From a virus, in the IMG/VR virus record IMGVR_UViG_3300044568_003751, positions 1 to 64,000 of that record: a stretch of 64,000 nt of DNA; one strand, given 5' to 3'. Position numbers and translations under genes: made by a program. This document shows, piece by piece, positions 1 to 64,000 of this stretch (positions are counted from its first letter, which is position 1; the number at the start of each line of letters is the position of its first letter). Below the pieces are notes generated by a model. It was not told the DNA's origin. It made no database searches and saw nothing but the letters and a program-made list of their open reading frames with translations.

Positions 1-2
1 TT

Positions 3-3000
3 GAAGGCTCGCGAGTTATATTTGCTGCGGATGAAGATGCAGATGTACGCAACAAAATTTACGTGGTCAGTTTTGCCACACCTGATACCATTGCACCGTT
101 GATACCACAACCAATTATTGTGTTGACCGAAGCAGCAGATGGTGCAGTTGAGATAGATGAATCAACAGTATGTATCAACGGTGACACCAGTGCTGGATTT
201 ACGTTCTGGTATGATGGAATTGACTGGATTCAAGCACAACAAAAAACTTCAGTACAACAAGCACCGTTGTTCGACATATACGACACAGATGATGTGAGTT
301 TTGGCGATGCAGTCAAGTATCAGTCTACAGATTTTGTTGGTTCCAAATTGTTTAGTTATGCAGTAGGTGATACAACCATACTTGATCCAGTGTTGCAATT
401 CCCATTACAATATTTGAATATCAACAACGTGGGTGACATTGTGTTCAACAACAATCTCTATGTTGACACATTCACTTTTACCACAGACAATGTCAGCACG
501 GTGACAGCTATCAGTTCAGGTTCCGTAAGACAATATCAAACTCGTACCACATATACCAAGCTTCTTGGCTGGCAAACTGCTATCACTGAACAACAAATTT
601 ATCAACAATTTAAATTTACATACACCCAACAAACTCTTTTGCTGGACATCGCGGTCACTGCTCAAACATCAATTGCGGTGCCAGTAATAAAAATATATGT
701 TGGCAGTCAATTTATTCAACCCAGCAAGTATACCTATACTGTGGGAACGGACAGTACGACCATTGTGTTGAACGACACTTATGTGCCTACTGACATCATT
801 GAAGTGCTTGTGATCAGTGATCAAACCAGCAAAGTTGCATTCTATCAGGTGCCTGATAATTTACAAAATAATCCTCTCAACGAAAACAGTCCAGCATTTA
901 CACTGGGCACAATTCGCACACATTATCAAAGCATTTGCGAAAATCTTTTGGAGTTGACTGGCCCAATCAACGGTGCAAATAACAGTAGAGATCTTGGTAA
1001 TATTATTCCTTACGGTCAAGAGATCCTGCAACAGAGTTCTCCATTGACCTTGGCTGGCTATTTCATGCGCAGTGACAGTTACAATATATTTGCATCATTA
1101 CAATACAACAGTAGAGAATATATCAAATTCAAAGCTCAAATGTTGGACGCAGTGTTGACTCAAAATAACATTGCATTCAAAACCACAGCCACTATTCTTG
1201 ATCAGGCCATTCAAGACATCACGTTGGGCAAATTGGAAAGTCAACCGTTTTACTGGAGTGACATGTTGCCACAAGGTATCACTGCGTACAGCAACAGTTA
1301 CACTGTGGGATTTACCACAATAGCCACATTTGACACTGTGCAGACATACAATTACGCATCAGCAAATTATCTTGGACTTTGTGTATATCTGAATAATGAT
1401 ATTTTGGTTAGAGATCGAGATTATGTTGTGGCCACTGACGGCCCACGATTGACCATATTGGACTCGCTTGCCAGTGGCGATGTAGTAACAATCAACGAAT
1501 ACAGTGCCACTTACGGCAATTTTGTGCCCAACACCCCCAGCAAAATGGGACTGTATCCAAAATACGAACCAGAAATCACAATCTTGGTAACTTCAAACGG
1601 AACCGGTGAATTTATTATCGGACATGATGGAAGCCAAACTCCGGTATTTGGAGACATCAGAGATCAAGTGTTGTTGGAGTTTGAAACAAGAATCTACAAC
1701 AACATCAAACAAGATGATAATCCAGTACCACTCACTATAGAAAATGTTTTGCCAGGACAATTCCGCGACACAGGATATACCTTTGAAGAAATCAATACCA
1801 TCTTTGGTACAGATCTCTTGAGTTATCTTGGCTGGAACAAATTAAACTTCAAAGAACAAACATTCAGTGCCACAAATGAGTTTACCTGGAATTATAGCAA
1901 TACCACCAATCGACTCAACAATGAAAATCTACTGGGTGCCTGGCGCGGCATATATCGCTATTTTTACGACACTCAACAGCCAAGTTATGCTCCTTGGGAA
2001 ATGCTGGGATTCTCCATAGAGCCCACCTGGTGGCAGGATAGCTATGGTCCAGCTCCGTACACTCAAGACAACTTGGTACTATGGGATGATTTAGAAGCCG
2101 GTCTTGTGGCAGATCCTGTGGCTCCTTATTACAAGCCCAACTATGCAAGACCTGGATTGACTTCAGTCATACCCACCGGTGGTGAAGGAGAATTACTCAG
2201 CCCCCAAAACAGTGTGGTGGGCGGTTCTGTGTTGAATCAGAGTCTCAACGCAAAATATCAAAAGAGTTGGGCCATTGGTGATGGTGGACCAGTTGAAGCT
2301 TCCTGGTGGAACAGTTCTTCATATCCGTTTTCTGTCATGCATGTGTTGGCAGTTACTCGTCCTGCCAAGTTCTTTGCACTGTTTGCTGATCGTGATCTTT
2401 ATAAATTCAACGCAGATTACGATCAATACCTTTACAACAATCGCTACCGACTGGATGCCAATGGTATAGAAGTTTATGGTGGAGAATTAAATGCATCAAC
2501 AGGTGTGACAACTCCAGTCAGCAAAGCCAGTTATATCAATTGGATTGTGGACTACAATAGACAAACTGGTGTGGATTCAACCAATCTGTTGACCGCAGAT
2601 CTCAAAAGTTTAGACGTGAGATTGTGTTACAGAATGGCCAGTTATTCTGACAAACAGTATGTGAAATTGGTGACTGAAAAATCCAGTCCCAACAGTGTGA
2701 ACACAACCTTGACCATACCCGATGAAAGTTACAATATATTGTTGTACAAAAATCAACCGTTTGATCAAATCAAGTACAGCAGTGTGGCGGTACAAAAAGT
2801 CAGCGGTGGTGGATATGCAGTGTTTGGATATGGCACCACACAACCCTATTTTGAAATATTACAAAGTCAAGCGGTGGGCAAATTGCAAGAATACAGTTCC
2901 GGCGGCATAACTGTGCGTGTTCCAACTTTCTATACTGACAGTGTGGTGCAGGTTCCTTATGGATTTGTGTTTGTAAATGAAACCGCGGTGAGTGATTTCT

Positions 3001-6000
3001 TGCTTAGCTACGGTAAATTGTTAGAAGATCAAGGATTGACATTCACAGATCAGGTAAATGGATATGTGTTGGACTGGCCACGAATGGTAAATGAATTTTT
3101 ATACTGGAGCCAACAAGGTTGGGGAACCAATTCACTTATCAATTTGAATCCGTTGGCCGGTGGGCTTACTGTGACTCGTGCTGGCGCGGTGGTTGACAGC
3201 ATTGTGACTGAAACAAGTGAAAATTTGTTGTTGGATCAGAACTCAAATGAGATACCAACACGAACACTTAATGTTGTGAGACTTGGAAATACCTTTACTA
3301 TACAACCGTTAAGTACTCAAAGTATCAGTTATGTCAATTTGCGATTTACTAACTTCGAACACATGCTGGTGTTGAGTAATAGGAGCACCTTTGGTGACCT
3401 GATATATGATCCGGTTACTGGTGCACGGCAAAATAGATTGAAGCTGGTGGCGGTGACAACCAATGACTGGAATGGTAGTGTAGATACTCCAGGATTTATT
3501 TTGAATCAAGACAATGTTCAAGAATGGACTGGCCTGCGTGGTTATAGCAAAGGTGAAATTGTCAAGTACAAAAATGTGTATTGGTCAGCATTGACCATAG
3601 TGCAACCCAGTGCTAACTTTGACTTCAACGTTTGGACACAAAGCGACTACAGTCAAATTGAACTTGGACTACTGCCTAATCTGGCCAACAAAGCAGATCA
3701 ACTGGCCAACAGCTACAACATAAATTCAGCCAATATTGAGACAGACAACGATCTTTTGAGTTATGGATTGATTGGATTCAAACCTCGACAGTACCTGGCT
3801 GCATTGAATCTTGATGACGTGAGTCAAGTAAATGTGTATCGACAATTTTTGGGAACCAAAGGTACTCGTCAAGCCACCGATTTATTCAAATCTGCTAATC
3901 TTGGAAAAGAATCTGCAGACTACTCAATCTACGAAAATTGGGCTGTGCAACGGGCTGTGTACGGAGCCAATGCCAACCGTAGTTTCCTTGAACTACGATT
4001 GGATAGAGCATTACTCAGCGCCAACCCAAGCCTGGTTCAAGTGACAGTACCACAACAAGCAAGTGCAGCAGACCAACAGATATTTTTAGAAAATGTATGG
4101 CGCTCAAGCCGTGCTTTGACCAGCACAAGTATTTTACCAACCACAACCGAACTACCCACTGACACAGCCTTACCTGGTGCTGGATATGTGAACCTGGAAG
4201 ACGTTGACATCACGGTGTTCGACATCACAGACACTGCAAGTCTTGCGGCCAACCTTGATTCTATCCAGGTGGGTACCAGTATATGGGTGGCCAAGATCAA
4301 CGACTACGATTGGAACATTTATCGCGCACGATCAGTACCAGGACAAATTCAGCATGTTTGTGACAACTTGAATGGAACCAGCCGGGTAATCTTTAGTGGA
4401 CAGCATGGACTGGTCACTGGTGACAAATTGATTATCAAGGGATTTGATAGCGAAATCAACGGCGTGTATCAAGTGCTTGGTGTTCCCAATCTCAACACTG
4501 TGAACATAGCATTTGCATTTACCAGTGATCGTGCAGTTGCAAATGGCACAGGAATTGGACTTACATTGCAAACCGCGCGGGTAGCACAAGCCAGTGATAT
4601 TGCTCAGTTGCCGTTGGCTCTGGATACATTGCCACTGTCAAAAGTTTGGGTAGATAACAATGGATATTCACTTTGGGAAGTGCTGGAAAAAAACAATGTG
4701 TTCTCAAGTGTGGTAGAATTAAGCCCTGAATTATTGGATGCCAGCGAACAATATGGTGCAAGTGTAGCACAAGCTCAAAACAGATTGGCTGCTTTTGTGG
4801 GTAGTCCGCGTTATGGATTCAGTTCAGGAATTTCAAAAGGCGCTGTTTATGTTTATTTAAAAAGTTTCAGTGATCAATATGTACCGGTAAGCCCACTGGG
4901 CAACGGCGATGCTATACTGACATTGGATGCAACAGGAGTAAGAGGATACGGCAACGCAGTGGATTTTGGCAATCAAAACTGGGCAGTAGCAGGGGCCAGT
5001 GCAAGTTTTGGCGCCGCTGGCCAAGTTGATAATGGATACGCATGTGTGATATTCCGCGACCCAGTGTTGGCAGTTCCTGATTCTATTCCGTTTGCACAAT
5101 GGCAGTTGCTCACACAACCCGCAGGATATGGCACTTTGTTGACTGGCGCAGGTGAATTTGGCTACAGTGTGGCCATGAGTTTGGATGAACGTTGGATGTA
5201 TATCGGAGCTCCAGGTCTAAACAGCGTACATGCCTATGGGTATCATGATTGGCAAAATCAAGTAATCAAAGTCACAGGTGATGGGGTCACTACTGTTTAC
5301 ACCATTGACAACACAATTCAAATCAACAATGACTATCAACTCAAGGTAACCTTGAACGGTCAAGTGCAGACGGTGGTTACTGATTACACTATAGATGCAA
5401 GTTTTAGCACAGTTACCTTTCTTACCACGCCAGGAGTGACTGCAGCAGGCAGTTTTGTTCCTGGACAATCATACTCTATTTTGACTGTGGGAACAACAGA
5501 CTTTGTGGCCATTGGTGCCAGTGCCAACACTGTGGGAGTTGAATTTATAGCTACCGGTACAGGTTCTGGAACTGGCACTGCTCTTGTGCCCACATTGATT
5601 GAATTTTCTCGCTATAACAGTTTTCAAATTCCATACACAGCAGTGACTTACAATCTCGACGATGATATCAACAACGATGGAAACAGAGTTGGATTGTTTA
5701 CTGCTACCAACATATATTCATTTAGTATCACTCTAAATGGTGATTTGTTGCGTCCCAATATTGATTACACGTTTGCAGGAACCACAGTGACATTTATCGT
5801 GGCTCTCACAAGTATTGATATTGTTGTGGTCAACGCCAAGGGATATTTTGAATATGTTGCCACCATTGATTCCAGTTCTGTTACAGGTGGATTAACAGCT
5901 GGTGACAGGTTTGGACAAAGTGTTTCATGTTCTACAGATGGTCGTCAAGTGTTGATTGGCACATCCAATCGCACTATAGATGGAGAAGTTGAAGCAGGCA

Positions 6001-9000
6001 CAGTGTATGTGTTTGATCGCAATGTGCAAAAATTTATTTGTGCAACCACTGCAGCCAACACCAACTTTACAGTGTTGGGTGGCACACCAACTGCTCCAGT
6101 CAGTGTGATAGTGAACAATGAATTTTACATAAATGAAACCGATAGCGTGATTGGAGCTGACAACTCATTCACAACAAATGCAGCCATAGTCACAGTGGCA
6201 GGTACTTTGCAAGTTGGAGATGTGGTTGAAATTGAAACAAATCAATTCCAACAGCAACAGCAAGTTGATCAACATGTGGTTGCAGAATTTTCAAACTTTG
6301 GCCAGGCTGTGGATATGTGCAGTAACAATTGCAGTTTGTATGTGGGTGCGCCACAAAGCAGCCAACAGACTTTTAAAGGTGGTGTGGTTGAACGTTTTGT
6401 TAACCAAAGCCGTGTGTATGGCACCTTGGCCTGCGGCAACCCATTTGGCACATTGACCCCTGGTAATACCCTACGAGTGAACAATCAAGACGTGGTGGTG
6501 CCAGGAGCTTGGTCTTCGGCCACAGCTTATAATGCAAACACAGTGGTTTATAACACCAGCGGCGCCACAACTGTCATTTATGTTTCTCTGCAGTACACTC
6601 CATCTTCTACAATATTAACCAACACAGCCTATTGGTTGCAAGTTGATTCAACCACAGTATCAGCGTCGGTGAGTTATCGTACCTTAGCCGCACAAATCAA
6701 CGCAACTGTTTCTAATGTGATAGCAGTTGTGGATGATCACGGACATCTTACCATATCAACCAAGAACCTAGCTGCGGCGCCTGAATATGACAAATTACAG
6801 ATAGCACCCGGTAGTGTGGGCACTGCATTCCAGACTATTGCATTTGAAACATTTGCATGGACTCAAACAATCACCAGTCCTTATGCTGTGCAATATGCAG
6901 GATTTGGCAGTGCTATCAGTATTGACGACACAGCTATTAATCTTGTGGTCGGAGCACCACGTGGCAGTCTATATCTTGAAACAGAATTTGATGATGGAAC
7001 GACCTTCTTTGATGCTGGTAGTACTATTTTCTTCTCTTTGATAATCCAAAGTGGTGCAATTTATACATTTGACTATTTGCCCAGTAGTTCGTTGGTAGTA
7101 ACTAATCCTGGCCAGTTTGTGTTTGGCCAACAAATCAACAACTCCCAGGTAAGTTCATATGACACGTTTGGTACCTCTGTCAATTACACATCAGGAGTGC
7201 TCATGGCCGGGGCACCCAAAAATGACAACGGCGATAGCGATGCTAATTTTGGTGCTGTGTTTGTGTTTGACAACCCGGACAATTTGCCAGTGTGGACCGT
7301 GATACAGATTCAACAACCCACAGTTGATATACGTCTGTTGAACAGTGTGTTTTTGTATGATAGTATTACCAGCGCAAGAACAAAGTTTTTGGATTTTATC
7401 AACCCATTACAAGGCAAAATACTGGGTGCCGCTCGTGCCAATATTGATTATATTGGTGCAGTGGATCCAGCCGCATACAATGTTGGGGGAGTGAATCTCA
7501 AAGGTACCACGTGGTTTGAGGATCATGTGGGAGAAGTTTGGTGGGACACTAGCACTGTGAGGTTCATTGATCCGAATCAAGATTCAATAGTGTACGCCAG
7601 TCGACGATGGGCTCAGCTGTTCCCAGGAAGTCAAGTGGATGTTTACCAATGGATACGTAGCACAACGCCTCCGTCATTGTACGCAGGCGAAGGCGTTCCA
7701 CAAAACACACTGTCCTACACAGTAAACTCAAATCTGTCCCAAGATGGAACATTTGCCACCTACTATTATTTCTGGGTGCGAGGCATCACAGTCACCGCTA
7801 CACAACTGGGCAAAACATTACCAGCAAGTACAGTGGCATCATATATTGCTGATCCCAAGGCCAGTGGCATTGCTTACCTGGCTCCAATAAATGCCAGTAC
7901 CATTGCACTATACAACAGTGCCGATGACATTGAGGCCAACGACACGGTGATCAGTATTGAGTATGATCGTGAATTGACCACAGACAACGTTCACGTAGAA
8001 TATGAACTAATTCCGCAAGACCGCGCAGATGGATTTTTAAGCGACAGTTTGTATCGTAAACTGCAAGACAGTTTCTGTGGAGTAGACACATTTGGCAATA
8101 AAGTTCCTGATCCCAACCTAGGACCAGCAGAACGTTATGGGGTACAATTCCGGCCGCGCCAGTCTATGTTCATAGACCGTTTCTCAGCATTGGAAAATTA
8201 TTTGGTTCGAGCCAACACCGTGTTGGCCCAATACCCAATTAGCGAAACAAGATCCTTTAGCCTACTAAACAGCAGTGAACCTATTCCAGTTGAGTCAGAA
8301 ACAATCAATGCAGGAAGTTTTGTTGTGGGCAATACCTACACAATTTTCACTGTGGGAACAACAGACTTCACACTTATAGGTGCCGCTTCAAACACTGTGG
8401 GAGTAGAGTTCTTGGCCACCGGTGCAGGCACAGGAACAGGCACGGCTGTGATAACAAATTGGAATCTACAAGTTGCTAACCTAGAACAACTGGGATTCCA
8501 AACTCCAATTTGGTCTAATACCAGTGGACCAATACCATTGGGATACAAATATCTTGTTACCACTGACAGCAGCAATCGTGGTCTATGGACAATTTACACT
8601 GTGCAAAACAGCGATACCTTGGCAAACACAAGAGTATTGACCTTGACAAAACTACAAGGTTTTAACACACCAGATTATTGGAGTTATATCGACTGGTACC
8701 GTCCTGGATACAATTCCAGTACCAAGGTTGTGGCTGAGGTCAACACATATTCAGCTCTGGCAACCTTGACTGTGGCCATTGGCAGCAGCGTCAAAGTCAC
8801 TGCTAACGCACAAGGCAAATTTGAAATTTATTTACTTACCGATCTAGGCTATGAACGAGTGGCACTGGAGGACGGAACAATTGAATTTTCTGAAGAATTA
8901 TGGGACTACGCTGTAGGACGTTTTGGATTTGACGTTGAAGTGTTTGATGCTCAATATTTTGATCAAGAACCAGTAAAAGAAACAAGAAAAATTATTCAAG

Positions 9001-12000
9001 CTATTAATGAAGAATTGTTGATAGACGATCTTGGTGTACAACGCAACAAAGCTCTGGTTTTGATGTTTGACTATGTGTTGAGTGAATCTCTAGCACCAGA
9101 GTGGTTGGTCAAGACCAGTTTGATTGACGTGGATCACAACATAAGACAGTTGATTCCATATCAAAATTACCTGGTTGACAATCAAGAATTTGTAGAAGAT
9201 TATATTCAAGAAGTCAAGCCATATCATGTGAGCGTGAGAGAATTCAATTTGAAATACACTGGATTTGATGAATTTTTTGGAGATATTGCAGATTTTGATG
9301 TGCCGGCCTATTACAACACATCCTTAGAGATACCCAAATTTACCAGTCCAATACTGTTGCCTTATGATCAGGGCACTGCATTTGGTTCGCCAACCAATAT
9401 CGAAAGTGATTTACCAGCAACCAGTGCAGTCTGGACCACCTGGCCCTGGAGTCAGTGGTACAACAATCACCTGTTGCAACTGGACAGTGTCACAGTCATT
9501 TCCGGCGGATCAGGATACACTGAACCACCTGTGGTGATAATCACCGGCGATGCATTGGTACCAGCTCAAGCCACCGCACTGATCAACAGTGCCGGGCAGG
9601 TGGTGTCAGTATCAGTAACCAGTGCAGGTTCTGGATACAGTCAAACACCTGTTGTGACATTTGACGGTGGTAACGGCACGGCTGCTCAAGCCTACGCTCG
9701 AATGACCAATGATCTTGTGAGAAGCATACGCACAGTGATCAAGTACGATCGTTTTCAATATTTTAGTAATGTTCAAACGTGGAGTACAGACGGAACCTAT
9801 CAAGATGGTCAGTTGGTACGCTATGAAAATCGTGTGTGGCAAGCCACATCCGCTGATTCAACAGCAGTGGTTGGCCCGTCGTTTGATCTAGAAGATTGGA
9901 CTGAGATTGCACCTAGTGCACTAACCGGTGTTGATCGTACCATGGGTTATTATCAACCGGGTGTTAATCAACCAGGACTTGAGTTGCCACTCTTGATTGA
10001 CGGAGTTGACTATCCAGGTGTTCAAGTTTATGGAAATTATTTCTCGGGTACCCCATTGGCCTTAGATGCAGTGTACTCCAGTGAATTCACAGACACTGGT
10101 CTAGGAACATTACCCACAGATATCAATGTTGAAGGTGGCGAATTCGTTGGCTTGTATGAAGGTCATGCACCGGAAGAATTAGTGAATGGTGCAGAATTTG
10201 ACACACTTGATTTCCGTGTTTACACACGTCCAGGTGCAGACTGGAACAGAGACGGGCATGGATTCCAATGGAGCACTATTCGTTACACATACGAACCTGC
10301 TATTGCCACTGATTATAGTTGGGCAGGACTTGTAGAAAATCCTGTTCAGGTGCTGGTCAGTAATGTGACCACAGGTCTTGACCTTGCGGTTGATATAGAT
10401 TACACAGTTGATTGGGTCAACCAAACAGTTGCATTGCTCACAGCCGTAGTGGAAGATGTTTTCCAAATCAGCGTGTATGAACTGGGCGGTGGAAGTCAAT
10501 TGTATCGTGAAAATTACATTGGTGGAGACATTGGAGAAACTGTGGTGGTTCCTGTAAACTCGGCAGAAATTACCAGTATTGCTGTGTTTGTTAATGGTGA
10601 GAATGTTGGCAGTGTGACCTGGGAACCCTATGCCGACAGCACTGTCTGGAACACCGCCAACAGTTACAACAAATTAGCGGTGGTGAATAACAATGGTGAT
10701 TATTACCGTGCGTTGCAAGATGTACCGATTGGCACTGCAATCTCCAACACATTGTACTGGTTTGAATTTGTTCCGGCCCAGCAAAGTCTAGTGGATTTTG
10801 GCACAGAGTATGGTGCCACAGACGGCGTGGCCATTGTGGTTTTTGGTACTTATACCGTTGATGCCGGCAACTTTGTGATTGGAAAATCATACACGATTAC
10901 CACTATTGGTACCACTAACTGGGTCTCTATTGGGGCGTCATCTGCCGCAGTAGGTGTGAGTTTTGTGGCCACTGGCACAGGAACTGGCACAGGGCAGGCA
11001 TCTAGTGCATACTCATGGTCAACCCCACAAACACAAATTGTCATAGTGAATGCTGACACAGCTGCATCGAAAAATATCACCATGACCAATAGTGTGCAAG
11101 GATCCAATCCTGCCAATGCTGTGGTCACACGCAATGGTTTGAGATTGAGACCACCGGCTGGAATTGAATGGATTGGAGATGATTCTACTATCGGTAGTTA
11201 CCCATTACCACAACGTCTTGGATTCAGCCAGTCGTTAATTTTTGCCCCCAGTGAAGTTAGTGTGTGGGTAGATAACATTTTGCAAAATCAAATTGTGGGA
11301 CCTAGCCCCGGTACATACACAGTCACTGCCTATGATGGCACCGAAACTCGTGAAGTTTTATTTGTTACACCGCCACCTAGCGGATCAAGAATATTAATTT
11401 CTGTGTCAACTTTGGCAGATTATGTGATTGTGGGTGAGCAATTACAAATCACTGCTACTGTAAACATCAACGATGTGTTTGCAATAACCACCTGGAACGA
11501 TACTGCTCAACAATTTCCTTTGACCTTGGTTTTTGTTGGACCGGTAACTCAAGGATTCACAGTCACAGAAGGATATGACAACACAGTTTATGATCCATTG
11601 TTTGTTGATGGCGCTGGGACAGGAACCTACCCAGCTGGACAATTTATAATAGGTAACACTTATACTATTTTAACTGCTGGAGATACTGACTTTGTTGCCT
11701 TAGGTGCTGCCAATAACATTCCAGGAACTGTGTTTATTACAACCGGTATTGGTTCTGGCACAGGAACTGCCACCGGAACCACCACTGTTAGAAGTTCTGC
11801 AACTGATGCTTTTAATAATACAGCTGGATCATATGATTTTTCAATAGGTGTTTCTGAAAACATCAATGATTTTTATCTGCAAAGAAGTTTCAACAATGCC
11901 AGTCGACTATGGGTAACACTGGATGGAGAAAGACTGTTTGAGGGAGTGGATTACACTGTGCAAGGTGACTATTTGGTCCTAGCCAGTGGTGTAATTGGAC

Positions 12001-12836
12001 CAGCACAGGTCATGGTAATTGAGCAGTACACCAATAGCATAGTCCCAGATGCCATGGCATTTCGTATATTCCAAGACATGCGTGGAGTGCAGGCCACTTA
12101 TAGAATTACCAATGCTACCACAACCACACTGGCACAGGCATTGACCAGCACAGCAAACGTTGCTTATGTGACCAATGCTGAGGCACTAAGTCAACCAGAC
12201 CTTGCGGCAGGCATTTTTGGTGTGATCACCATAGACGGTGAACGCATCATGTATCGTGAAAGAAATACTGCTCTAAACACAATTTCGGGACTCATGCGTG
12301 GCACAGCAGGTACAGGAGCAGATGATCATGACACAGGTGCTGAGGTGTATGACACAGGACGAGGCAATTTGTTGGCTGAACAGTTTCAGGATTATGTTGT
12401 AAGTGATTCTACCCTGGGAGATGACAGCACCACAGTATTCTACGCACCCAGCATAAGAATTGGTAATTTTGAAGATTCTGCTGTTGAAGTGTCTGCCCTT
12501 GAAGTGTATGTGGGCGGCATGCGTCAATACGCTGAAAGCAATGATGGGTCAACCCTGATTACAACACCCAGCCAGTACCGTTGGAATTGCATAGATGGTG
12601 GTGGTCCTGATTACACTGATAACGAAGGTAATATCACGCACAATCCTCTAACAATAGAGTTTGTTGTAGACAACACAGTGTATCCACCTTTACAAGCCCC
12701 TGCTGCAGGATCAGAAGTTACTATTCTGGTAAGGCAAGGAGTTACCTGGTACGCTCCTGGTACAACCACAGCCAGCGACGGAATTGCACTGCAAGACACC
12801 GACACCGTGGCTGCAAGGTTTTTACGCGGTGCGTAA
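3..12836 (+). CDS. Giant virion (tail-region) structural protein, 5' end outside window
   Basis: The frame is open from base 3, upstream of a GTG at 63, so the gene very likely starts left of the window; at least 4,257 residues are visible. It is low in Cys and Lys and rich in Asn, Thr, Val and Tyr, as expected of an extracellular beta-structured protein. Counting from the GTG, seven FG-GAP-like repeats (pattern FGxSVxxxxxxxxxxVGAP) lie between about residues 1560 and 2400. Four copies of a module with the core VGTTDFxxIGA and a GTGTGTA end lie near 1794, 2750, 3598 and 3856, and two GSGYxxxPVV repeats near 3140-3190. The Gly/Thr-rich modules are familiar from T4-like cyanophage structural proteins. 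Role inferred: baseplate, tail or adhesin component. No enzymatic motif was recognised. Confidence 0.85.
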   Translation, partial: EGSRVIFAADEDADVRNKIYVVSFATPDTIAPLIPQPIIVLTEAADGAVEIDESTVCINGDTSAGFTFWYDGIDWIQAQQKTSVQQAPLFDIYDTDDVSFGDAVKYQSTDFVGSKLFSYAVGDTTILDPVLQFPLQYLNINNVGDIVFNNNLYVDTFTFTTDNVSTVTAISSGSVRQYQTRTTYTKLLGWQTAITEQQIYQQFKFTYTQQTLLLDIAVTAQTSIAVPVIKIYVGSQFIQPSKYTYTVGTDSTTIVLNDTYVPTDIIEVLVISDQTSKVAFYQVPDNLQNNPLNENSPAFTLGTIRTHYQSICENLLELTGPINGANNSRDLGNIIPYGQEILQQSSPLTLAGYFMRSDSYNIFASLQYNSREYIKFKAQMLDAVLTQNNIAFKTTATILDQAIQDITLGKLESQPFYWSDMLPQGITAYSNSYTVGFTTIATFDTVQTYNYASANYLGLCVYLNNDILVRDRDYVVATDGPRLTILDSLASGDVVTINEYSATYGNFVPNTPSKMGLYPKYEPEITILVTSNGTGEFIIGHDGSQTPVFGDIRDQVLLEFETRIYNNIKQDDNPVPLTIENVLPGQFRDTGYTFEEINTIFGTDLLSYLGWNKLNFKEQTFSATNEFTWNYSNTTNRLNNENLLGAWRGIYRYFYDTQQPSYAPWEMLGFSIEPTWWQDSYGPAPYTQDNLVLWDDLEAGLVADPVAPYYKPNYARPGLTSVIPTGGEGELLSPQNSVVGGSVLNQSLNAKYQKSWAIGDGGPVEASWWNSSSYPFSVMHVLAVTRPAKFFALFADRDLYKFNADYDQYLYNNRYRLDANGIEVYGGELNASTGVTTPVSKASYINWIVDYNRQTGVDSTNLLTADLKSLDVRLCYRMASYSDKQYVKLVTEKSSPNSVNTTLTIPDESYNILLYKNQPFDQIKYSSVAVQKVSGGGYAVFGYGTTQPYFEILQSQAVGKLQEYSSGGITVRVPTFYTDSVVQVPYGFVFVNETAVSDFLLSYGKLLEDQGLTFTDQVNGYVLDWPRMVNEFLYWSQQGWGTNSLINLNPLAGGLTVTRAGAVVDSIVTETSENLLLDQNSNEIPTRTLNVVRLGNTFTIQPLSTQSISYVNLRFTNFEHMLVLSNRSTFGDLIYDPVTGARQNRLKLVAVTTNDWNGSVDTPGFILNQDNVQEWTGLRGYSKGEIVKYKNVYWSALTIVQPSANFDFNVWTQSDYSQIELGLLPNLANKADQLANSYNINSANIETDNDLLSYGLIGFKPRQYLAALNLDDVSQVNVYRQFLGTKGTRQATDLFKSANLGKESADYSIYENWAVQRAVYGANANRSFLELRLDRALLSANPSLVQVTVPQQASAADQQIFLENVWRSSRALTSTSILPTTTELPTDTALPGAGYVNLEDVDITVFDITDTASLAANLDSIQVGTSIWVAKINDYDWNIYRARSVPGQIQHVCDNLNGTSRVIFSGQHGLVTGDKLIIKGFDSEINGVYQVLGVPNLNTVNIAFAFTSDRAVANGTGIGLTLQTARVAQASDIAQLPLALDTLPLSKVWVDNNGYSLWEVLEKNNVFSSVVELSPELLDASEQYGASVAQAQNRLAAFVGSPRYGFSSGISKGAVYVYLKSFSDQYVPVSPLGNGDAILTLDATGVRGYGNAVDFGNQNWAVAGASASFGAAGQVDNGYACVIFRDPVLAVPDSIPFAQWQLLTQPAGYGTLLTGAGEFGYSVAMSLDERWMYIGAPGLNSVHAYGYHDWQNQVIKVTGDGVTTVYTIDNTIQINNDYQLKVTLNGQVQTVVTDYTIDASFSTVTFLTTPGVTAAGSFVPGQSYSILTVGTTDFVAIGASANTVGVEFIATGTGSGTGTALVPTLIEFSRYNSFQIPYTAVTYNLDDDINNDGNRVGLFTATNIYSFSITLNGDLLRPNIDYTFAGTTVTFIVALTSIDIVVVNAKGYFEYVATIDSSSVTGGLTAGDRFGQSVSCSTDGRQVLIGTSNRTIDGEVEAGTVYVFDRNVQKFICATTAANTNFTVLGGTPTAPVSVIVNNEFYINETDSVIGADNSFTTNAAIVTVAGTLQVGDVVEIETNQFQQQQQVDQHVVAEFSNFGQAVDMCSNNCSLYVGAPQSSQQTFKGGVVERFVNQSRVYGTLACGNPFGTLTPGNTLRVNNQDVVVPGAWSSATAYNANTVVYNTSGATTVIYVSLQYTPSSTILTNTAYWLQVDSTTVSASVSYRTLAAQINATVSNVIAVVDDHGHLTISTKNLAAAPEYDKLQIAPGSVGTAFQTIAFETFAWTQTITSPYAVQYAGFGSAISIDDTAINLVVGAPRGSLYLETEFDDGTTFFDAGSTIFFSLIIQSGAIYTFDYLPSSSLVVTNPGQFVFGQQINNSQVSSYDTFGTSVNYTSGVLMAGAPKNDNGDSDANFGAVFVFDNPDNLPVWTVIQIQQPTVDIRLLNSVFLYDSITSARTKFLDFINPLQGKILGAARANIDYIGAVDPAAYNVGGVNLKGTTWFEDHVGEVWWDTSTVRFIDPNQDSIVYASRRWAQLFPGSQVDVYQWIRSTTPPSLYAGEGVPQNTLSYTVNSNLSQDGTFATYYYFWVRGITVTATQLGKTLPASTVASYIADPKASGIAYLAPINASTIALYNSADDIEANDTVISIEYDRELTTDNVHVEYELIPQDRADGFLSDSLYRKLQDSFCGVDTFGNKVPDPNLGPAERYGVQFRPRQSMFIDRFSALENYLVRANTVLAQYPISETRSFSLLNSSEPIPVESETINAGSFVVGNTYTIFTVGTTDFTLIGAASNTVGVEFLATGAGTGTGTAVITNWNLQVANLEQLGFQTPIWSNTSGPIPLGYKYLVTTDSSNRGLWTIYTVQNSDTLANTRVLTLTKLQGFNTPDYWSYIDWYRPGYNSSTKVVAEVNTYSALATLTVAIGSSVKVTANAQGKFEIYLLTDLGYERVALEDGTIEFSEELWDYAVGRFGFDVEVFDAQYFDQEPVKETRKIIQAINEELLIDDLGVQRNKALVLMFDYVLSESLAPEWLVKTSLIDVDHNIRQLIPYQNYLVDNQEFVEDYIQEVKPYHVSVREFNLKYTGFDEFFGDIADFDVPAYYNTSLEIPKFTSPILLPYDQGTAFGSPTNIESDLPATSAVWTTWPWSQWYNNHLLQLDSVTVISGGSGYTEPPVVIITGDALVPAQATALINSAGQVVSVSVTSAGSGYSQTPVVTFDGGNGTAAQAYARMTNDLVRSIRTVIKYDRFQYFSNVQTWSTDGTYQDGQLVRYENRVWQATSADSTAVVGPSFDLEDWTEIAPSALTGVDRTMGYYQPGVNQPGLELPLLIDGVDYPGVQVYGNYFSGTPLALDAVYSSEFTDTGLGTLPTDINVEGGEFVGLYEGHAPEELVNGAEFDTLDFRVYTRPGADWNRDGHGFQWSTIRYTYEPAIATDYSWAGLVENPVQVLVSNVTTGLDLAVDIDYTVDWVNQTVALLTAVVEDVFQISVYELGGGSQLYRENYIGGDIGETVVVPVNSAEITSIAVFVNGENVGSVTWEPYADSTVWNTANSYNKLAVVNNNGDYYRALQDVPIGTAISNTLYWFEFVPAQQSLVDFGTEYGATDGVAIVVFGTYTVDAGNFVIGKSYTITTIGTTNWVSIGASSAAVGVSFVATGTGTGTGQASSAYSWSTPQTQIVIVNADTAASKNITMTNSVQGSNPANAVVTRNGLRLRPPAGIEWIGDDSTIGSYPLPQRLGFSQSLIFAPSEVSVWVDNILQNQIVGPSPGTYTVTAYDGTETREVLFVTPPPSGSRILISVSTLADYVIVGEQLQITATVNINDVFAITTWNDTAQQFPLTLVFVGPVTQGFTVTEGYDNTVYDPLFVDGAGTGTYPAGQFIIGNTYTILTAGDTDFVALGAANNIPGTVFITTGIGSGTGTATGTTTVRSSATDAFNNTAGSYDFSIGVSENINDFYLQRSFNNASRLWVTLDGERLFEGVDYTVQGDYLVLASGVIGPAQVMVIEQYTNSIVPDAMAFRIFQDMRGVQATYRITNATTTTLAQALTSTANVAYVTNAEALSQPDLAAGIFGVITIDGERIMYRERNTALNTISGLMRGTAGTGADDHDTGAEVYDTGRGNLLAEQFQDYVVSDSTLGDDSTTVFYAPSIRIGNFEDSAVEVSALEVYVGGMRQYAESNDGSTLITTPSQYRWNCIDGGGPDYTDNEGNITHNPLTIEFVVDNTVYPPLQAPAAGSEVTILVRQGVTWYAPGTTTASDGIALQDTDTVAARFLRGA
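4750..7250 (+). repeat. Seven FG-GAP-like protein repeats (predicted beta-propeller)
   Basis: Within the giant structural protein, seven segments match FG-x-S/A-V...V/I-G-A/T-P-x...V-Y/F: near bases 4750, 4950, 5155, 5907, 6295, 6901 and 7163. Seven is the number of blades in integrin-alpha-type propellers. Spacing is uneven because other domains are inserted, including one VGTTDF module at about 5444. Confidence 0.6.
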
Positions 12837-12840
12837 ACAA

Positions 12841-12848
12841 CATAAATA
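12841..12848 (+). promoter_or_regulatory. T4-like late promoter motif CATAAATA
   Basis: CATAAATA lies 4 nt after the giant gene's stop and 7 nt before the ATG at 12856. It differs from the T4 late consensus TATAAATA at one position. Function is inferred from motif and position. Confidence 0.5.
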
Positions 12849-12855
12849 ACATATC

Positions 12856-13005
12856 ATGCCAAATACACAACCAACCAAAACAGTTGACCCAAAACAGCAG
12901 ACAATGCCCGCCAAACCCAACGAGACTGGAACCATCAATGTGCAAGGATATTTTAGAGTGTTTGATCCAAACACACAGAAAACCATTGTGGAGGGACGAG
13001 CATGA
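12856..13005 (+). CDS. Small virion-associated protein (49 aa)
   Basis: ATG to TGA, 49 residues, with a Pro/Thr/Lys-rich start and the ending VQGYFRVFDPNTQKTIVEG. The stop overlaps the next gene's start (ATGA at 13002-13005). Its tail resembles the first 30 residues of that next protein (ITGHVKIYDPTSGEIFYND), so it may be a paralogous N-terminal module or a short partner protein. It sits directly behind a late promoter-like motif among structural genes. Function unknown. Confidence 0.7.
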   Translation: MPNTQPTKTVDPKQQTMPAKPNETGTINVQGYFRVFDPNTQKTIVEGRA

Positions 13006-13607
13006 TCGAAACTGGACCAGCCAAAATTACCGGGCATGTCAAAATTTATGATCCCACAAGTGGTGAAATATTTTATAACGACCATAATGCAATTAACTAT
13101 GAAAATATTTCAGTAGCAATGGCGCAGACACTGAGTGACAGGAATTTAGGATACATCTATCAAATGGCGTTTGGCAACGGTGGTAGCTCAGTAGATCCCA
13201 CTGGTGTGATAACTTATTTGCCGCCCAATACCACAGGACAAAATGCCAGTTTGTACAATCAAACCTATCAAAAAGTAGTGAACGACAATTCAGCAGCTGA
13301 CACTGATCCAATCAACAACAACATGACTGTGTTGCACACAGCAGGCGCTTTTTACAGTGATATTCTGGTGAGTTGTTTGTTGGACTACGGCGAACCAGCA
13401 CAACAACAGGCTTTTGACAATTCAACCAACTTCAATGGCGAATTTGTGTTTGACGAGCTGGGACTCAAGGTGTGGAACGGCGCGGCGGACAATTTGCGTC
13501 TGATAACACATGTGATTTTTCACCCTGTACAAAAAAGTTTAAATCGTCAAATTCAAATTGATTACACATTGAGAATTCAAACTTTAAGCAATATCAATGC
13601 GGTATAA
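13002..13607 (+). CDS. Conserved phage structural protein (201 aa)
   Basis: A 201-residue protein translationally coupled to the 49-residue gene by an ATGA overlap. It begins with a short beta-type segment (VKIYDPTSGEIFYNDHNAIN), then an alanine-rich helix and a Gly/Ser/Pro-rich middle, and ends in beta-type sequence (HVIFHP, QIDYTLRIQTL). It has no signal peptide and no catalytic motif. Its place between the giant structural protein and the fibre gene suggests a baseplate or fibre-attachment component. That is context only; I do not recognise a named family. Confidence 0.75.
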   Translation: MIETGPAKITGHVKIYDPTSGEIFYNDHNAINYENISVAMAQTLSDRNLGYIYQMAFGNGGSSVDPTGVITYLPPNTTGQNASLYNQTYQKVVNDNSAADTDPINNNMTVLHTAGAFYSDILVSCLLDYGEPAQQQAFDNSTNFNGEFVFDELGLKVWNGAADNLRLITHVIFHPVQKSLNRQIQIDYTLRIQTLSNINAV

Positions 13608-13610
13608 ATA
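13603..13610 (+). promoter_or_regulatory. T4 late promoter, exact TATAAATA
   Basis: TATAAATA overlaps the stop of the 201-aa gene and ends 18 nt before the fibre ATG at 13629, with AGGAAAC as ribosome site. This is the exact T4 late -10 consensus, placed before a virion gene. Confidence 0.75.
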
Positions 13611-13628
13611 TTGAAATAGGAAACTGAC

Positions 13629-15698
13629 ATGGCATATACAATTAATCTTACTGATGGAACCGTTTTTGCCACAGTCAACGACGGCACAGTGAACACTTCT
13701 AGCAGTGTGACTTTGGTGGGAAAAAACTACGCCGGTTATGGTGAATTTTTAGATGAAAATTTTATCCAGATGCTGGAAAATTTTGCAAAAACCACAGCCC
13801 CTGCAGCTCCGTTGACTGGACAGCTTTGGTTCAACAAAACCAACAACCTGATGAACGTGTACAATGGCACAGCGTTCAAAACACTGTCAATCACAACTGC
13901 CAGTGCTTCTGCTCCCGCGTCCAATGTCCAAGGCGATTTATGGTATGACACTACCAATCAACAGTTGAATGTATACACAGGTTCAGCCTTTTTAGTAGTT
14001 GGACCTGCCTATACCAGCGCAAGTGGCACAGCCGGGGCTATTCCTGAAACTGTAAACGATTCTGGTGGAACTCCATTTTTTGTAACGTCAATATATGCTG
14101 AGAATGCGAGAGTGGCAATCTACAGCAATAATGCCACATTTACTGCAGCAGCTCCTACTGCTACTTTGTTCCCCACAGTTTACAAGGGCGTGACCATGAG
14201 CAATGCCACAGGTACCAACATGAGTGGCAACTTGATTGGCGGGGGCAACGTGACCGTTACCACAAACATCAGTACCGTGATGGCAACATTTACCGGCACT
14301 GGTGCTAACATTGCCGGATATGGTAATATTACAGGCAACATCACCGGTGGCAACATCCTCACTGCTGGCTTGATTTCGGCAACAGGTAATATCGCCGGCG
14401 GCAATGTGCTAGGCGGAGCCAATGTAAATGCCACGTTGTTTACAGGTACCACAATAAGTGTTAGTGGCAACATCACAGGTGGCAATGTGTTAGGTGGGGC
14501 CAATGTCAATGCTACCACTCACACAGGTACTACAGTATCGGTCACTGGCAACATCACAGGTGGCAATGTGCTAGGTGGAGCCAATGTCAATGCTACCACT
14601 CACACAGGAACCACTGTTAGTGTAAGTGGCAATATCACAGGTGGCAACATCCTGACTGCGGGTGCAATCTCGGCCACTGCCAATGTGTCAGGCAATTTCT
14701 TCCTGGGCAACGGATCTCAACTGACAGGCGTTGCTGCAGCAGCATCGGCTGCCCAGATAGAACTTGGTACATCAAATATTAAATTTGCTGGTTCTGGCAA
14801 TGCCGCTACCATAAACATTGGCGGCACTTCAAATGTGGTTGTGATTGACACCACCACGTTGTTTGCCAATGTTGCCAACGTTCAAAGCATCGTAAAAAGC
14901 AGCGCAAATGCAATAGGTAATGTTGGTAGCACAACAAATTATTTCAATCAGATATTTGTGGATAGAGTGAATGCTACCACTGTTTCTGCCTCCGGCAACG
15001 TCACCGGCGGTAATGTGCTAGGTGGAGCCAATGTCAATGCCACGTTGTTTACAGGTACCACAGTAAGTGTCACTGGCAACATCACCGGTGGCAATGTGCT
15101 AGGTGGAGCCAATGTCAACGCAACTACACACACAGGTACCACAGTGAGTGTGAGTGGCAACATCACTGCTGGCAACTTGATTACTTCGGGTACCACAGGC
15201 GTTTTGAGTGTGAACAGTATCACACACACTGGCACCAATGCAATAGGTAACATTGGCAGCTCCAGCAGCTATTTCAATCAAGTGTTTGCCACAGCAACCA
15301 CAGCACTGTATGCTGACGTTGCGGAACGTTTTTGGGCGGATGAAATACTGGAACCAGGCACTGTGGTTGAATTAGGCGGGGTCGCAGAAATCACTAGATC
15401 TGTCACAGAATTAAGTGAAAATGTGTTTGGTGTGATAAGTACTAGAGCAGCATATTTGATGAACGGTGGTGCAGGCGAAAACGACACACATCCTCCAGTT
15501 GCAATGACCGGACGTGTGCCAGTCAAAGTTGTAGGCACAGTACGCAAAGGTGACAGATTAGTTTCAGCAGGCGCAGGCATTGCCAGAGCGGCCCAAGCAG
15601 GAGAAGTCACCGCATTCAATGTAATTGGACGAAGTCTGGTTGACAAACCCACCCTAGAATCAGGTACAATTGAAGCAATTGTGACCATCAAGAACTAA
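13629..15698 (+). CDS. Tail fibre with 27-residue repeats and a possible autoproteolytic C-terminal domain
   Basis: 689 residues. The N-terminal 120 residues hold two related segments (QLWFNKTNNLMNVYNGTAFK and DLWYDTTNQQLNVYTGSAF). The middle carries five near-perfect 27-residue units (GNITGGNVLGGANVNATTHT...) in two blocks separated by about 120 residues, as expected for a trimeric beta-helix shaft. The last 130 residues (ALYADVAERFWADE, VAMTGRVPVKVVG, IARAAQAGE) look like the C-terminal domain seen in many phage fibres related to peptidase G2 or intramolecular chaperones, which would be cut off after trimerisation. That assignment is by resemblance. AGGAAAC precedes the ATG and an exact late promoter lies upstream. 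Confidence 0.8.
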   Translation: MAYTINLTDGTVFATVNDGTVNTSSSVTLVGKNYAGYGEFLDENFIQMLENFAKTTAPAAPLTGQLWFNKTNNLMNVYNGTAFKTLSITTASASAPASNVQGDLWYDTTNQQLNVYTGSAFLVVGPAYTSASGTAGAIPETVNDSGGTPFFVTSIYAENARVAIYSNNATFTAAAPTATLFPTVYKGVTMSNATGTNMSGNLIGGGNVTVTTNISTVMATFTGTGANIAGYGNITGNITGGNILTAGLISATGNIAGGNVLGGANVNATLFTGTTISVSGNITGGNVLGGANVNATTHTGTTVSVTGNITGGNVLGGANVNATTHTGTTVSVSGNITGGNILTAGAISATANVSGNFFLGNGSQLTGVAAAASAAQIELGTSNIKFAGSGNAATINIGGTSNVVVIDTTTLFANVANVQSIVKSSANAIGNVGSTTNYFNQIFVDRVNATTVSASGNVTGGNVLGGANVNATLFTGTTVSVTGNITGGNVLGGANVNATTHTGTTVSVSGNITAGNLITSGTTGVLSVNSITHTGTNAIGNIGSSSSYFNQVFATATTALYADVAERFWADEILEPGTVVELGGVAEITRSVTELSENVFGVISTRAAYLMNGGAGENDTHPPVAMTGRVPVKVVGTVRKGDRLVSAGAGIARAAQAGEVTAFNVIGRSLVDKPTLESGTIEAIVTIKN
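14383..15180 (+). repeat. 81-bp direct repeats encoding fibre shaft units
   Basis: Five complete 81-bp units (27 codons, GNITGGNVLGGANVNAT...) lie in two blocks, about 14383-14640 and 14993-15160, followed by diverged half-units. The units are in frame and nearly identical at DNA level, so recombination could change shaft length. Confidence 0.85.
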
Positions 15699-15710
15699 CA
15701 GGGAATAGAA

Positions 15711-16730
15711 ATGACATATTCAAGTCAAGGACTAATACAAGCGGTAGACTATAATGGTTTTGTTGGACCCACTGCCAATGGCGGCACTGCCGGAGCCAAC
15801 TTAAATGATATTTGGGCCACAGGTGCCACCGACAAAGGTTGGGGACAAACCGCAGTAACAAATCCCGTAGCTGCTGATACAGTCACAGCCACACAATGGG
15901 CCAGCCTGGTCAACAACCTGGCCAGTGCAGGGAATCAAACCAGCAGCACACTCACAGCAAGATCAGCACCCACAGTAGGCGAAACCATCAGCATTTTGGC
16001 TGCACTTAACACTGATTTAACCACTGTCACAACCAATCGTGGCAATGCAGCCGACTCGGGCACTGAGTACGGTGTATTTACTACTGCTACTGGTACTTCA
16101 AAGACCAGTGCCACAGGCTCAGGACAAAGTGCCTGGACTATCACATTTACACACACAGTAACATTCCCGTCGGCTGATCAGGCACGTTATTTCTGGAACG
16201 CCGGAGGCATTGTACGCCTCAAGTATGGTAAGTCAAGCACAGGCCAAGATGCTGATGCTGACTGGAATAACTTGGCTGGACAGTGCGGTAGTATAAATCT
16301 CACAGGCCGTGTAAACGGAACCACCCAAACTATCGCGGCGCAGGCCTACACTGGAACCACTCGACTCAGCGGCACCGGCGGCACACAAACCACTCTGGCA
16401 ACCACAACAGGCTGGTACAATCTCACAGGCTCACCCACCACCATATTCCAACTGAATGATGCAGTTGCGCCTTACTCAACCAATTTCATCCGCACTCAAG
16501 CCACAGCCACCAGTTCCACAGTGCTGACCTTGGTCACTGTGTGGAGTGATGACGGCACATCAGGTGCAGGCACCACTGCCAACATCACGGGTGGTACCGG
16601 AGTGACCAGCCCTGCCACTTCAATTGGTGCAGCCACTGCCCCGACCACATTGGTCACTTATATTCCACCAAGCACAACATATCTTTCCAACTCGTGGGGC
16701 ACACCCGCTATTAACGCTGAAGTAGCGTAA
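15711..16730 (+). CDS. Virion structural protein (339 aa)
   Basis: 339 residues, Thr/Ser/Ala/Gly-rich with almost no Cys. Near residue 160 the segment FPSADQARYFWNAGGIVRLK, followed by WNNLAGQCGSI, resembles a domain I know from T4-like cyanophage structural proteins. It starts 12 nt after the fibre stop, with GGGAATAG upstream, and is the last gene before a strong terminator, so it ends the late structural transcript. Role inferred: tail or fibre-tip component. There is no enzymatic motif. Confidence 0.75.
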   Translation: MTYSSQGLIQAVDYNGFVGPTANGGTAGANLNDIWATGATDKGWGQTAVTNPVAADTVTATQWASLVNNLASAGNQTSSTLTARSAPTVGETISILAALNTDLTTVTTNRGNAADSGTEYGVFTTATGTSKTSATGSGQSAWTITFTHTVTFPSADQARYFWNAGGIVRLKYGKSSTGQDADADWNNLAGQCGSINLTGRVNGTTQTIAAQAYTGTTRLSGTGGTQTTLATTTGWYNLTGSPTTIFQLNDAVAPYSTNFIRTQATATSSTVLTLVTVWSDDGTSGAGTTANITGGTGVTSPATSIGAATAPTTLVTYIPPSTTYLSNSWGTPAINAEVA

Positions 16731-16746
16731 TCGGCTAAAATCTTAC

Positions 16747-16774
16747 AAAAGAGGTAGACTTTGACCTCTTTTTC
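16747..16774 (+). terminator. Rho-independent terminator of the structural operon
   Basis: The arms AAAGAGGT (16748-16755) and ACCTCTTT (16764-16771) form a perfect 8-bp stem (9 with A-T closing) and an 8-nt loop, running into a T-rich tail. Confidence 0.8.
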
Positions 16775-16789
16775 TTGTACAATAAATCT

Positions 16790-17098
16790 ATGGAAACTGA
16801 AAAACTTGTGGCCCATGCACGGGCTCGATTCGATCACGCCACCGCACGTCGCACTCTTAAAGAAAAATACGAGGCCCGAATGTTGTTTGCTCATGACGGC
16901 GGTATGTGGTGTGCCGGACCTAAACTGCAATGTGTGTTGTTGGCCTGTGCTCAAGACAAGGATGTGGTGTTGTTAGACCTGTATGAAACTCCTGTGCGTG
17001 TGAACGTTCCCGAATTGTTTGCTCTATCACATGCTCGTTGGCAAGAGCAAATGAATGCCTGGCATGTGGAACACCAAAATCTCAACAACAACCGATGA
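16790..17098 (+). CDS. Conserved T4-like phage protein (102 aa)
   Basis: 102 residues from the ATG at 16790; an in-frame TTG at 16775 would overlap the terminator tail and is less likely. Motifs: EKLVAHARARFDH at the N-terminus and VVLLDLYETPVRVNV in the centre. I recognise the pattern from T4-like cyanophage hypothetical proteins; no function is known to me. The stop overlaps the next start as ATGA (17095-17098). No membrane segment. Confidence 0.8.
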   Translation: METEKLVAHARARFDHATARRTLKEKYEARMLFAHDGGMWCAGPKLQCVLLACAQDKDVVLLDLYETPVRVNVPELFALSHARWQEQMNAWHVEHQNLNNNR

Positions 17099-17901
17099 CC
17101 ACTGGCGCACTGATATTTGCTTTTGACAATGAATCAACCGACTACGTTACTATGGCTTCATGGAGTGCTAGAAATATTCGTAGGCACCTCAACATACCTA
17201 CCGCCGTGATCACTGATACCCGACCCGAAGATCCGCGACTTCGGGGCTTTGATCAAGTCATCAGGGCCGTTCCTCAATCGGGAGGAACACGTTGGTTTGA
17301 GGATTATCAAGCGACTGTTACATGGCACAACGCAGGTAGAACTGATGCCTATACTCTTTCCCCTTGGGATCAAACCCTAATACTCGATGCTGACTATGTG
17401 GTGGCCAGTGATCAATTGAAGATCTTGCTCAACAGCAATCAAGAGTTTTTGGCACATGCTCATGCATATGACATTACTGGACAAGACAACTTTGTGGGTC
17501 TCAATAAGTACGGAGAGTACAACATTCCCATGTCATGGGCCACAGTGATAATGTTTCAGAAGAGCACTCATGCTCGATTGATATTTGAGTGCATGCAAAT
17601 GATTCGAGACAACTGGCGACACTACAAAGATTTGTATCGAATCGCCAGTTCTACCTATCGCAATGACCATGCACTAAGCGTAGCATTAAATATTGTAAAT
17701 GGACAAACGCTAGAATACACCAGCATACCCTGGGACCTGGCCAGTGTCACTCCCGAGCACACTGTAACTAGGACCAGCAAAGATTGCTACAGAATAGATT
17801 ATATGGATCGAGACAAACGACCACGTTGGACCACCATACGCAATCAAGATTTTCATGCCATGGGCAAACAACATTTGGAGAAAATAATTGAAACCCGTTG
17901 A
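17095..17901 (+). CDS. GT-A-like phage glycosyltransferase family protein (268 aa)
   Basis: 268 residues from the ATG in the ATGA overlap; the frame stays open upstream but inside the previous gene. It opens with a beta-strand (GALIFAFDNE) and carries the acidic motif LILDADYVV at about residue 95, the typical DxD metal/nucleotide-sugar site of GT-A folds. A conserved C-terminal DFHAMGKQHLEKI follows. Similar proteins occur next to structural genes in T4-like cyanophages. Donor and acceptor are unknown; virion or host-surface glycosylation is inferred. Followed by two more genes of similar character. Confidence 0.7.
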   Translation: MTTGALIFAFDNESTDYVTMASWSARNIRRHLNIPTAVITDTRPEDPRLRGFDQVIRAVPQSGGTRWFEDYQATVTWHNAGRTDAYTLSPWDQTLILDADYVVASDQLKILLNSNQEFLAHAHAYDITGQDNFVGLNKYGEYNIPMSWATVIMFQKSTHARLIFECMQMIRDNWRHYKDLYRIASSTYRNDHALSVALNIVNGQTLEYTSIPWDLASVTPEHTVTRTSKDCYRIDYMDRDKRPRWTTIRNQDFHAMGKQHLEKIIETR

Positions 17902-18673
17902 GGAGCAAGGCTATCTAATAGTAGCAACCAACACTGCCAACACAGACTATGTGAATTGCAGTGAAACCTTGGCCAAGACCATCAAGTACTGGCACCCTAA
18001 TGCCAGAATCTGCCTGCTTACCAACCATGCCCGTGAGCCGGACCATTTGTTTGATCATGTGCGTGAATTTCCTTTTCCCATTGATGAGGCAAATCCTTAC
18101 GCCAATGACTGGCAAGTGTTCTACGCTACACCATTTCGTGAAACAATCAAACTAGAAGCAGACATGTTGATCACCAGCCCTGTTGATCACTGGTGGACTA
18201 TGTTACGTCATCGTGACGTTGTGGTATCAACCGGCTGTAGAGACTGGAAAGATCAGCGGGCCAAGTCCAGACACTATCGCCAAGTGTTTGATGCCAACAA
18301 TCTGCCTGATGTGTACAATGCCATAACCTACTGGCGTTTAAGCAAAACTGCACAGGAGTTCTTTGTGACAGTGCGCAACATATTTGAAAACTGGCCGCAG
18401 TATCGTGCCATGTTAAAATTCCCCGAAGCGGCACCGTCAACAGATGTGGTGTATGCCATTGCAGCCACTATCGTTGGTCCAGAAACATGCACCATGCCAT
18501 TTGCCAGTTACCCCACTATTGTACACATGAAGCGTCACATTATTGCTGCCAAGCGAGATCCTTGGGTGGACGAATTGATCACTGAGTATCGTGATTATGA
18601 ACTGCGAGTCAATACTGTAGTGCAACGCGGTGCATTTCACTACAATGTAAAAGATTGGCACCATGAACTCTGA
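17888..18673 (+). CDS. Glycosyltransferase-like phage protein (261 aa)
   Basis: 261 residues. No ATG is available near the start, and the TTG at 17888 (14-nt overlap with the previous gene) is the plausible initiator because conserved sequence (YLIVATNTANTDYV) begins right after. Features: ARICLLTNHA, then FRETIKLEADMLITSPVDHW with an E-A-D that may stand in for DxD, and a VHMKRH segment near the end. The overall plan matches nucleotide-diphospho-sugar transferases and a conserved T4-like cyanophage family. Substrate unknown. It overlaps the next gene by 11 nt. Confidence 0.7.
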   Translation: MKPVEEQGYLIVATNTANTDYVNCSETLAKTIKYWHPNARICLLTNHAREPDHLFDHVREFPFPIDEANPYANDWQVFYATPFRETIKLEADMLITSPVDHWWTMLRHRDVVVSTGCRDWKDQRAKSRHYRQVFDANNLPDVYNAITYWRLSKTAQEFFVTVRNIFENWPQYRAMLKFPEAAPSTDVVYAIAATIVGPETCTMPFASYPTIVHMKRHIIAAKRDPWVDELITEYRDYELRVNTVVQRGAFHYNVKDWHHEL

Positions 18674-18995
18674 AGAATTCTGGGCAATCTTGCATGCCAT
18701 GCCTGAACCACAACCAGTGTCGTGGCGTTTGTATTACGACCAATCAGGTGAGCCAATAACCTACAGCATGGAACACATGCCTGGTACATACATTGACGTT
18801 GATGCTGAAACCTATGCTCGGGCACCCATGCACGTGAGAGTACAAGACGGTCGTTTAATAGAACTGAAATCAGCTGTGCGCAAACTGGCACCCTCAGACA
18901 CAGGTACCGCTTGCCATCCCGACAATGTGGCCATAGTGGTTGCCGAAACAGAACCACACCAAAGATGGAGTATGAAAACTTATGAATCCAATTGA
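18663..18995 (+). CDS. Conserved T4-like phage protein (110 aa)
   Basis: 110 residues overlapping both neighbours by 11-14 nt. Motifs: WRLYYDQSGEPITYSMEHMP, then TYIDVD and HVRVQDG, with CHPDNVAIVV near the C-terminus. I recognise this layout from hypothetical proteins of T4-like cyanophages, where it accompanies the same glycosyltransferase-like neighbours. No known function, no membrane segment, no signal peptide. Confidence 0.75.
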   Translation: MNSEEFWAILHAMPEPQPVSWRLYYDQSGEPITYSMEHMPGTYIDVDAETYARAPMHVRVQDGRLIELKSAVRKLAPSDTGTACHPDNVAIVVAETEPHQRWSMKTYESN

Positions 18996-19905
18996 CATAG
19001 CAGATCTAGACTGCATTTATCTATCATATGATGAGCCGGAAAAAGAACAGTATTGGATCCGCATTCGTAACATGGTGCCTTGGGCCAAGCGTGTGGATGG
19101 TGTACTGGGAAGCGATGCGGCACACAAAGCCGCGGCCCTGGCGTCTGAAACAGAACGATTTATCCTTGTGGATGGGGACAATATACCCGACCCAGCGTTT
19201 TTTAATCAAACGCTTGATTTTGCCACACCTGAACATGAGCGGGCTGTGTTCCGCTGGCGAGCTCGTAATCATGTGAACGGACTCATGTACGGCAACGGCG
19301 GCTTGAGTTCGTGGACACGTGAGCATGTGATGAACATGAAGTCTCACGAGAACACCGACGGTCGTGACGAAACTGTGGTGGAGTTTTGTTTTGATCCGCT
19401 ATACTGGCCCATGCACGACTGCTATTCTACTACCTATCCCAATCAATCACCGTTCCATGCTTGGCGTGCCGGATTTCGTGAAGGTGTCAAAATGTGTCTA
19501 CAGCGTGGTCGTAGACCCACACTGGATGAATTTAAAAAACAGGTCTTACGAAATCTTGATCATTTGACCATATGGCATAATGTGGGTGCAGATGCAGAAC
19601 ATGGAGAGTGGTGCATTGCCGGCGCACGTCAAGGAACTTACATGACCATGCTCACTGCCTGGGATTACAAACTGGTTCAAGATTTTTCAGCTCTGGCAGA
19701 ATTATGGTCAACTGTGAAAGATTCACAACCAAGACTTTTAAGCAACCAATTGGGACCAGAATTGGGCACCCAATTAGATCTGCCCATGGCCATATTAGAG
19801 TCGGAACAAAGTAGTTTTTTCAAGTATCACTATCGTAGTAACTGGCACAATCGTGGCGTTATGACACGTGAGATAGATGTCATCCGCCAACAAGAAGGCT
19901 GGTAA
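18982..19905 (+). CDS. GT-A-like phage protein (307 aa)
   Basis: 307 residues. The N-terminal half reads as a GT-A nucleotide-binding core: DCIYLSYDEPEKE, VLGSDAAHKAA, then FILVDGDN at about residue 55 as a DxD motif. Further conserved blocks are NGLMYGNGGLSSW and FHAWRAGFREGVK. I know this family from T4-like cyanophages, where it is annotated as hypothetical or glycosyltransferase-like. It ends 26 nt inside the convergent SGNH gene. Substrate unknown. Confidence 0.7.
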   Translation: MNPIDIADLDCIYLSYDEPEKEQYWIRIRNMVPWAKRVDGVLGSDAAHKAAALASETERFILVDGDNIPDPAFFNQTLDFATPEHERAVFRWRARNHVNGLMYGNGGLSSWTREHVMNMKSHENTDGRDETVVEFCFDPLYWPMHDCYSTTYPNQSPFHAWRAGFREGVKMCLQRGRRPTLDEFKKQVLRNLDHLTIWHNVGADAEHGEWCIAGARQGTYMTMLTAWDYKLVQDFSALAELWSTVKDSQPRLLSNQLGPELGTQLDLPMAILESEQSSFFKYHYRSNWHNRGVMTREIDVIRQQEGW

Positions 19906-20590
19906 TTTTGTTTGCTAATTCTAAATGAGTTCTTGGACCATAATGGAATCCGTCTCGTGCAAAGTCCAATTGAGTCATTGGTGGAATTAGATCTGCACCC
20001 AACTCTGCATAGTCAACAGGTTGATCGTGCCAGTTGGTTATAAAACTATGCACCAATTTGGTATCACCTGCCAGGGCCTGTATTGTTTGGAAGTTTGTGA
20101 ACCAATTTTGATAATTCTCTTCGGAAGAGTATAATGGTTCGCACTCGGTACGTTCATCATCGTGCCAGTCTGGTTGAGGTCGCTCTCTGCGATGACTGAA
20201 TGTATAATGTATTACAATGGCCTTTGGTTGAAACAGTTGCAGTAGTTGTTGAAGTTTTCTTGCTATCCAATCGTTACTGGCACCGTTTAGACTGAAGTTG
20301 AGCACCTGGTGCAATAGTTGTTGCTCCAATAGATCTGTATATCGTTCTTGTGTGTTGTTTCCTAGTCCCAGAGTAAAACTATCTCCTAACACCAGAATTG
20401 CATTGTGTTCGAATTTGTCAACCGAGTGTGTTCTAAATCCAACTTGGTTGAACTGATAACTCACTGGAGGGTGCTGATCAAACCGTCGGTGGTCAAAGCA
20501 ATGCGCTCGGCTGTCCATGCCAAGAGAGTCTGACTGCAAGTTAGCATAAAAAGGAATATGGATATGATGCCGAACAAAATCTATGTACAT
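19880..20590 (-). CDS. SGNH/GDSL hydrolase (236 aa)
   Basis: 236 residues. Block I LVLGDSFTLGLG carries the nucleophile Ser; NGASND matches block III (GxND); DGFHYGPRTH near the C-terminus supplies the Asp-x-x-His pair. Together these are the full catalytic set of SGNH esterases/acetylhydrolases. There is no signal peptide, so it would act in the cytoplasm or in the virion. It lies alone on the minus strand between plus-strand genes, convergent with and overlapping the GT-A-like gene. A role in removing or moving O-acyl groups on a glycan is inferred. Confidence 0.75.
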   Translation of the reverse strand: MYIDFVRHHIHIPFYANLQSDSLGMDSRAHCFDHRRFDQHPPVSYQFNQVGFRTHSVDKFEHNAILVLGDSFTLGLGNNTQERYTDLLEQQLLHQVLNFSLNGASNDWIARKLQQLLQLFQPKAIVIHYTFSHRRERPQPDWHDDERTECEPLYSSEENYQNWFTNFQTIQALAGDTKLVHSFITNWHDQPVDYAELGADLIPPMTQLDFARDGFHYGPRTHLELANKITSLLVGG

Positions 20591-20595
20591 AAATA
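20588..20595 (+). promoter_or_regulatory. Late promoter-like CATAAATA before the tailoring operon
   Basis: CATAAATA in the divergent gap, 50 nt before the ATG at 20646. It is the only promoter-like motif I see for the plus-strand genes that follow. Confidence 0.35.
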
Positions 20596-20645
20596 TTTTT
20601 CACAATGAATGTTTTAATACTTACTCCTGATCGTATGAGCGTTAA

Positions 20646-21347
20646 ATGATTATTGCATTTTATCCTGGCGCAGGCGGCAATAGATACCTACAAAAGTTGT
20701 TGGGCAACGACTGGTCGCAACCACACACAAGTTATGACCAAATCAACACCAATCAACAGTATGCACATCGGTATCTGCTGGATCATGTGCCACAAACTGA
20801 ATCCCAGTACATATTAACACATTGCATGAACAGCCAAAAGATACAGCAGACATTTCCAGGACATGCTATAATGTTTATCAAAAGCCATCTTCAAATTAGT
20901 CTGCAGAGAGAATGGGCACTGCACGGACATCAACGATTTCAGGACCGAAAGATAAAGAATACAGTGTCAAGACTGGAGCACTACTGGGCTTTCCGAGCGT
21001 CCACCTGGCCCGATATTGAGCATGAAGATCAAATTGATCAATTGCCCGAGAATATTAGACAAGAAGTCCAAATTGATTATGTCAAAGTAGTCAACAGCGT
21101 CATTCATACAGTGCCCGGCAAACTAGCCCAATATACACGCAACACAATTGACAAGATCAATTCAGCATATGAAATCATTAAATGGCATCTGGATTATTAT
21201 GATCAGTATCCTGTGGACTTTGCCGGGGCCGAACAGGTTATTGATATAGATTCCGACAACAATGAGTTTGGTGCGCTGATGCAGGCAGAACTTGATCGAT
21301 ACCAAAGTGAAATATTCAATCAAGTATGGAACGCTGTCAATGAGTAA
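20646..21347 (+). CDS. P-loop-like protein, possibly sulfotransferase-related (233 aa)
   Basis: 233 residues. The N-terminus MIIAFYPGAGGNRYLQKLL has the strand-loop-helix shape of a nucleotide-binding P-loop, similar to the PAPS loop of sulfotransferases though not a canonical Walker A. HAIMFIKSH could be a second core strand, and a polar C-terminus follows (EVQIDYVKVV, VIDIDSDN). A kinase or hypothetical protein is equally possible. It is the first gene of the plus-strand tailoring run and overlaps the first radical SAM gene by 8 nt. Confidence 0.55.
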   Translation: MIIAFYPGAGGNRYLQKLLGNDWSQPHTSYDQINTNQQYAHRYLLDHVPQTESQYILTHCMNSQKIQQTFPGHAIMFIKSHLQISLQREWALHGHQRFQDRKIKNTVSRLEHYWAFRASTWPDIEHEDQIDQLPENIRQEVQIDYVKVVNSVIHTVPGKLAQYTRNTIDKINSAYEIIKWHLDYYDQYPVDFAGAEQVIDIDSDNNEFGALMQAELDRYQSEIFNQVWNAVNE

Positions 21348-22716
21348 TAAAAGTGTGTTTATGGGCTCAGCAGAGCAAATGAAAGACAAACTGGGCCCTG
21401 CATTGTGCCTGGCCAAATGGAAACAAGTATCATTACACCTGCCCACAGGACTCAACAACTCATGTTACCATCCTCCATTACACGCAATTGATCCTGTGGC
21501 CATTGCTGCCAATCCTGCGGCACTGCACAATACCGAACACAAAAAAGCACAACGACAGTTGATGCTGTCAGGTGAACGTCCTGCAGAATGCTCTTACTGC
21601 TGGAACATGGAAGATCAGGGCAAACTCAGCGACAGACACTATCGTTCAGGAGAACCTTGGGCCGCAGTGGACTTTGAACAAATAAAAAATAGTACAGGAG
21701 CCGAAGATGATATTATCCCTAGTTATGTTGAAGTTAATTTTAATCACGCTTGCAATCTCAAGTGTAGTTATTGTAGTCCTCAATTTAGTAGCAGTTGGCA
21801 CGATGAAGCCCAGAGAATGGGGCCTTATGCTACCAGTACTCCGCACAACAGCCTGGACCATTTTACCGGGAATAGGCGCATTATTCCTGCCCGAGAGCAT
21901 AACCCTTATGTAGAAGCATTTTGGGCATGGTGGCCCCGACTATATCCCACACTGGAACACTTCCGCATGACCGGTGGCGAACCGCTAATGGATCGCAATA
22001 CCTATCGAGTGTTTGACCATGTGATTGAGAACCCGTCAAAGAAACTGCATCTAAATGTCACATCAAACTTCTCAGTAGATGAAGTGTTGTTTCAAAAGTA
22101 TCTGGCCGCTGTCAAAACCATTTGTGATGGCCGCATAGAACATTTCATGCAGTATGTAAGTTTAGATGGCTGGGGTACTCAAGCAGAATACATGCGACAC
22201 GGCATGAACTTTGATCTAGTGTGGTCACGTGTGGATCAATATCTTACGCAAGTGCCCTCCTACAACAGTCTAACGTTTATTATCACAATGAACAATCTGT
22301 CTGTAAGCAGTCTGCAACAACTGCTGGAAGGCATACTAGAACTACGCCGCAAGCACAGCACCACGTATCAACGTGTGTGGTTCGATACACCTGTGCTACG
22401 TGAGCCTGTGTGGCAAAGCCTGCAGATCTTGCCTGAATCATATGCACAACGACTAGAAAGTGTGCGTGACTGGATGAGTCAACATTTAACCACCGAATCA
22501 GATCCTTACAACGGATTCAAAGACTACGAAGTGGCAAGATTAGACAGGGACATTGCTTGGATGCGCAGTGCCCAGACACAAGATCATAGCCTGGCACGTG
22601 CAGACTTTTATCGTTTCTTTAGTGAACACGACCAACGCAGAGGCACTGATTTTTTGCAGACTTTTCCAGAAATGAAATCATGGTGGACTGAATGTGAGTA
22701 CCACACTAGATCATGA
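21340..22716 (+). CDS. Radical SAM protein with N-terminal Cys segment (rSAM A, 458 aa)
   Basis: 458 residues from the ATG at 21340. The 4Fe-4S/SAM motif CX3CX2C is CNLKCSYC at about residue 136, and MTGGEPLMD is the SAM-binding GGEP motif. N-terminal Cys/His residues (AKWKQVSLHLPTG...CYHPPLH, AECSYCWNMED) resemble the half-barrel (twitch) segment of the family NCBI calls twitch domain-containing radical SAM; that fold could hold an auxiliary Fe-S cluster. The family occurs in phages and their hosts, and substrates are unknown to me. It overlaps the next gene by ATGA. Closest sibling here is the gene at 23768. Confidence 0.85.
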   Translation: MSNKSVFMGSAEQMKDKLGPALCLAKWKQVSLHLPTGLNNSCYHPPLHAIDPVAIAANPAALHNTEHKKAQRQLMLSGERPAECSYCWNMEDQGKLSDRHYRSGEPWAAVDFEQIKNSTGAEDDIIPSYVEVNFNHACNLKCSYCSPQFSSSWHDEAQRMGPYATSTPHNSLDHFTGNRRIIPAREHNPYVEAFWAWWPRLYPTLEHFRMTGGEPLMDRNTYRVFDHVIENPSKKLHLNVTSNFSVDEVLFQKYLAAVKTICDGRIEHFMQYVSLDGWGTQAEYMRHGMNFDLVWSRVDQYLTQVPSYNSLTFIITMNNLSVSSLQQLLEGILELRRKHSTTYQRVWFDTPVLREPVWQSLQILPESYAQRLESVRDWMSQHLTTESDPYNGFKDYEVARLDRDIAWMRSAQTQDHSLARADFYRFFSEHDQRRGTDFLQTFPEMKSWWTECEYHTRS

Positions 22717-23771
22717 AGTTGTATGTGGATCATTACTGTGAGATTGCTGACATGTTGGCACATTGGACAACAGAACAATTCTATGGGTTTGAACAGTTAA
22801 CAATTGACCCAGGCGCCACCTACGTTGTGGGTCGCATACAACTCAAAAACAATGCAGAACAAATTCGACGCATAGTAACCGAGCGCACAGCCAAAGTGAT
22901 CTTTTCGAACCCTGCTGAAGGGTCAGAAACATTTGTACAGCACCTGCGCCTGTATGGTGTAGAAGATCTAGTATTAGACGGACTGCTACCTGTTGTGGTG
23001 GGCGGCCCAGTACCGGATGCGTACCCACACATGCTGTATGAACATTTTTTGACACAGCCATTTAGATACCAAGAAAATTGTGCGGCTGCAGATCGTGTGA
23101 GTGAGGTGTTTGCTAAAAAACACAAGCCCTACCGGTTCCTTTTCTTGAATGGCCGTTCGAGACCGCATCGCCGTGCATTGATTAATGCCTTTGAACAGCG
23201 CGGATTGTTGGCACAAGCATTATGGACAAATCTAGACTCACATGCAGGCCCTGTTCATTTGTTACCCCCAGAATACGAAGTAGAACAATTTCAACCGCAC
23301 ATGAACACCACTCAGCAGGGTTTTGTCAAAGCAGAGTTGTTTAATAATTTATGGGGCGAAATATACATTCGATCGGAACCCTATATTGACACTTACTTTT
23401 CAGTAGTGACAGAAACAGTATTTGATTATGCCCACAGTTTCAGAACAGAAAAGATAGCCAAGCCCTTGTGTCAAGGGCATCCGTGGATTGCCGCTGCCAA
23501 CGCAGGCTTTTACAGAGACATGCACAATCTGGGATTCCAGACTTTTGGGCACGTGATAGACGAATCATTTGATTCTATAGACAATGCTCAAGATAGGATC
23601 AATCGCATTGTGACCATAGTGGATGACCTTTGTGGCCAAGATCTGCTACAATTACTAGCGGCATGTGAAAGTGTTTGTAAATACAATCAACAACATCTAC
23701 GCACCGTGAGTCAAAAGTGGCAACGGGAATTGCCCTCTCGATTTTTTGACTTTTTATCCCAGCACCCATGA
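22713..23771 (+). CDS. Putative GT-B-like glycosyltransferase (352 aa)
   Basis: 352 residues between two radical SAM genes, overlapping both by 4 nt. FLFLNGRSRPHRRALI occupies the middle, and the C-terminal part has FSVVTETVFD, RTEKIAKPLCQGHPWIAA and FGHVIDESFDSI. The E-K-x-x-K-P plus 'TFGHVIDESFD' pattern is shared with the minus-strand proteins at 34107 and 35254, so the three form one family here. The layout resembles exostosin/GT-B enzymes, where the E...K region binds the nucleotide-sugar. Donor unknown. Confidence 0.6.
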   Translation: MKLYVDHYCEIADMLAHWTTEQFYGFEQLTIDPGATYVVGRIQLKNNAEQIRRIVTERTAKVIFSNPAEGSETFVQHLRLYGVEDLVLDGLLPVVVGGPVPDAYPHMLYEHFLTQPFRYQENCAAADRVSEVFAKKHKPYRFLFLNGRSRPHRRALINAFEQRGLLAQALWTNLDSHAGPVHLLPPEYEVEQFQPHMNTTQQGFVKAELFNNLWGEIYIRSEPYIDTYFSVVTETVFDYAHSFRTEKIAKPLCQGHPWIAAANAGFYRDMHNLGFQTFGHVIDESFDSIDNAQDRINRIVTIVDDLCGQDLLQLLAACESVCKYNQQHLRTVSQKWQRELPSRFFDFLSQHP

Positions 23772-25105
23772 ATGATCTAGAATTTAAACACACAGTATTA
23801 GACCGACTCTCAGCCAGTTTCTGTGCGGCAAAATGGTATAACGCAACCATTTGGTTAGGAAGTGGGCAGACCACAAGTTGCCATCACCCGCCAGCCCATT
23901 TGGTGGACCCGGATCGAGTCCGCGCCAACCCTAGGCTGTTGCACAATACTGATCAAAAGAAAAAGGATCGTCTACAGATGATCCTTGGGGAGCGTCCCCC
24001 TGGCTGCGAGTACTGTTGGAAAATAGAAGACATGGGTCGGGACGCTATTAGTGACCGTGTGTACAAATCGAAGATATATCCTATAGAGGCGCTAGATGAA
24101 GCATTTAATACTGCACCCGATCGAGATGTCAATCTCCGTACCTTGGAAATTGCTTTTGATCGTACTTGTCAATTTGCTTGTTCTTACTGCAACCCTGCTT
24201 TTAGCACAACTTGGGTTAGTGATATTCGACGTAACGGACCCTATCAAGATCTTGTTAGTGACGGGCGCAATCACTTTACCCACACCCATGATAGTGCTCA
24301 ATTGTTTAAGATCACAGAGAGTAATCCCTACGTTGATGCATTTTTTGCATGGTGGGAAACAGATCTACATCGTACCCTTACAGAACTTAGAATCACAGGA
24401 GGAGAGCCCCTTATGTCCGCCCACACCTGGCGGCTCATTGACTGGTTTCGAGAGCACACGGGCAAGAGTACTACACGCTTGGCTATCAATAGTAACCTGG
24501 GCACCGACGTTGACATTGACCGACTGCTTGCCAGCACCAAGGGAATGTCAATCGACCTATACACCAGCAATGAAGCCGTTTCCGTTCAAGCCGAGTACAT
24601 CCGTGATGGGCTTGTATGGGACGACTGGGCTAACAATGTAGAACGCCTGTTGGACTCTGGGCAGTTCCGTGGCATACATGTGATGTGTACCATTAACGCT
24701 CTTTGTTTGAGCACACTGGATCAATTGCTGGAATGCATAATGAATTGGAAAATTAAATACGGACGTGACGCCATATCATTTACATTAAATATCCTACGCT
24801 TTCCTAGTTTTCAGTCGCCTTTGGTTTTACCTGAGGCCCAGCGCACAGTATACAGACAAAGTCTAGTCACATGGCTGGCGCACTGGGCTGATAGTGAATT
24901 CATTCACGAGCATGAAGTAAATCACACACAGCGTCTAATAGATTACTTGGATGTGGTAAAAACTCCCCATTCAGAAGCATTTGATCGACCTAAGTTATTG
25001 AACGATTTTAAACAGTTCTACACACAGTATGATCAACGTAGATCAAAAGACTTTGGTCTAGCGTTCCCTGAACTAAAAGAATGGTATGACTCAATACAAG
25101 TATAA
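23768..25105 (+). CDS. Radical SAM protein (rSAM B, 445 aa)
   Basis: 445 residues; cluster motif CQFACSYC at about residue 133, GGEP motif RITGGEPLMS, and the N-terminal block AKWYNATIWLGSG...SCHHPP with CEYCWKIED. It is clearly paralogous to rSAM A (same N-terminal Cys layout and the same ending, DQRRSKDFGLAFPELKEW). The start overlaps the previous stop as ATGA; the end overlaps rSAM C by 20 nt. Reaction unknown; as a radical SAM enzyme it should generate a 5'-deoxyadenosyl radical. Confidence 0.85.
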   Translation: MNDLEFKHTVLDRLSASFCAAKWYNATIWLGSGQTTSCHHPPAHLVDPDRVRANPRLLHNTDQKKKDRLQMILGERPPGCEYCWKIEDMGRDAISDRVYKSKIYPIEALDEAFNTAPDRDVNLRTLEIAFDRTCQFACSYCNPAFSTTWVSDIRRNGPYQDLVSDGRNHFTHTHDSAQLFKITESNPYVDAFFAWWETDLHRTLTELRITGGEPLMSAHTWRLIDWFREHTGKSTTRLAINSNLGTDVDIDRLLASTKGMSIDLYTSNEAVSVQAEYIRDGLVWDDWANNVERLLDSGQFRGIHVMCTINALCLSTLDQLLECIMNWKIKYGRDAISFTLNILRFPSFQSPLVLPEAQRTVYRQSLVTWLAHWADSEFIHEHEVNHTQRLIDYLDVVKTPHSEAFDRPKLLNDFKQFYTQYDQRRSKDFGLAFPELKEWYDSIQV

Positions 25106-26348
25106 TAGCACAGATCTAGTACGCCCAACAGAATTAACTGAGCGTGAGCGTTTCCTATTAGAAGATTCTAAAACATTCTGTATATACCCATGGATCCATT
25201 TACACGCTTATCCTACAGGCGAAGCATATCCCTGTTGCCATGCTGAAATGAAACCAGGTGTTGTGGGCAACTGTAGAACCAATACGCTTGAAGAAATATG
25301 GACAGGCAAACCCATGAAGCAACTACGTGATAGTATGTTGAGTGAAACGCCACATGCGGCTTGCATACGCTGTTATGAACAAGAACAGTCGGGATTCTTT
25401 TCGGGACGTAAATCGGCTAACAAACACCACGGGCATCACATAAAAAAACTGGAAACAAACCCATTTGAAATGACCTACTGGGATATTCGTTTTAGTAACT
25501 TGTGTAACTTGAAATGTAGATCTTGCGGGCATATCTTTAGTTCGCAATGGTATCAGGACCAGGCAAAACTAGCAGGACCAGAATGGAAGGATCGCAATAG
25601 TGTGCTAAACTATGCAGGTCGTACAGAAACAGACATGTGGACACAATTAGAGCCCCATTTGGACTATGTGGAACAGATTTACTTTGCAGGTGGTGAGCCA
25701 TTGTTAATGGAAGAACACTACCGCATTCTGGAAGAACTGGTAAAACGCAAACGTTTTGATGTACGACTAATCTACAACACCAACTTCACGCACACAGACC
25801 TTAAAGGCCGGAGCGTATTTGAGTATTGGCGACAGTTTAACAGTGTAGCAGTGGGTGCCAGCCTAGATGGTATGGGACACCCTGCTGAATATATTAGAAA
25901 AGGCACCCGATGGTATGACGTTGTTCAGAATCGTCATAGAATGATTGCAACATGCCCCGACGTGGACTTTTATATCAGCCCCACACTCAGCATAATGAAT
26001 GCTTGGCACCTGCCAGACTTTCACAAGGAGTGGGTCTCTGCTGGATTAATTCGCGCACAGGATTTAAATGTAAATATACTGCAAGATCCTGCACACTATC
26101 GTATAGACATTGCTCCTGCAGAATATAAACAACGCCTGGAAGAAAAGTATTTGAAACACCTATCCTGGATGAGCGACAGAGATCCGCTACAACGTGCCAC
26201 ACAAGGGTTCCGGAGCGCCATTGCCTTTATGAACGCAACAGATAATACCCAACTAATAGATACATTCTGGCGCAAGACACATGAATTAGATGATATTAGA
26301 AATGAATCGTGGTCACATGCATTACCAGAATTGGCCGCATTAAAATGA
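25086..26348 (+). CDS. Twitch-type radical SAM protein (rSAM C, 420 aa)
   Basis: 420 residues. The N-terminal segment FCIYPWIHLHAYPTG...PCCHAEM, then ACIRCYEQE, is the hallmark of the twitch-type family; CNLKCRSC at about residue 139 is the SAM-cluster motif; YFAGGEPLLM is the GGEP motif. It ends in a helical segment similar to rSAM D. Overlaps: 20 nt with rSAM B and ATGA with rSAM D, so translation is coupled. Substrate unknown. Confidence 0.85.
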   Translation: MTQYKYNSTDLVRPTELTERERFLLEDSKTFCIYPWIHLHAYPTGEAYPCCHAEMKPGVVGNCRTNTLEEIWTGKPMKQLRDSMLSETPHAACIRCYEQEQSGFFSGRKSANKHHGHHIKKLETNPFEMTYWDIRFSNLCNLKCRSCGHIFSSQWYQDQAKLAGPEWKDRNSVLNYAGRTETDMWTQLEPHLDYVEQIYFAGGEPLLMEEHYRILEELVKRKRFDVRLIYNTNFTHTDLKGRSVFEYWRQFNSVAVGASLDGMGHPAEYIRKGTRWYDVVQNRHRMIATCPDVDFYISPTLSIMNAWHLPDFHKEWVSAGLIRAQDLNVNILQDPAHYRIDIAPAEYKQRLEEKYLKHLSWMSDRDPLQRATQGFRSAIAFMNATDNTQLIDTFWRKTHELDDIRNESWSHALPELAALK

Positions 26349-27562
26349 ATTTACCACAAGACAAATTTTGCGTGTTGCCCTGGATCAGCCTAGAAGCCTC
26401 ACCTGTAGGAACTGTGCGTCCATGTTGCTTGGCCGATGACGAGATACTAGATGATGCAGGCCGCAAGTTTGAATTAAGTACGGCTAACTTTCGAGACATA
26501 CAAAACTCCGATCACATGCGTCAACTACGCCAACAGTTCTTGGACAGCGAACAGCCACAAACATGCCGTAAATGCTGGTCAGAAGAACGTGCTGGTCGTA
26601 CTAGCAAACGTATGCACACACTAGACAGACTCAAGCACATGGGCATCGGGTCAGAATTCACAGCAGATGCCAAGCCACTCATGTTCTTGGATCTCAAACT
26701 GGGCAATATATGTAATCTTAAATGTCGCATATGCGGGTCATGGTCATCAAGTCAATTTGCCGCAGAAGATATTGCACAACTACCCCGGGACGAACAGAAA
26801 AAGTCACACGCTTACACAATGCTACGGGCCGGTGCATGGCCCAGAGAAAATGATCAATTCTGGTCGGAAATAGACAATCATTTAAATGACATACGCTATA
26901 TAGAATTCACCGGCGGTGAACCATTCTTGATTGACGAGCATTTTGATATGCTACAGGGCATGGTGGATCGTGGTATTGCTGATCAAGTTGAAATTCATTA
27001 CAACACCAATGGCACACAATATCCCCAACGTGGGGAACAGATTTGGCGTCATTTCCGCAAGGTAGAAATTGCATTCTCTATAGATGACACAGGTGAGCGT
27101 TTTGAATATCAGCGTTCAAATGCTGAGTGGAAGCTGGTATGTGAGAACATGGATCGTTTCCGTGACTTGAAAGAAATACACGCTAATATTCATTTGCAAA
27201 TCTGCACCACAGTAAATGTGTTTAACATTCGCTACATAGATCAATTGGCTGTGTGGCTGGACCGCAATACCAACAGCTTTGAATTTGTGTATTGGAATGT
27301 CATGCATGACGCTTGGTATTTCTCCGTTGCTACCCTGCCTGACACGGCCAAACTAGCACTGACCCAACATTTGTCAACAGCAGCCATTCCCCCGCGTTGG
27401 CAAGGGGAGTTTGCTAGGATTGTGGACTTTATGAATGGCGGCGCAAGCACAGATGGATTTATGTTACGCATGAAAATACAGGATCTAGATCTCAAAAGAA
27501 ATACTGACTTCGCAATTAGTTGTCCTGAAATGGCTGAATTAATTGAATACAGCAGGTGTTAG
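26345..27562 (+). CDS. Twitch-type radical SAM protein (rSAM D, 405 aa)
   Basis: 405 residues from the ATG in the ATGA overlap. The N-terminus FCVLPWISLEASPVG...RPCCLADD and CRKCWSEE supply candidate auxiliary-cluster cysteines; CNLKCRIC at about residue 122 is the SAM cluster; FTGGEPFLI follows. The DDTGERFEYQR segment is shared with rSAM F at 47.4 kb, marking C/D/F as one subgroup. It is followed after 56 nt by the epimerase gene. Substrate unknown. Confidence 0.85.
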   Translation: MNLPQDKFCVLPWISLEASPVGTVRPCCLADDEILDDAGRKFELSTANFRDIQNSDHMRQLRQQFLDSEQPQTCRKCWSEERAGRTSKRMHTLDRLKHMGIGSEFTADAKPLMFLDLKLGNICNLKCRICGSWSSSQFAAEDIAQLPRDEQKKSHAYTMLRAGAWPRENDQFWSEIDNHLNDIRYIEFTGGEPFLIDEHFDMLQGMVDRGIADQVEIHYNTNGTQYPQRGEQIWRHFRKVEIAFSIDDTGERFEYQRSNAEWKLVCENMDRFRDLKEIHANIHLQICTTVNVFNIRYIDQLAVWLDRNTNSFEFVYWNVMHDAWYFSVATLPDTAKLALTQHLSTAAIPPRWQGEFARIVDFMNGGASTDGFMLRMKIQDLDLKRNTDFAISCPEMAELIEYSRC

Positions 27563-27618
27563 ATTAATTTTCGATCCCGATGATCACAAAATTGCTACAT
27601 ATAGAAGGAAAGATTTCA

Positions 27619-28578
27619 ATGAAAAAGATATTGGTATGCGGAGCAGGAGGATTTATTGGCACACACCTTGTGCGCAGCCTACGAGCACAGGGCCATCATG
27701 TGATAGGAGCAGATTTAAAATTTCCTGAGTTTTCAGTCACCGCCGCAAATGAATTCCGTCAAGTGGACCTGCGCAATCAACAGCTGGTTGCACAATTAAT
27801 CACACAAGACATAGATGAAATATATCAACTGGCCGCAGACATGGGCGGTGCTGGGTTTGTTAATACAGGTGATAATGATGCTGACATCATGTACAATTCT
27901 GCAACTATCAATCTCAACGTTCTAAATGAAATGGTCAAGAAAGAAGTTAAAAAAATATTCTATACCAGCAGCGCCTGTGTCTACCCAGAGCACAATCAAC
28001 TTGACCCCGACAATCCCACGTGCTCAGAAGCTAGTGCATATCCTGCTGATCCTGATTCCGAATACGGCTGGGAAAAACTGTTCAGTGAACGTCTTTATGC
28101 CAGCTTTGCCCGAAACTATGGTATTGACACACGCATAGCCAGATTGCACAATGTGTTTGGTCCATTGGGTTCTTGGTCAGACGGCAGAGAAAAAGCGCCA
28201 GCTGCTTTGTGTCGCAAAGTGCTGGCCAGCACAGGCACAGTGGATGTATGGGGGCCAGGGCATCAAACACGAAGTTTTATGTACATAGATGAATGCATTG
28301 AAGGCATCCACAGATTAATGGCCAGTGATTACACTCAACCCTTGAATATAGGTTCAGCCAGACTGATCAGCATCAATGAACTGGTTTACATGATTGGTGA
28401 TCTTTGTGATAAAAAGATCATGATTAACAATGTCACAGGGCCACAAGGTGTAATGGGTCGAGTCAGCGACAACACACAAATTCGGCGTGTGTTGGGCTGG
28501 GAACCTCCGGACAGCCTTGAATCGGGGCTGGAACAAACATTAAAATGGATTGCTCAACAAAGCTATGCGCAAGCCTGA
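27619..28578 (+). CDS. GDP-mannose 3,5-epimerase-like NDP-sugar epimerase
   Basis: 319 residues from the ATG at 27619, preceded by AAGGAAAG; an upstream in-frame ATG at 27580 lacks such a site. Rossmann motif GAGGFIG (residues 8-14), DMGGAGFV, SSACVYP (catalytic Ser/Cys region), YGWEK (catalytic Tyr-x3-Lys), and GREKAPAALCRK with WGPGHQTRSFMYIDEC. These blocks match GDP-mannose 3,5-epimerase, which converts GDP-D-mannose to GDP-L-galactose or GDP-L-gulose, nearly block by block. It is the clearest sugar-nucleotide enzyme of the region. It overlaps rSAM E by 14 nt. Confidence 0.85.
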   Translation: MKKILVCGAGGFIGTHLVRSLRAQGHHVIGADLKFPEFSVTAANEFRQVDLRNQQLVAQLITQDIDEIYQLAADMGGAGFVNTGDNDADIMYNSATINLNVLNEMVKKEVKKIFYTSSACVYPEHNQLDPDNPTCSEASAYPADPDSEYGWEKLFSERLYASFARNYGIDTRIARLHNVFGPLGSWSDGREKAPAALCRKVLASTGTVDVWGPGHQTRSFMYIDECIEGIHRLMASDYTQPLNIGSARLISINELVYMIGDLCDKKIMINNVTGPQGVMGRVSDNTQIRRVLGWEPPDSLESGLEQTLKWIAQQSYAQA

Positions 28579-29854
28579 TACCATGTGTCTTGCACCCTGG
28601 GTGCATACCTATCTTTCACCGCAGACTGAGCGCAGAATGTGTTGTGCGTCACGGGAACCTGCGCAGAATTTTGAACAGTACATAGATACTGCCGCAGGCA
28701 CAGGGCGATATATACCCGTGACTCTTGAGGCGCACTGGAATTCAGAACACATGCGATCAGTACGGCGGCGCATGATGGCCGGAGAAACACTACCAGAATG
28801 TGAGGTTTGTAATGACCGGTTACTCAATGTATCCGTATACCGCGATTATTTTTGGCACCTGTTCCAGGGAAGACTTGATCAAATATGGGATAACACTGAA
28901 CCAGATGGATCGACTCATATGCGCCCTGTTTCATGGGATTATAGGTTTTCAAACCTGTGCAATTTCAAATGTAGAACCTGTGGCGACATGCTGTCCAGCG
29001 CCTGGGAGAGTGAACAAAAGCAGAACAACATGGTTGACTGGGCTAATCCTAAAAACAATTGGATGCGAAACGATATACGTGCCGAAATCTCACATTTTCA
29101 GGATAGTCAAATTGAAGCCGAATTCAGTTCAGCTGTTGAGCAACACAGAGTAGAAGAAATATACTGGGTGGGTGGCGAACCCCTGATGTACGAACAGCAC
29201 TGGCGTTACATGAAACGAATCGTAGAACTAGGAGACGGGGGGAAATTATATGCTAGATACAATACTAATCTTAGCCGCGTACACTATCGCGGCATTGATC
29301 TTTTTGACGATATTCTCAGTCATGTTCGGGACTGGCAAATATGTGCTAGCCTGGATGGAACTGACCACATTGGGGAATATATTCGTACAGGATTGGATTA
29401 TGCACAGTTCAAGCGTAATTTTGAACACGGACTACAGTACGCAACAAATGCCAGACAAATGCGTATTGATTTTACACTCACTTTGCCCGGAATGTTCGAA
29501 ACGGATGCAATACAACAATTGGCAAAACAGTTTGGAGTAGAACTGCTGGCCAAGGTTATCTTCAGTTTCTCACCAGATATTATCTTGAGTCCTTTAGCAT
29601 TACCTAGACACATACTAGATTCATGGATCGACGAACTAGCAGGCCGCTCCGCAGGTGCCATGCGTGATGTACTGTTACAATTAAAGACCCGGCCCACATT
29701 TGAGGAACAATGGCCGGATCAATATCGTGCAGGGCTTGCAAAAGGCAAAGCCCGTGTGTTACAACTAGAACAAATAAGAACACAGTCAGTAACAATGACA
29801 GATATCCTGGGCAGCCGTCCAGAAGTACTAGAATGGTGGATGAAAATTGCTTGA
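28565..29854 (+). CDS. Twitch-type radical SAM protein (rSAM E, 429 aa)
   Basis: 429 residues from the ATG at 28565 (an earlier TTG at 28550 is possible). MCLAPWVHTYLSPQTERRMCC is split over the N-terminal Cys segment, with CEVCNDRLL later; the SAM-cluster motif CNFKCRTC lies at about residue 132; VGGEPLMYEQ is the GGEP motif. It overlaps the epimerase gene by 14 nt and the next gene by 8 nt. Substrate unknown. Confidence 0.85.
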   Translation: MRKPDTMCLAPWVHTYLSPQTERRMCCASREPAQNFEQYIDTAAGTGRYIPVTLEAHWNSEHMRSVRRRMMAGETLPECEVCNDRLLNVSVYRDYFWHLFQGRLDQIWDNTEPDGSTHMRPVSWDYRFSNLCNFKCRTCGDMLSSAWESEQKQNNMVDWANPKNNWMRNDIRAEISHFQDSQIEAEFSSAVEQHRVEEIYWVGGEPLMYEQHWRYMKRIVELGDGGKLYARYNTNLSRVHYRGIDLFDDILSHVRDWQICASLDGTDHIGEYIRTGLDYAQFKRNFEHGLQYATNARQMRIDFTLTLPGMFETDAIQQLAKQFGVELLAKVIFSFSPDIILSPLALPRHILDSWIDELAGRSAGAMRDVLLQLKTRPTFEEQWPDQYRAGLAKGKARVLQLEQIRTQSVTMTDILGSRPEVLEWWMKIA

Positions 29855-30884
29855 TACGATTGAAATAGATCTACGCAGTCAAGATAACAAAGTCTTAACT
29901 GTGTACATAGATGTGGAAGACAACAGTTTAAGTCGTAAATGGCTCACAGCATTAAATGATATTGTTCATAATAATCTGCACTTAGAAAAGAACTACTGCT
30001 GGTTAGGCTGGACAGAAAGTGCAAGAAACGCAGAGTATTTGTGTATACAGATCAATAGATCAATTAATGCCATTAATGCCAGCACGTTGGATTATCGCAT
30101 TCAAGACTTCTTTAGCCCTGGCACAGTGATTCAAGCTGATCTAGACATTGATCATGCACGAATGAATCAACTGCACAGATACTTTGAAGATCTTCAGGGC
30201 ACAGCAGGTGCCATGAGCTCGCACTACACAGCCGCAGATGATCACACACGTTGGCACATACGTCAATTGAACCTGTTGTGTCACGAACTAGAAAGTCTTG
30301 TGTTAAGTATGCGTAAGGCCGTGCAGGCACCGGAATGGCGTAGACCGTCGCAATTGATGTGCTGGTTACAGGCGCCACGCTATGAACTGGATGAACAAGA
30401 CTTAGAGTTGTTTGGCATCGATACTATTAATCGTAGTTTGGGCGGTGTGTATGTGGGAGTTAATAAAGCAGTGGGCAAGCATCATTGGGAAGTGTTCTGT
30501 GACGAAGGCAGAGATTCGCGAATTGGCGAACTTGTTACCTCAGGACTACGCACACAGACTCAGGCCGCTGCGGACTTTGACATTGAATGGGCACGTGATC
30601 CCGGCGCATACCCGTGGCAAATCACGCAGTTGGCCGAATTTCGTGAATGGCTTGCCAGGAATGGATTCAACCCAGATGATCCCGGCCTCACAATTGGTCA
30701 CCCGCAGGTGGGGCAGGTTGATCTTGAAAGGTCATTTGGTACAACCAATTACCAAACAATCTGGGCACAACTAGCACAACACATGGATGTGTACTCAATT
30801 CGCACTTCAAGTGCTGGTGCTATATACAACTACAGTTGGAGTGATCCAGACTATGATCTACAACAAATTAAGGAATTAAAATGA
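29847..30884 (+). CDS. Protein of unknown function in the radical SAM operon (345 aa)
   Basis: 345 residues starting at TTG 29847; no ATG lies near, and the TTG overlaps the rSAM E stop by 8 nt, consistent with coupling. No catalytic motif recognised. Charged and aromatic throughout, with a helical middle (HIRQLNLLCHELESLVLSMR) and a C-terminal ITQLAEFREWLARNGF followed by TIGHPQVGQVDL. It has no membrane segment. The stop overlaps the next start (ATGA). Position suggests a partner or substrate-handling protein for the radical SAM enzymes. Confidence 0.7.
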   Translation: MLDTIEIDLRSQDNKVLTVYIDVEDNSLSRKWLTALNDIVHNNLHLEKNYCWLGWTESARNAEYLCIQINRSINAINASTLDYRIQDFFSPGTVIQADLDIDHARMNQLHRYFEDLQGTAGAMSSHYTAADDHTRWHIRQLNLLCHELESLVLSMRKAVQAPEWRRPSQLMCWLQAPRYELDEQDLELFGIDTINRSLGGVYVGVNKAVGKHHWEVFCDEGRDSRIGELVTSGLRTQTQAAADFDIEWARDPGAYPWQITQLAEFREWLARNGFNPDDPGLTIGHPQVGQVDLERSFGTTNYQTIWAQLAQHMDVYSIRTSSAGAIYNYSWSDPDYDLQQIKELK

Positions 30885-30982
30885 AATGGATTCGCAGACT
30901 TTGGGATAGAATTACGCTAGAATATCGTTATCGTAAAAAATTAAAAGAACTACGCAAACGAGATCCTTTTATCTACAAATGA
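30881..30982 (+). CDS. Small basic protein (33 aa)
   Basis: 33 residues, MKWIRRLWDRI... ending RKRDPFIYK, with about 12 Lys/Arg. Linked by ATGA overlaps to the genes on both sides, which argues that it is translated. Short basic proteins with the ending RDPFIY occur in aquatic phages and bacteria as far as I recall; function unknown. Confidence 0.7.
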   Translation: MKWIRRLWDRITLEYRYRKKLKELRKRDPFIYK

Positions 30983-32457
30983 ATATTCTTGGTATCTCTG
31001 CAGGCTTTCATGATGCCGCTGCCACAGTTGTCTCACCTGACGGGGAGATACTGTTTGCTGCACATTCTGAGCGTTATAGCAAAAAGAAAAACGACGCTGA
31101 CTTTTGTCAGGGCTTGCTAGACGAAATTCTTGAATATGGTCCTGAAACAGTTGCGTACTATGAACGCCCTTGGGCAAAACAAGCAAGACAATGGTACGCA
31201 GGCCAAGGCGTTGAATGGGACAAACTAACAACAAAACAAATATTACGTAAACAGTTGGGCGGACAAATTGAACCTGAGCGGGTACACAGTTACAATCACC
31301 ATTTATCGCATGCGGCCGCGGGCTTTCAAACCAGCCCGTTTGAACGTGCCACAGTGGTGGTAATAGATGCAATAGGTGAATGGGATACCGTCAGTATCTG
31401 GGGTGCCGAATATGATTCAAAAGGTCGGGCACAGTACAAGAGATTATGGCGTCAGATTTATCCACACTCAATTGGGCTGTTCTACAGTGCAGTGACCAGC
31501 CGCATTGGCCTACACCCACTGGACGAAGAATACATCACCATGGGCATGGCAGCCTGGGGACGCAACACCTGGTATCATGACATGCGTGAACATGTTATTG
31601 CTAGTGAACGTGATCTTGAACTGCGACACAACTTTCACACAGGCATGAGCGCAGAGTTCTTGGTAGGCGCCAGTAATGAAAACATTGCAGCCGCTGGGCA
31701 GTTGGTAGCAGAAGATCTTATTCGACAAGTAATGATTCGCGCTAGAAACCTAGGTTTTAATTCAAATCTGGTATATATGGGTGGGGTGGCATTGAATTGC
31801 ACAGCCAACCGAATGCTAGGAGATTACTTTGAAAATATATGGATTATGCCTTGTCCCGGTGATGCTGGTAGCAGTCTCGGTTGTGCCGCTTTGGCTCTTG
31901 GGCGTAGAATTAACTGGCGCAACAGTTATCTGGGCCATTGCATTCCAGGTGTTTATCCTGTTAACCAGTTGCTGGATCGGCTTCTTGGTGACAAAATTGT
32001 CGGAGTGGCATCAGGCAGAGCCGAGTTTGGCCCCCGCGCACTCGGAAACCGTAGCCTCCTTGCAGATCCTAGAGGCAGCGAGATCAAGGAGAAAGTAAAT
32101 GCGATCAAACGTAGACAACAGTTTAGGCCGTTTGCCCCGGTCATACTGGCTGAGGTGGCTGATGACTATTTTGATATGCCAGTGGGTTGGCATCATAGTC
32201 CTTATATGCAGTCAGTCGCTAGGTGTCGCCAGCCTAGCCTTACTCCTGCTGTATGTCATGTTGATGGTACCAGCCGAGTACAGACTGTGGCGAAAGATGG
32301 ATCAGGCATAAGAGAACTACTAGAAAAATGGTATGTGCTAACAGGATGCCCTATGTTGTTAAACACGTCATTAAACATACGTGGAGAACCCATGGTCAAT
32401 GATCGAGCAGATGCCGATCGTTTTGAACAGTTATACAGCGTTAAGGTTTGCAGTTAA
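30979..32457 (+). CDS. Carbamoyltransferase, NodU/CmcH/TobZ family
   Basis: 492 residues, somewhat shorter than the usual 550-600. MNILGISAGFHDAAATVV opens the ASKHA-type core; NHHLSHAAAGF carries the paired His residues of the family; MGGVALNCTANRML, PGDAGSSLGCAALAL and GRAEFGPRALGNRS are the C-terminal YrdC-like domain signatures. Such enzymes transfer carbamoyl from carbamoyl phosphate, via carbamoyl-adenylate, to a hydroxyl of a sugar or antibiotic. Here a sugar or cyclitol hydroxyl made by the neighbours is the likely acceptor (inference). Its last base overlaps the methyltransferase start. Confidence 0.88.
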   Translation: MNILGISAGFHDAAATVVSPDGEILFAAHSERYSKKKNDADFCQGLLDEILEYGPETVAYYERPWAKQARQWYAGQGVEWDKLTTKQILRKQLGGQIEPERVHSYNHHLSHAAAGFQTSPFERATVVVIDAIGEWDTVSIWGAEYDSKGRAQYKRLWRQIYPHSIGLFYSAVTSRIGLHPLDEEYITMGMAAWGRNTWYHDMREHVIASERDLELRHNFHTGMSAEFLVGASNENIAAAGQLVAEDLIRQVMIRARNLGFNSNLVYMGGVALNCTANRMLGDYFENIWIMPCPGDAGSSLGCAALALGRRINWRNSYLGHCIPGVYPVNQLLDRLLGDKIVGVASGRAEFGPRALGNRSLLADPRGSEIKEKVNAIKRRQQFRPFAPVILAEVADDYFDMPVGWHHSPYMQSVARCRQPSLTPAVCHVDGTSRVQTVAKDGSGIRELLEKWYVLTGCPMLLNTSLNIRGEPMVNDRADADRFEQLYSVKVCS

Positions 32458-33086
32458 TGGATTACAAAAAATTTAAATCATTTGAAAAAAGAGCACTGGA
32501 CACAGTGTACACTGAAGTTCCTGGAGGATTTCATGATGATATTATTCCAGAGATAACTCAAAGATTTTTACTTGAATTCAATCTAGACCCACAATGCAAA
32601 ATTCTTGATATTGGGTGTGGTCCGGGAATTTTTATAAAGTCGGCCCAGTCCATGGGATACAACAACGTGACTGGAGTAACACTAAGCACACAAGATGTTG
32701 ATGCATGTATTTCACAAGGATTTGATGTGATACATGCCAGCATGACTGATTTGCCCATTGAGGATGCCAGTGTTGATTTTATATGGTGTAGGCACGCACT
32801 AGAACACAGTCCGTATCCATTGTTCACCTTGTTTGAATTTCATCGTGTGTTAAAACCCGATGGGCAAGTGTTTATTGAAGTTCCTGCTCCGGGCAACGAA
32901 CGTGTATACATTCATGAGTTCAACCCTAATCATTACAGCATTTTAGGTGATCGAATGTGGCAAGGATTGTTTAACAAAGCCAATTTTGAATTGGTCCAGG
33001 ATTGGGTGTATGATATCAATTTGTCGTTAGCGCACAAGATTGTCAACGAAAAATCTTATATGTTTGCACTTAGATCCAAGGGTTAA
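32457..33086 (+). CDS. Class I SAM-dependent methyltransferase (209 aa)
   Basis: 209 residues; TAATG junction with the carbamoyltransferase. Motif I ILDIGCGPGIF at residues 49-59, motif II acidic DVIHAS, motif IV DFIWCRHALEHS, and FHRVLKPDGQVFIEVP as the conserved post-motif strand: the Methyltransf_11/UbiE-like layout. Acceptor unknown, likely a small molecule or glycan. It ends 4 nt inside the convergent amidinotransferase gene. Confidence 0.8.
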   Translation: MDYKKFKSFEKRALDTVYTEVPGGFHDDIIPEITQRFLLEFNLDPQCKILDIGCGPGIFIKSAQSMGYNNVTGVTLSTQDVDACISQGFDVIHASMTDLPIEDASVDFIWCRHALEHSPYPLFTLFEFHRVLKPDGQVFIEVPAPGNERVYIHEFNPNHYSILGDRMWQGLFNKANFELVQDWVYDINLSLAHKIVNEKSYMFALRSKG

Positions 33087-34120
33087 AGATATGTTTCTAG
33101 TCCGCCCCGGCGACGGATGTCTTGTGTACAGCATGAGATGCCGCCATCCCAGAAGTAACTGTGACGCAGTTCCGAGATAATGGGTTCAATCCGGTGCCGA
33201 CGACAGTAGTCAAACACTTCTCGGTTGTATGCACTGAAGATAACGTGGCTTTCGTCTAGTACCAAGCAGTTGACATCAAACACAGTTTCAGCCACAAAAC
33301 CAGTCCACTTGCTTAGATATGTGTCTACAAACTGTGTGAACTCAGGTGTGGGTGTTTGTCCTTGCACATACCAAGCACCTGGTGATTGTTCGTACTTGAA
33401 CTTGCCCACTTCCATTGCGGCCCAGATTGAGCTATCCCATATCTTGCATACGTCCCAACCAGGAAAGTCTCGAGCAAGATCCAAGTTAACATCGTGCTTG
33501 GAACTCAGCAACACTCCGGGCTTGAGAATAGCAAACACAGCATCTCCATGGCCATCAGTGATGGCTTCATGGATGCGATATTCAGGACCCAGCACGTTGT
33601 CCACAATCCAGCGGGTCTGCTCGGGCTTTAGGAAGTCCGAATTGTCAAAGAACACATCACGGCCCACACGCACAATACAACTTGCACTCGCTTGGTTAAG
33701 GATACAGTTCTTATCCCAGCCCGTGGGGCCATGTGGATTGATAACAGTACCGCCCTGGGACTCGTACTCATTGCATAGTGAATCCAGTTCCTGCATGGCC
33801 AACACACGTAGCAGTTTGTCGCCTAGTGTGATTTGCCAGTCGCGTGGAGTTAATGGAGGAAGCGGAGCACCATTGCCGTGTATCTGTCCCCGGATAAACC
33901 GATCCCGGTCAGGTAGGTCAGGACGACGTACTCGGGCACCTGACTTTTCTATTGTGCGTTGCAAGTTGGCAAGGTCTTCTTCAGTTTCCAAAAGGATTTG
34001 TTGTAGCTGATTACGCACTTGTGCGTTCTCAATGAAGTCAAAATAATCTGGGCTGTACGCACGGCCGACTATGACTTCTTCAAGCGGTTGCCAACTTGTA
34101 TAACTGTTAATAGGATTCAT
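33083..34120 (-). CDS. Amidinotransferase (glycine/inosamine amidinotransferase family)
   Basis: 345 residues from the ATG at 34120. WQPLEEVIVGRA is the family's first strand; TDGHGDAVFA near residue 192 carries the Asp/His of the catalytic triad; WDGGISCCTQDIRRRGG near residue 330 holds the catalytic Cys. The enzyme moves the amidino group of arginine onto an amine, as in glycine amidinotransferase or streptomycin StrB1. With an aminotransferase nearby, an amino-sugar or aminocyclitol acceptor is plausible. Overlaps the upstream glycosyltransferase-like gene by 14 nt. Confidence 0.82.
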   Translation of the reverse strand: MNPINSYTSWQPLEEVIVGRAYSPDYFDFIENAQVRNQLQQILLETEEDLANLQRTIEKSGARVRRPDLPDRDRFIRGQIHGNGAPLPPLTPRDWQITLGDKLLRVLAMQELDSLCNEYESQGGTVINPHGPTGWDKNCILNQASASCIVRVGRDVFFDNSDFLKPEQTRWIVDNVLGPEYRIHEAITDGHGDAVFAILKPGVLLSSKHDVNLDLARDFPGWDVCKIWDSSIWAAMEVGKFKYEQSPGAWYVQGQTPTPEFTQFVDTYLSKWTGFVAETVFDVNCLVLDESHVIFSAYNREVFDYCRRHRIEPIISELRHSYFWDGGISCCTQDIRRRGGLETYL

Positions 34121-35294
34121 CAATGTGCTCGAGTAGGATATTTAAGCGAGCAGTCTTGGTCTCAAGAAATAACTGCTGGTTGTGTTCTATGTCTTGTCGG
34201 ACCGTGTCGAATCTATCGGCCAAGCGATGCTGTGATTCTTTAATGGCCGCACAAAGACGCACCCAACGTTCAGTATTGTCTTTGATGCGATCATATGTGT
34301 TATCTAACACCTGGTCAAACACACGATATCCTTGATCTCTCAACAGCTCTAGACTGCCAGCACAGCCAGCAATAAAGAATAGTTGACCATGTTTGATTGG
34401 TTTGAAAGTTTTTTCTGTCAAGAACGCACCACCCGATTGATCAGCGTCCCAGTGCGTTTCAAGCACAATGTTACAATAGCTGTCCATATAATACTTGGGC
34501 ACAATCATGCTGTGGTTGTTGCGGTCACTATCAGATAACTCATCATTCACATAAGGAGTTTGAGATAGAAACAGTTGTGTTGATTCGCGTAGATTTTTTA
34601 TGCTGTCAATCTCAATGGGGCTATCAGCAAAATCCACAGGCTCAGTTACAGTTTCACAATAGCTCCAGTAACTGTTGTCCAGCAGTTTATTTTGCTGCAG
34701 GTTGGCCATGGCCATTGCTCGCCAGGGTTTGTGTAAACGCACAAGAGCAGTGAAGTCTCGGGAGCGAGACCGGTCATGTATTTCCAACGGAGCAACGTTG
34801 TGATTGCGTTGGTAATACCAAAGTTCAAAGTCATTGAAATAAACAAAACCAGGAATGTCACGTGCGGCAGTGTTGGCACTGACAAACACATAGCATTTCG
34901 GGGGCAACTGATGTTGTTTGACCAACGCATCTAGTCTTTGTTTCATGCGCTCAGGATTATCTCCTTCATGGTAATAAAACAATATGCGTATGTGACTGTG
35001 CCCGAGCTCGGTAAACACACGCTCGGGCAACAGTTCAAAGTAGTCTATACCAAAGTCAAAGAAACCTAGACCAATAGGATACACAGCATCTGCTGGCCAT
35101 GTATCATGCAACCCAACAATGTTTAGATTGACCGCGTGGTGATCGCAATACTCTTGCAATCGTAACGGGATGGTATAAGGCCAGTGTGAACCAAACTCAC
35201 GCCAGCTCTGAGTGTATGGTCGCCCTTCATGTGGGGCAAACGCAGGATATATTTTACCCTTGACTATTCGGTCCGCTATCAGTGTCAATGCCAT
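34107..35294 (-). CDS. Putative GT-B-like glycosyltransferase (395 aa)
   Basis: 395 residues. Conserved C-terminal block EKTFKPIKHGQLFFIAG, then YRVFDQVLDNTYDRI, plus a central RLHKPWRAMAMANL. It shares this block with the proteins at 22713 and 35254 and overlaps the latter by 41 nt. The E-K-x-F-K-P segment is reminiscent of exostosin-type sugar-nucleotide binding; the N-terminal half is poorly conserved. No membrane segment. Function inferred from motif and from the epimerase, aminotransferase and other sugar genes around it. Confidence 0.6.
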   Translation of the reverse strand: MALTLIADRIVKGKIYPAFAPHEGRPYTQSWREFGSHWPYTIPLRLQEYCDHHAVNLNIVGLHDTWPADAVYPIGLGFFDFGIDYFELLPERVFTELGHSHIRILFYYHEGDNPERMKQRLDALVKQHQLPPKCYVFVSANTAARDIPGFVYFNDFELWYYQRNHNVAPLEIHDRSRSRDFTALVRLHKPWRAMAMANLQQNKLLDNSYWSYCETVTEPVDFADSPIEIDSIKNLRESTQLFLSQTPYVNDELSDSDRNNHSMIVPKYYMDSYCNIVLETHWDADQSGGAFLTEKTFKPIKHGQLFFIAGCAGSLELLRDQGYRVFDQVLDNTYDRIKDNTERWVRLCAAIKESQHRLADRFDTVRQDIEHNQQLFLETKTARLNILLEHIDESY

Positions 35295-36375
35295 TCAACA
35301 TCTCCTGTAGTTCTTGCCACAACACAGTTTCAAAGCCGCCGTTGTAAAAATGATTCCAATTGTGTTGGATTACTTCCTGTGCGGCATCAAACAGGTCTTG
35401 TTTTGCTACCGGCGACAATTCGTCTAGGCTACGCAACAGGCTAGCAATACGTGCAATGCGCACATCGTCCTCTGCTGAGTCATAGCTTTCGTCCCAGATA
35501 CCTTCAAATGTGCGGAAACCATAACTGCGCAAGTACGCAAGACTGCCTTGAGTGCCCACAACAACAAACGGCATGCCTAAGGCAATGGGTTTGAATGTTT
35601 TTTCTGTGATGTGATGTCTGCGTCCTGTGGCCACAGTCTCTGTCACTAGATACAACAAACTCTCTGCTGACTCATCAAACAGACTCAGCCAGCATGAATG
35701 CATGGGATGATCTGTTTCACCTGCAAAGTTAATGGGTAGTAATTGTTTGGCAAATACTTCTTGTATGTCAGGATATTTGGTCGCCAAAGGTTTGATGGCG
35801 TCATAGATTGAAATGTCTTCAGCAGGACACACACTCGGACAACTGATGTGATTGTCCGTGAGTTTGTTTTTGAATATGTGATACAACATTTCCAGTCTAT
35901 GTTGACGTTCGCCTGCAATAATGCGATTGGGCGCAATAAAAGTCTTTGTTATCTTACGCTCATCAGGCGGAGTAATCAAAAAGGTCTTATCGTATCCTCG
36001 ATACCAATCTAGTGCTGCCCAGCCGTGAAAGAAGTAATAATAACTTTTCCATCCATACTTGGCGCATAGAGTATCTACATTGTCGCTATCACGCTCACTG
36101 GTACATATAGCACCAATCGGAGGACGTTTATTTTGTAGATCTGCATTGTTTGCTCTAACATGCTCAAATGTTTCGGTGTGTATGTTCAAATGAATAGGCT
36201 CCTGGTCGAAAAAGAATATATAATTGTGTTCGTGCATGTTTTCTCTACCATACCCAATAACACTGTCAGGATCACTGCGCCCAAAAGGATCGCACATCAA
36301 TGCACGTACACCGGGACGATGTTGGCGCAACCAAGGCCAAAAAGTATTGTTGTAAATTTCATCTATTCTAATCAT
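35254..36375 (-). CDS. Putative GT-B-like glycosyltransferase (373 aa)
   Basis: 373 residues. MIRIDEIYNNTFWPW..., FFDQEPIHL and FIAPNRIIAGERQHRLEML in the N-terminal half; EKTFKPIALGMPFVVVG and FRTFEGIWDESYDSA in the C-terminal half. It is the closest relative of the adjacent 395-residue protein (tandem duplication, then divergence). Its start codon overlaps the start codon of the divergent gene at 36374 within one CATG. Confidence 0.62.
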   Translation of the reverse strand: MIRIDEIYNNTFWPWLRQHRPGVRALMCDPFGRSDPDSVIGYGRENMHEHNYIFFFDQEPIHLNIHTETFEHVRANNADLQNKRPPIGAICTSERDSDNVDTLCAKYGWKSYYYFFHGWAALDWYRGYDKTFLITPPDERKITKTFIAPNRIIAGERQHRLEMLYHIFKNKLTDNHISCPSVCPAEDISIYDAIKPLATKYPDIQEVFAKQLLPINFAGETDHPMHSCWLSLFDESAESLLYLVTETVATGRRHHITEKTFKPIALGMPFVVVGTQGSLAYLRSYGFRTFEGIWDESYDSAEDDVRIARIASLLRSLDELSPVAKQDLFDAAQEVIQHNWNHFYNGGFETVLWQELQEMLNGIDTDSGPNSQG

Positions 36376-38173
36376 GTATGACGTATTCTATTCGGGTGTA
36401 AAACCCAATCAATTTGCACACGAGCGTGAGGCTGATTCGATTGAGCATGCGCAGACCATGAGCCGCACAAAATATTTTTGGTGGATCACATACTTATGTG
36501 ACTACTCGGAGTGGGATTGGCTTTGGCAGCCCCCACCTTGGCAAGCACATCAACGTCATGCATGGCCCAGCCAATGGCAAAAAGATTCTGGTACATATCT
36601 AGTTCCGCGGTCAGCATACGCTGACACAAATTATCATCCCACACCCAGTATTATACGTGTTCACAGCGACAGTGTCAACTGGTCAATTCCCGACAGTATT
36701 GAATCTTTTGACACCACTTGGCATCCAGATCCAACAGACCCGCCTTACATATATCAGTTTGGTACACAACATCAGCGCACTGGTGGTCCGCAATATTGTG
36801 TGCCCGGTGCTGTTGATCTAAAGTTTGTGGACCAAATGCGTGTGACAACCAGCAGAGTGGCCACTGCTGTATACGAAATTGATCACATGGATGGTAATGC
36901 GGGCAACATCGTCAACACCACTAGGCGTGTTCGTTACTTTGACAACTATCGAGACACACTCATACGCTTGGCTCGAAGCGTAGGCACTGAACATGAGTTT
37001 GTGTGGGTATGTTCCAGCATTTGTGATTATACCAATTTTGACTTTTCGTGGCATCCTGAGCAATGGCAAGCCACAATGTTACACGTATTTGCCAGCGATG
37101 GCGAGAAGTTTGGGGACACATTCTTCATGCATGTGCCCTCATTTGCTCGTCGTGCAGAACGTGCAGAATTGCTAGAATGGTATGACTGTAACTTTGTGAG
37201 TACCAGTGTGCCACGTAGACCCATGCCTGTAATAGAACACAACTACGATAGCCAAGCCCAAGCAGTTCAAGCATTGCCGTTTGATGGACCACTTGCTGTG
37301 TATACCACAACAGATTATGTGCCGGGCAACTTGGCCACAGTTCCACTATGGAGAGAGAATGTCAAAACCATTGTGCCACTCTCAACAGGTGCTACCAGTG
37401 TGATTGTGCCCAAGACAGCGGTTCCCTATATCAAAACGCAGTTGTATGATTATCCTTATATAGACCGAACGCATCGCAAAGATAAAGATCAACCCCTGGA
37501 CATTGTGTTTATTGACAATGGTGAACGTGATGCTGACAGTAATTTTACACATCTTAATAGTGTAACATACAATTTAGAAAATAGATTACATCGAAGTTCC
37601 GGCGTGACGGGTCGTGTGGCCGCATACCAAGCAGCCGCCGACATGTCTAAAACTCCTTGGTTCTTTGCTGTGTTTGCTAAACTACGAGTCAACCAACACT
37701 TTGATTGGTCCTGGCAACCTGACCGCATGCAAGCGGCCAAGCACTATATCTTTCATGCACGAAACACAATCAATGATCTTGAATACGGTCACCAAGGCAT
37801 GATTGCTTATAATCGAAAACTCACACTAGAAAACACAGGTCAGGGCCTGGACTTTACACTGGACCAGCCACACGAAGTGGTGCCTGTACTATCAGGAGAT
37901 GCCATATACTATACCTCAAACTGGGTAGCCTGGCGCACAGCATTTAGAGAATGTCTGAAGTTACGGGCCAGTTTACCTGACGTAGAAAATGAATATAGAT
38001 TAAAGCAATGGCTTGAGGTAGACCACGGTGCAGGCCGGTGGAGTTCAAAAGGTGCTCAAGATGCTGTGGAGTACTATGAAGAAGTTGGCGGCGATTTTGC
38101 AGCACTCAAGAAAAGTTATGAGTGGGCCTGGTTGGCCACTTATGCGTTGATCAAACGCAATATAGTGTCTTAG
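36374..38173 (+). CDS. Three-repeat protein of unknown function (599 aa)
   Basis: 599 residues with one domain repeated three times: KYFWWITYLCDYSEWDWLW, then EFVWVCSSICDYTNFDFSW, then PWFFAVFAKLRVNQHFDWSW. Each is followed by a Q-x-x-x-H-x-F/W segment (QAHQRHAW, QATMLHVF, QAAKHYIF). Copies are separated by 150-280 residues with acidic strands such as VFIDNGERDAD that could act as GT-A-like metal sites. The repeat is known to me only from phage hypothetical proteins. It is flanked by glycosyltransferase-like genes, so a sugar-related role is likely but unproven. Confidence 0.7.
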   Translation: MYDVFYSGVKPNQFAHEREADSIEHAQTMSRTKYFWWITYLCDYSEWDWLWQPPPWQAHQRHAWPSQWQKDSGTYLVPRSAYADTNYHPTPSIIRVHSDSVNWSIPDSIESFDTTWHPDPTDPPYIYQFGTQHQRTGGPQYCVPGAVDLKFVDQMRVTTSRVATAVYEIDHMDGNAGNIVNTTRRVRYFDNYRDTLIRLARSVGTEHEFVWVCSSICDYTNFDFSWHPEQWQATMLHVFASDGEKFGDTFFMHVPSFARRAERAELLEWYDCNFVSTSVPRRPMPVIEHNYDSQAQAVQALPFDGPLAVYTTTDYVPGNLATVPLWRENVKTIVPLSTGATSVIVPKTAVPYIKTQLYDYPYIDRTHRKDKDQPLDIVFIDNGERDADSNFTHLNSVTYNLENRLHRSSGVTGRVAAYQAAADMSKTPWFFAVFAKLRVNQHFDWSWQPDRMQAAKHYIFHARNTINDLEYGHQGMIAYNRKLTLENTGQGLDFTLDQPHEVVPVLSGDAIYYTSNWVAWRTAFRECLKLRASLPDVENEYRLKQWLEVDHGAGRWSSKGAQDAVEYYEEVGGDFAALKKSYEWAWLATYALIKRNIVS

Positions 38174-38787
38174 TATGGATATTTTATTGGATTAGTACTA
38201 CTACCTTGAGTACGCCTTATATTTACAATTGGAGATGGAATGTAATTCCAGTTTAAAATATTTGAGCCCATTAATTTGTCGGAGTGCCCTGGACCATGTG
38301 TCTTGCAAAATTCTACAAGTTTCTTTGCACCAGTCGGTGATAGCCAATAAGCAGAAGCACCTGCAGACCAAGAGCCTAATTTAGAACTTTGATGCAAAAC
38401 ATACGGGCGTGTTAGTTTTAATAAATCAAAATTAGTCTTGATTTCAATTAACTCCGCTGTAATTTCAGAGTCGTCTTCTAAAACTATAATCGGTTCATCT
38501 AAACTAATGCACCGATTCCATAAAGTAAAATGACTAAAAAAACATCCATGTGCCCCAGGTAAATTTCCAAATTTATCTAAACGTTTGGTTGATCTTTTTG
38601 GCGGTGGTAAATTGTATTCGCTCCAAATATTTTCTGGTAAGTTATACCCATTGACAGCGTTAAAAATTTCAGTTTGCCAATTAAATTCTTGACAGGATCT
38701 TATTGCATTGTTGTACCTGTGAAAAGCCGATTGTGAATGAATACCTGCATTTGAATATAGTAATGAAATAATATAAACTTTGTACAT
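38170..38787 (-). CDS. Glycosyltransferase family 25 (LPS-type) protein
   Basis: 205 residues from the ATG at 38787, which overlaps the aminotransferase stop (TAATG). MYKVYIISLLYS is the family's first strand; GAHGCFFSHFTLWNRCI and IIVLEDDSEI are the GT25 signatures; ASAYWLSPTGAKKLVEF follows. GT25 enzymes transfer galactose or other hexoses onto LPS or protein glycans. The gene is clearly more AT-rich than its neighbours, suggesting later acquisition. It is convergent with, and overlaps by 4 nt, the three-repeat gene. Confidence 0.82.
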   Translation of the reverse strand: MYKVYIISLLYSNAGIHSQSAFHRYNNAIRSCQEFNWQTEIFNAVNGYNLPENIWSEYNLPPPKRSTKRLDKFGNLPGAHGCFFSHFTLWNRCISLDEPIIVLEDDSEITAELIEIKTNFDLLKLTRPYVLHQSSKLGSWSAGASAYWLSPTGAKKLVEFCKTHGPGHSDKLMGSNILNWNYIPSPIVNIRRTQGSSTNPIKYPY

Positions 38788-39857
38788 TATACGATCTCTA
38801 ACAACTGATCCATGATGTATTCTACTTCTAAGTCTGTTAATTCGGGGTAGATAGGCAGACTTAGACAACGTCTACTGAGTGAGCTGGCAGCACTCAACAT
38901 GTCGGGCCCTTGGTAGTGTTGGTATGCAGGAAGTTCGTGCAAAGGATGCTCGTAGTGAACTCTTGTGTCAATACCTGCCTTTAAGAGCCTGGCTCGAACT
39001 TGATCGCGGTCGTCTATGTCAATAACAAATTTGTGGAAGCAATGAGTATCAAAGTTTGTTTCGTTGATCAAACAACGCACAGGACTATCCTTGAATGCAT
39101 CTATCCACTGTCTAGCAATGTACCTACGGCGTGCTTGCCAGTCGTTTATGTACTTTGTTTTGACTAACATTTGAGCACAGTCAACTTCACTCATACGTGA
39201 GTTTGTACCTACTTCGGCATGCCCGGTGTTCTTGCCATTGTTGACCCAACCACGAGCGTAATTCAACAACTCGTAGTCATCTGTAACAACGGCACCACCA
39301 TTGCCATAGTTGCCCAAGTTTTTCATGGGATCAAAACTAATTGCAGAAGCCATACCATGACGATACCTGCTACCAGCTAGCCAATGTTGTGCAGCATCTT
39401 CGATTAACGATCCTTGCCTGTGCATCCAGTCCGGTAATGCAGCACCGTATAATCCTATGCCAAGTATGCCCTGGATTGATACCTCCTGGTCGATCTTGCT
39501 GTAATCCATGATACCATATGCATCTGTGTCAACAAAATGTATATTCCAACCTGCACGAATAAAAGCATTGGCACTGGCCGGAAATGTCATGGACGGAACA
39601 AGTACAGTGGGAGGATGTATTCCTAGTCTTTGACGAACAAAGCTGGCAATAATTTCTAGTGCTTGTGTGCCTGAATGACAAGTAACAGCATGCTTGATAT
39701 GATTTTCATAGGCCAACCATGACTCAAAGTTAGCAGTGTTTTCTGCATTCATGAGACGACCAGATGTTAGGACTTGATCCGTAACGTCCAGTATCTCTTT
39801 GCGTAGATTGTTATACTGTCTTTGAAGACCAGTAAACTGAATTAGAGAGCCATTCAT
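38787..39857 (-). CDS. DegT/DnrJ/EryC1/StrS-family PLP aminotransferase
   Basis: 356 residues; the ATG at 39857 is preceded by GAAGGATT, whereas the earlier in-frame start at 39881 has no such site. CHSGTQALEI is the substrate/PLP phosphate region, LIEDAAQHW the PLP-stacking motif, SFDPMKNLGNYGNGGAVV carries the Schiff-base Lys. These enzymes aminate NDP-keto-sugars or keto-cyclitols. It overlaps the upstream epimerase gene by 47 nt and is followed by GT25, together a compact amino-sugar cassette. Confidence 0.85.
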   Translation of the reverse strand: MNGSLIQFTGLQRQYNNLRKEILDVTDQVLTSGRLMNAENTANFESWLAYENHIKHAVTCHSGTQALEIIASFVRQRLGIHPPTVLVPSMTFPASANAFIRAGWNIHFVDTDAYGIMDYSKIDQEVSIQGILGIGLYGAALPDWMHRQGSLIEDAAQHWLAGSRYRHGMASAISFDPMKNLGNYGNGGAVVTDDYELLNYARGWVNNGKNTGHAEVGTNSRMSEVDCAQMLVKTKYINDWQARRRYIARQWIDAFKDSPVRCLINETNFDTHCFHKFVIDIDDRDQVRARLLKAGIDTRVHYEHPLHELPAYQHYQGPDMLSAASSLSRRCLSLPIYPELTDLEVEYIMDQLLEIV

Positions 39858-40782
39858 AGTATTTTTGGAATCCTTCTTCAACGTCTACTTTGGGATCAAA
39901 GCCAAGTATGGTTCTTGCACGATCGATATTTAACGCACCGCGACTTGGGAAGTCTGCGTCTTTGTCACGTGTTTCAATTGTGCCTCGGCCCACAATCTTC
40001 ACAATCATTTCTGCGGCTTCTAGCAAACTTACCGAGTGTGATTTGGTAATGTTGAATGTTTTATTGGCACTCATGATACGTGTAGCCGCCGCAACAACGC
40101 CATCCGCGGCGTCATCCACATAGGTAAAGTCTAACGTCTCCCCTGCACCATTAACATTGAGCACGCCTCCTCGCATGGCTGTGAGCATAAATTTAGCCAC
40201 CACTCGGTCTTCCACGTCCAAGGGTCCGTATACAGCACTAGGGCGAATAATAGCGTAGTCAAAGCAACCACGACGATGATAGTCTTTAACAAGGTCTTCT
40301 CCTGCAAGTTTCATAATTCCATATTGTCCAATTGGACGGCATGGGTCATCTTCTAGCACCTGGTCTTCAAAGTCTCCATACACCATGCTACTAGATATGT
40401 ACACAACACGTTCGACTCGGTGTTTTTTGGCACTCTCGCAAACGTTGATCAATCCCTCCATCATGACTCTAGCACCCCATGCAGGGTTGGCATTCACAAC
40501 TTTTTGTCGAGGAAAGCTGGCCATGTGTATGATTACTTCTGGCCGGTGATTCTCTACCACACGATCAAACGCTTCGGCATCAGAGATATCAGTGCGATAT
40601 ATGTGCTGTGTTTTAATCTTCTTACGTCTCTCATCCAACAAGTACTCTAGTTCGTCTTGCGGAATAATACCATAGTTGGTCATAATGTCCACAATCACAA
40701 CTTCGTGTTCTTTTGCTTCTAATCGTTCGACTACATTGTGTCCAATCAGACCCATGCCCCCGGTTACTAAAAATTTACTCAT
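39811..40782 (-). CDS. NAD-dependent NDP-sugar epimerase/dehydratase
   Basis: 323 residues. GGMGLIG Rossmann motif at the N-terminus, HMASFPRQ, YISSSMVYGD with the catalytic Ser, YGIMK with the catalytic Tyr-x3-Lys, and LDFTYVDDAADGVV: the extended SDR (GalE/RmlB-like) pattern. Exact reaction cannot be told from sequence. It sits first in the epimerase, aminotransferase, GT25 series; its start overlaps the stop of the upstream phage gene by 4 nt. Confidence 0.83.
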   Translation of the reverse strand: MSKFLVTGGMGLIGHNVVERLEAKEHEVVIVDIMTNYGIIPQDELEYLLDERRKKIKTQHIYRTDISDAEAFDRVVENHRPEVIIHMASFPRQKVVNANPAWGARVMMEGLINVCESAKKHRVERVVYISSSMVYGDFEDQVLEDDPCRPIGQYGIMKLAGEDLVKDYHRRGCFDYAIIRPSAVYGPLDVEDRVVAKFMLTAMRGGVLNVNGAGETLDFTYVDDAADGVVAAATRIMSANKTFNITKSHSVSLLEAAEMIVKIVGRGTIETRDKDADFPSRGALNIDRARTILGFDPKVDVEEGFQKYYEWLSNSVYWSSKTV

Positions 40783-41105
40783 TTATTATTTTCCCATTTG
40801 AGTCGCCAAAAAGTTTCGTTTTGTTCGCTGAGTCTGGCCACAATACGATACATGTGTCCATAACTATGTGGGTCCATGCTACGAGTCCAGTAAGGTTTGT
40901 CCACAGCATTTTCCATTATGAATCGGCCAGCATCTGATTCTTGCCATTTGTATATGGGTTCTGCTACAAATAAGTCCGGATCTTCTACATCGCCCATGCG
41001 TATCTCGTGTACACATACATCACGAAAGCGCACTGCCTTATCGCCGATAATTTTGACTTGTTCAGGTTGCCAGTGGTCTGGTTGTTCCGTGTGTGTTATT
41101 GCCAT
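40779..41105 (-). CDS. Conserved phage protein, probably leaderless mRNA (108 aa)
   Basis: 108 residues. Motifs VCVHEIRMGDVEDPDLFVAE and YKWQESDAGRFIMENA, then YWTRSMDPHSYGH. I recognise it as a T4-like cyanophage hypothetical protein. The ATG lies only 5 nt from a TATACT -10 box, with no room for a ribosome-binding site, so the transcript should start at or next to the ATG. First gene of the minus-strand sugar cassette. Function unknown. Confidence 0.78.
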   Translation of the reverse strand: MAITHTEQPDHWQPEQVKIIGDKAVRFRDVCVHEIRMGDVEDPDLFVAEPIYKWQESDAGRFIMENAVDKPYWTRSMDPHSYGHMYRIVARLSEQNETFWRLKWENNK

Positions 41106-41110
41106 ACACT

Positions 41111-41139
41111 AGTATAGCAGATGGATCAAGTTTTTGCAA
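41111..41139 (-). promoter_or_regulatory. sigma70-type promoter TTGCAA-N17-TATACT
   Basis: -35 TTGCAA at 41134-41139, 17-nt spacer ending in TGC (extended -10), -10 TATACT at 41111-41116. Drives the gene starting at 41105, 5 nt beyond the -10. Confidence 0.7.
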
Positions 41140-41797
41140 CTAGATCGGTGGCCATTGGGAAGATTGCAGCAATGGCTCGAGCACACTCAACTGCCACTGC
41201 TTGATGTTCTAGTTGTGTACCATTACCTGAACGTAGTTCAATAAAGTGTATCCATGATCGCAAGGTACCGTTCATGTATAGTCGACTTTGTATCAGGCCT
41301 TCAGGCAGCACAGCACGTGCCTGTTCCTTGGCAATACCGTTAGCAATAGCCCATTCGTACTCGCGTCGGGCTGCATAGATCACACGTTGTTGAGCACGAT
41401 ACCACTCGTTCTCCAACAAGTGATCCGCATGCTCTATGCTGTTTTGTCGATTCTTTGGGTCTTGAAGTCTTCCACTGCGGGTAACAAACTCAAGATCCGT
41501 TGTCGGGTCAGCATATCGTTGACTGAATTCTTGGAAACTGAAACTTCGGTGTCTGAGGATTTGCCGTGCAATATCTCGTGTTGTCGTAATTTCCATGCAA
41601 GCTGAAACCATTTCGAGTGGACTCCAATGCTGGTGTCGCACAAGGTAACGGATGAGTTTTTCGCTGGTTTCGTTGTTGAACTGGTTGGAGGGATTGGATA
41701 CTCGTGCGCAGAAAGCGATAAGTTCTTGAGCATCGTCAATGCCCTGGGTTCTAAAGTCTTCTGTTGGTTGCGAATAGGAGACAAGTCGGACATTCAT
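41126..41797 (-). CDS. thyX: Flavin-dependent thymidylate synthase ThyX
   Basis: 223 residues, normal for the family. The ThyX motif RHRX7S is RHRSFSFQEFS at residues 82-92. ThyX makes dTMP from dUMP with methylenetetrahydrofolate and FAD/NADPH, supplying thymidylate for phage DNA. C-terminal LYMNGTLRSWIHFIELR holds further substrate-binding residues. The ATG overlaps the stop of the upstream 104-residue gene by 4 nt. The promoter of the downstream gene overlaps its 3' end. ThyX is common in large T4-like phages. Confidence 0.93.
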   Translation of the reverse strand: MNVRLVSYSQPTEDFRTQGIDDAQELIAFCARVSNPSNQFNNETSEKLIRYLVRHQHWSPLEMVSACMEITTTRDIARQILRHRSFSFQEFSQRYADPTTDLEFVTRSGRLQDPKNRQNSIEHADHLLENEWYRAQQRVIYAARREYEWAIANGIAKEQARAVLPEGLIQSRLYMNGTLRSWIHFIELRSGNGTQLEHQAVAVECARAIAAIFPMATDLVAKT

Positions 41798-42108
41798 ATA
41801 TCTTTTAAAAGTCGATCAGTTTCGGGTTGTACAAGTTTGGCAACTTCAGTAACATCAACCACAAAGTCAATGTCACGAACTGTGTCGCCAAGTTCGGTTA
41901 GTGTGCGGGTCAACACCATCTCAAGTTCTTCAAGATCAAGTCCTTGGCGGCGTAACGTAGCCAAGTTCAAAGTTCTTTGTCGCCGACCATCTTGACTACC
42001 GCCCAACTTGATCACAACTTTTTTGATGCATTCAAGTGGAACTTCGGTCTTGGTCACTTCAGAGATTATGTGTTCCCACTGTTGTATAAATTCATCACTG
42101 AACGGCAT
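41794..42108 (-). CDS. Conserved hypothetical protein (104 aa)
   Basis: 104 residues, mostly helical and charged (FIQQWEHIISEVTKTEVP, LEELEMVLTRTLTELGD, FVVDVTEVAKLV). No motif recognised. It overlaps thyX by 4 nt and the upstream 245-residue gene by 14 nt, so it is part of one operon. The basic GRRQRTLNLATLRRQG segment could bind nucleic acid, which is speculative. Confidence 0.7.
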   Translation of the reverse strand: MPFSDEFIQQWEHIISEVTKTEVPLECIKKVVIKLGGSQDGRRQRTLNLATLRRQGLDLEELEMVLTRTLTELGDTVRDIDFVVDVTEVAKLVQPETDRLLKDI

Positions 42109-42832
42109 CAGCAGTCGCTAGCTTGGCTTTGGGAGGACGACCTTTTTTAGGTGCAGTTGTGACAACAGGATCAGCCATGGTATAGTCTGATAAGTTCACA
42201 GCAGGATTCAATCCTTGTGCTTGCTTTTTCATTCTGGCAGCTTCGGCAATCATGCCTTTGGCTTCTGATTCCATGCGCTTGGCCTGTGCCAACATGTTGG
42301 CCGCAAGAGTCTTGTCATCCAGGGCACCATCCGGGGATTGTAGTGGTGGAACATAAGGTGTGGCTGTGTCTTGTGATTTGCGTTCTTCTCTACGTTTGTA
42401 TTCTGCTTCGGCCTTGCGCTTTTGTGCAGGATCAACAAAGCCAGCACTGGCGTCAATTTCTTGCAGTCGCTTGAGTGCTTCGCCGCCTTGTTCCATCTCA
42501 CGGATGATCTTGTTCATCTCATCCAGTTTGACTGAACTCTGTGTTGTGGGAGTTACAATTACTTGATTGGTAGGCACCTTCTTGATCATGCCTTCTCGGT
42601 GCAAGGCTTCCAGTTGTGGACGACCATCTGGCAGGAGATTGCGATGCAATACTTCAGACAGATTGGTAGCTGCCTGTCCAGCAGGGCTTTCCAGCGTGGA
42701 CATGATTGAGTTATGAATGTGTGTGGGCAATGTGTCGGGATATACCACAAGGCACATGTGATCCTCGCCTGGTACTTCTCTAAAGAGCAGTGCAACCTTG
42801 CGGTCTCCGTGTCGTCCTATATGTTTAAGCAT
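42095..42832 (-). CDS. Conserved T4-like phage protein (245 aa)
   Basis: 245 residues from the ATG at 42832, with AAGGAGA 5 nt upstream deciding the start over an in-frame start further out. The N-terminal 110 residues (MLKHIGRHGDRKVALLFREV, GEDHMCLVVYPD, LHRNLLPDGRPQLEALHREG) match a protein conserved in T4-like cyanophages. The middle is a long charged helix (likely coiled coil, 150-210) and the end is low-complexity basic (KKGRPPKAK, an AT-hook-like GRP). Function unknown; DNA association is possible. Confidence 0.78.
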   Translation of the reverse strand: MLKHIGRHGDRKVALLFREVPGEDHMCLVVYPDTLPTHIHNSIMSTLESPAGQAATNLSEVLHRNLLPDGRPQLEALHREGMIKKVPTNQVIVTPTTQSSVKLDEMNKIIREMEQGGEALKRLQEIDASAGFVDPAQKRKAEAEYKRREERKSQDTATPYVPPLQSPDGALDDKTLAANMLAQAKRMESEAKGMIAEAARMKKQAQGLNPAVNLSDYTMADPVVTTAPKKGRPPKAKLATADAVQ

Positions 42833-43025
42833 TGGTATCTCCTTGTGGTGGTGCTTGGTCTGTTTGATCTTGTTGCTTACTGGCCTCAAGGAATCTAGAC
42901 AGTTTGTCGTAAGTTTCTCCTACTCTGGTCATCTCTGCGGCTCGAAAAGCACCTCGAGTGCATGCGGCATCGATAAGAGCATGTAATGATGCTAAATCAG
43001 CAATGGTAAGTTGAGTGTTTTCCAT
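42825..43025 (-). CDS. Conserved small phage protein (66 aa)
   Basis: 66 residues. MENTQLTIADLASLHALIDAA and then CTRGAFRAAEMTRVGETYDKL; a short two-helix protein found in T4-like cyanophages next to the same larger neighbour, as I recall. Overlaps it by 8 nt. The ATG follows AGTAAATA by only 5 nt, without a ribosome-binding site. Confidence 0.72.
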   Translation of the reverse strand: MENTQLTIADLASLHALIDAACTRGAFRAAEMTRVGETYDKLSRFLEASKQQDQTDQAPPQGDTNA

Positions 43026-43030
43026 ATAGA

Positions 43031-43038
43031 TATTTACT
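43031..43038 (-). promoter_or_regulatory. Late promoter-like AGTAAATA
   Basis: AGTAAATA ends 5 nt before the ATG at 43025 and deviates from TATAAATA at two positions. The same motif at the same distance precedes the gene at 55903. Confidence 0.35.
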
Positions 43039-43049
43039 GTCTACATATC

Positions 43050-43934
43050 TCAAGAAATAATTTCAGTCGGTATTTTGGAGAAATTCACTAGTCCCAATTG
43101 CTGTCTAATTAGTTCAATAGGAAGCGTGATTGTAGGCAGAAACGGCATTTGTAATCTTAACTGATTCTGGTAATTATCTTTTACAGGGTGTAATCTTTCA
43201 AAACCATTCATTTTGACTCTACGTTCCATCTCGGGCCAAGCACGTTGAAATTCTAATATTTTTTCAGGACTTACCCCAAGCGGATTCTGCACAAAGTAAT
43301 TAACATCTTGACAAACTATTTTTAGTACTGAACTGTCTAAATACGCCGCTATCAGTTCAGGAGTAGTTTCATAAAAACTAGGATAGTGTCGATTGCCGTG
43401 TGATTTATTCCATTCGTGGGTCATCACATGTGTAGGACTATACTTTATTACTGGTTGTCCTGCATGTTTAGAAATTGCATCTTCGCGACCTCCCATGATT
43501 AAACTATATCCTTGTTGTTCTGCTTGTTCCATTAACCAAAGTTGTAGATATCTAAAAACTTCGTGGCTTTTATATCCTTGATCAATATAAGGTTTTGCAC
43601 CTTGCTCAATGAAATTCAATATGTCAACATTCAATACAATTGGATTAATTTTATGTTGAGTGCAGAATTTAAAAGCCCATTCTATATCTTGTTCATTGTA
43701 CTTGTCATTATATTGCATAATGAATACAACAAAGTCTATTTCTTGTTCAATTAGACTGCGACAAATAACTTCGCTATCAATTCCACCACTGAATGCAACT
43801 GCTAGTGGTGCAGTGGCAGATTTAGCAATAAGTCGAACAGTGGTGTTAACTTCTTCACGTAACGATCCTGCTTGCCTATTAATTGGCTTAAAACTCACAG
43901 TAAAAGGATATAAAGTATAATCAAATGCTAACAT
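43050..43934 (-). CDS. PP-loop ATP pyrophosphatase / asparagine synthase-like enzyme (294 aa)
   Basis: 294 residues from the ATG at 43934. AVAFSGGIDSEV at about residue 48 is the SGGxDS PP-loop that binds ATP for substrate adenylation. Later blocks: FVVFIMQYNDKYNEQDIEWA, IMGGREDAISK (acidic Mg site region) and HPVKDNYQNQLRLQ. There is no glutaminase domain, so free ammonia or another nucleophile would be used. AT-rich relative to its neighbours. It overlaps the upstream small gene by 7 nt. One of three PP-loop proteins in the window. Confidence 0.78.
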   Translation of the reverse strand: MLAFDYTLYPFTVSFKPINRQAGSLREEVNTTVRLIAKSATAPLAVAFSGGIDSEVICRSLIEQEIDFVVFIMQYNDKYNEQDIEWAFKFCTQHKINPIVLNVDILNFIEQGAKPYIDQGYKSHEVFRYLQLWLMEQAEQQGYSLIMGGREDAISKHAGQPVIKYSPTHVMTHEWNKSHGNRHYPSFYETTPELIAAYLDSSVLKIVCQDVNYFVQNPLGVSPEKILEFQRAWPEMERRVKMNGFERLHPVKDNYQNQLRLQMPFLPTITLPIELIRQQLGLVNFSKIPTEIIS

Positions 43935-44146
43935 TTTTGAGTCCCTAAAAATTGATTCAATCGATCGACTGCTTCGTTGAAGTCCACTGCCCAAACCCGT
44001 GCTTCTAATATGTTACCTGTGATCTGCATGTCAAACGGTATGACACCGCCGAACGCAAAATCATCTGGAAGTTCTGTAGTTACCACAAATTCCTGCAAAT
44101 TCTTTGCTCTAAAGATCAAGTTAGTGGCCATGTCGACTGAGTTCAT
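43928..44146 (-). CDS. Conserved hypothetical protein (72 aa)
   Basis: 72 residues: ATNLIFRAKNLQEFVVTTE, then FGGVIPFDMQITGN and VDFNEAVDRLNQFL. Alternating beta/alpha, no Cys motif, no membrane segment. Translationally coupled on both sides (7-nt overlap downstream, 4-nt upstream). Looks like a small early phage protein; function unknown. Confidence 0.65.
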   Translation of the reverse strand: MNSVDMATNLIFRAKNLQEFVVTTELPDDFAFGGVIPFDMQITGNILEARVWAVDFNEAVDRLNQFLGTQKC

Positions 44147-44382
44147 TTGTACTCCTTAATATCCTTGTGCTTGACAATGATAAAGTTATATATGCGATTG
44201 TCATGCCGGATGGGTAAATCTAGGTGTATGGTGATCTCAGGACCGTCCCGGTGGTTGAGCAAGCGATCGTTGCCAACCGTGCCCACAAACGGGATCCGGT
44301 TCCACTTACCTGTAACACGATCACCTATGTCCCATACGGCTTGGTAGCCTATACGGTCAAAGTAATCAGTTTGACTGCCCAT
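44143..44382 (-). CDS. Hypothetical protein, possible small beta-barrel (79 aa)
   Basis: 79 residues. AVWDIGDRVTGKWNRIPFVG, TVGNDRLL, EITIHLDLPI and YNFIIVKHKDI suggest a five-strand barrel such as an SH3-like fold. Overlaps its neighbours by 4 and 17 nt in the same operon. No further assignment possible. Confidence 0.62.
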   Translation of the reverse strand: MGSQTDYFDRIGYQAVWDIGDRVTGKWNRIPFVGTVGNDRLLNHRDGPEITIHLDLPIRHDNRIYNFIIVKHKDIKEYK

Positions 44383-44551
44383 GCTGACCCATTTTTTTGC
44401 CAGACAGCAACAAGTTTACTACTGAAACAAATAGACTCAAACTGCCATATGCCATGTCGCCTCGAGCAAAGTAATCTGCGGCAACCATCAAACTAACACC
44501 TGACACAAAGCCAGAAATAACATCTTGATGTTTTATTATCCATGCGTACAT
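44366..44551 (-). CDS. Small membrane protein (61 aa)
   Basis: 61 residues with two hydrophobic stretches (VISGFVSGVSLMVAADYF; GSLSLFVSVVNLLL), predicted to be a two-helix inner-membrane protein. It overlaps the next gene by 17 nt and abuts the upstream gene at base 44551. Function unknown. Confidence 0.62.
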   Translation of the reverse strand: MYAWIIKHQDVISGFVSGVSLMVAADYFARGDMAYGSLSLFVSVVNLLLSGKKMGQHGQSN

Positions 44552-44772
44552 TATATTAAATCCTTAAACATTTTTTTACGTCCTTCTTCACCAATGTGAT
44601 AGTCGAACAATTCTCTTGTGCGTTGCAACATAGCACAAGCCATCATCAATTGATCCTCACGATCATCGCACATGAGGATCTGTTGCTCTATCGGACGCAT
44701 GAGGTCAGCCATGCGTTTTTGAATCTCGCTCACATCTTTCTTTCGTGAATCATTGATTCGAAAGTTTCCCAC
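44551..44772 (-). CDS. Conserved small phage protein (73 aa)
   Basis: 73 residues, helical: RKKDVSEIQKRMADLMRPIE, then EDQLMMACAMLQRTRELFDY. Methionine-rich, cytoplasmic. Pattern known to me from T4-like cyanophages. Overlaps the upstream 69-residue gene by 43 nt, an unusually long overlap. Confidence 0.68.
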   Translation of the reverse strand: MGNFRINDSRKKDVSEIQKRMADLMRPIEQQILMCDDREDQLMMACAMLQRTRELFDYHIGEEGRKKMFKDLI

Positions 44773-44939
44773 AAGAGATTGAACTTGCGCTCGTAGTATT
44801 CGGCTAGTACCTTGAAATCTTCTGTTGCGGCACCTTGATCGACGTACATTTGAATGTCAGATGTGACCTTCCAGCACTCCAAAATCTCCTGCTCAAGATC
44901 AAATCGATCTTTTGTTTTCTCAATCATTTCGATTTCCAT
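44730..44939 (-). CDS. Conserved small phage protein (69 aa)
   Basis: 69 residues, with DRFDLEQEILECWKVTSDIQ as the recognisable block, then YYERKFNLLWETFESM. A small acidic helical protein conserved in T4-like cyanophages; role unknown. An internal ATG at 44927 could also be the start. It overlaps the next upstream gene by 20 nt. Confidence 0.7.
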   Translation of the reverse strand: MEIEMIEKTKDRFDLEQEILECWKVTSDIQMYVDQGAATEDFKVLAEYYERKFNLLWETFESMIHERKM

Positions 44940-45075
44940 CGGGGTTCCTCCATTGGTGTTTGGCCAGTCGGGCCTCTTGATAAATCCTCTTACACAAGGT
45001 CCATACAGGATGCCAAAAGTATCCTAGTACAAAACCCCAGACAAAAGGTCCCAGTGCTTGCAAAAAGTCATGCAT
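44920..45075 (-). CDS. Small single-pass membrane protein (51 aa)
   Basis: 51 residues from the ATG at 45075, chosen because GGAG lies 5 nt upstream. One hydrophobic helix (ALGPFVWGFVLGYFWHPVW) followed by a basic tail (CKRIYQEARLAKHQWR), so N-out/C-in is likely. Overlaps both neighbours. Function unknown. Confidence 0.65.
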   Translation of the reverse strand: MHDFLQALGPFVWGFVLGYFWHPVWTLCKRIYQEARLAKHQWRNPDGNRND

Positions 45076-45247
45076 GTTGACTCCATTTGATATATCCACC
45101 ATTGGTCTCACTCCACGGACAATATTGTTCCCATAGTACTTTGCTTGTGTCGGGATTTTCTTTGATCAGTTGGTCTATACCGGGTCGAGTAGTATACCCA
45201 TCCAAACTCCAGTCGTGATTTTTTAGTGCAGTTTCAAGTTCGGTCAT
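45068..45247 (-). CDS. Small conserved phage protein (59 aa)
   Basis: 59 residues, MTELETALKNHDWSLDGY..., ending near LWEQYCPWSETNGGY. The LWxxYCPW segment recurs in small proteins of T4-like phages in my knowledge. Joined to its upstream gene by an ATGA overlap (45244-45247) and overlapping the membrane protein gene by 8 nt. Function unknown. Confidence 0.7.
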   Translation of the reverse strand: MTELETALKNHDWSLDGYTTRPGIDQLIKENPDTSKVLWEQYCPWSETNGGYIKWSQHA

Positions 45248-45471
45248 GGTTCAAGTCCAAAATGTTCTTTTATAAATTCGTGTAATTCTAAATTACCTGT
45301 AAAATCGTATTGATGATGATGGAAAGATTCTGCCATGTGAGTACAGTCCCGGACAATTAACCGGGCAAACTTTTCAATATCAAAGTGTTCGTCAATCATG
45401 AAGTTCCGGTTGCCATACACTTGATTCCAAGCACCGCATTCACGTGCAAATTTTTCTACACGTTCATTCAT
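45244..45471 (-). CDS. Small conserved phage protein (75 aa)
   Basis: 75 residues: NERVEKFARECGAWNQVYGN, IEKFARLIVRDCTHMAESFH, LELHEFIKEHFGLEP. Proteins of this outline, with a repeated 'EKFAxLIVRxC' helix, are frequent in T4-like cyanophage genomes. It directly abuts the VWA gene (shared base 45471), so the two are probably co-translated. Function unknown. Confidence 0.72.
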   Translation of the reverse strand: MNERVEKFARECGAWNQVYGNRNFMIDEHFDIEKFARLIVRDCTHMAESFHHHQYDFTGNLELHEFIKEHFGLEP

Positions 45472-46742
45472 TACTCAGCCTCGTCGTAGTAGGCATATTG
45501 ACCCCAAGGTGGTTCAATGGTTGTGGTACCATGCAAGATCCAAACAGTATCTGCATAATTCTCATCGCCCCAGGAACCAAACGGCAAGCCGTCTGTGAAC
45601 ACCACCAGTCGCTTGGGCTCAATTTCATTGTCCTTCAAGTACTTGAAGATACATGTAAAGTCAGTGCCACCACCACCTGTTACTTCATAGTCACAGATGT
45701 CTTCCAGGTTTTCCGAGTCATATTGTGCAGGGTTGTATGCATCAGTATCAAACGTGATAACGTGAATACGATACGCAGGGAATGAATCCATGATGCCTTG
45801 AATTTCACCCAGGAAGTCTTTCAACATTGTTGTGCTGATACTACCTGAAGCATCCAGTGCAACAGCAATGTCAATCATGGGATCCAGTTTCATACCGGGC
45901 ATGACCGCATCCATGTGCCAACCTTTACGGCTGGCTCGCATCCAAGTGTAATCACTCTTGATGGTGGATTCCAATTGCATACGCAGCAATTCACGCCAGT
46001 TCATCTTGGGCTCAGTCATGTCTTGTATAAGACGCTTGACACCTGCTGGGATATTACCTGCACCGTCCACGGTGGCGGCTGCCGCCAGCATGGCTTCTTT
46101 GATCTCGTCACGGATTTGTTGGCGCTCTTCGGGAGTGAGTTTGGGACGACCTTTGCCTTCTTGATCATCATCACCACCATCATTGGGATCGCCTTCGCCA
46201 TCCATGTGCTCGTCGATCATTTTGTCCAGCAAATCGCTGATGTTGATCTTTTCTGCTTTTTCGTACAAAGCATCATAGATCTCTTCTGAACTCATGCCTT
46301 CATACTTGCGGTCGAACAAGCAAGGCACTGTGGTAATCATCTCACCTACCTTGTGTTTAACCAAGTCGCCATTCACAGCAAAGTCATTGGCAATATTAAA
46401 CAACTGTGGATCGCGACTGCCGCGACGCCCAAAGTGATCATAAACACAATGCAGGACCTCGTGTCCAAACAAGAATTCAATCTCTTTGGGCTTGAGCATT
46501 TTAATAAAGCGACTATTGTAATAGAAGTTTCTGCCGTCTGTTGCGGCAGTGGCACACCACTCATCTGCGTTTACTAGTTTCAAGCGAGTAGCAAGGTTGC
46601 CAAAGAATGACGCTTTAAGCAACAGGCCCACACGGGCAGTGATCAACATTTCACGCACAACTTTGTCAAGTTTAGTATCCATGGGCCCAATAAGATCTTT
46701 AAACTTATCAGACTCTTTTTTGTTTACTGTACTGGTAGTCAT
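45471..46742 (-). CDS. VWA / putative metallopeptidase protein, partner of MoxR ATPase
   Basis: 423 residues. HEVLH at residues 94-98 is an HExxH zinc motif, as in the N-terminal domain of DUF2201-type predicted metallopeptidases. An acidic low-complexity linker (EHMDGEGDPNDGGDDDQEGK) follows near 180-200. The C-terminal VWA-like domain has DASGSIS (MIDAS) and VVFTDGLPFGSWGD. Such proteins work with MoxR AAA+ ATPases, and one is encoded at 48.9 kb. The role is likely remodelling or cleavage of a host complex (inference). It has its own strong promoter and an AAAGGAC ribosome site. Confidence 0.85.
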   Translation of the reverse strand: MTTSTVNKKESDKFKDLIGPMDTKLDKVVREMLITARVGLLLKASFFGNLATRLKLVNADEWCATAATDGRNFYYNSRFIKMLKPKEIEFLFGHEVLHCVYDHFGRRGSRDPQLFNIANDFAVNGDLVKHKVGEMITTVPCLFDRKYEGMSSEEIYDALYEKAEKINISDLLDKMIDEHMDGEGDPNDGGDDDQEGKGRPKLTPEERQQIRDEIKEAMLAAAATVDGAGNIPAGVKRLIQDMTEPKMNWRELLRMQLESTIKSDYTWMRASRKGWHMDAVMPGMKLDPMIDIAVALDASGSISTTMLKDFLGEIQGIMDSFPAYRIHVITFDTDAYNPAQYDSENLEDICDYEVTGGGGTDFTCIFKYLKDNEIEPKRLVVFTDGLPFGSWGDENYADTVWILHGTTTIEPPWGQYAYYDEAE

Positions 46743-46768
46743 GTGTGTCCTTTGTTGCTTATGTGTAT

Positions 46769-46797
46769 ATTATAGCAGATCACGATTTATTGGTCAA
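46769..46797 (-). promoter_or_regulatory. sigma70 promoter TTGACC-N17-TATAAT
   Basis: -35 TTGACC at 46792-46797, -10 TATAAT at 46769-46774 preceded by TGC (extended -10). Drives the VWA gene operon. Confidence 0.85.
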
Positions 46798-46819
46798 GTA
46801 ATACTGGAGTATTACAAAA

Positions 46820-47362
46820 TCAAGCACCTGCTTGGATTTCTAAAAGTGGAATATTTTCCTCATGGTTTATAACCCATTCAATAGTGTTGGCTAGTCTGTC
46901 TAAACTTAACCATGTGGCATGTTCGGGTTTGCCATCGTTTAACCCGCCGGCAATTATATGAGAAGTCTTAATTCCTTTTTTCTTGTTTAACTGAAGACTG
47001 CGATCTCGCAAAGATCTTTTTTGTATGCTATAAGTTCCGTAGATACTGTCTGAAGGAATACCAGTAACACCCATCCATTCGGCATTGCTTCCGATGTTTA
47101 TAATATGACCGTTGATGTTGTTTTTAGACCACTCATCCCATGTGGCTTCTAGCAATGCTAATTGGCCACCACCACAAATAAAAGAACTATTAATAAAGAT
47201 TTTGTAGTTCTTAATTTCTTTTCTAAAAAAATCTTCACTGCCCGGAGTCCAAAATCTAAGATCGAATTCAGTGGCTCTACTTGCAAATTTTGCATTAGGA
47301 AATTTTCTTCTAATGGCAGACGCAACAGTAATATGTTCCGGATTTCCCGTACAAAGCATCAT
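46820..47362 (-). CDS. Short-chain dehydrogenase-like protein (180 aa)
   Basis: 180 residues, shorter than the usual 230-260. GHIINIGSNAEW is the SDR strand before the catalytic Ser, YSIQK supplies the Tyr-x3-Lys pair, and SHIIAGGLNDG is the following cofactor loop. The N-terminal glycine motif TGxxxGxG is reduced to LCTGNPEHITVASAI, so NAD(P) binding may be altered. Very AT-rich compared with flanking genes. ATGA overlap with the radical SAM gene upstream, so the pair was probably acquired together. Confidence 0.65.
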   Translation of the reverse strand: MMLCTGNPEHITVASAIRRKFPNAKFASRATEFDLRFWTPGSEDFFRKEIKNYKIFINSSFICGGGQLALLEATWDEWSKNNINGHIINIGSNAEWMGVTGIPSDSIYGTYSIQKRSLRDRSLQLNKKKGIKTSHIIAGGLNDGKPEHATWLSLDRLANTIEWVINHEENIPLLEIQAGA

Positions 47363-48498
47363 GATATAAATTTACTCCATTCTGGATTTAGCATTCTAAA
47401 ATTTGTGTTTCTTATTTTATCTAATTTGGATATGTCTGTCCAAAAACTATTATGCGATTGATCACTAATATTTAATAACTTTAACAATGATTGTATATCT
47501 TTGTAGTTGTGAAATTTGTTCTCTAGTGCAGAGTAAGTATCTTGCGACACGTGATTAAGAGCAAAGGGTTTGGTAGCCTTTTGGAAAATTAAATTGGTCG
47601 GATCCTGATATCTGTTGTAAGGAAATTTTTCTTTCCACCAATCATATATTTCATTGAGATAGAAAAAATTAAGATACCCCCAAGTACAATTTATGTTGAA
47701 CATATGATTGTGTGGCATGTTGTTATAGTACCAGTCTAAATTAGATTCTAATTCTTTCCATTGAATCCCGGTTCGTTGATACTCAAAACGTTGCCCAACA
47801 TCATCTATGCTAAAATAAATCTCAATGAGTTTACATTTTTCCCATAATTTTAGAATGTCATCAGAAACAGTTTTTGTGCCGTTGGTGTTATAGAATACTC
47901 TAACGTCTGATAATCCTTTTATCTCGTGTATTTTTGATAGTAGTCTAACATGATTTTCTGACAATAGTGGCTCTCCACCTCCATGAAAATGTAAAGATTT
48001 TAAATTTTTTAATAATTCAACATCATCAATTTCAAGTTGTTCGTATTTTTTATATTGGAACAACTCAATGGAACGATTTGGATGTAATTTTTGATAGTCC
48101 GGGATCCATTGAGAACTGTTATGTGGGCCGCATATAACACATTTTAAGTTACAAAGATTACCAACACTATAGTCAAGTCCTTGTGGACCTTCTAGATCAA
48201 TTTCGGTATCTTTGTGATACTCTTCATAGAGTCGTTTTGCCCCTTGCCTGCGACTTTCTTGTCCATTAGCTTCGGCATTGTAACAGGTTTGACACCCAGA
48301 TATAGGTATGTCGTTTTCGACACATTTTTTTAATTCGGCACGTTCGGGTCCATTCCAAACCTGATCTAAATCAAACTCGGTTGACTCTTTAATATAACCC
48401 TTAAAAAAACTACAAGGATTATATCCTAACTTACCGTTGTGAGACCATATGGCAAGATTTTTATAAATTTCGTAACAAAAGTATTTTTTATTTTTCAT
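47359..48498 (-). CDS. Twitch-type radical SAM protein (rSAM F, 379 aa)
   Basis: 379 residues. SAM-cluster motif CNLKCVIC at about residue 111, HFHGGGEPLLS as GGEP motif, N-terminal PCSFFKG and GCQTCYNAE as the candidate auxiliary-cluster Cys segment. DDVGQRFEYQRTGIQWKEL matches the corresponding part of rSAM D. Strongly AT-rich, far from the other five copies and coupled to the SDR-like gene; likely a separate acquisition. Substrate unknown. Confidence 0.85.
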   Translation of the reverse strand: MKNKKYFCYEIYKNLAIWSHNGKLGYNPCSFFKGYIKESTEFDLDQVWNGPERAELKKCVENDIPISGCQTCYNAEANGQESRRQGAKRLYEEYHKDTEIDLEGPQGLDYSVGNLCNLKCVICGPHNSSQWIPDYQKLHPNRSIELFQYKKYEQLEIDDVELLKNLKSLHFHGGGEPLLSENHVRLLSKIHEIKGLSDVRVFYNTNGTKTVSDDILKLWEKCKLIEIYFSIDDVGQRFEYQRTGIQWKELESNLDWYYNNMPHNHMFNINCTWGYLNFFYLNEIYDWWKEKFPYNRYQDPTNLIFQKATKPFALNHVSQDTYSALENKFHNYKDIQSLLKLLNISDQSHNSFWTDISKLDKIRNTNFRMLNPEWSKFIS

Positions 48499-48501
48499 TT
48501 A

Positions 48502-48831
48502 CTATGACATAGGGTGGCTCAACAGGAACCAACTGAGTTCTTTGTCTGTTGCAACATAGATCCGATAGTCGTTGTACTTGGCACTGAAGGACCAAGTGGA
48601 GTTGATATCATCTGGTTCAAATTCTTCCTCGTGGTGTTGCTTTGATCGGAGCAGTTCACTTCGAACTTCAACGTCTTGACCCCATCCATAGGTTGTGGTG
48701 AACCAACGTCGAGCACGATCAAAACTCAACACACCAGTACCAATCCAATGTCCTTTTGAAAACTCAATCATGTACTGGTAGGCAGTGTTATGACTGTACC
48801 TTGCATCTAGTTTTACAACTTTATATTTCAT
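48502..48831 (-). CDS. Conserved T4-like phage protein (109 aa)
   Basis: 109 residues from the ATG at 48831; a GTG at 48855 is an alternative. Beta-rich: VVKLDARYSHNTAYQYMIEF, WIGTGVLSFDRARRWFTTTY, then WSFSAKYNDYRIYVATDKEL. Similar proteins occur in T4-like cyanophages, to my knowledge without a function. It lies between the radical SAM insert and the MoxR gene, apparently belonging to the MoxR transcript. Confidence 0.72.
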   Translation of the reverse strand: MKYKVVKLDARYSHNTAYQYMIEFSKGHWIGTGVLSFDRARRWFTTTYGWGQDVEVRSELLRSKQHHEEEFEPDDINSTWSFSAKYNDYRIYVATDKELSWFLLSHPMS

Positions 48832-48889
48832 ATAGAAAGGAGGGCAGTGCGACACAGCCCTGTGTATTTAACCACCACCCCCCTTAAAC

Positions 48890-49972
48890 TTAGGCGCTGG
48901 CCTGCAAGATGTACTTGCCAAAGCGTTGGTGGAACTCGTCAAAGTTCTTCAACTTGGTTGGGAGGAACGGCAAGTCGTATGTGGTCAATGCAATACGAGC
49001 ACCCATCACAGTCAACTCGGTCTCAAAGTTCTTCATCATGTAGCCCAGGAAGTTATCGGCCATCTCATGGAATTTTTTGTCTTCCACTTTGTTCTCTACT
49101 GCACCCTTCAACTCATAGCACATGGAGATTACCAGGCTGTACATGGCCGACACTTCTTTAACATTCAAGTCTTTGACTTTGCCGTTCAAGATGTCTGTAG
49201 GGTTGGGCATGCGGCTGGCAACCTTTTTATGGGCCATGAACTTCACTGCCAAACCTTCACCCACAGTACCTGCAATCAGGTTCATTGTGGTGTCGTCGTC
49301 ATCGCCTTCGTCCAACAACTGGCTTACAAATGTCCATGAGCGTGGTGTAGCAAATGCACGGCTGGCACTCTTGGCATCAAAGTCGTACAGGTCCTGCTTG
49401 GCAAAACTCAAGTAACCTACCACGTCCTTGTGGATGCGGTTGTTAACTGCCCACTCTTGCCACGATGCAAAGTCCACCTTCATCTCTTGGTGGATGAAGC
49501 GGTTTGCCAGCGGAGTTGGCATGCGATAGGTCACACCCTTGTCGCTTTCACGGTTACCTGCGGCAACCATCACAACATTGTCGGGTAATTTATACTTGCC
49601 AATGCGTCGATTCAAAATAAGTTGATAAGCGGCACTCTGGACACTAGGTGCGGCACTGTTAAGTTCGTCCAAGAACAAGACCACAATGGGGTAGTCCTTG
49701 GACATTTCTTCATCGGGCAGTTCCACAGGAGGAGCCCAATCCATCTTGCCAATGTCCTTGTTGTAGAACGGGATACCACGAATGTCCGTGGGTTCCATTT
49801 GACCCAGGCGCAGGTCAATCATCAAGCCACCAAGTTCTCGGGCAATGCCTTCAACCAGTTCACTCTTGCCAATGCCGGGAGGACCCCACAAGAACAAAGG
49901 ACGTTTTACTTTGAATGCTTTGAGCAAAGATTTTTTTGCTTGAAGCGCGGTAACTGTGCGGGATTCTGACAT
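48890..49972 (-). CDS. MoxR-type AAA+ ATPase
   Basis: 360 residues. Walker A GPPGIGKS at 30-37, Walker B VVLFLDELN at about 95-103, sensor-1 region VVMVAAGNRESD and the arginine-finger region PLANRFIHQEM. LGQMEPTDIRGIPFY is typical of the MoxR/RavA clade. It should power unfolding or remodelling with the VWA/metallopeptidase protein at 45.5 kb. Own promoter and AAAGGC ribosome site upstream. MoxR-type ATPases are known from T4-like cyanophages. Confidence 0.9.
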   Translation of the reverse strand: MSESRTVTALQAKKSLLKAFKVKRPLFLWGPPGIGKSELVEGIARELGGLMIDLRLGQMEPTDIRGIPFYNKDIGKMDWAPPVELPDEEMSKDYPIVVLFLDELNSAAPSVQSAAYQLILNRRIGKYKLPDNVVMVAAGNRESDKGVTYRMPTPLANRFIHQEMKVDFASWQEWAVNNRIHKDVVGYLSFAKQDLYDFDAKSASRAFATPRSWTFVSQLLDEGDDDDTTMNLIAGTVGEGLAVKFMAHKKVASRMPNPTDILNGKVKDLNVKEVSAMYSLVISMCYELKGAVENKVEDKKFHEMADNFLGYMMKNFETELTVMGARIALTTYDLPFLPTKLKNFDEFHQRFGKYILQASA

Positions 49973-50002
49973 GGGCTGTGCCTTTCAAGTTAATAAGTCT
50001 AT

Positions 50003-50031
50003 ATTGTAGCAGATGTTGATTTTGTGGTCAA
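50003..50031 (-). promoter_or_regulatory. sigma70 promoter TTGACC-N17-TACAAT
   Basis: -35 TTGACC at 50026-50031, -10 TACAAT at 50003-50008 with TGC before it. Drives the MoxR gene; it overlaps the 3' end of the preceding small gene. Confidence 0.82.
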
Positions 50032-50198
50032 CTGTTTATTGTAGCAAAAGGGCTGAGAACTTCTTCGGGTTCTTGTGCCTCTGGATTCTCGTAGACCCAA
50101 GATACTGGGATCTCCAGTTCACGGGCAATGTCCATTGCAGTCCGACCCTTCTCCAGCAAGGACCGAATGTCAATATCAAGTTCGCTCATACGGCTCAT
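50028..50198 (-). CDS. Small HTH-like protein (56 aa)
   Basis: 56 residues. LLEKGRTAMDIARELEIPVS followed by WVYEN has the spacing of a helix-turn-helix (x-DIA-x-x-L-x-I-P-x-x-W-V). The C-terminal 20 residues are acidic. Joined to its upstream gene by ATGA. Could be a small DNA-binding regulator; a second start (MSEL) lies three codons in. Not covered by any larger frame. Confidence 0.68.
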   Translation of the reverse strand: MSRMSELDIDIRSLLEKGRTAMDIARELEIPVSWVYENPEAQEPEEVLSPFATINS

Positions 50199-50464
50199 GC
50201 TGTCTCCTTGCTCATGTATTCAAACAATGCCCACTTGGCACGGTTCATAAGTTGACGGTGCTCTTCGATGGTATTTGCATCAGGCCGATTGTAGGCGAAC
50301 ATTTCTTGTGCATCGCTCAACATGCCTGCCACAATCATCTCAGCACCTGAAAACTTGAAAGTAGCAGAGCGTTCGATGCTTTCACGCATCCGGGATTCTG
50401 TGGTTCCGTACATACGCACTTGGTTGATTTCCTGAGTGCTAAGTCCTTCAAATGCTTTTCTCAT
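50195..50464 (-). CDS. Conserved T4-like phage protein (89 aa)
   Basis: 89 residues: MRESIERSATFKFSGAEMIV, AGMLSDAQEMFAY, EEHRQLMNRAKWALFEYM. The SIERSATFKFxGxEMxVAGMxSDAQE pattern is familiar from T4-like cyanophage hypothetical proteins. Strong ribosome site AAAAGGAG and own promoter. All-helical, cytoplasmic, function unknown. Confidence 0.8.
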   Translation of the reverse strand: MRKAFEGLSTQEINQVRMYGTTESRMRESIERSATFKFSGAEMIVAGMLSDAQEMFAYNRPDANTIEEHRQLMNRAKWALFEYMSKETA

Positions 50465-50494
50465 TGCTGGCTCCTTTTGTGTGTCTATGTGTAT

Positions 50495-50523
50495 ATTATA
50501 GCAAATGGGTAATTATTGGTCAA
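50495..50523 (-). promoter_or_regulatory. sigma70 promoter TTGACC-N17-TATAAT
   Basis: -35 TTGACC at 50518-50523, -10 TATAAT at 50495-50500 with TGC before it (extended -10). Drives the 89- and 56-residue genes. Confidence 0.86.
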
Positions 50524-50753
50524 CCAAATGCTTTGACTAGTCCTGTAAGCCCAATTGCCAGTGCAACAATGTTCACCAACAACTGTGGCTTATTTGCAAC
50601 ACGAATTGACCATGCCATGAACAGTATAGTACCCAGGAAAAATGCAAGGATATTGTAGGGATAGGCCGCAGGACCCACGGCGTTGAGACTGTGGCCTGCT
50701 ATGATAAACACTGCTCCGGTCCACTGTAGTATTTCGTTGATTTCTAATTTCAT
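50520..50753 (-). CDS. Small membrane protein, probably leaderless (77 aa)
   Basis: 77 residues with three hydrophobic stretches (TGAVFIIAGHSLNAVG; ILAFFLGTILFMAWSI; LLVNIVALAIGLTGLV). The ATG is 6 nt from the TATAAT box, leaving no ribosome site. Similar three-helix proteins with a YPYNILAFFLG segment occur in aquatic phages, as far as I recall. Role unknown. Confidence 0.72.
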   Translation of the reverse strand: MKLEINEILQWTGAVFIIAGHSLNAVGPAAYPYNILAFFLGTILFMAWSIRVANKPQLLVNIVALAIGLTGLVKAFG

Positions 50754-50759
50754 GTTATG

Positions 50760-50788
50760 ATTATAACCGATCTTGAATTATTGGTCAA
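50760..50788 (-). promoter_or_regulatory. sigma70 promoter TTGACC-N17-TATAAT
   Basis: -35 TTGACC at 50783-50788 and -10 TATAAT at 50760-50765; start codon 6 nt downstream. Confidence 0.85.
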
Positions 50789-50792
50789 GTCA

Positions 50793-50821
50793 AAAAAAAG
50801 CCCTACACGGAGTAGGGCTTT
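50793..50821 (-). terminator. Rho-independent terminator
   Basis: The arms AAAGCCCTAC (50797-50806) and GTAGGGCTTT (50812-50821) form a 10-bp stem with a 5-nt loop; on the minus strand eight T follow. Ends the methyltransferase transcript just before the next promoter. Confidence 0.88.
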
Positions 50822-50859
50822 GTGTCTTTTTCTGCGATATTTTGTCGCAGATTTGGAGT

Positions 50860-51567
50860 TTAGTGCGAGCCTAGAACCACAACTTTATGTCCGTACAAAG
50901 TCACAATTTTAGAACGCAAAGACATGTTCGTAAATTCCCCAAAATACCTGTGTTGCCAACTGATTTTTGAGAGAAACAATTTGTTGTAACCCATGGCAAA
51001 AGGAACCAAGGTTGGGTTAGAATCTAAAAATCTTCCCACACCCTCGGTGACTTCAGGCCAATGGCAGTGGAAAAAGTCATCCAAAATAACCACACCTTCA
51101 TTTGACACCAGATGATTTGCAAGATGTAAATCGGAAACTGTGTGTTGAACTGAATGTCCAGCATCCACAGAAATAAATCTAAAGTATCCTGGCTTGATAT
51201 CAAATTTCTCTACTAGGTGACTGTCAGTAGAATCAGCTTGAACAGTTCTAACATTTGAACCTCGGTGGGCATCAAACTGTTCAATATTTTTCTCAAATGC
51301 GGCCAAATTTTCATTTCCGTATTGATCCAGGCTCAAGAACTGATCACTAAAAATATCCAGAGCAAGGCTTTGGTATTCAGGATCAATCACACTGTTCAGC
51401 AAGATAAAAAACTTGCCTTGATATACACCAATCTCCATGCATCCACCGGATTTGTTAAAATCAAAACTGTCTAAATAATCAACTACATCAAACAATGCAT
51501 GATTACACCAACCACCTACTTCATCAAACCCTGTTTGTTGGTAGTGTTTTAAATTTGAGTTATTCAT
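50860..51567 (-). CDS. SAM-dependent methyltransferase-like protein (235 aa)
   Basis: 235 residues. CMEIGVYQGKFFILL is motif I, LALDIFSDQ motif II, FRFISVDAGHSVQHTVSDLH motif III/IV, and GVVILDDF the following strand: the Methyltransf_24 / cephalosporin hydroxylase-like pattern. Such proteins methylate sugars or small molecules. AT-rich, monocistronic, with an AGTAAATA motif 27 nt upstream and a strong terminator, so it looks like an added moron gene. Confidence 0.75.
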   Translation of the reverse strand: MNNSNLKHYQQTGFDEVGGWCNHALFDVVDYLDSFDFNKSGGCMEIGVYQGKFFILLNSVIDPEYQSLALDIFSDQFLSLDQYGNENLAAFEKNIEQFDAHRGSNVRTVQADSTDSHLVEKFDIKPGYFRFISVDAGHSVQHTVSDLHLANHLVSNEGVVILDDFFHCHWPEVTEGVGRFLDSNPTLVPFAMGYNKLFLSKISWQHRYFGEFTNMSLRSKIVTLYGHKVVVLGSH

Positions 51568-51605
51568 TAAAAATTATTCTTTCTTAAAAATTTTATTTAC
51601 TGTAC

Positions 51606-51634
51606 AAAAAGCCCTACAGTATGTAGGATTTTGG
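51606..51634 (-). terminator. Probable terminator of the phosphoesterase gene
   Basis: CCTACA (51613-51618) and TGTAGG (51622-51627) with a 3-nt loop, followed on the minus strand by GGC and five T. Confidence 0.6.
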
Positions 51635-51647
51635 TAAAACTAGACTA

Positions 51648-52271
51648 TTACTTATTATCCACATGGTGCTCGGTTTTGAAATTGCCGGATTGAAACCCAA
51701 CTACGCCACCTTCTGCTTCGATGCGTTTGATCACGTCTTCAAACAAGATGGGAGCGAAGTCAGTTTGCTCCACACAAACACAATGGTACCGCGGATCAAT
51801 CTCCTTGCCGTACAATACAGTTCCGGTCTTGGCATCTATGCCACGTGCCTTCTTAACACGACTGGCATGCAAGTGTCCGTGAATGTTCACACCAAAGCGA
51901 CCCAACGAAGCCTCATGCACAGGAATGTGACTCAAGATCATTCCGTTCATCACATGGTACGCCCGCAACTCACGAAAGTACTCGCGGTATTCGTCATCGC
52001 GGAAGATATCATGGTTGCCACGGATCAACACTTTGTCCCCGTTCAAGCGACTCAATGTCTTTAATGCCCGGCGGTTGATCACAACGTCACCCAAGTGGTA
52101 CACCTTGTCATTAGATCTGACTGTGTCGTTCCAGCGTCGGATCATTTCCTCGTCCATCTCATCGGGGTCAGTCCACGGACGCAATTTTACTGTGTCATCA
52201 TCGGGATGTGTAAAGTGACACACACCAGCATGTCCAAAGTGCGTGTCACTGACTAAAAATACTGCTGGCAT
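51648..52271 (-). CDS. Calcineurin-like metallophosphoesterase (207 aa)
   Basis: 207 residues from the ATG at 52271, with AAGGAG 6 nt upstream. FLVSDTHFGH is motif I, YHLGDVV motif II, IRGNHD motif III, ILSHIPVH and NIHGHLHAS motifs IV-V: a complete two-metal site. Family members cleave phosphomono- or diesters; targets in phages include RNA ends and nucleotides. Own promoter and terminator. Phosphoesterases of this small class are common in T4-like phages. Confidence 0.88.
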   Translation of the reverse strand: MPAVFLVSDTHFGHAGVCHFTHPDDDTVKLRPWTDPDEMDEEMIRRWNDTVRSNDKVYHLGDVVINRRALKTLSRLNGDKVLIRGNHDIFRDDEYREYFRELRAYHVMNGMILSHIPVHEASLGRFGVNIHGHLHASRVKKARGIDAKTGTVLYGKEIDPRYHCVCVEQTDFAPILFEDVIKRIEAEGGVVGFQSGNFKTEHHVDNK

Positions 52272-52296
52272 CTTGTGCTCCTTTCTTGTACTTGTA

Positions 52297-52325
52297 ATTA
52301 TAGCATTTGGACAATATCTGGTCAA
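52297..52325 (-). promoter_or_regulatory. sigma70 promoter TTGACC-N17-TATAAT
   Basis: -35 TTGACC at 52320-52325, -10 TATAAT at 52297-52302 with TGC before it. Drives the phosphoesterase gene. Confidence 0.85.
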
Positions 52326-52331
52326 GTAGTA

Positions 52332-52808
52332 CTAAGGTATTACTTCTTGCCAGGTGTGATCACCCATGTATTTGACCTGCATTATGTACTGGTAATCTTC
52401 AGGCACGCCAGTGTTCCAGTCTGTGGGTCCAGTAAGCACCAACAGATTTTTCTCATGCCGCTTGTGCCACACCAACCAATAGCAATTGCCCATTACAATT
52501 TGAAAATGGTATTCTGCGGCATATACAGCATCAGTAACATCAAGTCTGCGACGAATGTCTTGTGCTTGTTTTTCTAGCACTGTGACCAGTTCCATGATAC
52601 GATCATACTCCTGCTGGGCATACATCCTGGCATGGTTGATCATGAGATCCTTCTGTCGTTCAACAGGCACTAGATCAAATTGAGGACCTAGGGTGCTTGT
52701 GGCGTAAGGCGTTACATTTCTGTTGAAAAAATGTACCAGTGTGTTGCCAGTATTGACATCAAAACTTTCGCGTCCCTTGGCCGAGTTAGGTGGATCAGTA
52801 TCCGCCAT
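52332..52808 (-). CDS. Conserved hypothetical phage protein (158 aa)
   Basis: 158 residues from the ATG at 52808, a 14-nt overlap with the omega-like gene; an upstream in-frame start is possible. TLVHFFNRNVTPYATSTLGP, a helical DRIMELVTVLEKQAQDIRRR and aromatic FQIVMGNCYWLVWHKR. The last block looks like a small ligand-binding beta sheet. I know no function. No signal peptide. Confidence 0.7.
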   Translation of the reverse strand: MADTDPPNSAKGRESFDVNTGNTLVHFFNRNVTPYATSTLGPQFDLVPVERQKDLMINHARMYAQQEYDRIMELVTVLEKQAQDIRRRLDVTDAVYAAEYHFQIVMGNCYWLVWHKRHEKNLLVLTGPTDWNTGVPEDYQYIMQVKYMGDHTWQEVIP

Positions 52809-53085
52809 TGTCCCGGTAGCGTCGACGTGGCTCAATGTCCAATTGCTTGGTCAAATACTCTCGACCAACAAGACCAAGTTCAATCTCTTTGAGAGCAGTG
52901 ACCACAGCACTGTGCTTGGGCCCTGACACACGAACTAGATCGCCTCGGCCCAGTTCTCTGGCACGGCGAGCACCGATAAGCACTAGGTCATATCGATTCT
53001 CTACTGCGGCAACTGCGGCCTCATTACTAAGCCCCAGGGTTGATTCATATACCAGTTCATCTTGTCTAGTTTGTACGTTATTCAT
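52795..53085 (-). CDS. RNA polymerase omega-like protein (96 aa)
   Basis: 96 residues. ENRYDLVLIGARRARELGRG, then VRVSGPKHSAVVTALKEIEL matches the core of RpoZ (RYxLVxxAAKRARQL ... PxVxALREIxxG). The omega subunit binds the beta' C-terminus and assists RNA polymerase assembly. A phage copy could help retarget the host enzyme toward the phage promoters listed here (inference). It overlaps both neighbours, by 14 and 8 nt. Homology is by eye, so an unrelated helical protein remains possible. Confidence 0.68.
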   Translation of the reverse strand: MNNVQTRQDELVYESTLGLSNEAAVAAVENRYDLVLIGARRARELGRGDLVRVSGPKHSAVVTALKEIELGLVGREYLTKQLDIEPRRRYRDNGGY

Positions 53086-53380
53086 CTTGGTCCTTTGGTA
53101 ATCCGTTTGAGTGTCGATCTGAAGTTTTTTCTAAGTCTTGAAACAGTCGTTTTTCTTGCTGAGTCAATCTATCCTTGTGTGTCTTGCGTGGATTACCGCA
53201 CAAGAAACAACCGGGATTTCCACAATCCATGGCATGGTGTTTGGCCAATCGATGTGTTTGTTTGATGTTACGTTGGTTATATGTTGCATGGCTTTTGGCA
53301 ATGTTTACTTGCCTGGCTATGGCCACGTCTGTTTTGTGACGTCGTTTTGAGTTTATATATCGGGCTAGATCGTTGCTCAT
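53078..53380 (-). CDS. Conserved phage protein with Cys-rich motif (100 aa)
   Basis: 100 residues; ATG 53380 chosen because AGGTG lies 4 nt upstream. Basic N-terminal half (INSKRRHKTDVAIARQVN), then HAMDCGNPGCFLCGNPRK, a CX4CX2C cluster that could bind zinc, and DRLTQQEKRLFQDLEK. The HAMDCGNPxCxxCGNPRK block is widespread in phage and bacterial small proteins of unknown function. Promoter and palindrome lie just upstream. Confidence 0.75.
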   Translation of the reverse strand: MSNDLARYINSKRRHKTDVAIARQVNIAKSHATYNQRNIKQTHRLAKHHAMDCGNPGCFLCGNPRKTHKDRLTQQEKRLFQDLEKTSDRHSNGLPKDQDE

Positions 53381-53395
53381 AATCACCTGTGTAAA

Positions 53396-53431
53396 ACAAT
53401 GTAGAACTATTTTAACATAGTTCTACATTGT
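53396..53431. repeat. 15-bp perfect inverted repeat overlapping a promoter
   Basis: ACAATGTAGAACTAT (53396-53410) and ATAGTTCTACATTGT (53417-53431) around a 6-nt centre. It spans the spacer and -10 of the promoter at 53409-53437, so it may be an operator, or a processed mRNA hairpin at the start of the transcript. Confidence 0.8.
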
Positions 53432-53437
53432 TGTCAA
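53409..53437 (-). promoter_or_regulatory. sigma70 promoter TTGACA-N17-TAAAAT
   Basis: -35 TTGACA at 53432-53437, -10 TAAAAT at 53409-53414, embedded in the palindrome. Drives the Cys-rich, omega-like and 158-residue genes. Confidence 0.8.
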
Positions 53438-53438
53438 G

Positions 53439-53567
53439 TCATAATGGTTGATATTCTTCTTTACCGCAACCACACTCTGGACAGTTATAGTATTTTGGCA
53501 AATCTTCAAACTTGCCATCTGTCTCTTCATTGTGGACATGGCCACATACAGTGCATACGTATTCCAT
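53439..53567 (-). CDS. Rubredoxin-like protein (42 aa)
   Basis: 42 residues. YVCTVCGHV (first CxxC) and NCPECGCGK (second CxxC) are separated by 22 residues, a rubredoxin Fe(S-Cys)4 knuckle pair. It is shorter than free rubredoxin (about 52) and closely resembles the C-terminal rubredoxin domain of rubrerythrin. It lies 9 nt downstream of the rubrerythrin gene, so the two likely form a split rubrerythrin electron-transfer pair. Confidence 0.82.
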   Translation of the reverse strand: MEYVCTVCGHVHNEETDGKFEDLPKYYNCPECGCGKEEYQPL

Positions 53568-53576
53568 AGCAGTTCC

Positions 53577-54014
53577 TTACTGGGCGGCCTTGTGAGCTTC
53601 TAACGCTTTGGTAAAGCGGTTGGCATGTGAACGTTCGGCTTTGGCCAGGGTTTCAAACCAGTCAGCAATCTCATCCAGGCCTTCGTCACGAGCAGTTTTT
53701 GCCATGCCCGGATACATGTCAGTGTACTCGTGTGTTTCTCCGTGTATGGCTGATTCCAGTGCTTCGGCAGTGGTCTTCGCTGCCATGCCTGTGGCAGGAT
53801 CTCCTGAACCACCATCGATCAGGTATTCCATGTGACCATGTGCGTGACCTGTTTCGCCTTCGGCTGTGCTACGGAACAGTGCAGAGATATCATTGTCTCC
53901 GGCCACATCGGCCATGTTTGCAAAATACAAATAACGACGATTGGCCTGGCTTTCTCCGGCAAATGCCGCTTTTAAGTTTTGTTCGGTAAGTGTACCTTTT
54001 ACAGATTGTGTCAT
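53577..54014 (-). CDS. Rubrerythrin (ferritin-like di-iron peroxidase), no rubredoxin domain
   Basis: 145 residues. [19 protein letters not shown] starts the four-helix bundle; the Glu and ExxH ligands are [35 protein letters not shown] and [10 protein letters not shown]. Rubrerythrin reduces hydrogen peroxide with electrons from rubredoxin. The usual C-terminal rubredoxin domain is missing and is instead the separate next gene. Strong AAGGAGG site and its own promoter. Role inferred: protection against oxidative stress during infection. Confidence 0.9.
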
Positions 54015-54037
54015 ATTTCCTCCTTGTTGACAACACT

Positions 54038-54067
54038 ATTATATAGTATAGCAGTTGCCTAAGTCAA
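54038..54067 (-). promoter_or_regulatory. sigma70 promoter TTGACT-N18-TATAAT
   Basis: -35 TTGACT at 54062-54067, -10 TATAAT at 54038-54043, 18-nt spacer. Drives the rubrerythrin-rubredoxin pair. Confidence 0.75.
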
Positions 54068-54541
54068 GGCATTTTGCCATTGTATTTTGTAATGAGGGTA
54101 ATAGTAAGTATTGTCACTTTCATTGGCCAGGAGCCAAGGATAGATCGGGGTAGTAAACTTTAGGCTTTGGTAACCCAGTTGACCCATGTACTCAGATGGC
54201 ACAGCAGGCTCACCGTTTTGTTTACTAGTGCCTGAATTACTCATGGTCGATCGCATACATAAACCTTCAATACTGATACTGCGTATGTGTAACATTGCAC
54301 CTATCGGCCGGCCACTAATTTCTATGCGTAGCTCATGTTCAATTGTTTGGTTGCTATCAGGAATATTGTATTTGAATCTGGTGATCTCGGTTGATAATTG
54401 CTTTGTGGTCACAATCTCGTCATCGATCAAAATGGATACAAACATTGCAGGATCTTCTGCTGTACCAGAAAATTCTATCTCTAATAATGCTGTTTTTACA
54501 TAAGAAATCTTACCATCAGTGATAATTGAATAGATACTCAA
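54059..54541 (-). CDS. Hypothetical beta-rich protein (160 aa)
   Basis: 160 residues from the TTG at 54541 (CGGAGACAG upstream); a longer in-frame ATG exists but lies deep inside the neighbouring gene. Beta-sandwich look: YVKTALLEIEFSG, AMFVSILIDDEIVTTKQ, ELRIEISGRPIGAMLHIRSI. This resembles small carbohydrate-binding modules, but no specific family is recognised. It overlaps the PP-loop enzyme gene by 26 nt. Confidence 0.55.
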   Translation of the reverse strand: MSIYSIITDGKISYVKTALLEIEFSGTAEDPAMFVSILIDDEIVTTKQLSTEITRFKYNIPDSNQTIEHELRIEISGRPIGAMLHIRSISIEGLCMRSTMSNSGTSKQNGEPAVPSEYMGQLGYQSLKFTTPIYPWLLANESDNTYYYPHYKIQWQNALT

Positions 54542-55634
54542 GACTGTCTCCGTAGGTATTTTGAAATTCACATTTGCTGAACAACGGCAAATTAGGGGTA
54601 CGTATGCCAGTGCCATCTTCAAGATATGCAATCCATTGCTGTGCCAGTAGTTCTGTTTTCTTTTTTGTATACCATATGAACTGCATACTACCTACTTTAC
54701 GAGCAATTTTGAGATATTGCTCATTAGCGTAGAAACAGTTTATGTATTGCTTCATAAATTGTTTATACGATGCATAATTGTCATGGTCGATTACTTGATT
54801 TATATTGTGCCACATGTAGTTTTCAAACCCTGCAAAGTCAAAGAACGCACTGGTTTTTGCGGTTTGTGTGAATGCACTGTCTTTGGGAGAAAAGATTTGA
54901 TTTTTAGTTGCAGCATAAAACCACCAACGTGCCTCTAACACCGTTTCAATAGGTCGTTGAGCTAATGCAAAATATTCTGTGCAAAATTCTTGCAGTGACG
55001 GATCTGTTATTATAATCTGCCAGGGCTTGTGTAGAACTTGGTAACCTAGATTATCAAAGAAACTTTCGTCAAGACTGGCTGTGAACTCGTCGCCACCGTG
55101 GCCGTTAATCATAATACCATCAAAAACTGTTTCTAAATACACATCACCGCTGATGTCTAGCATTTCTAATGTGGGATAATTTTTTTGTAGATATTCAAAG
55201 AATTCGCGATTTTCGTATACACTGAATGGGGAGTATAACACACGCAATTGATCTAGGTGTGTGGCATGTTTTAAGAATCCTGCTACCAAACAGGTTGAGT
55301 CAATGCCGCCACTCCAGCACAGGTTAAGTTTTTCTCCTGTGCCGATGTAGTTGTCGACTCTTTGTGCCATGACTTCATCAAAGGTTTGTTTTGCTACAGG
55401 GGCTTGCCAAGGCCGCTGTACTGCAAACGCAAAAGGTCCAGGAACAGTTTGTGTTCTATCTACAGGCATACCGGCTGGATTGCTTGAAAATATAGAGTTT
55501 AACTCAATCAGATTATTGTAACGATCAAAACCTTCAACCTTGGCAAGACTGCCTATCAACTGATACGGTTTGTTTTGCCAGTCTAGTATTCTATAAAAAA
55601 AACTAGGATTAATTGTTGATAACAATGGTTTCAT
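54516..55634 (-). CDS. Asparagine synthase-like PP-loop enzyme (372 aa)
   Basis: 372 residues. LNLCWSGGIDSTCLVAGF near residue 108 is the SGGxDS PP-loop; IMINGHGGDEFTA is the second Mg/pyrophosphate motif (GxGGDE) of asparagine synthase-type amidotransferases. The N-terminal glutaminase domain is replaced by about 100 unrelated residues, so ammonia or an amine would be the nucleophile. It forms an amide from a carboxylate via an acyl-adenylate. AT-rich; ATGA overlap with the upstream 90-residue gene. Confidence 0.8.
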   Translation of the reverse strand: MKPLLSTINPSFFYRILDWQNKPYQLIGSLAKVEGFDRYNNLIELNSIFSSNPAGMPVDRTQTVPGPFAFAVQRPWQAPVAKQTFDEVMAQRVDNYIGTGEKLNLCWSGGIDSTCLVAGFLKHATHLDQLRVLYSPFSVYENREFFEYLQKNYPTLEMLDISGDVYLETVFDGIMINGHGGDEFTASLDESFFDNLGYQVLHKPWQIIITDPSLQEFCTEYFALAQRPIETVLEARWWFYAATKNQIFSPKDSAFTQTAKTSAFFDFAGFENYMWHNINQVIDHDNYASYKQFMKQYINCFYANEQYLKIARKVGSMQFIWYTKKKTELLAQQWIAYLEDGTGIRTPNLPLFSKCEFQNTYGDSLEYLFNYH

Positions 55635-55903
55635 GCGCTTCGATTAATTATTATATATATATAGAGATCTATTTGAAAATCGTCAAGGTCACCGGCATCA
55701 TCTGTTTGAAAATTCTGTATCTTGACCAGCAATTGGTTCTCATACAAATTTAGATGTTTCAGCATCCTAATCCTACGTTTAACTATAGTGGGATCTGTAG
55801 CGTTTACCAGCAACTCATCGAGTAACTGTGTTCTAGCTTGATTTGTTTTCGTAATTAATTTTTTTATTATTTTTATTTTGTAATAGTTTATATTGCTGCT
55901 CAT
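55631..55903 (-). CDS. Hypothetical small helical protein (90 aa)
   Basis: 90 residues from the ATG at 55903, 4 nt after AGTAAATA. Very Lys/Ile/Asn-rich (YYKIKIIKKLITKTNQ), then VKRRIRMLKHLNLYENQLLV and an acidic tail. It overlaps the PP-loop gene by ATGA and could be its partner. Function unknown. It ends the AT-rich block next to the tRNA array. Confidence 0.6.
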   Translation of the reverse strand: MSSNINYYKIKIIKKLITKTNQARTQLLDELLVNATDPTIVKRRIRMLKHLNLYENQLLVKIQNFQTDDAGDLDDFQIDLYIYIIINRSA

Positions 55904-55907
55904 GATA

Positions 55908-55915
55908 TATTTACT
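55908..55915 (-). promoter_or_regulatory. Late promoter-like AGTAAATA
   Basis: Same motif as at 43031-43038, here 4 nt before the ATG at 55903. Confidence 0.35.
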
Positions 55916-55929
55916 TGAAAACTTATCAG

Positions 55930-56006
55930 GTGGCCAGGTCCTGTAAGGAATTACCTCCACATTTCCGGGTTCGAAGCCCGGGATTCTATCCATTGAACTA
56001 AAGGCC
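55930..56006 (-). tRNA. tRNA-Arg(TCG)-like, aberrant T arm
   Basis: The D arm (TTCAATGGATAGAA) and the anticodon arm CCGGG-CTTCGAA-CCCGG are good and give anticodon TCG. The T arm lacks the TTCRA loop (reads GTAATTC) and the acceptor pairs poorly, so this may be a decayed or atypical gene. Confidence 0.5.
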
Positions 56007-56011
56007 GAATA

Positions 56012-56085
56012 TGGTGCTCCCACCGGGTAACGATCCTGGGTTTCTACATTACCAATGTAGTGTAATGCCTTTATACTATAGGAGC
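56012..56085 (-). tRNA. tRNA-Thr(GGT)
   Basis: Anticodon arm CTACA-TTGGTAA-TGTAG. Acceptor GCTCCTA/TGGGAGC, CCA encoded. T loop is ATCGTTA instead of TTCRANY. Confidence 0.85.
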
Positions 56086-56088
56086 AAC

Positions 56089-56140
56089 TGGAGCGGAATA
56101 CCAGAATCGAACTGGTCACCTAAATCAAGTAATTTTGTTA
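56089..56140 (-). pseudogene. 3'-half tRNA remnant (Gly-like)
   Basis: A perfect T arm (ACCAG-TTCGATT-CTGGT), acceptor 3' strand ATTCCGC, T, CCA are present, closely like the tRNA-Gly(GCC) at 57465, but no anticodon arm or 5' acceptor strand precedes it. Confidence 0.65.
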
Positions 56141-56165
56141 TGAATTTTTTCCAACAGGAATAGTA

Positions 56166-57017
56166 TTATGTAACTCTTGAAGTGCTTACAAGACAAGTTC
56201 GATGCATAACACGTGGACAATCATCTGGCGTGCCAGCGGCCAGATGCATCAATGCACGATTATCCCAAAACACAATATCAAACGGTTTCCATTTGTGTCG
56301 GTAAACATATCTGGGGTTGGTAGTGTGCTCAAATAAAAATTGCAGGAGTTCCTGGCCTTCTTTTTCGGGCAACCCGTCGATTCTAGAAGTAAAATGTGGG
56401 TTTACCCATAAAGTTTTGAATCCACCTACTGGATGTTGTTGTACAATAGATTGCAATCTAGGAGGATTCAACTCCCGTTGTTCATCAGAAAGACTTTGTC
56501 GCCAAGGATTCCGAGATTGCAATTCGTCATATTTAAGATAGTACACATGCTCGGCTTGTAGGCATTGCAATTGTTGTTTCATGTCTGCACTGAGATCATC
56601 ATATGCGGCTTGTTGATCAGCAAACAGGGTATCACCACCTTGAGAAGGCAATAACTGTGCATGTAAAAATGTTCCATAGCCAGGATACTCTTTCCAACTG
56701 CTGTCTGCATGCCAGTAGAGACCGGCATCACGCATACCCAGTGGCCGGCCATCTTTGACAATATTGGATAATACCAACACTTCGGGTTGACTTGGCAAAG
56801 GGAAATCAAGCACTGGATGATTGTTAGATGCTAATGTTCCAAAGTTTTTGCAAAAAAAGACAAGTTTATCAGGGGTAATTTGTTGATCCCGGAATATCAA
56901 CAGATGTTCCTTGAGATGCGTTGATTTTAAATCAGCAATTGCTTGACTACTTAGCCGCTGAGAACAATCAAGATCTGTAACTTCTGCGCCAAATGTTGCT
57001 AGTGCCGTAATTTTCAT
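56166..57017 (-). CDS. TauD/TfdA-family Fe(II)/2-oxoglutarate dioxygenase
   Basis: 283 residues, standard length. Iron ligands: H103 and D105 in YWHADSSW, and the distal His in RVMHRTC (about 272); the following Arg would bind 2-oxoglutarate. DIVFWDNRALMHLA is the conserved strand before it. Family members hydroxylate taurine, herbicides, amino acids or antibiotic precursors; here the substrate is unknown and could be sulfur scavenging or tailoring. Composition is near the phage average. It lies within the tRNA array region on the same strand. Confidence 0.88.
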   Translation of the reverse strand: MKITALATFGAEVTDLDCSQRLSSQAIADLKSTHLKEHLLIFRDQQITPDKLVFFCKNFGTLASNNHPVLDFPLPSQPEVLVLSNIVKDGRPLGMRDAGLYWHADSSWKEYPGYGTFLHAQLLPSQGGDTLFADQQAAYDDLSADMKQQLQCLQAEHVYYLKYDELQSRNPWRQSLSDEQRELNPPRLQSIVQQHPVGGFKTLWVNPHFTSRIDGLPEKEGQELLQFLFEHTTNPRYVYRHKWKPFDIVFWDNRALMHLAAGTPDDCPRVMHRTCLVSTSRVT

Positions 57018-57056
57018 GGTGCAATTACTTAGTTGACACCAAAGTTAGTCAGATAA

Positions 57057-57380
57057 TTATTCAGGATTAACTTGGGCACTAATAATCATTGGAGGATATT
57101 CGAGTCCTTGACCTAAATTTTCTGATAGAACAACATCAACCCAGGCTTGTGCAGTGGCAAGATCGGGCCAAGTACGACTGATATGTCTTGGTGTGCCTTC
57201 AGTCACACTTTCAACTACAGATTCATTTACAAGGTTATCACTTGAACATCCGTGCGTTTTTGTAAATCTTTCTAAAATTGATTCGAAATTCATTTTGTAA
57301 GCAGACATTGCTGTTACAAATTCGCTTTCAGATAAGCGATGATGGGCAAATCCCCCGAAAACTACAGTAGTTGTAGGCAT
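57057..57380 (-). CDS. Hypothetical small protein, ABM-like fold (107 aa)
   Basis: 107 residues from the ATG at 57380, GGAG 7 nt upstream. TTTVVFGGFAHHRLSESEF, HISRTWPDLATAQAWVDVVL and PPMIISAQV give the strand-helix-strand rhythm of antibiotic-biosynthesis-monooxygenase-like dimers. The assignment is tentative. It is upstream of tauD on the same strand, 39 nt apart, so probably co-transcribed. Confidence 0.6.
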   Translation of the reverse strand: MPTTTVVFGGFAHHRLSESEFVTAMSAYKMNFESILERFTKTHGCSSDNLVNESVVESVTEGTPRHISRTWPDLATAQAWVDVVLSENLGQGLEYPPMIISAQVNPE

Positions 57381-57403
57381 ATAAATCTCCAATTCACGTC
57401 GAG

Positions 57404-57411
57404 TATTTATG
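57404..57411 (-). promoter_or_regulatory. Late promoter-like CATAAATA
   Basis: CATAAATA followed 23 nt later by the ATG at 57380 with a GGAG ribosome site between. Fits a late promoter for the 107-residue and dioxygenase genes. Confidence 0.5.
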
Positions 57412-57464
57412 CTGGACTTGTCAATAATATTCAAGAGTTATTGTAGTATAAAATTACAAATATT

Positions 57465-57538
57465 TGGAGCGGGATACGAGAATCGAACTCGTCACTAAAC
57501 CTTGGCAAGATTTCGAGATACCACTTCACCAATCCCGC
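57465..57538 (-). tRNA. tRNA-Gly(GCC)
   Basis: Acceptor GCGGGAT/ATCCCGC, anticodon loop TTGCCAA, T arm ACGAG-TTCGATT-CTCGT, CCA encoded. Confidence 0.93.
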
Positions 57539-57544
57539 ATTTGA

Positions 57545-57601
57545 GAAAAACCCTGTCGTGTGAGCCAACTTCCGGGAGTGGGCAACTCACAGAGGACAGG
57601 G
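57545..57601 (-). terminator. Long-stem terminator
   Basis: CCCTGTC (57551-57557) and GACAGGG (57595-57601) close a larger hairpin that contains a GTGAG/CTCAC inner pairing; five T follow on the minus strand. Ends the RNase H-like gene. Confidence 0.75.
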
Positions 57602-57619
57602 CCGTGTTGTTATTACTTG

Positions 57620-58093
57620 TTAGGCTGCACGTAGATCTTTGAATCTATCTGCCGCATATGAAGCCGCAAACGCATCGGGTTTGACAAAAGGTATAACATT
57701 ACACACACCTTTGATGTAGCCTATGGCCTGTGATATTACACAACTTGATCCGTGTATTTCGTCTGGGTTGATGTCCAAGTGAACTTCAACTTCACGTCCT
57801 TCTAGTACTTCGGCCAGTTTCAAGTACAATTCGCTCACTTTGTACACTTCGGTCATCAACCTTAAACTGGGACGACTGGCTCGTTGATCCCAGTCGCGTT
57901 CACGTTGCACTTCACCAAACAGTTTGCAACCGTTGTTGCCATTGATGTGTACCACAATGGCCAACACATAGTCAGCATGCCAGGCACCGTTGATTTTTAC
58001 ACGCTCTGAATCGCAACCAAGATAGATTCGAGTTTCGGGTGTTTGCGCCCGTATAAACTGTGCCACTTGGTCAATGTCTAGTTTTTTCATCAT
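57620..58093 (-). CDS. RNase H-like protein, YkuK/DUF458 family
   Basis: 157 residues from the ATG at 58093. RIYLGCDSERVK is the first RNase H strand with its Asp; YVLAIVVHINGNNG, EVEVHLDINPD (second acidic strand) and GYIKGVCNVIPFVKPDAFAA follow. The block order matches the YkuK-type RNase H-like family; its substrate in bacteria is not established. It is bracketed by tRNA genes and followed by a strong terminator, so an RNA-related role is tempting but unproven. Confidence 0.75.
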   Translation of the reverse strand: MMKKLDIDQVAQFIRAQTPETRIYLGCDSERVKINGAWHADYVLAIVVHINGNNGCKLFGEVQRERDWDQRASRPSLRLMTEVYKVSELYLKLAEVLEGREVEVHLDINPDEIHGSSCVISQAIGYIKGVCNVIPFVKPDAFAASYAADRFKDLRAA

Positions 58094-58134
58094 CGTCTTT
58101 CTATTTAACTCAAAAACTGTTACAGTTTTATTAA

Positions 58135-58214
58135 TGGTACCCCGGGTGGGAGTTGAACCCACATTTGAATTTCTCCTTTTGAGAGAGATGACTTTGCCAA
58201 TTTGTCTACCGGGG
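58135..58214 (-). tRNA. tRNA-Leu(CAA)
   Basis: Anticodon loop CTCAAAA on a TCTCT/GGAGA stem. T arm GTGGG-TTCAACT-CCCAC; G1-T72 wobble; CCA encoded. The variable region is short for a leucine tRNA. Confidence 0.8.
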
Positions 58215-58217
58215 CAA

Positions 58218-58301
58218 TTGGTACGAGTAGCCGGACTTGAACCGGCAAGCCTAAGCGGAAGATTTTAAATCTTCTGAGTTTACCAATTTCTCCATACTCG
58301 C
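58218..58301 (-). tRNA. tRNA-Leu(TAA)
   Basis: Acceptor GCGAGTA/TACTCGT, anticodon arm GAAGA-TTTAAAA-TCTTC, long variable arm, T arm GCCGG-TTCAAGT-CCGGC, CCA encoded. Confidence 0.92.
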
Positions 58302-58305
58302 TGAA

Positions 58306-58382
58306 TGGTGCCCCAAGAGAGACTCGAACTCTCAAAATTTGGCTTCTAAGACCAACACGTATACCAATTCCGTCATCGGGGC
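58306..58382 (-). tRNA. tRNA-Leu(TAG)
   Basis: Acceptor GCCCCGA/TTGGGGC, anticodon arm TTGGT-CTTAGAA-GCCAA, T arm GAGAG-TTCGAGT-CTCTC, CCA encoded. Confidence 0.9.
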
Positions 58383-58383
58383 A

Positions 58384-58391
58384 AATAAATA
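58384..58391 (+). promoter_or_regulatory. Late promoter-like AATAAATA on the opposite strand
   Basis: AATAAATA ends 5 nt before the plus-strand ATG at 58397, in the only sizeable tRNA spacer that carries a plus-strand frame. Confidence 0.3.
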
Positions 58392-58396
58392 TCATT

Positions 58397-58627
58397 ATGA
58401 TTACAATTGAACATGCTATGCAAACGTTATTCCAAATATCTGGTACACAGCCGTATGTGCCAGAAACTCATGCTACCACCACTAGACAATTCACTGTGAA
58501 TGCCATGCTAGAGCCGCTGAATCTAAAGTTCAAACTAGATCCCTTGTTGGTGCCTCCTCCAGGTTCCGACCCTGGTTCCCCGGATTTTCAATCCGGTGCT
58601 ATGACCACATCAGCTAAAGAGGCGTAA
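58397..58627 (+). CDS. Possible small late protein antisense to tRNA-Phe (76 aa)
   Basis: 76 residues on the strand opposite to the tRNAs. The first 50 residues (MITIEHAMQTLFQISGTQPY, TTRQFTVNAMLEPLNLKF) read like a genuine protein; the last 25 come from the complement of tRNA-Phe. A late promoter-like motif lies just upstream. It has no recognised family, and chance is not excluded. Confidence 0.4.
   Translation: MITIEHAMQTLFQISGTQPYVPETHATTTRQFTVNAMLEPLNLKFKLDPLLVPPPGSDPGSPDFQSGAMTTSAKEA
58548..58623 (-). tRNA. tRNA-Phe(GAA)
   Basis: Anticodon arm CCGGA-TTGAAAA-TCCGG, T stem CCAGG/CCTGG with unusual loop GTCGGAA, CCA encoded. Confidence 0.9.
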
Positions 58628-58628
58628 T

Positions 58629-58702
58629 TGGTACCTCGTGACAGAATCGAACTGCCGTAACCGCCGTGTAAAGACGGAGTTCTACCATTAAACTAACGAG
58701 GC
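58629..58702 (-). tRNA. tRNA-Val(TAC)
   Basis: Anticodon loop TTTACAC, acceptor GCCTCGT/ACGAGGT with G1-T72, T loop TTCGATT, CCA encoded. Confidence 0.9.
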
Positions 58703-58707
58703 GTATT

Positions 58708-58799
58708 TGGCGGAAGACGGAGGAGTCGAACCCCATCCGATTTCTCGGAACCTGGTTTTCAAGGCCAGTCGCGGCACCAACCCCGCTGCATCATCTTCC
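58708..58799 (-). tRNA. tRNA-Ser(TGA)
   Basis: 92 nt including CCA. Acceptor GGAAGAT, anticodon loop CTTGAAA, long variable arm (TCCGAGAAATCGGA), T loop TTCGACT: a class II serine tRNA. Confidence 0.93.
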
Positions 58800-58805
58800 T
58801 TATTG

Positions 58806-58985
58806 AATTAAAAAAAGTACTACCCGATGTTTAAGGGTATAGAACATCCTTTCGGGTAGCCCTTGTCCCTCCAGCAACATAAAACGACTGTGACTAGCAG
58901 TCTACCGCGGCTTTCGCCCGTTCAGCGGCGCTGGATCTAATAAGGTCCCTGGTAGTTGGGCCCATAGTCAATGAGTTTTTAACAC
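58806..58985 (-). ncRNA. Structured non-coding RNA candidate with terminator
   Basis: No frame of note. Reading the minus strand: CCAGC/GCTGG (58930-58934 with 58871-58875) encloses GACTG/CAGTC and a GC-rich hairpin. The 3' end is CTACCCG/CGGGTAG (58820-58826, 58853-58859) with an inner GATGTT/AACATC pairing and seven T. It lies between tRNA-Cys and tRNA-Ser; function unknown. Confidence 0.5.
58811..58860 (-). terminator. Bipartite-stem terminator in the tRNA array
   Basis: CTACCCG/CGGGTAG outer stem plus GATGTT/AACATC inner stem, then a T-rich run on the minus strand. It would end transcripts entering from tRNA-Cys and upstream. Confidence 0.75.
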
Positions 58986-58999
58986 ACTTTTTCTAAACT

Positions 59000-59077
59000 T
59001 GGAGTAGCGGGTGAGATTCGAACTCACGGCTTTACGGATTTGCAATCCGTTCCCTTGGACCACTCGGGCACCGCTAC
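59000..59077 (-). tRNA. tRNA-Cys(GCA)
   Basis: Acceptor GTAGCGG/CCGCTAC, anticodon arm ACGGA-TTGCAAA-TCCGT, T arm GTGAG-TTCGAAT-CTCAC, CCA encoded. Confidence 0.92.
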
Positions 59078-59083
59078 ATAAAT

Positions 59084-59236
59084 TTAACTTGGCACAATAT
59101 GAGGAATGTAAGGAACGGCTCGAGGTCCGCCGTACATCTGCTCAAACAACTTCTTGGCTTCCTGCGGTGTGCCCGCATAGATACGCTTTTTTTCTTCGCC
59201 CTGTGGTGTGCGAACTGTTGTTTCATACATTGGCAT
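59084..59236 (-). CDS. Small conserved phage protein (50 aa)
   Basis: 50 residues, MPMYETTVRTPQGEEKKRIY then AGTPQEAKKLFEQMYG. AGGAGA precedes the ATG. Small proteins of the form 'PQGxxxxxxxxASSPSEAKRxFExMYG' are frequent in T4-like cyanophages. Wedged between tRNA-Cys and tRNA-Pro, 6 and 14 nt from them, so its mRNA is probably released by tRNA processing. Confidence 0.75.
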   Translation of the reverse strand: MPMYETTVRTPQGEEKKRIYAGTPQEAKKLFEQMYGGPRAVPYIPHIVPS

Positions 59237-59250
59237 ATTATTCTCCTAAT

Positions 59251-59327
59251 TGGTCCGAGTAGTAGGATTCAAACCTACGACCCTCTGGTCCCAAACCAGA
59301 TGCGCTATCAGGCTGCGCTATACTCGG
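59251..59327 (-). tRNA. tRNA-Pro(TGG)
   Basis: Acceptor CCGAGTA/TACTCGG, anticodon arm TCTGG-TTTGGGA-CCAGA, T arm GTAGG-TTTGAAT-CCTAC, CCA encoded. Confidence 0.93.
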
Positions 59328-59333
59328 GTAATT

Positions 59334-59561
59334 TTATTTCTTGGCCGACAACGGCTCTTGTGACTTTTCTATCTCTGATGTCTCGGCAAATCCTGCATTG
59401 CCACCAAAACCTTTCCAGCTGTCTTCTGTAAAAATTCTAACAGGTCGCCAGAAGCGGGCAATGATGTTGTTGATCACCACAATTCCAATTGCCACAGCAA
59501 TAAAGCCTAATGCTGTCAAAACACTACCGGCTAAAAATACCGCCGCTTGATCCATGTCCAT
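59334..59561 (-). CDS. Small membrane protein (75 aa)
   Basis: 75 residues with one long hydrophobic span (LAGSVLTALGFIAVAIGIVVI, about 9-29, given in two overlapping halves of the helix) and a polar C-terminus (VRIFTEDSWKGFGGNAGFAE). Probably N-out, C-in, single pass. Located between tRNA-Gly(TCC) and tRNA-Pro. I recall similar small membrane proteins in T4-like cyanophages; function unknown. Confidence 0.7.
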   Translation of the reverse strand: MDMDQAAVFLAGSVLTALGFIAVAIGIVVINNIIARFWRPVRIFTEDSWKGFGGNAGFAETSEIEKSQEPLSAKK

Positions 59562-59578
59562 AAGTTTTTCCTTAATTT

Positions 59579-59652
59579 TGGAGCGGGATGAGAGAATCGA
59601 ACTCTCAACTCTAACTTGGAAGGATAGCGTTTTGCCACTAAACTAATCCCGC
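59579..59652 (-). tRNA. tRNA-Gly(TCC)
   Basis: Acceptor GCGGGAT/ATCCCGC, anticodon arm CTATC-CTTCCAA-GTTAG, T arm GAGAG-TTCGATT-CTCTC, CCA encoded. Confidence 0.92.
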
Positions 59653-59663
59653 GTTGAACATGT

Positions 59664-59692
59664 AGTATACAATATTTTTTGGATATTGTAAA
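59664..59692 (-). promoter_or_regulatory. Internal tRNA-array promoter TTTACA-N17-TATACT
   Basis: -35 TTTACA at 59687-59692, -10 TATACT at 59664-59669, lying in the longest tRNA-to-tRNA gap of this stretch; transcription would start at tRNA-Gly(TCC). Confidence 0.6.
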
Positions 59693-59698
59693 GACATT

Positions 59699-59772
59699 TG
59701 GTTCCCTGTCGAGGTAACGATCCTCGGTCTCTCGATTATCAGTCGAGTGCTCTACCTTTGAGCTAACGGGGA
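59699..59772 (-). tRNA. tRNA-Ile(GAT)
   Basis: Anticodon arm CTCGA-CTGATAA-TCGAG, T stem CGAGG/CCTCG with loop ATCGTTA (A54/T58 instead of T54/A58), CCA encoded. Confidence 0.9.
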
Positions 59773-59778
59773 AAATAC

Positions 59779-59853
59779 TGGCACGGGAACTAGGGCTCGA
59801 ACCTAGAATGACAGAGTCAAAGTCTGTAGTGTTACCATTACACTATTCCCGAA
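59779..59853 (-). tRNA. tRNA-Gln(TTG)
   Basis: Anticodon loop CTTTGAC on ACAGA/TCTGT, T arm CTAGG-TTCGAGC-CCTAG, unpaired T1-T72 and G73 as expected for glutamine tRNAs, CCA encoded. Confidence 0.88.
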
Positions 59854-59865
59854 CAAAAACTTTAT

Positions 59866-59940
59866 GGTGGATGAGAGTAGAGTCGAACTACCACTTGACT
59901 CCGTATGAAGGAGGCGCACTACCATTATGCTACTCATCCA
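59866..59940 (-). tRNA. tRNA with CAT anticodon (Met or Ile2)
   Basis: Acceptor GGATGAG/CTCATCC, anticodon loop TTCATAC, T arm GGTAG-TTCGACT-CTACT, CCA encoded. A lysidine-modified Ile(ATA) decoder cannot be excluded. Confidence 0.88.
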
Positions 59941-59942
59941 TT

Positions 59943-60018
59943 GGGGTGCATGATGGGATTCGAACCCACGCATATCGGAATCACAATCCGAGGTCTTGAC
60001 CGCTTGACGACACGCACC
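59943..60018 (-). tRNA. tRNA-His(GTG)
   Basis: Acceptor GTGCGTG/CATGCAC with an extra 5' G opposite C73, the histidine identity element. Anticodon loop TTGTGAT, T loop TTCGAAT, CCA encoded. Confidence 0.93.
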
Positions 60019-60052
60019 ATATAGAAACACACCAAGCAAATATGTTTTCATA

Positions 60053-60127
60053 TGGTAGGGGCACAGAGAATCGAACTCTGATTTACGGGTTAAAAGCCCG
60101 CTACTTTGGCCGTTAAGTTATACCCCC
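60053..60127 (-). tRNA. tRNA-Lys(TTT)
   Basis: Acceptor GGGGGTA/TGCCCCT, anticodon arm GCGGG-CTTTTAA-CCCGT, T arm CAGAG-TTCGATT-CTCTG, CCA encoded. Confidence 0.92.
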
Positions 60128-60179
60128 ACTAATCTTATCACTCTTGTCACAGTCTATGGGACTCTCCTTTTAAAATATT

Positions 60180-60254
60180 TGGTACCGCTGGAAGGAATCA
60201 AACCTCCATCCCCACGTTCGTAGCATGGTGTCCTGTTCATTGAACGACAGCGAT
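60180..60254 (-). tRNA. tRNA-Arg(ACG)
   Basis: Acceptor ATCGCTG/CAGCGGT, anticodon arm CCATG-CTACGAA-CGTGG, T loop TTTGATT, CCA encoded. Confidence 0.9.
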
Positions 60255-60259
60255 ATGAT

Positions 60260-60333
60260 TGGTGCCCCATGAGAGAATCGAACTCCCGTACCCGGATTAC
60301 AAAACCGGTGTAATGCCATTATACTAATAGGGC
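60260..60333 (-). tRNA. tRNA-Thr(TGT)
   Basis: Anticodon arm CCGGT-TTTGTAA-TCCGG, T loop TTCGATT, 5' GCCCTAT against ATGGGGC, CCA encoded. Confidence 0.9.
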
Positions 60334-60339
60334 AAATTT

Positions 60340-60427
60340 TGGCGGAGTATGTAGGAATCGAACCTACTCGCCCATTTCTGAACGACAGTTTAGCAAACTG
60401 TTGCCTTAACCGGTCGGCCAATACTCC
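60340..60427 (-). tRNA. tRNA-Ser(GCT)
   Basis: Class II, 88 nt. Acceptor GGAGTAT/ATACTCC, anticodon arm ACAGT-TTGCTAA-ACTGT, long variable arm, T arm GTAGG-TTCGATT-CCTAC, CCA encoded. Confidence 0.93.
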
Positions 60428-60435
60428 ATACTTAC

Positions 60436-60514
60436 TGGCTCCGCATTTCGGAATCGGACCGAACTAACCAGGGATTAACAGTCCCGCCCATGCACCTTGC
60501 TCGGGTTCTGCGGA
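60436..60514 (-). tRNA. tRNA-Asn(GTT)
   Basis: Acceptor TCCGCAG/ATGCGGA, anticodon arm CGGGA-CTGTTAA-TCCCT, T stem TTCGG/CCGAA with loop TCCGATT (C at 55), G73, CCA encoded. Confidence 0.88.
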
Positions 60515-60555
60515 ATAAAACTACTTAGCAGGCACTCATGCCTGCCTTAAAAACA

Positions 60556-60641
60556 TGGTGGAGAGTCAGGGATTCGAACCCCGTATACCGTAAGGTGGAA
60601 GATTTACAGTCTCCTGAAGTCACCAATGCTTCTCACTCTCC
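60556..60641 (-). tRNA. tRNA-Tyr(GTA)
   Basis: Class II. Acceptor GGAGAGT/ACTCTCC, anticodon loop CTGTAAA, long variable arm, T arm CGGGG-TTCGAAT-CCCTG, CCA encoded. Confidence 0.92.
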
Positions 60642-60645
60642 AATT

Positions 60646-60720
60646 TGGTGGACCGTCCCGGGTTCGAACCGGGGACTGAGGCTTGCAAAGCCACTGTGTT
60701 CCCAACTATACCAACAGCCC
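60646..60720 (-). tRNA. tRNA-Ala(TGC)
   Basis: Acceptor GGGCTGT/ACGGTCC, anticodon arm GTGGC-TTTGCAA-GCCTC, T arm CCCGG-TTCGAAC-CCGGG, CCA encoded. Confidence 0.9.
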
Positions 60721-60726
60721 ATAATT

Positions 60727-60800
60727 TGGCGACTCGTGATGGAATCGAACCACCGCTAGAAGTTTTGGAGACTTCCGCACTGCCACTATACTAACGAGCC
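60727..60800 (-). tRNA. tRNA-Trp(CCA)
   Basis: Acceptor GGCTCGT/ACGAGTC, anticodon arm GAAGT-CTCCAAA-ACTTC, T arm GGTGG-TTCGATT-CCATC, CCA encoded. Confidence 0.92.
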
Positions 60801-60960
60801 ACGTCACACTGTTGCCAATGTGTGTATCAAAACACACTCTAAGAATATGCTTTGATACGCTCGGATTTTTTTTGTGTACAAGAACACAAGCCATCCCCGA
60901 GGCCGCCCATTTGCAGTTTTGAGTGTTGCAGGCTCGCGTTGCCATTGCACTTGATAACGC
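60801..60960 (-). other. Hairpin-rich leader of the main tRNA array
   Basis: No coding frame. Minus strand holds GTATCAAA/TTTGATAC arms about 22 nt apart and a GATAACG/CGTTATC hairpin over the end of the 15-residue frame just upstream. No obvious promoter of its own was found, so the main array may be transcribed by read-through or from an unrecognised start. Confidence 0.45.
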
Positions 60961-61008
60961 TTATTGCACGTTATCGTGAATCCACTTCCAGTACTCTTCT
61001 GTTGTCAT
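60961..61008 (-). CDS. Possible 15-aa leader peptide
   Basis: MTTEEYWKWIHDNVQ, preceded by AAGGAG at good spacing. The stop lies in a perfect 7-bp hairpin GATAACG-CGTTATC. The length, the ribosome site and the hairpin suggest a leader-peptide arrangement ahead of the tRNA genes; it could also be a chance frame. Confidence 0.4.
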   Translation of the reverse strand: MTTEEYWKWIHDNVQ

Positions 61009-61021
61009 CGCTGTTCTCCTT

Positions 61022-61056
61022 AAAAAGAAAAACCCTGGAGTTTTTAGTTCCAGGGT
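61022..61056 (-). terminator. Rho-independent terminator
   Basis: ACCCTGGA (61032-61039) and TCCAGGGT (61049-61056), 9-nt loop; on the minus strand TTTTTCTTTTT follows. Ends the 37-residue unit. Confidence 0.88.
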
Positions 61057-61085
61057 CCTTGGCTTAGATACGATTGTATACTACG

Positions 61086-61199
61086 TTAAGACCCTGTGTC
61101 TCCTAGAATGATTGCTGTTGGGCGACCATAGGCATGTGACCAGGCTGGTGCCTGATTAAACATTGTCTTGGTTAGCAGTGAACAGATTTGTGTTTTCAT
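61086..61199 (-). CDS. Micro-protein in its own transcription unit (37 aa)
   Basis: 37 residues: MKTQICSLLTKTMFNQAPAW, then SHAYGRPTAIILGDTGS. The ATG lies 7 nt from the TATAAT box of a perfect consensus promoter, so the mRNA would be leaderless; a strong terminator follows after about 30 nt. Promoter, frame and terminator form a complete miniature unit. No family recognised. Confidence 0.6.
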   Translation of the reverse strand: MKTQICSLLTKTMFNQAPAWSHAYGRPTAIILGDTGS

Positions 61200-61206
61200 A
61201 GTATCA

Positions 61207-61235
61207 ATTATAGTTTATTTACCTTTGTGTGTCAA
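61207..61235 (-). promoter_or_regulatory. Perfect consensus sigma70 promoter TTGACA-N17-TATAAT
   Basis: -35 TTGACA at 61230-61235 and -10 TATAAT at 61207-61212, exactly 17 nt apart: the strongest promoter in the window. It drives the 37-residue frame. Confidence 0.9.
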
Positions 61236-61276
61236 TCACTTTGGCAAACTTTTTTGTTGTATTTACGCAACAGATT

Positions 61277-62407
61277 TTATTCACCTATACAGAAGGGTTT
61301 GCTGTAGATTGGTGCACCAACATCTTTTCCAATTATGCTGTTAACGGGATTGGTACTGTTTTCTATCAAATGATTACAAAAGTTTTTTTCTAACAAAAGA
61401 TTTTTTATGCCTTTTACAAAAAGATCGGCCACAACATTGTCCTTCTTTAGCAAGGCATCTAGGCCAGTATCAAATGTTCGGGAAAGATCACCGTCAATGG
61501 TGTCCATTGTTATTACTACTGATTCAAATTTATTTTCTTGTATTTTTTGTGTGAAACTGCCACCTGATACTATCTCTTTTTGTCTAGACAAATTTTTTGC
61601 CCAAGAAATATAAGCGGCATTAGAAGAAATTCTAAATTTTGCGCCAGTAGGATCTAGACTAGCATTGTATGCATTTGCATTCATACGAAGTTTAAGCATT
61701 TTTTTAATCATATGACTTTGTTTGAGTGCCAAGACTGGGGCAGTAAAAAAACATTCAATATTCTCAAAATTCATTGTACTCAGCAAGGTTCTTGCATCAT
61801 GACATGAATAATATTTGTTATCTTTCTTGAATACTCTAGGTTGCTCGTGTCCAGTAATCAAACACCAAGTTGATCCACCAAACTGGTCGGCACAGTAATC
61901 CCACATGACAGAGTCCATGGTTCCCATGGCAAATTTAGGAATCATAGAAATATTTTTAAAAATCCAATCTTCTCCGGTTACAATTTGTTGTTTAGCCGCA
62001 GGATCAAATCGTTCTTTGACAGTGATTTTGGTCAAGGGATCATGATGATTATTTTTCAGCCAATCCACATACTGTGAATTGTACCAGGGCTCGTACTGAT
62101 CATTTACCCAGATAACAATTTCATCAATATGCAAATTATTACGTTTGAACACTTCGTAGATGGTCTGACTGTCAGTGCCACCGCTCCAGGACAGCATAAC
62201 GTGTTGATATTTGTTTCTTAAATTACATGCATGGCGATCCATCAGTTGATCAAGAGACTCGGTGGGTTCTTGCAACCAATTCAGTTGATCATTCTGTTGA
62301 TCATGACAAACAAACTCAATGGGTTTCTTGCTTACAAATGCCTCATATTTGGCAAGCAGGTGATTGAAAATTATTTTATTGTTGACACGAAAGTAGATGG
62401 AAGTCAT
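61277..62407 (-). CDS. PP-loop ATP pyrophosphatase-like enzyme (376 aa)
   Basis: 376 residues. VMLSWSGGTDSQTIYEVF near residue 71 is the SGGxDS PP-loop; IVIWVNDQYEPWYNSQYVDW and WCLITGHEQPRVFK are further core strands. There is no glutaminase or PUA domain, so a thiolase-type tRNA enzyme or an amidotransferase-like ligase are both possible. The ATG lies only 9 nt after the CCA end of tRNA-Met and lacks a ribosome site. AT-rich (Lys/Asn/Phe/Ile-rich). Third PP-loop protein of the window. Confidence 0.75.
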   Translation of the reverse strand: MTSIYFRVNNKIIFNHLLAKYEAFVSKKPIEFVCHDQQNDQLNWLQEPTESLDQLMDRHACNLRNKYQHVMLSWSGGTDSQTIYEVFKRNNLHIDEIVIWVNDQYEPWYNSQYVDWLKNNHHDPLTKITVKERFDPAAKQQIVTGEDWIFKNISMIPKFAMGTMDSVMWDYCADQFGGSTWCLITGHEQPRVFKKDNKYYSCHDARTLLSTMNFENIECFFTAPVLALKQSHMIKKMLKLRMNANAYNASLDPTGAKFRISSNAAYISWAKNLSRQKEIVSGGSFTQKIQENKFESVVITMDTIDGDLSRTFDTGLDALLKKDNVVADLFVKGIKNLLLEKNFCNHLIENSTNPVNSIIGKDVGAPIYSKPFCIGE

Positions 62408-62416
62408 GTGTATGAT

Positions 62417-62490
62417 TGGATGCGGGGGACAGATTCGAACTGCCGATGCACCTGGCTTATGAGACCGGTGTGGTGACCGCCCTCCCCGCT
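62417..62490 (-). tRNA. tRNA with CAT anticodon (Met)
   Basis: Anticodon loop CTCATAA, T arm GGCAG-TTCGAAT-CTGTC, acceptor GCGGGG/CCCCGC with an A1-A72 mismatch reminiscent of initiator tRNAs; the anticodon stem lacks the three G-C pairs of fMet. CCA encoded. Confidence 0.82.
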
Positions 62491-62820
62491 GTGTATTTAA
62501 TGCTCTGCGTCCCCCGGCGGTAATTATAGTGTATCAGAAATTTGGTCAGCAAGCGATTAACTCACCAATTAGTCTATTCATCACTTACACCCTCCACCCG
62601 CTTCCCGACAGGGACCGTTCTCGTATTGCTAACGCCGGTTAGGTTGGACCGCTGATTGCTCAGTGAAACTTTTCCGTTTCAGAACCACCCGTAGTTGTCA
62701 CACTACTTCTCATCGTCGGGGTCAGACTATCCAGTGACGCTGGAACGTTTGGGAGAGGCCACGGTTGCAGGATCTAGTGCCTTTTGCAAGGGAAGTATCC
62801 AGGCGGTGCGGCCTCAAACT
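62491..62820 (-). ncRNA. Structured non-coding stretch between tRNA-Asp and tRNA-Met
   Basis: 330 nt without a convincing frame. Hairpins: GTTTG+GAGGCC (62747-62760) with GGCCTCAAAC (62810-62819); GAAAC/GTTTC; GTAG/CTAC. A weak promoter lies at its downstream end. Could be one ncRNA or a processed spacer. Confidence 0.4.
62523..62552 (-). promoter_or_regulatory. Weak promoter before tRNA-Met
   Basis: -10 TATAAT at 62523-62528; -35 imperfect (CTGACC at 15-nt or TTGCTG at 18-nt spacing). It would drive tRNA-Met and the PP-loop gene. Confidence 0.45.
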
Positions 62821-62896
62821 TGGCGGTCTTAGGGGGTAACGATCCCCACTCTTACGGCGTGACAAGCCGTCGTGCGTCCATGAACACTTTAAGACC
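62821..62896 (-). tRNA. tRNA-Asp(GTC)
   Basis: Acceptor GGTCTTA/TAAGACC, anticodon arm ACGGC-TTGTCAC-GCCGT, T loop ATCGTTA (third case of A54/T58), CCA encoded. Confidence 0.92.
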
Positions 62897-62899
62897 AAA

Positions 62900-63053
62900 T
62901 TTTTATAGTCAAGCACCGAGAATGCCAATTTAGGAGTCCTGCGCTAACAGTTCCAAAGCCGATGCAGTTATATTAGGATCAGTCGCCGGCCGCTGTGACC
63001 CGAATAGTGTTGGCGTCCCAACACGATACCTTATCGATGCTTGACTATAAAAA
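62900..63053 (-). ncRNA. 154-nt structured RNA closed by a 16-bp stem
   Basis: TTTTTATAGTCAAGCA (62900-62915) and TGCTTGACTATAAAAA (63038-63053) are perfect complements. Inside, the minus strand has hairpins CGATA/TATCG and TGTTGG/CCAACA and a GCCG/CGGC stem-loop. No coding frame. It exactly fills the spacer between tRNA-Glu (3 nt away) and tRNA-Asp (3 nt away), so tRNA processing would release it. Confidence 0.65.
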
Positions 63054-63056
63054 CAA

Positions 63057-63132
63057 TGGTGCTCCGTGGGGGAATCGAACCCCTCCTTACCCGCGTGAAA
63101 GGCGAGTGTCCTAACCGATAGACGAACGGAGC
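63057..63132 (-). tRNA. tRNA-Glu(TTC)
   Basis: Acceptor GCTCCGT/ACGGAGC, anticodon arm CTCGC-CTTTCAC-GCGGG, T arm GGGGG-TTCGATT-CCCCC-like, CCA encoded. Confidence 0.92.
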
Positions 63133-63392
63133 ATGTGATTTTACATTGAGGAACCATGTGGATCTTATTCTGCTTGGCTTGCGAGGCCAAGTCACCACGG
63201 TCATTACTGCCAGACGATCCGCCGCTTTTCTGAAACTGCAAGCAGTCTCGGCTTCATGACTGATAGCAAGTGGGCATCCGCCGATGCCAATTCACTTCTA
63301 CCAATGCCACTAACGGGTCTGGTAACCTCTTTGTATATTTTAAAGATCTGTTGCAAGTAGTCTCGATCGACTTTGTTGCTTTGTTAAGTTCT
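63133..63392 (-). ncRNA. Hairpin-rich 5' region of the Glu-Asp tRNA transcript
   Basis: 260 nt between a promoter and tRNA-Glu without a convincing gene. Two clean hairpins: CTTGGC/GCCAAG (63173-63178, 63186-63191) and GGCATC/GATGCC with a 4-nt loop (63273-63288) extended by AAGTG/CACTT. A small RNA or long leader. Confidence 0.45.
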
Positions 63393-63421
63393 ATTGTAGC
63401 AGAGTTTCAATTTATGGTCTA
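63393..63421 (-). promoter_or_regulatory. Promoter TAGACC-N17-TACAAT for the Glu-Asp tRNA transcript
   Basis: -35 TAGACC at 63416-63421, -10 TACAAT at 63393-63398 with the extended TGC. Confidence 0.75.
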
Positions 63422-63425
63422 GCAC

Positions 63426-63458
63426 AAAAAAGAAAACCCTCCGAAGTGGAGGGTCTTT
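63426..63458 (-). terminator. Rho-independent terminator
   Basis: ACCCTCC (63436-63442) and GGAGGGT (63448-63454) with a 5-nt loop, followed on the minus strand by TTTCTTTTTT. Confidence 0.88.
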
Positions 63459-63476
63459 GTAAGTAGTACTTTCGTA

Positions 63477-63554
63477 TTACAGGCAAAGTCCCCAATGGCA
63501 ATCCCACTCATGTTCTGAGCGAAGGGTTGTGATGATTGCAGTTGTTTGGTTCAT
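63477..63554 (-). CDS. Micro-protein in its own transcription unit (25 aa)
   Basis: 25 residues: MNQTTAIITTLRSEHEWDCH, then WGLCL. ATG 6 nt from a TATAAT box (leaderless) and a strong terminator about 20 nt after the stop, the same design as the 37-residue unit at 61.1 kb. No family recognised; it may also be a small RNA whose frame is accidental. Confidence 0.5.
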   Translation of the reverse strand: MNQTTAIITTLRSEHEWDCHWGLCL

Positions 63555-63560
63555 AAGTGT

Positions 63561-63589
63561 ATTATATATGACAAGTGATTGAAAGTCAA
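63561..63589 (-). promoter_or_regulatory. sigma70 promoter TTGACT-N17-TATAAT
   Basis: -35 TTGACT at 63584-63589, -10 TATAAT at 63561-63566. Drives the 25-residue unit. Confidence 0.82.
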
Positions 63590-63640
63590 GGCTTTTTGGC
63601 TCGATTGCAAGCAGGATCTCAACAAACTGTGTTACTTTGC

Positions 63641-64000
63641 TCATTTCTTAGTCAATAGTTTTACTGCCTGTTGATACTCACGCTCAATATCACGTGCAAA
63701 CTCATCGGGTGTTTGTTTTCGGGGAACTCCAGCATGTACCACAGTAACAATTTGTTTTTGCACTTCTTCGTTGGCTCTAGCACTTTCTAGCACATTGTAC
63801 AAGCGATCACGTGTGTCTTTGGGGGTGCCCGGTGGCGCCCAGAACCCAGTCCAGCCTTCTTGGCTGATATTGTACCCAAGTTCCACAAGACTTTTTATAC
63901 CATTACGTCCCTTTGGGGTTAGTACTGCCAGGCCGTTTAGTTCTCCAGTGGCAACTCGATCCTCCAACAAGAAAGTAACAGTGGTAACTTCGATACTCTT
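63641..64000 (-). CDS. TctC/Bug-family solute receptor, C-terminal part (runs off window)
   Basis: 119 residues are visible and the frame stays open to base 64000, so the N-terminal two thirds lie outside. GELNGLAVLTPKGRNG, GWTGFWAPPGTPKDTRDRL and KQTPDEFARDIEREYQQAVK match the C-terminal lobe of tripartite tricarboxylate transporter receptors (Bug proteins), normally periplasmic. These are greatly expanded in Betaproteobacteria. A phage copy could bias host carboxylate uptake or serve another binding role. Confidence 0.75.
   Translation of the reverse strand, partial: KSIEVTTVTFLLEDRVATGELNGLAVLTPKGRNGIKSLVELGYNISQEGWTGFWAPPGTPKDTRDRLYNVLESARANEEVQKQIVTVVHAGVPRKQTPDEFARDIEREYQQAVKLLTKK

What the first reader, a model, noticed from the sequence alone, without database searches (positions are those of the whole stretch)
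20646..41105. A 20-kb phage tailoring region with radical SAM, sugar, amidino- and carbamoyl-transfer enzymes
The sequence shows five radical SAM proteins, a GDP-mannose 3,5-epimerase-like enzyme, NodU/CmcH-type carbamoyltransferase, methyltransferase, amidinotransferase with its catalytic Cys, a second epimerase, a DegT aminotransferase, GT25 and three further glycosyltransferase-like proteins. Known pathways that combine amidino-, carbamoyl-, amino- and methyl-transfer on sugars or cyclitols are aminoglycoside-type pathways. Inference: the phage makes an elaborately decorated sugar for virion or host-surface glycans, or a small molecule. I know of no phage pathway with this set.
Basis: partly seen in the sequence, partly recalled or inferred. 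Interest (0 to 1): 0.85.

Follow-up and report, generated by a model that had tools for sequence, protein, structure and literature searches.

The report
Phage sugar-decorating radical-SAM gene cluster
Many uncultured relatives of phage T4 carry, right behind their virion-fibre genes, the same set of five different radical-SAM enzymes together with sugar-attaching and sugar-modifying enzymes, probably to build an unusual sugar coat on the virus particle or on the host surface.

Summary
All five radical SAM proteins belong to the N-terminal-twitch family NF033640. Residues tested in the carbamoyltransferase, amidinotransferase, DegT and SDR enzymes are conserved, and the genes tested evolve under purifying selection.

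The order fibre, three GT-like genes, rSAM array (mostly five), NodU carbamoyltransferase, then sugar genes recurs in a second phage group: x, y, z, rSAM and NodU in 41 of 41 full-length loci. A tree gives five separate orthologous rSAM groups shared by both phage groups. The amidinotransferase belongs to the cassette only in the window's clade (0 of 63 loci of the second group within the fetched stretch), so the aminoglycoside analogy is not the core.

The clade is T4-like; closest named relatives are jumbo phages. The position fits the published 'host recognition cluster' of pelagimyophages; Campylobacter phages CP220/CPt10 have an analogous module of five rSAMs plus an amidinotransferase.

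Best reading: a dedicated glycan-tailoring module, more likely aimed at the virion's own fibres than at host glycans. Chemistry and target are not shown. New variant of a known kind.

The parts
63..12836 (+). giant protein (4257 aa or more, open at the window edge), upstream anchor, probably virion structural
   Evidence: in Phosso and Atu_ph07 the same place holds a 13-kb 'virion structural protein' next to a baseplate wedge gene; not itself compared by sequence
13002..13607 (+). u: small conserved gene next to the fibre gene
   Evidence: phrog_11259; homologues beside the v homologue in PA5oct, Phosso, Atu_ph07
13629..15698 (+). v: fibre-like virion protein, candidate acceptor
   Evidence: homologue in 41 of 42 records of the window's clade; PA5oct homologue annotated virion structural, ESI-MS/MS
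15711..16730 (+). w: Thr/Ala/Gly-rich protein, conserved next to v in the second phage group
   Evidence: 39 of 41 full loci; composition
17038..17901 (+). x: GT-like protein, homologous to y
   Evidence: hhalign 97.9% to y; 41 of 41 full loci of the second group
17888..18673 (+). y: GT-like protein (GT8-like, weak)
   Evidence: phrog_1903, unknown function; best PDB match glycogenin, E 0.33, not significant; 39 of 42 records of the window's clade
18982..19905 (+). z: GT-A-like protein with invariant DGD
   Evidence: hhalign 99.3% to the C-terminal domain of the 599-aa protein; 13 of 13 rows
19880..20590 (-). SGNH/GDSL hydrolase-like protein
   Evidence: Pfam GDSL 2.2e-4, below the curated cut-off
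20646..21347 (+). a: 233-aa protein of unknown function
   Evidence: no family; 0 of 80 loci, though many loci do not reach this far
21292..22716 (+). twitch radical SAM 1
   Evidence: NF033640 321 bits; orthologue in 39 of 42 records; group R1
22713..23771 (+). c: GT-like protein related to m and n
23768..25105 (+). twitch radical SAM 2
   Evidence: group R2
25086..26348 (+). twitch radical SAM 3, SPASM-like domain at its N end
   Evidence: group R3
26309..27562 (+). twitch radical SAM 4 (R5 of the second group), SPASM-like domain at its N end
27580..28578 (+). g: SDR epimerase/dehydratase, optional
   Evidence: Pfam 6e-43; close copy (72-75%) in 5 of 80 loci
28550..29854 (+). twitch radical SAM 5 (R4 of the second group)
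   Evidence: 68 of 80 loci
29847..30884 (+). i: 345-aa protein of unknown function
   Evidence: 68 of 80 loci; model pLDDT 85.5; fold searches
30979..32457 (+). j: NodU/TobZ-type O-carbamoyltransferase
   Evidence: 79 of 80 loci; 41 of 41 full loci of the second group
32448..33086 (+). k: SAM-dependent methyltransferase, optional
   Evidence: Pfam 2e-20; 4 of 80 loci
33083..34123 (-). l: amidinotransferase of the AGAT/StrB1 kind, in the cassette of the window's clade
   Evidence: in 0 of 63 fetched stretches of the second group
34107..35294 (-). m: GT-like protein
   Evidence: 79 of 80 loci
35254..36375 (-). n: GT-like protein
   Evidence: 80 of 80 loci
36374..38173 (+). o: multi-domain protein with C-terminal GT-A-like fold (about 370-514)
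   Evidence: 70 of 80 loci, 40 of 41 full loci of the second group
38170..38868 (-). p: GT25 glycosyltransferase, optional
   Evidence: Pfam 1.4e-15; 1 weak hit in 80 loci
38787..39881 (-). q: DegT-type PLP sugar aminotransferase
   Evidence: Pfam 1.6e-56; Lys187 in 53 of 53
39811..40782 (-). r: SDR (NDP-sugar dehydratase/epimerase-like)
   Evidence: Pfam 3.4e-43; YxxxK in 59 of 59

Best explanation
The locus (about 17.0-40.8 kb of the window) is a dedicated glycan-tailoring module in the host-recognition part of a T4-like phage. Inferred course: the SDR and the DegT aminotransferase make an NDP-amino sugar; soluble glycosyltransferases build a short glycan; five non-redundant twitch radical SAM enzymes do C-H chemistry (oxidation, epimerisation or deoxygenation) on its sugars; the NodU enzyme puts a carbamoyl group on a hydroxyl; in the window's clade the amidinotransferase moves an amidino group from arginine to an amine and, in a few phages, a methyltransferase adds a methyl group. 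The acceptor is most likely the phage's own fibre or tail proteins encoded just upstream (v, w), so that the particle carries a decorated glycan that tunes or shields receptor binding. Shown: gene content, order, conservation, conserved active-site residues, purifying selection on the genes tested, linkage to the fibre gene, no membrane segment in the module. Inferred: every substrate, the order of steps, and the acceptor.
For: Order v-w-x-y-z-rSAM array-carbamoyltransferase-sugar genes in the second phage group: x, y, z, rSAM and j in 41 of 41 full-length loci, o in 40, v, w and r in 39, q in 35; 53 of all 63 have exactly five rSAMs. v and l lie 14-25 kb apart on opposite strands in 39 of 39 records of the window's clade where both were placed. 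Five rSAM orthologue groups, support 99-100, shared by both phage groups. Catalytic residues conserved; dN/dS 0.06-0.22. o has a GT-A-like domain (Z 11.8, 135 residues, rmsd 2.8 to B4GALNT1), z matches that domain, x matches y. Highest 19-residue hydropathy in the cassette 1.53. Outside phages, a Bacteroidetes locus with polysaccharide-export-type genes has a twitch rSAM directly followed by a NodU carbamoyltransferase, with GT-like genes and a relative of g (L122). The PA5oct v homologue is a virion protein by mass spectrometry (annotation). An A-type Fe-S carrier occurs in 11 of 19 relatives, in all 8 records of at least 220 kb, some of them near-duplicates.
Against: No product, substrate or glycoprotein is known; gene position is the only link to the virion. 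Authors describing such clusters favoured change of the host O-chain or outer polysaccharide (PMC7029224, passages; PMC7824862, passages). The GT calls for x, y, c, m and n rest on mutual similarity and motifs; no profile or structure match is significant. The Foldseek matches of o have low TM-scores (0.12-0.37; model pLDDT 77.5, pTM 0.57). Twitch/SPASM rSAMs also act on peptides (recalled). The own record lacks the Fe-S carrier, though it is an 89-kb piece. PA5oct has the v homologue but no annotated rSAM after it. Contig counts are not independent; near-identical contigs were not collapsed.
Confidence: 0.42

Rival explanations
1. Same enzymes, other target: the module alters the host's surface glycan (O-chain or capsule) during infection, blocking rival phages or masking receptors on debris.
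For: Published inference for pelagimyophage and jumbo cyanophage clusters (PMC7029224 passages; PMC7824862 passages). In a bacterium the rSAM-NodU pair sits in a locus with polysaccharide-export-type genes (L122). In cyanophage S-SCSM2R an amidinotransferase lies next to KdsA/KdsB and near GTs.
Against: No flippase, polymerase or lipid-carrier transferase among 20 ORFs and no membrane segment. The published host recognition cluster is described as hypervariable, whereas this core keeps its order in two phage groups and stays linked to the fibre gene v.
Confidence: 0.28
2. The radical SAM enzymes modify the fibre polypeptide itself, RiPP-like, and the GTs then glycosylate it.
For: In cultured jumbo phages Atu_ph07 and Phosso the place downstream of v also holds rSAM clusters (three, and four or five), with a roughly 300-aa protein of conserved, Cys/His-rich C-terminus reminiscent of RiPP precursors. 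SPASM-like domains at the N end of rSAM 3 and 4.
Against: Those rSAMs share little beyond the radical SAM core with the twitch family. I recognised no precursor-like ORF in the window (by eye only). DegT, SDR, carbamoyltransferase and GT-like genes co-occur with the twitch array, which points to sugars.
Confidence: 0.13
3. The product is a free small molecule of aminocyclitol or amino-sugar type made during infection.
For: Guanidino plus carbamoyl groups on one scaffold occur in bluensomycin and saxitoxin (recalled). A secondary-metabolite reading was offered for a cyanophage cluster with carbamoyltransferases (PMC7824862 passages).
Against: Many GT-like proteins and linkage to the fibre gene; no cyclitol-forming enzyme among 20 ORFs; amidinotransferase not in the shared core.
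Confidence: 0.08
4. The enzymes hypermodify phage DNA (sugar on a modified base).
For: ThyX is next door; elsewhere the phage encodes a QueE-like rSAM and, by reading the sequence, QueD- and FolE-like proteins, a 7-deazaguanine route.
Against: The conserved neighbour of the array is a fibre gene. I noticed no base hydroxymethylase or DNA glucosyltransferase, but did not search the whole record for one.
Confidence: 0.04

Closest known systems
Host recognition cluster of pelagimyophages (PMC7029224, passages read)
   Same: T4-like phages; region with tail fibres, glycosyltransferases and radical SAM cassettes next to the VrlC baseplate-region gene
   Different: described as a large nonsyntenic, hypervariable island; here one core with five orthologous twitch rSAMs, NodU and GT-like genes keeps its order; 'carbamoyltransferase' does not occur in that text
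Campylobacter phage CP220/CPt10 module (PMC2853527, passages read; annotation)
   Same: five rSAMs plus a putative amidinotransferase; two genes noted as nucleotide-diphospho-sugar transferases; near baseplate-type genes
   Different: rSAMs do not match the twitch HMM at E 1e-3 (0.055 at best); 'carbamoyl' does not occur in that text; amidinotransferase only 26% identical
rSAM clusters downstream of the v homologue in Agrobacterium phage Atu_ph07 and Sinorhizobium phage Phosso
   Same: same place: giant virion protein, u, v, then rSAM genes
   Different: other rSAM subfamilies, cupin and Cys/His-tailed protein; no carbamoyltransferase or amidinotransferase matched by the cassette HMMs in the stretches fetched
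Marine virus AG-345-D19 and kin
   Same: twitch rSAM next to NodU carbamoyltransferase, amidinotransferase near by
   Different: one rSAM seen, SGNH hydrolases between; contigs too short for the rest
Carbamoyltransferase clusters of cyanophages (PMC7824862, passages)
   Same: phage cluster with carbamoyltransferases proposed for sugar or metabolite decoration; relatives of j occur in 138 of 50,697 named phage records, mostly cyanophages
   Different: 'radical SAM' and 'amidinotransferase' do not occur in that text; 0 of 138 are over 60% identical to j

Membership tests
NF033640 twitch domain-containing radical SAM | score above curated cut-off 170 bits | tested here: met
   321.3, 279.5, 392.7, 324, 285.5 bits
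NF033640 twitch domain-containing radical SAM | CxxxCxxC cluster motif | tested here: met
   113 of 113 tree rows; relatives of all five
NF033640 twitch domain-containing radical SAM | auxiliary Fe-S cluster bound by the N-terminal domain | not testable with these tools
   N-terminal Cys invariant in the 7 rows of A5; needs spectroscopy or a structure
NodU/TobZ O-carbamoyltransferase | both Pfam domains and metal-site His residues (site recalled) | tested here: met
   His107 and His111 in 70 of 70
AGAT/StrB1 amidinotransferase | Asp-His-Cys catalytic triad (numbering recalled) | tested here: met
   81 of 81; 22 of 22 including CP220 and the paralogue
AGAT/StrB1 amidinotransferase | arginine as donor, known acceptor | not testable with these tools
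   acceptor unknown
Aminoglycoside/aminocyclitol pathway | cyclitol-forming enzyme (inositol or 2-deoxy-scyllo-inosose type) in the cluster | tested here: not met
   none of 20 ORFs matched one in Pfam at E 0.001
O-antigen/capsule assembly cluster | membrane flippase, polymerase or lipid-carrier transferase | tested here: not met
   no such Pfam hit among 20 ORFs; highest 19-residue hydropathy 1.53
Host recognition cluster of T4-like phages | next to giant baseplate-region protein and tail fibres | tested here: met
   giant ORF, u and v upstream; same order in Phosso and Atu_ph07 beside baseplate wedge genes; the giant ORF was not compared with VrlC
Host recognition cluster of T4-like phages | ends at neck gene gp14 | not tested
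   gp14 was not looked for
T4-like phage | Gp23-type major capsid protein | tested here: inconclusive
   19 of 42 records of the window's clade and 4 of 13 of the second group, mostly fragments; not searched in the window's own 89-kb record

The most novel reading that the evidence does not exclude
A widespread lineage of T4-like phages carries its own route to a radical-SAM-rewritten, carbamoylated and (in the window's clade) guanidinylated glycan that is attached to virion fibre proteins: a new kind of post-translational modification of a virus particle, with five conserved radical SAM steps supplied by the phage.
Probability: 0.3. Interest if true: 0.87.

Novelty: new variant of a known kind. 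Interest (0 to 1): 0.62.

Why it matters
If the reading holds, these phages run a multi-step radical SAM sugar pathway inside the infected cell, with its product tied to host recognition. That would give a concrete enzyme set for virion glycosylation, a source of new sugar-modifying radical SAM enzymes with in-order genomic context, and a reason why large phages carry Fe-S carrier genes. The longer-known but unexplained rSAM/amidinotransferase module of Campylobacter phages would gain a testable explanation.

Tried and rejected
Nucleotide search of the 20-kb region in named phages: no match. Protein searches in 50,697 named phage records: l 3 weak records, rSAM 3 two, its relative in L106 three, j 138; i, o and n none at E 0.01; y of L106 none at 1e-3. 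A search with the CP220 amidinotransferase gave 2 viral loci, one with the AG-345-D19 enzyme 6, of which L105 showed no cassette gene.

GT identity of c/m/n by solved-structure profile: no hit at E 1; of z: only unrelated weak hits. Fold of i: no Foldseek PDB hit below E 0.3; VIA-align best Z 8.8 over 138 residues, the other top rows mostly cyclophilins, near that tool's usual best for models without a match. Nine viral structures match i (E up to 1.6e-6), all uncharacterised; one is a 300-aa Atu_ph07 protein. FDI40_gp166 in that phage's rSAM cluster is also 300 aa, but neither hhalign nor a profile search of the whole record (without positive control) linked it to i, so I do not claim it.

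Late-promoter test: TATAAATA occurs once in the window, just before v (13603; chance 2.05 in 64 kb), but never on the + strand of 67 loci of the second group, so it does not support co-regulation. Aminoglycoside pathway: rejected as a label, see membership test. An early idea that the amidinotransferase defines the system was dropped. The tree warns of long branches; it was not rebuilt without them. Habitat: the words lake and sea are not used for the two phage groups because no call gives the sampling sites; only MAG titles of the mis-binned contigs (Pelagibacter and others) hint at a marine second group.

Literature: ten searches in the open-licence PMC library; I found no description of the conserved five-rSAM core in those listings or in what I read: PMC5332604 (passages and one section whole) and passages of PMC2853527, PMC7824862, PMC7029224 and PMC10611076. 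Subscription papers and preprints were not searched.


Full report
What is there. The window is bases 1-64000 of an 89,311-base IMG/VR virus record. All five radical SAM proteins score above the cut-off of NF033640, the family with a twitch domain at the N end. The amidinotransferase gives no Pfam or NCBIfam hit but matches AGAT, StrB1, HsvA and SxtG by sequence. Its Asp, His and Cys (the catalytic triad by recalled AGAT numbering) are invariant in 81 of 81 sequences.

The window's clade. The amidinotransferase search gave 139 viral relatives, of which the best 80 were kept (80-96% identity). In these 80 loci, many of them truncated, tblastn hits at E 1e-6 were: n 80, j 79, m 79, o 70, h 68, i 68, q 61, r 61, s 58, thyX 56, close copies of g 5, k 4, p 1 weak, a 0. 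Hits can include paralogues. Gene order is conserved in the 13 loci drawn out. In 42 longer records, rSAM 1 has an orthologue (66-92%) in 39, GT-like y in 39 and v a homologue in 41. The same three records lack y and the rSAM 1 orthologue; in each, l lies 1.5-11 kb from the contig end on the side where they would follow. v and l lie 14.3-25.4 kb apart (median 18.3) on opposite strands in 39 of 39 records where both could be placed; the three others were left out. dN/dS against three relatives is 0.06-0.22 for l, j, i, h, f, n, m, o, q and r; two pairs (one of m, the only one of e) had saturated dS, and b and d were not tested.

A second phage group changes the picture. A twitch-rSAM search of genome contigs returned 78 loci from a capped list. 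Six of them (L106, L107, L108, L110, L170, L181), binned as various bacteria, carry v-w-x-y-z in front of twitch rSAMs and look like phage contigs. I also set aside L109 (several twitch rSAMs on a 7.7-kb contig), leaving 71 bacterial loci. With one rSAM of L106 as query, 63 viral loci were found. Of the 41 longer than 21 kb, x, y, z, twitch rSAM and the carbamoyltransferase are in 41, o in 40, v, w and r in 39, q in 35. 53 of all 63 have exactly five rSAMs (7 have four, 2 three, 1 six), and none has the amidinotransferase in the fetched stretch. Beyond it, a distant amidinotransferase occurs in 8 of 13 records of this group that were searched whole; in four (G045, G048, G053, G055) it lies 9-13 kb past the edge of the stretch, so a looser link is not excluded. 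All 10 records of the window's clade in the same search have the cassette copy and 7 have extra paralogues. The shared core is therefore fibre, three GT-like genes, five rSAMs, carbamoyltransferase, SDR, DegT and o. The amidinotransferase, i and, but for single hits, m and n were found in the cassette only in the window's clade.

Five enzymes, not five copies. In a tree of 113 rSAMs (15 loci of the second group, the window, nine loci of its clade) the rows fall into five groups of 16, 22, 25, 25 and 25, each with support 99-100. The last two swap order: window f and h correspond to R5 and R4 of the second group, except in L242, which has the window's order. One ORF of L083 was counted under two names. 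All 113 carry CxxxCxxC. Keeping five old paralogues apart in both groups is best explained by five different reactions; this is inference.

Glycosyltransferases. The model of o (mean pLDDT 77.5, pTM 0.57) matches GT-A enzymes: Foldseek best E 1.9e-4 to chondroitin polymerase, with low TM-scores; VIA-align Z 11.8 over 135 residues, rmsd 2.8, to B4GALNT1, most rows covering 370-514. z matches that part of o by profile (99.3%) and has an invariant DGD in 13 of 13 rows. x and y match each other (97.9%); y's best, not significant, solved match is glycogenin. c, m and n share sixteen invariant columns across 27 rows, but no profile names them. Hydropathy shows no membrane segment in any of them.

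Where it sits. The closest named relatives of a gp23 from the window's clade (L087, not the window's own record) are T4-like jumbo phages such as Vibrio phage 2.275.O, MIJ3 and PA5oct (about 66%; 12 of 2487 rows seen). The v homologue in PA5oct is annotated as a virion protein seen by mass spectrometry and has no annotated rSAM in the 12 kb after it. In the cultured phages Phosso and Atu_ph07 the order giant virion protein, u, v is followed by rSAM clusters of other subfamilies. CP220 has five rSAMs and an amidinotransferase close to baseplate-type genes. Pelagimyophage authors place GTs and rSAM cassettes in a host recognition cluster between VrlC and gp14. So rSAM arrays recur beside baseplate and fibre genes in several T4-like lineages.

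Sugar or peptide? Of 71 bacterial twitch-rSAM loci, six carry a NodU-type carbamoyltransferase and one an amidinotransferase (no background rate was measured). In L122 the rSAM and the carbamoyltransferase are adjacent inside a locus with ABC-transporter-type, GT-like and sugar-dehydrogenase-like genes (reading of the sequences). With DegT and SDR in the phage core this favours sugars. The peptide alternative stays open because of the Phosso/Atu_ph07 clusters.

Fe-S supply. An A-type Fe-S carrier is present in 11 of 19 relatives tested, including all eight records of at least 220 kb, some of which look like near-duplicates, and not in the window's own 89-kb record. A 2017 study noted T4-like genomes with such carriers and, in one, 12 rSAM genes (PMC5332604, section 14 read).

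Verdict. A real, conserved gene module under selection; a new variant of the host-recognition and surface-glycan clusters known from T4-like phages. Substrates, order of reactions and acceptor are inference. On rechecking I softened the claim about the amidinotransferase's distribution; the odds did not need to change.

Noticed in passing
L002:3642-4535, 10003-10995, 12062-13060 (record 63641-73059): Two TctC-type and one DctP-type periplasmic solute-binding proteins in a phage genome; TctC families are enlarged in Burkholderiales (recalled), a host hint.
   Followed up: no
L002:6856-7905 and 7883-8617: A second amidinotransferase (32% identical to l) overlapping a P-loop-like gene that resembles gene a by eye.
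   Followed up: partly
L003:6265-7113, 10082-10597, 11774-12520: QueE-like, QueD-like and FolE-like proteins (by reading): a possible 7-deazaguanine DNA modification route.
   Followed up: no
L003:7229-9265: A B12-binding radical SAM protein, 678 aa, between a QueE-like and a glycosyltransferase-like gene.
   Followed up: no
L249:18679-19599 and L250:19449-20339: In Phosso and Atu_ph07 a roughly 300-aa protein with a conserved Cys/His-rich, Arg-ended C-terminus lies directly after an rSAM gene close to the v homologue; it looks like a virion-linked RiPP precursor.
   Followed up: partly
L115:6040-18036: A Bacteriovoracaceae contig with eight twitch rSAM genes within 12 kb beside housekeeping genes.
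   Followed up: partly
L166:9986-12985: A deltaproteobacterial contig with rSAM, amidinotransferase, rSAM in a row.
   Followed up: partly
L184-L246, L106, L107, L108, L110: TATAAATA is absent from the + strand of these 67 loci while six permutations occur 35-105 times each, as if this T4-type late-promoter word were avoided.
   Followed up: no
window 29847-30884: Protein i has a fairly confident predicted fold with nine uncharacterised viral matches and no clear solved relative.
   Followed up: partly
window 56012-63132: 24 tRNA genes.
   Followed up: no
window 43050-43994; L002:1278-2408 and 8886-10001: Three proteins with a PP-loop-like SGG[TI]DS motif (by reading).
   Followed up: no
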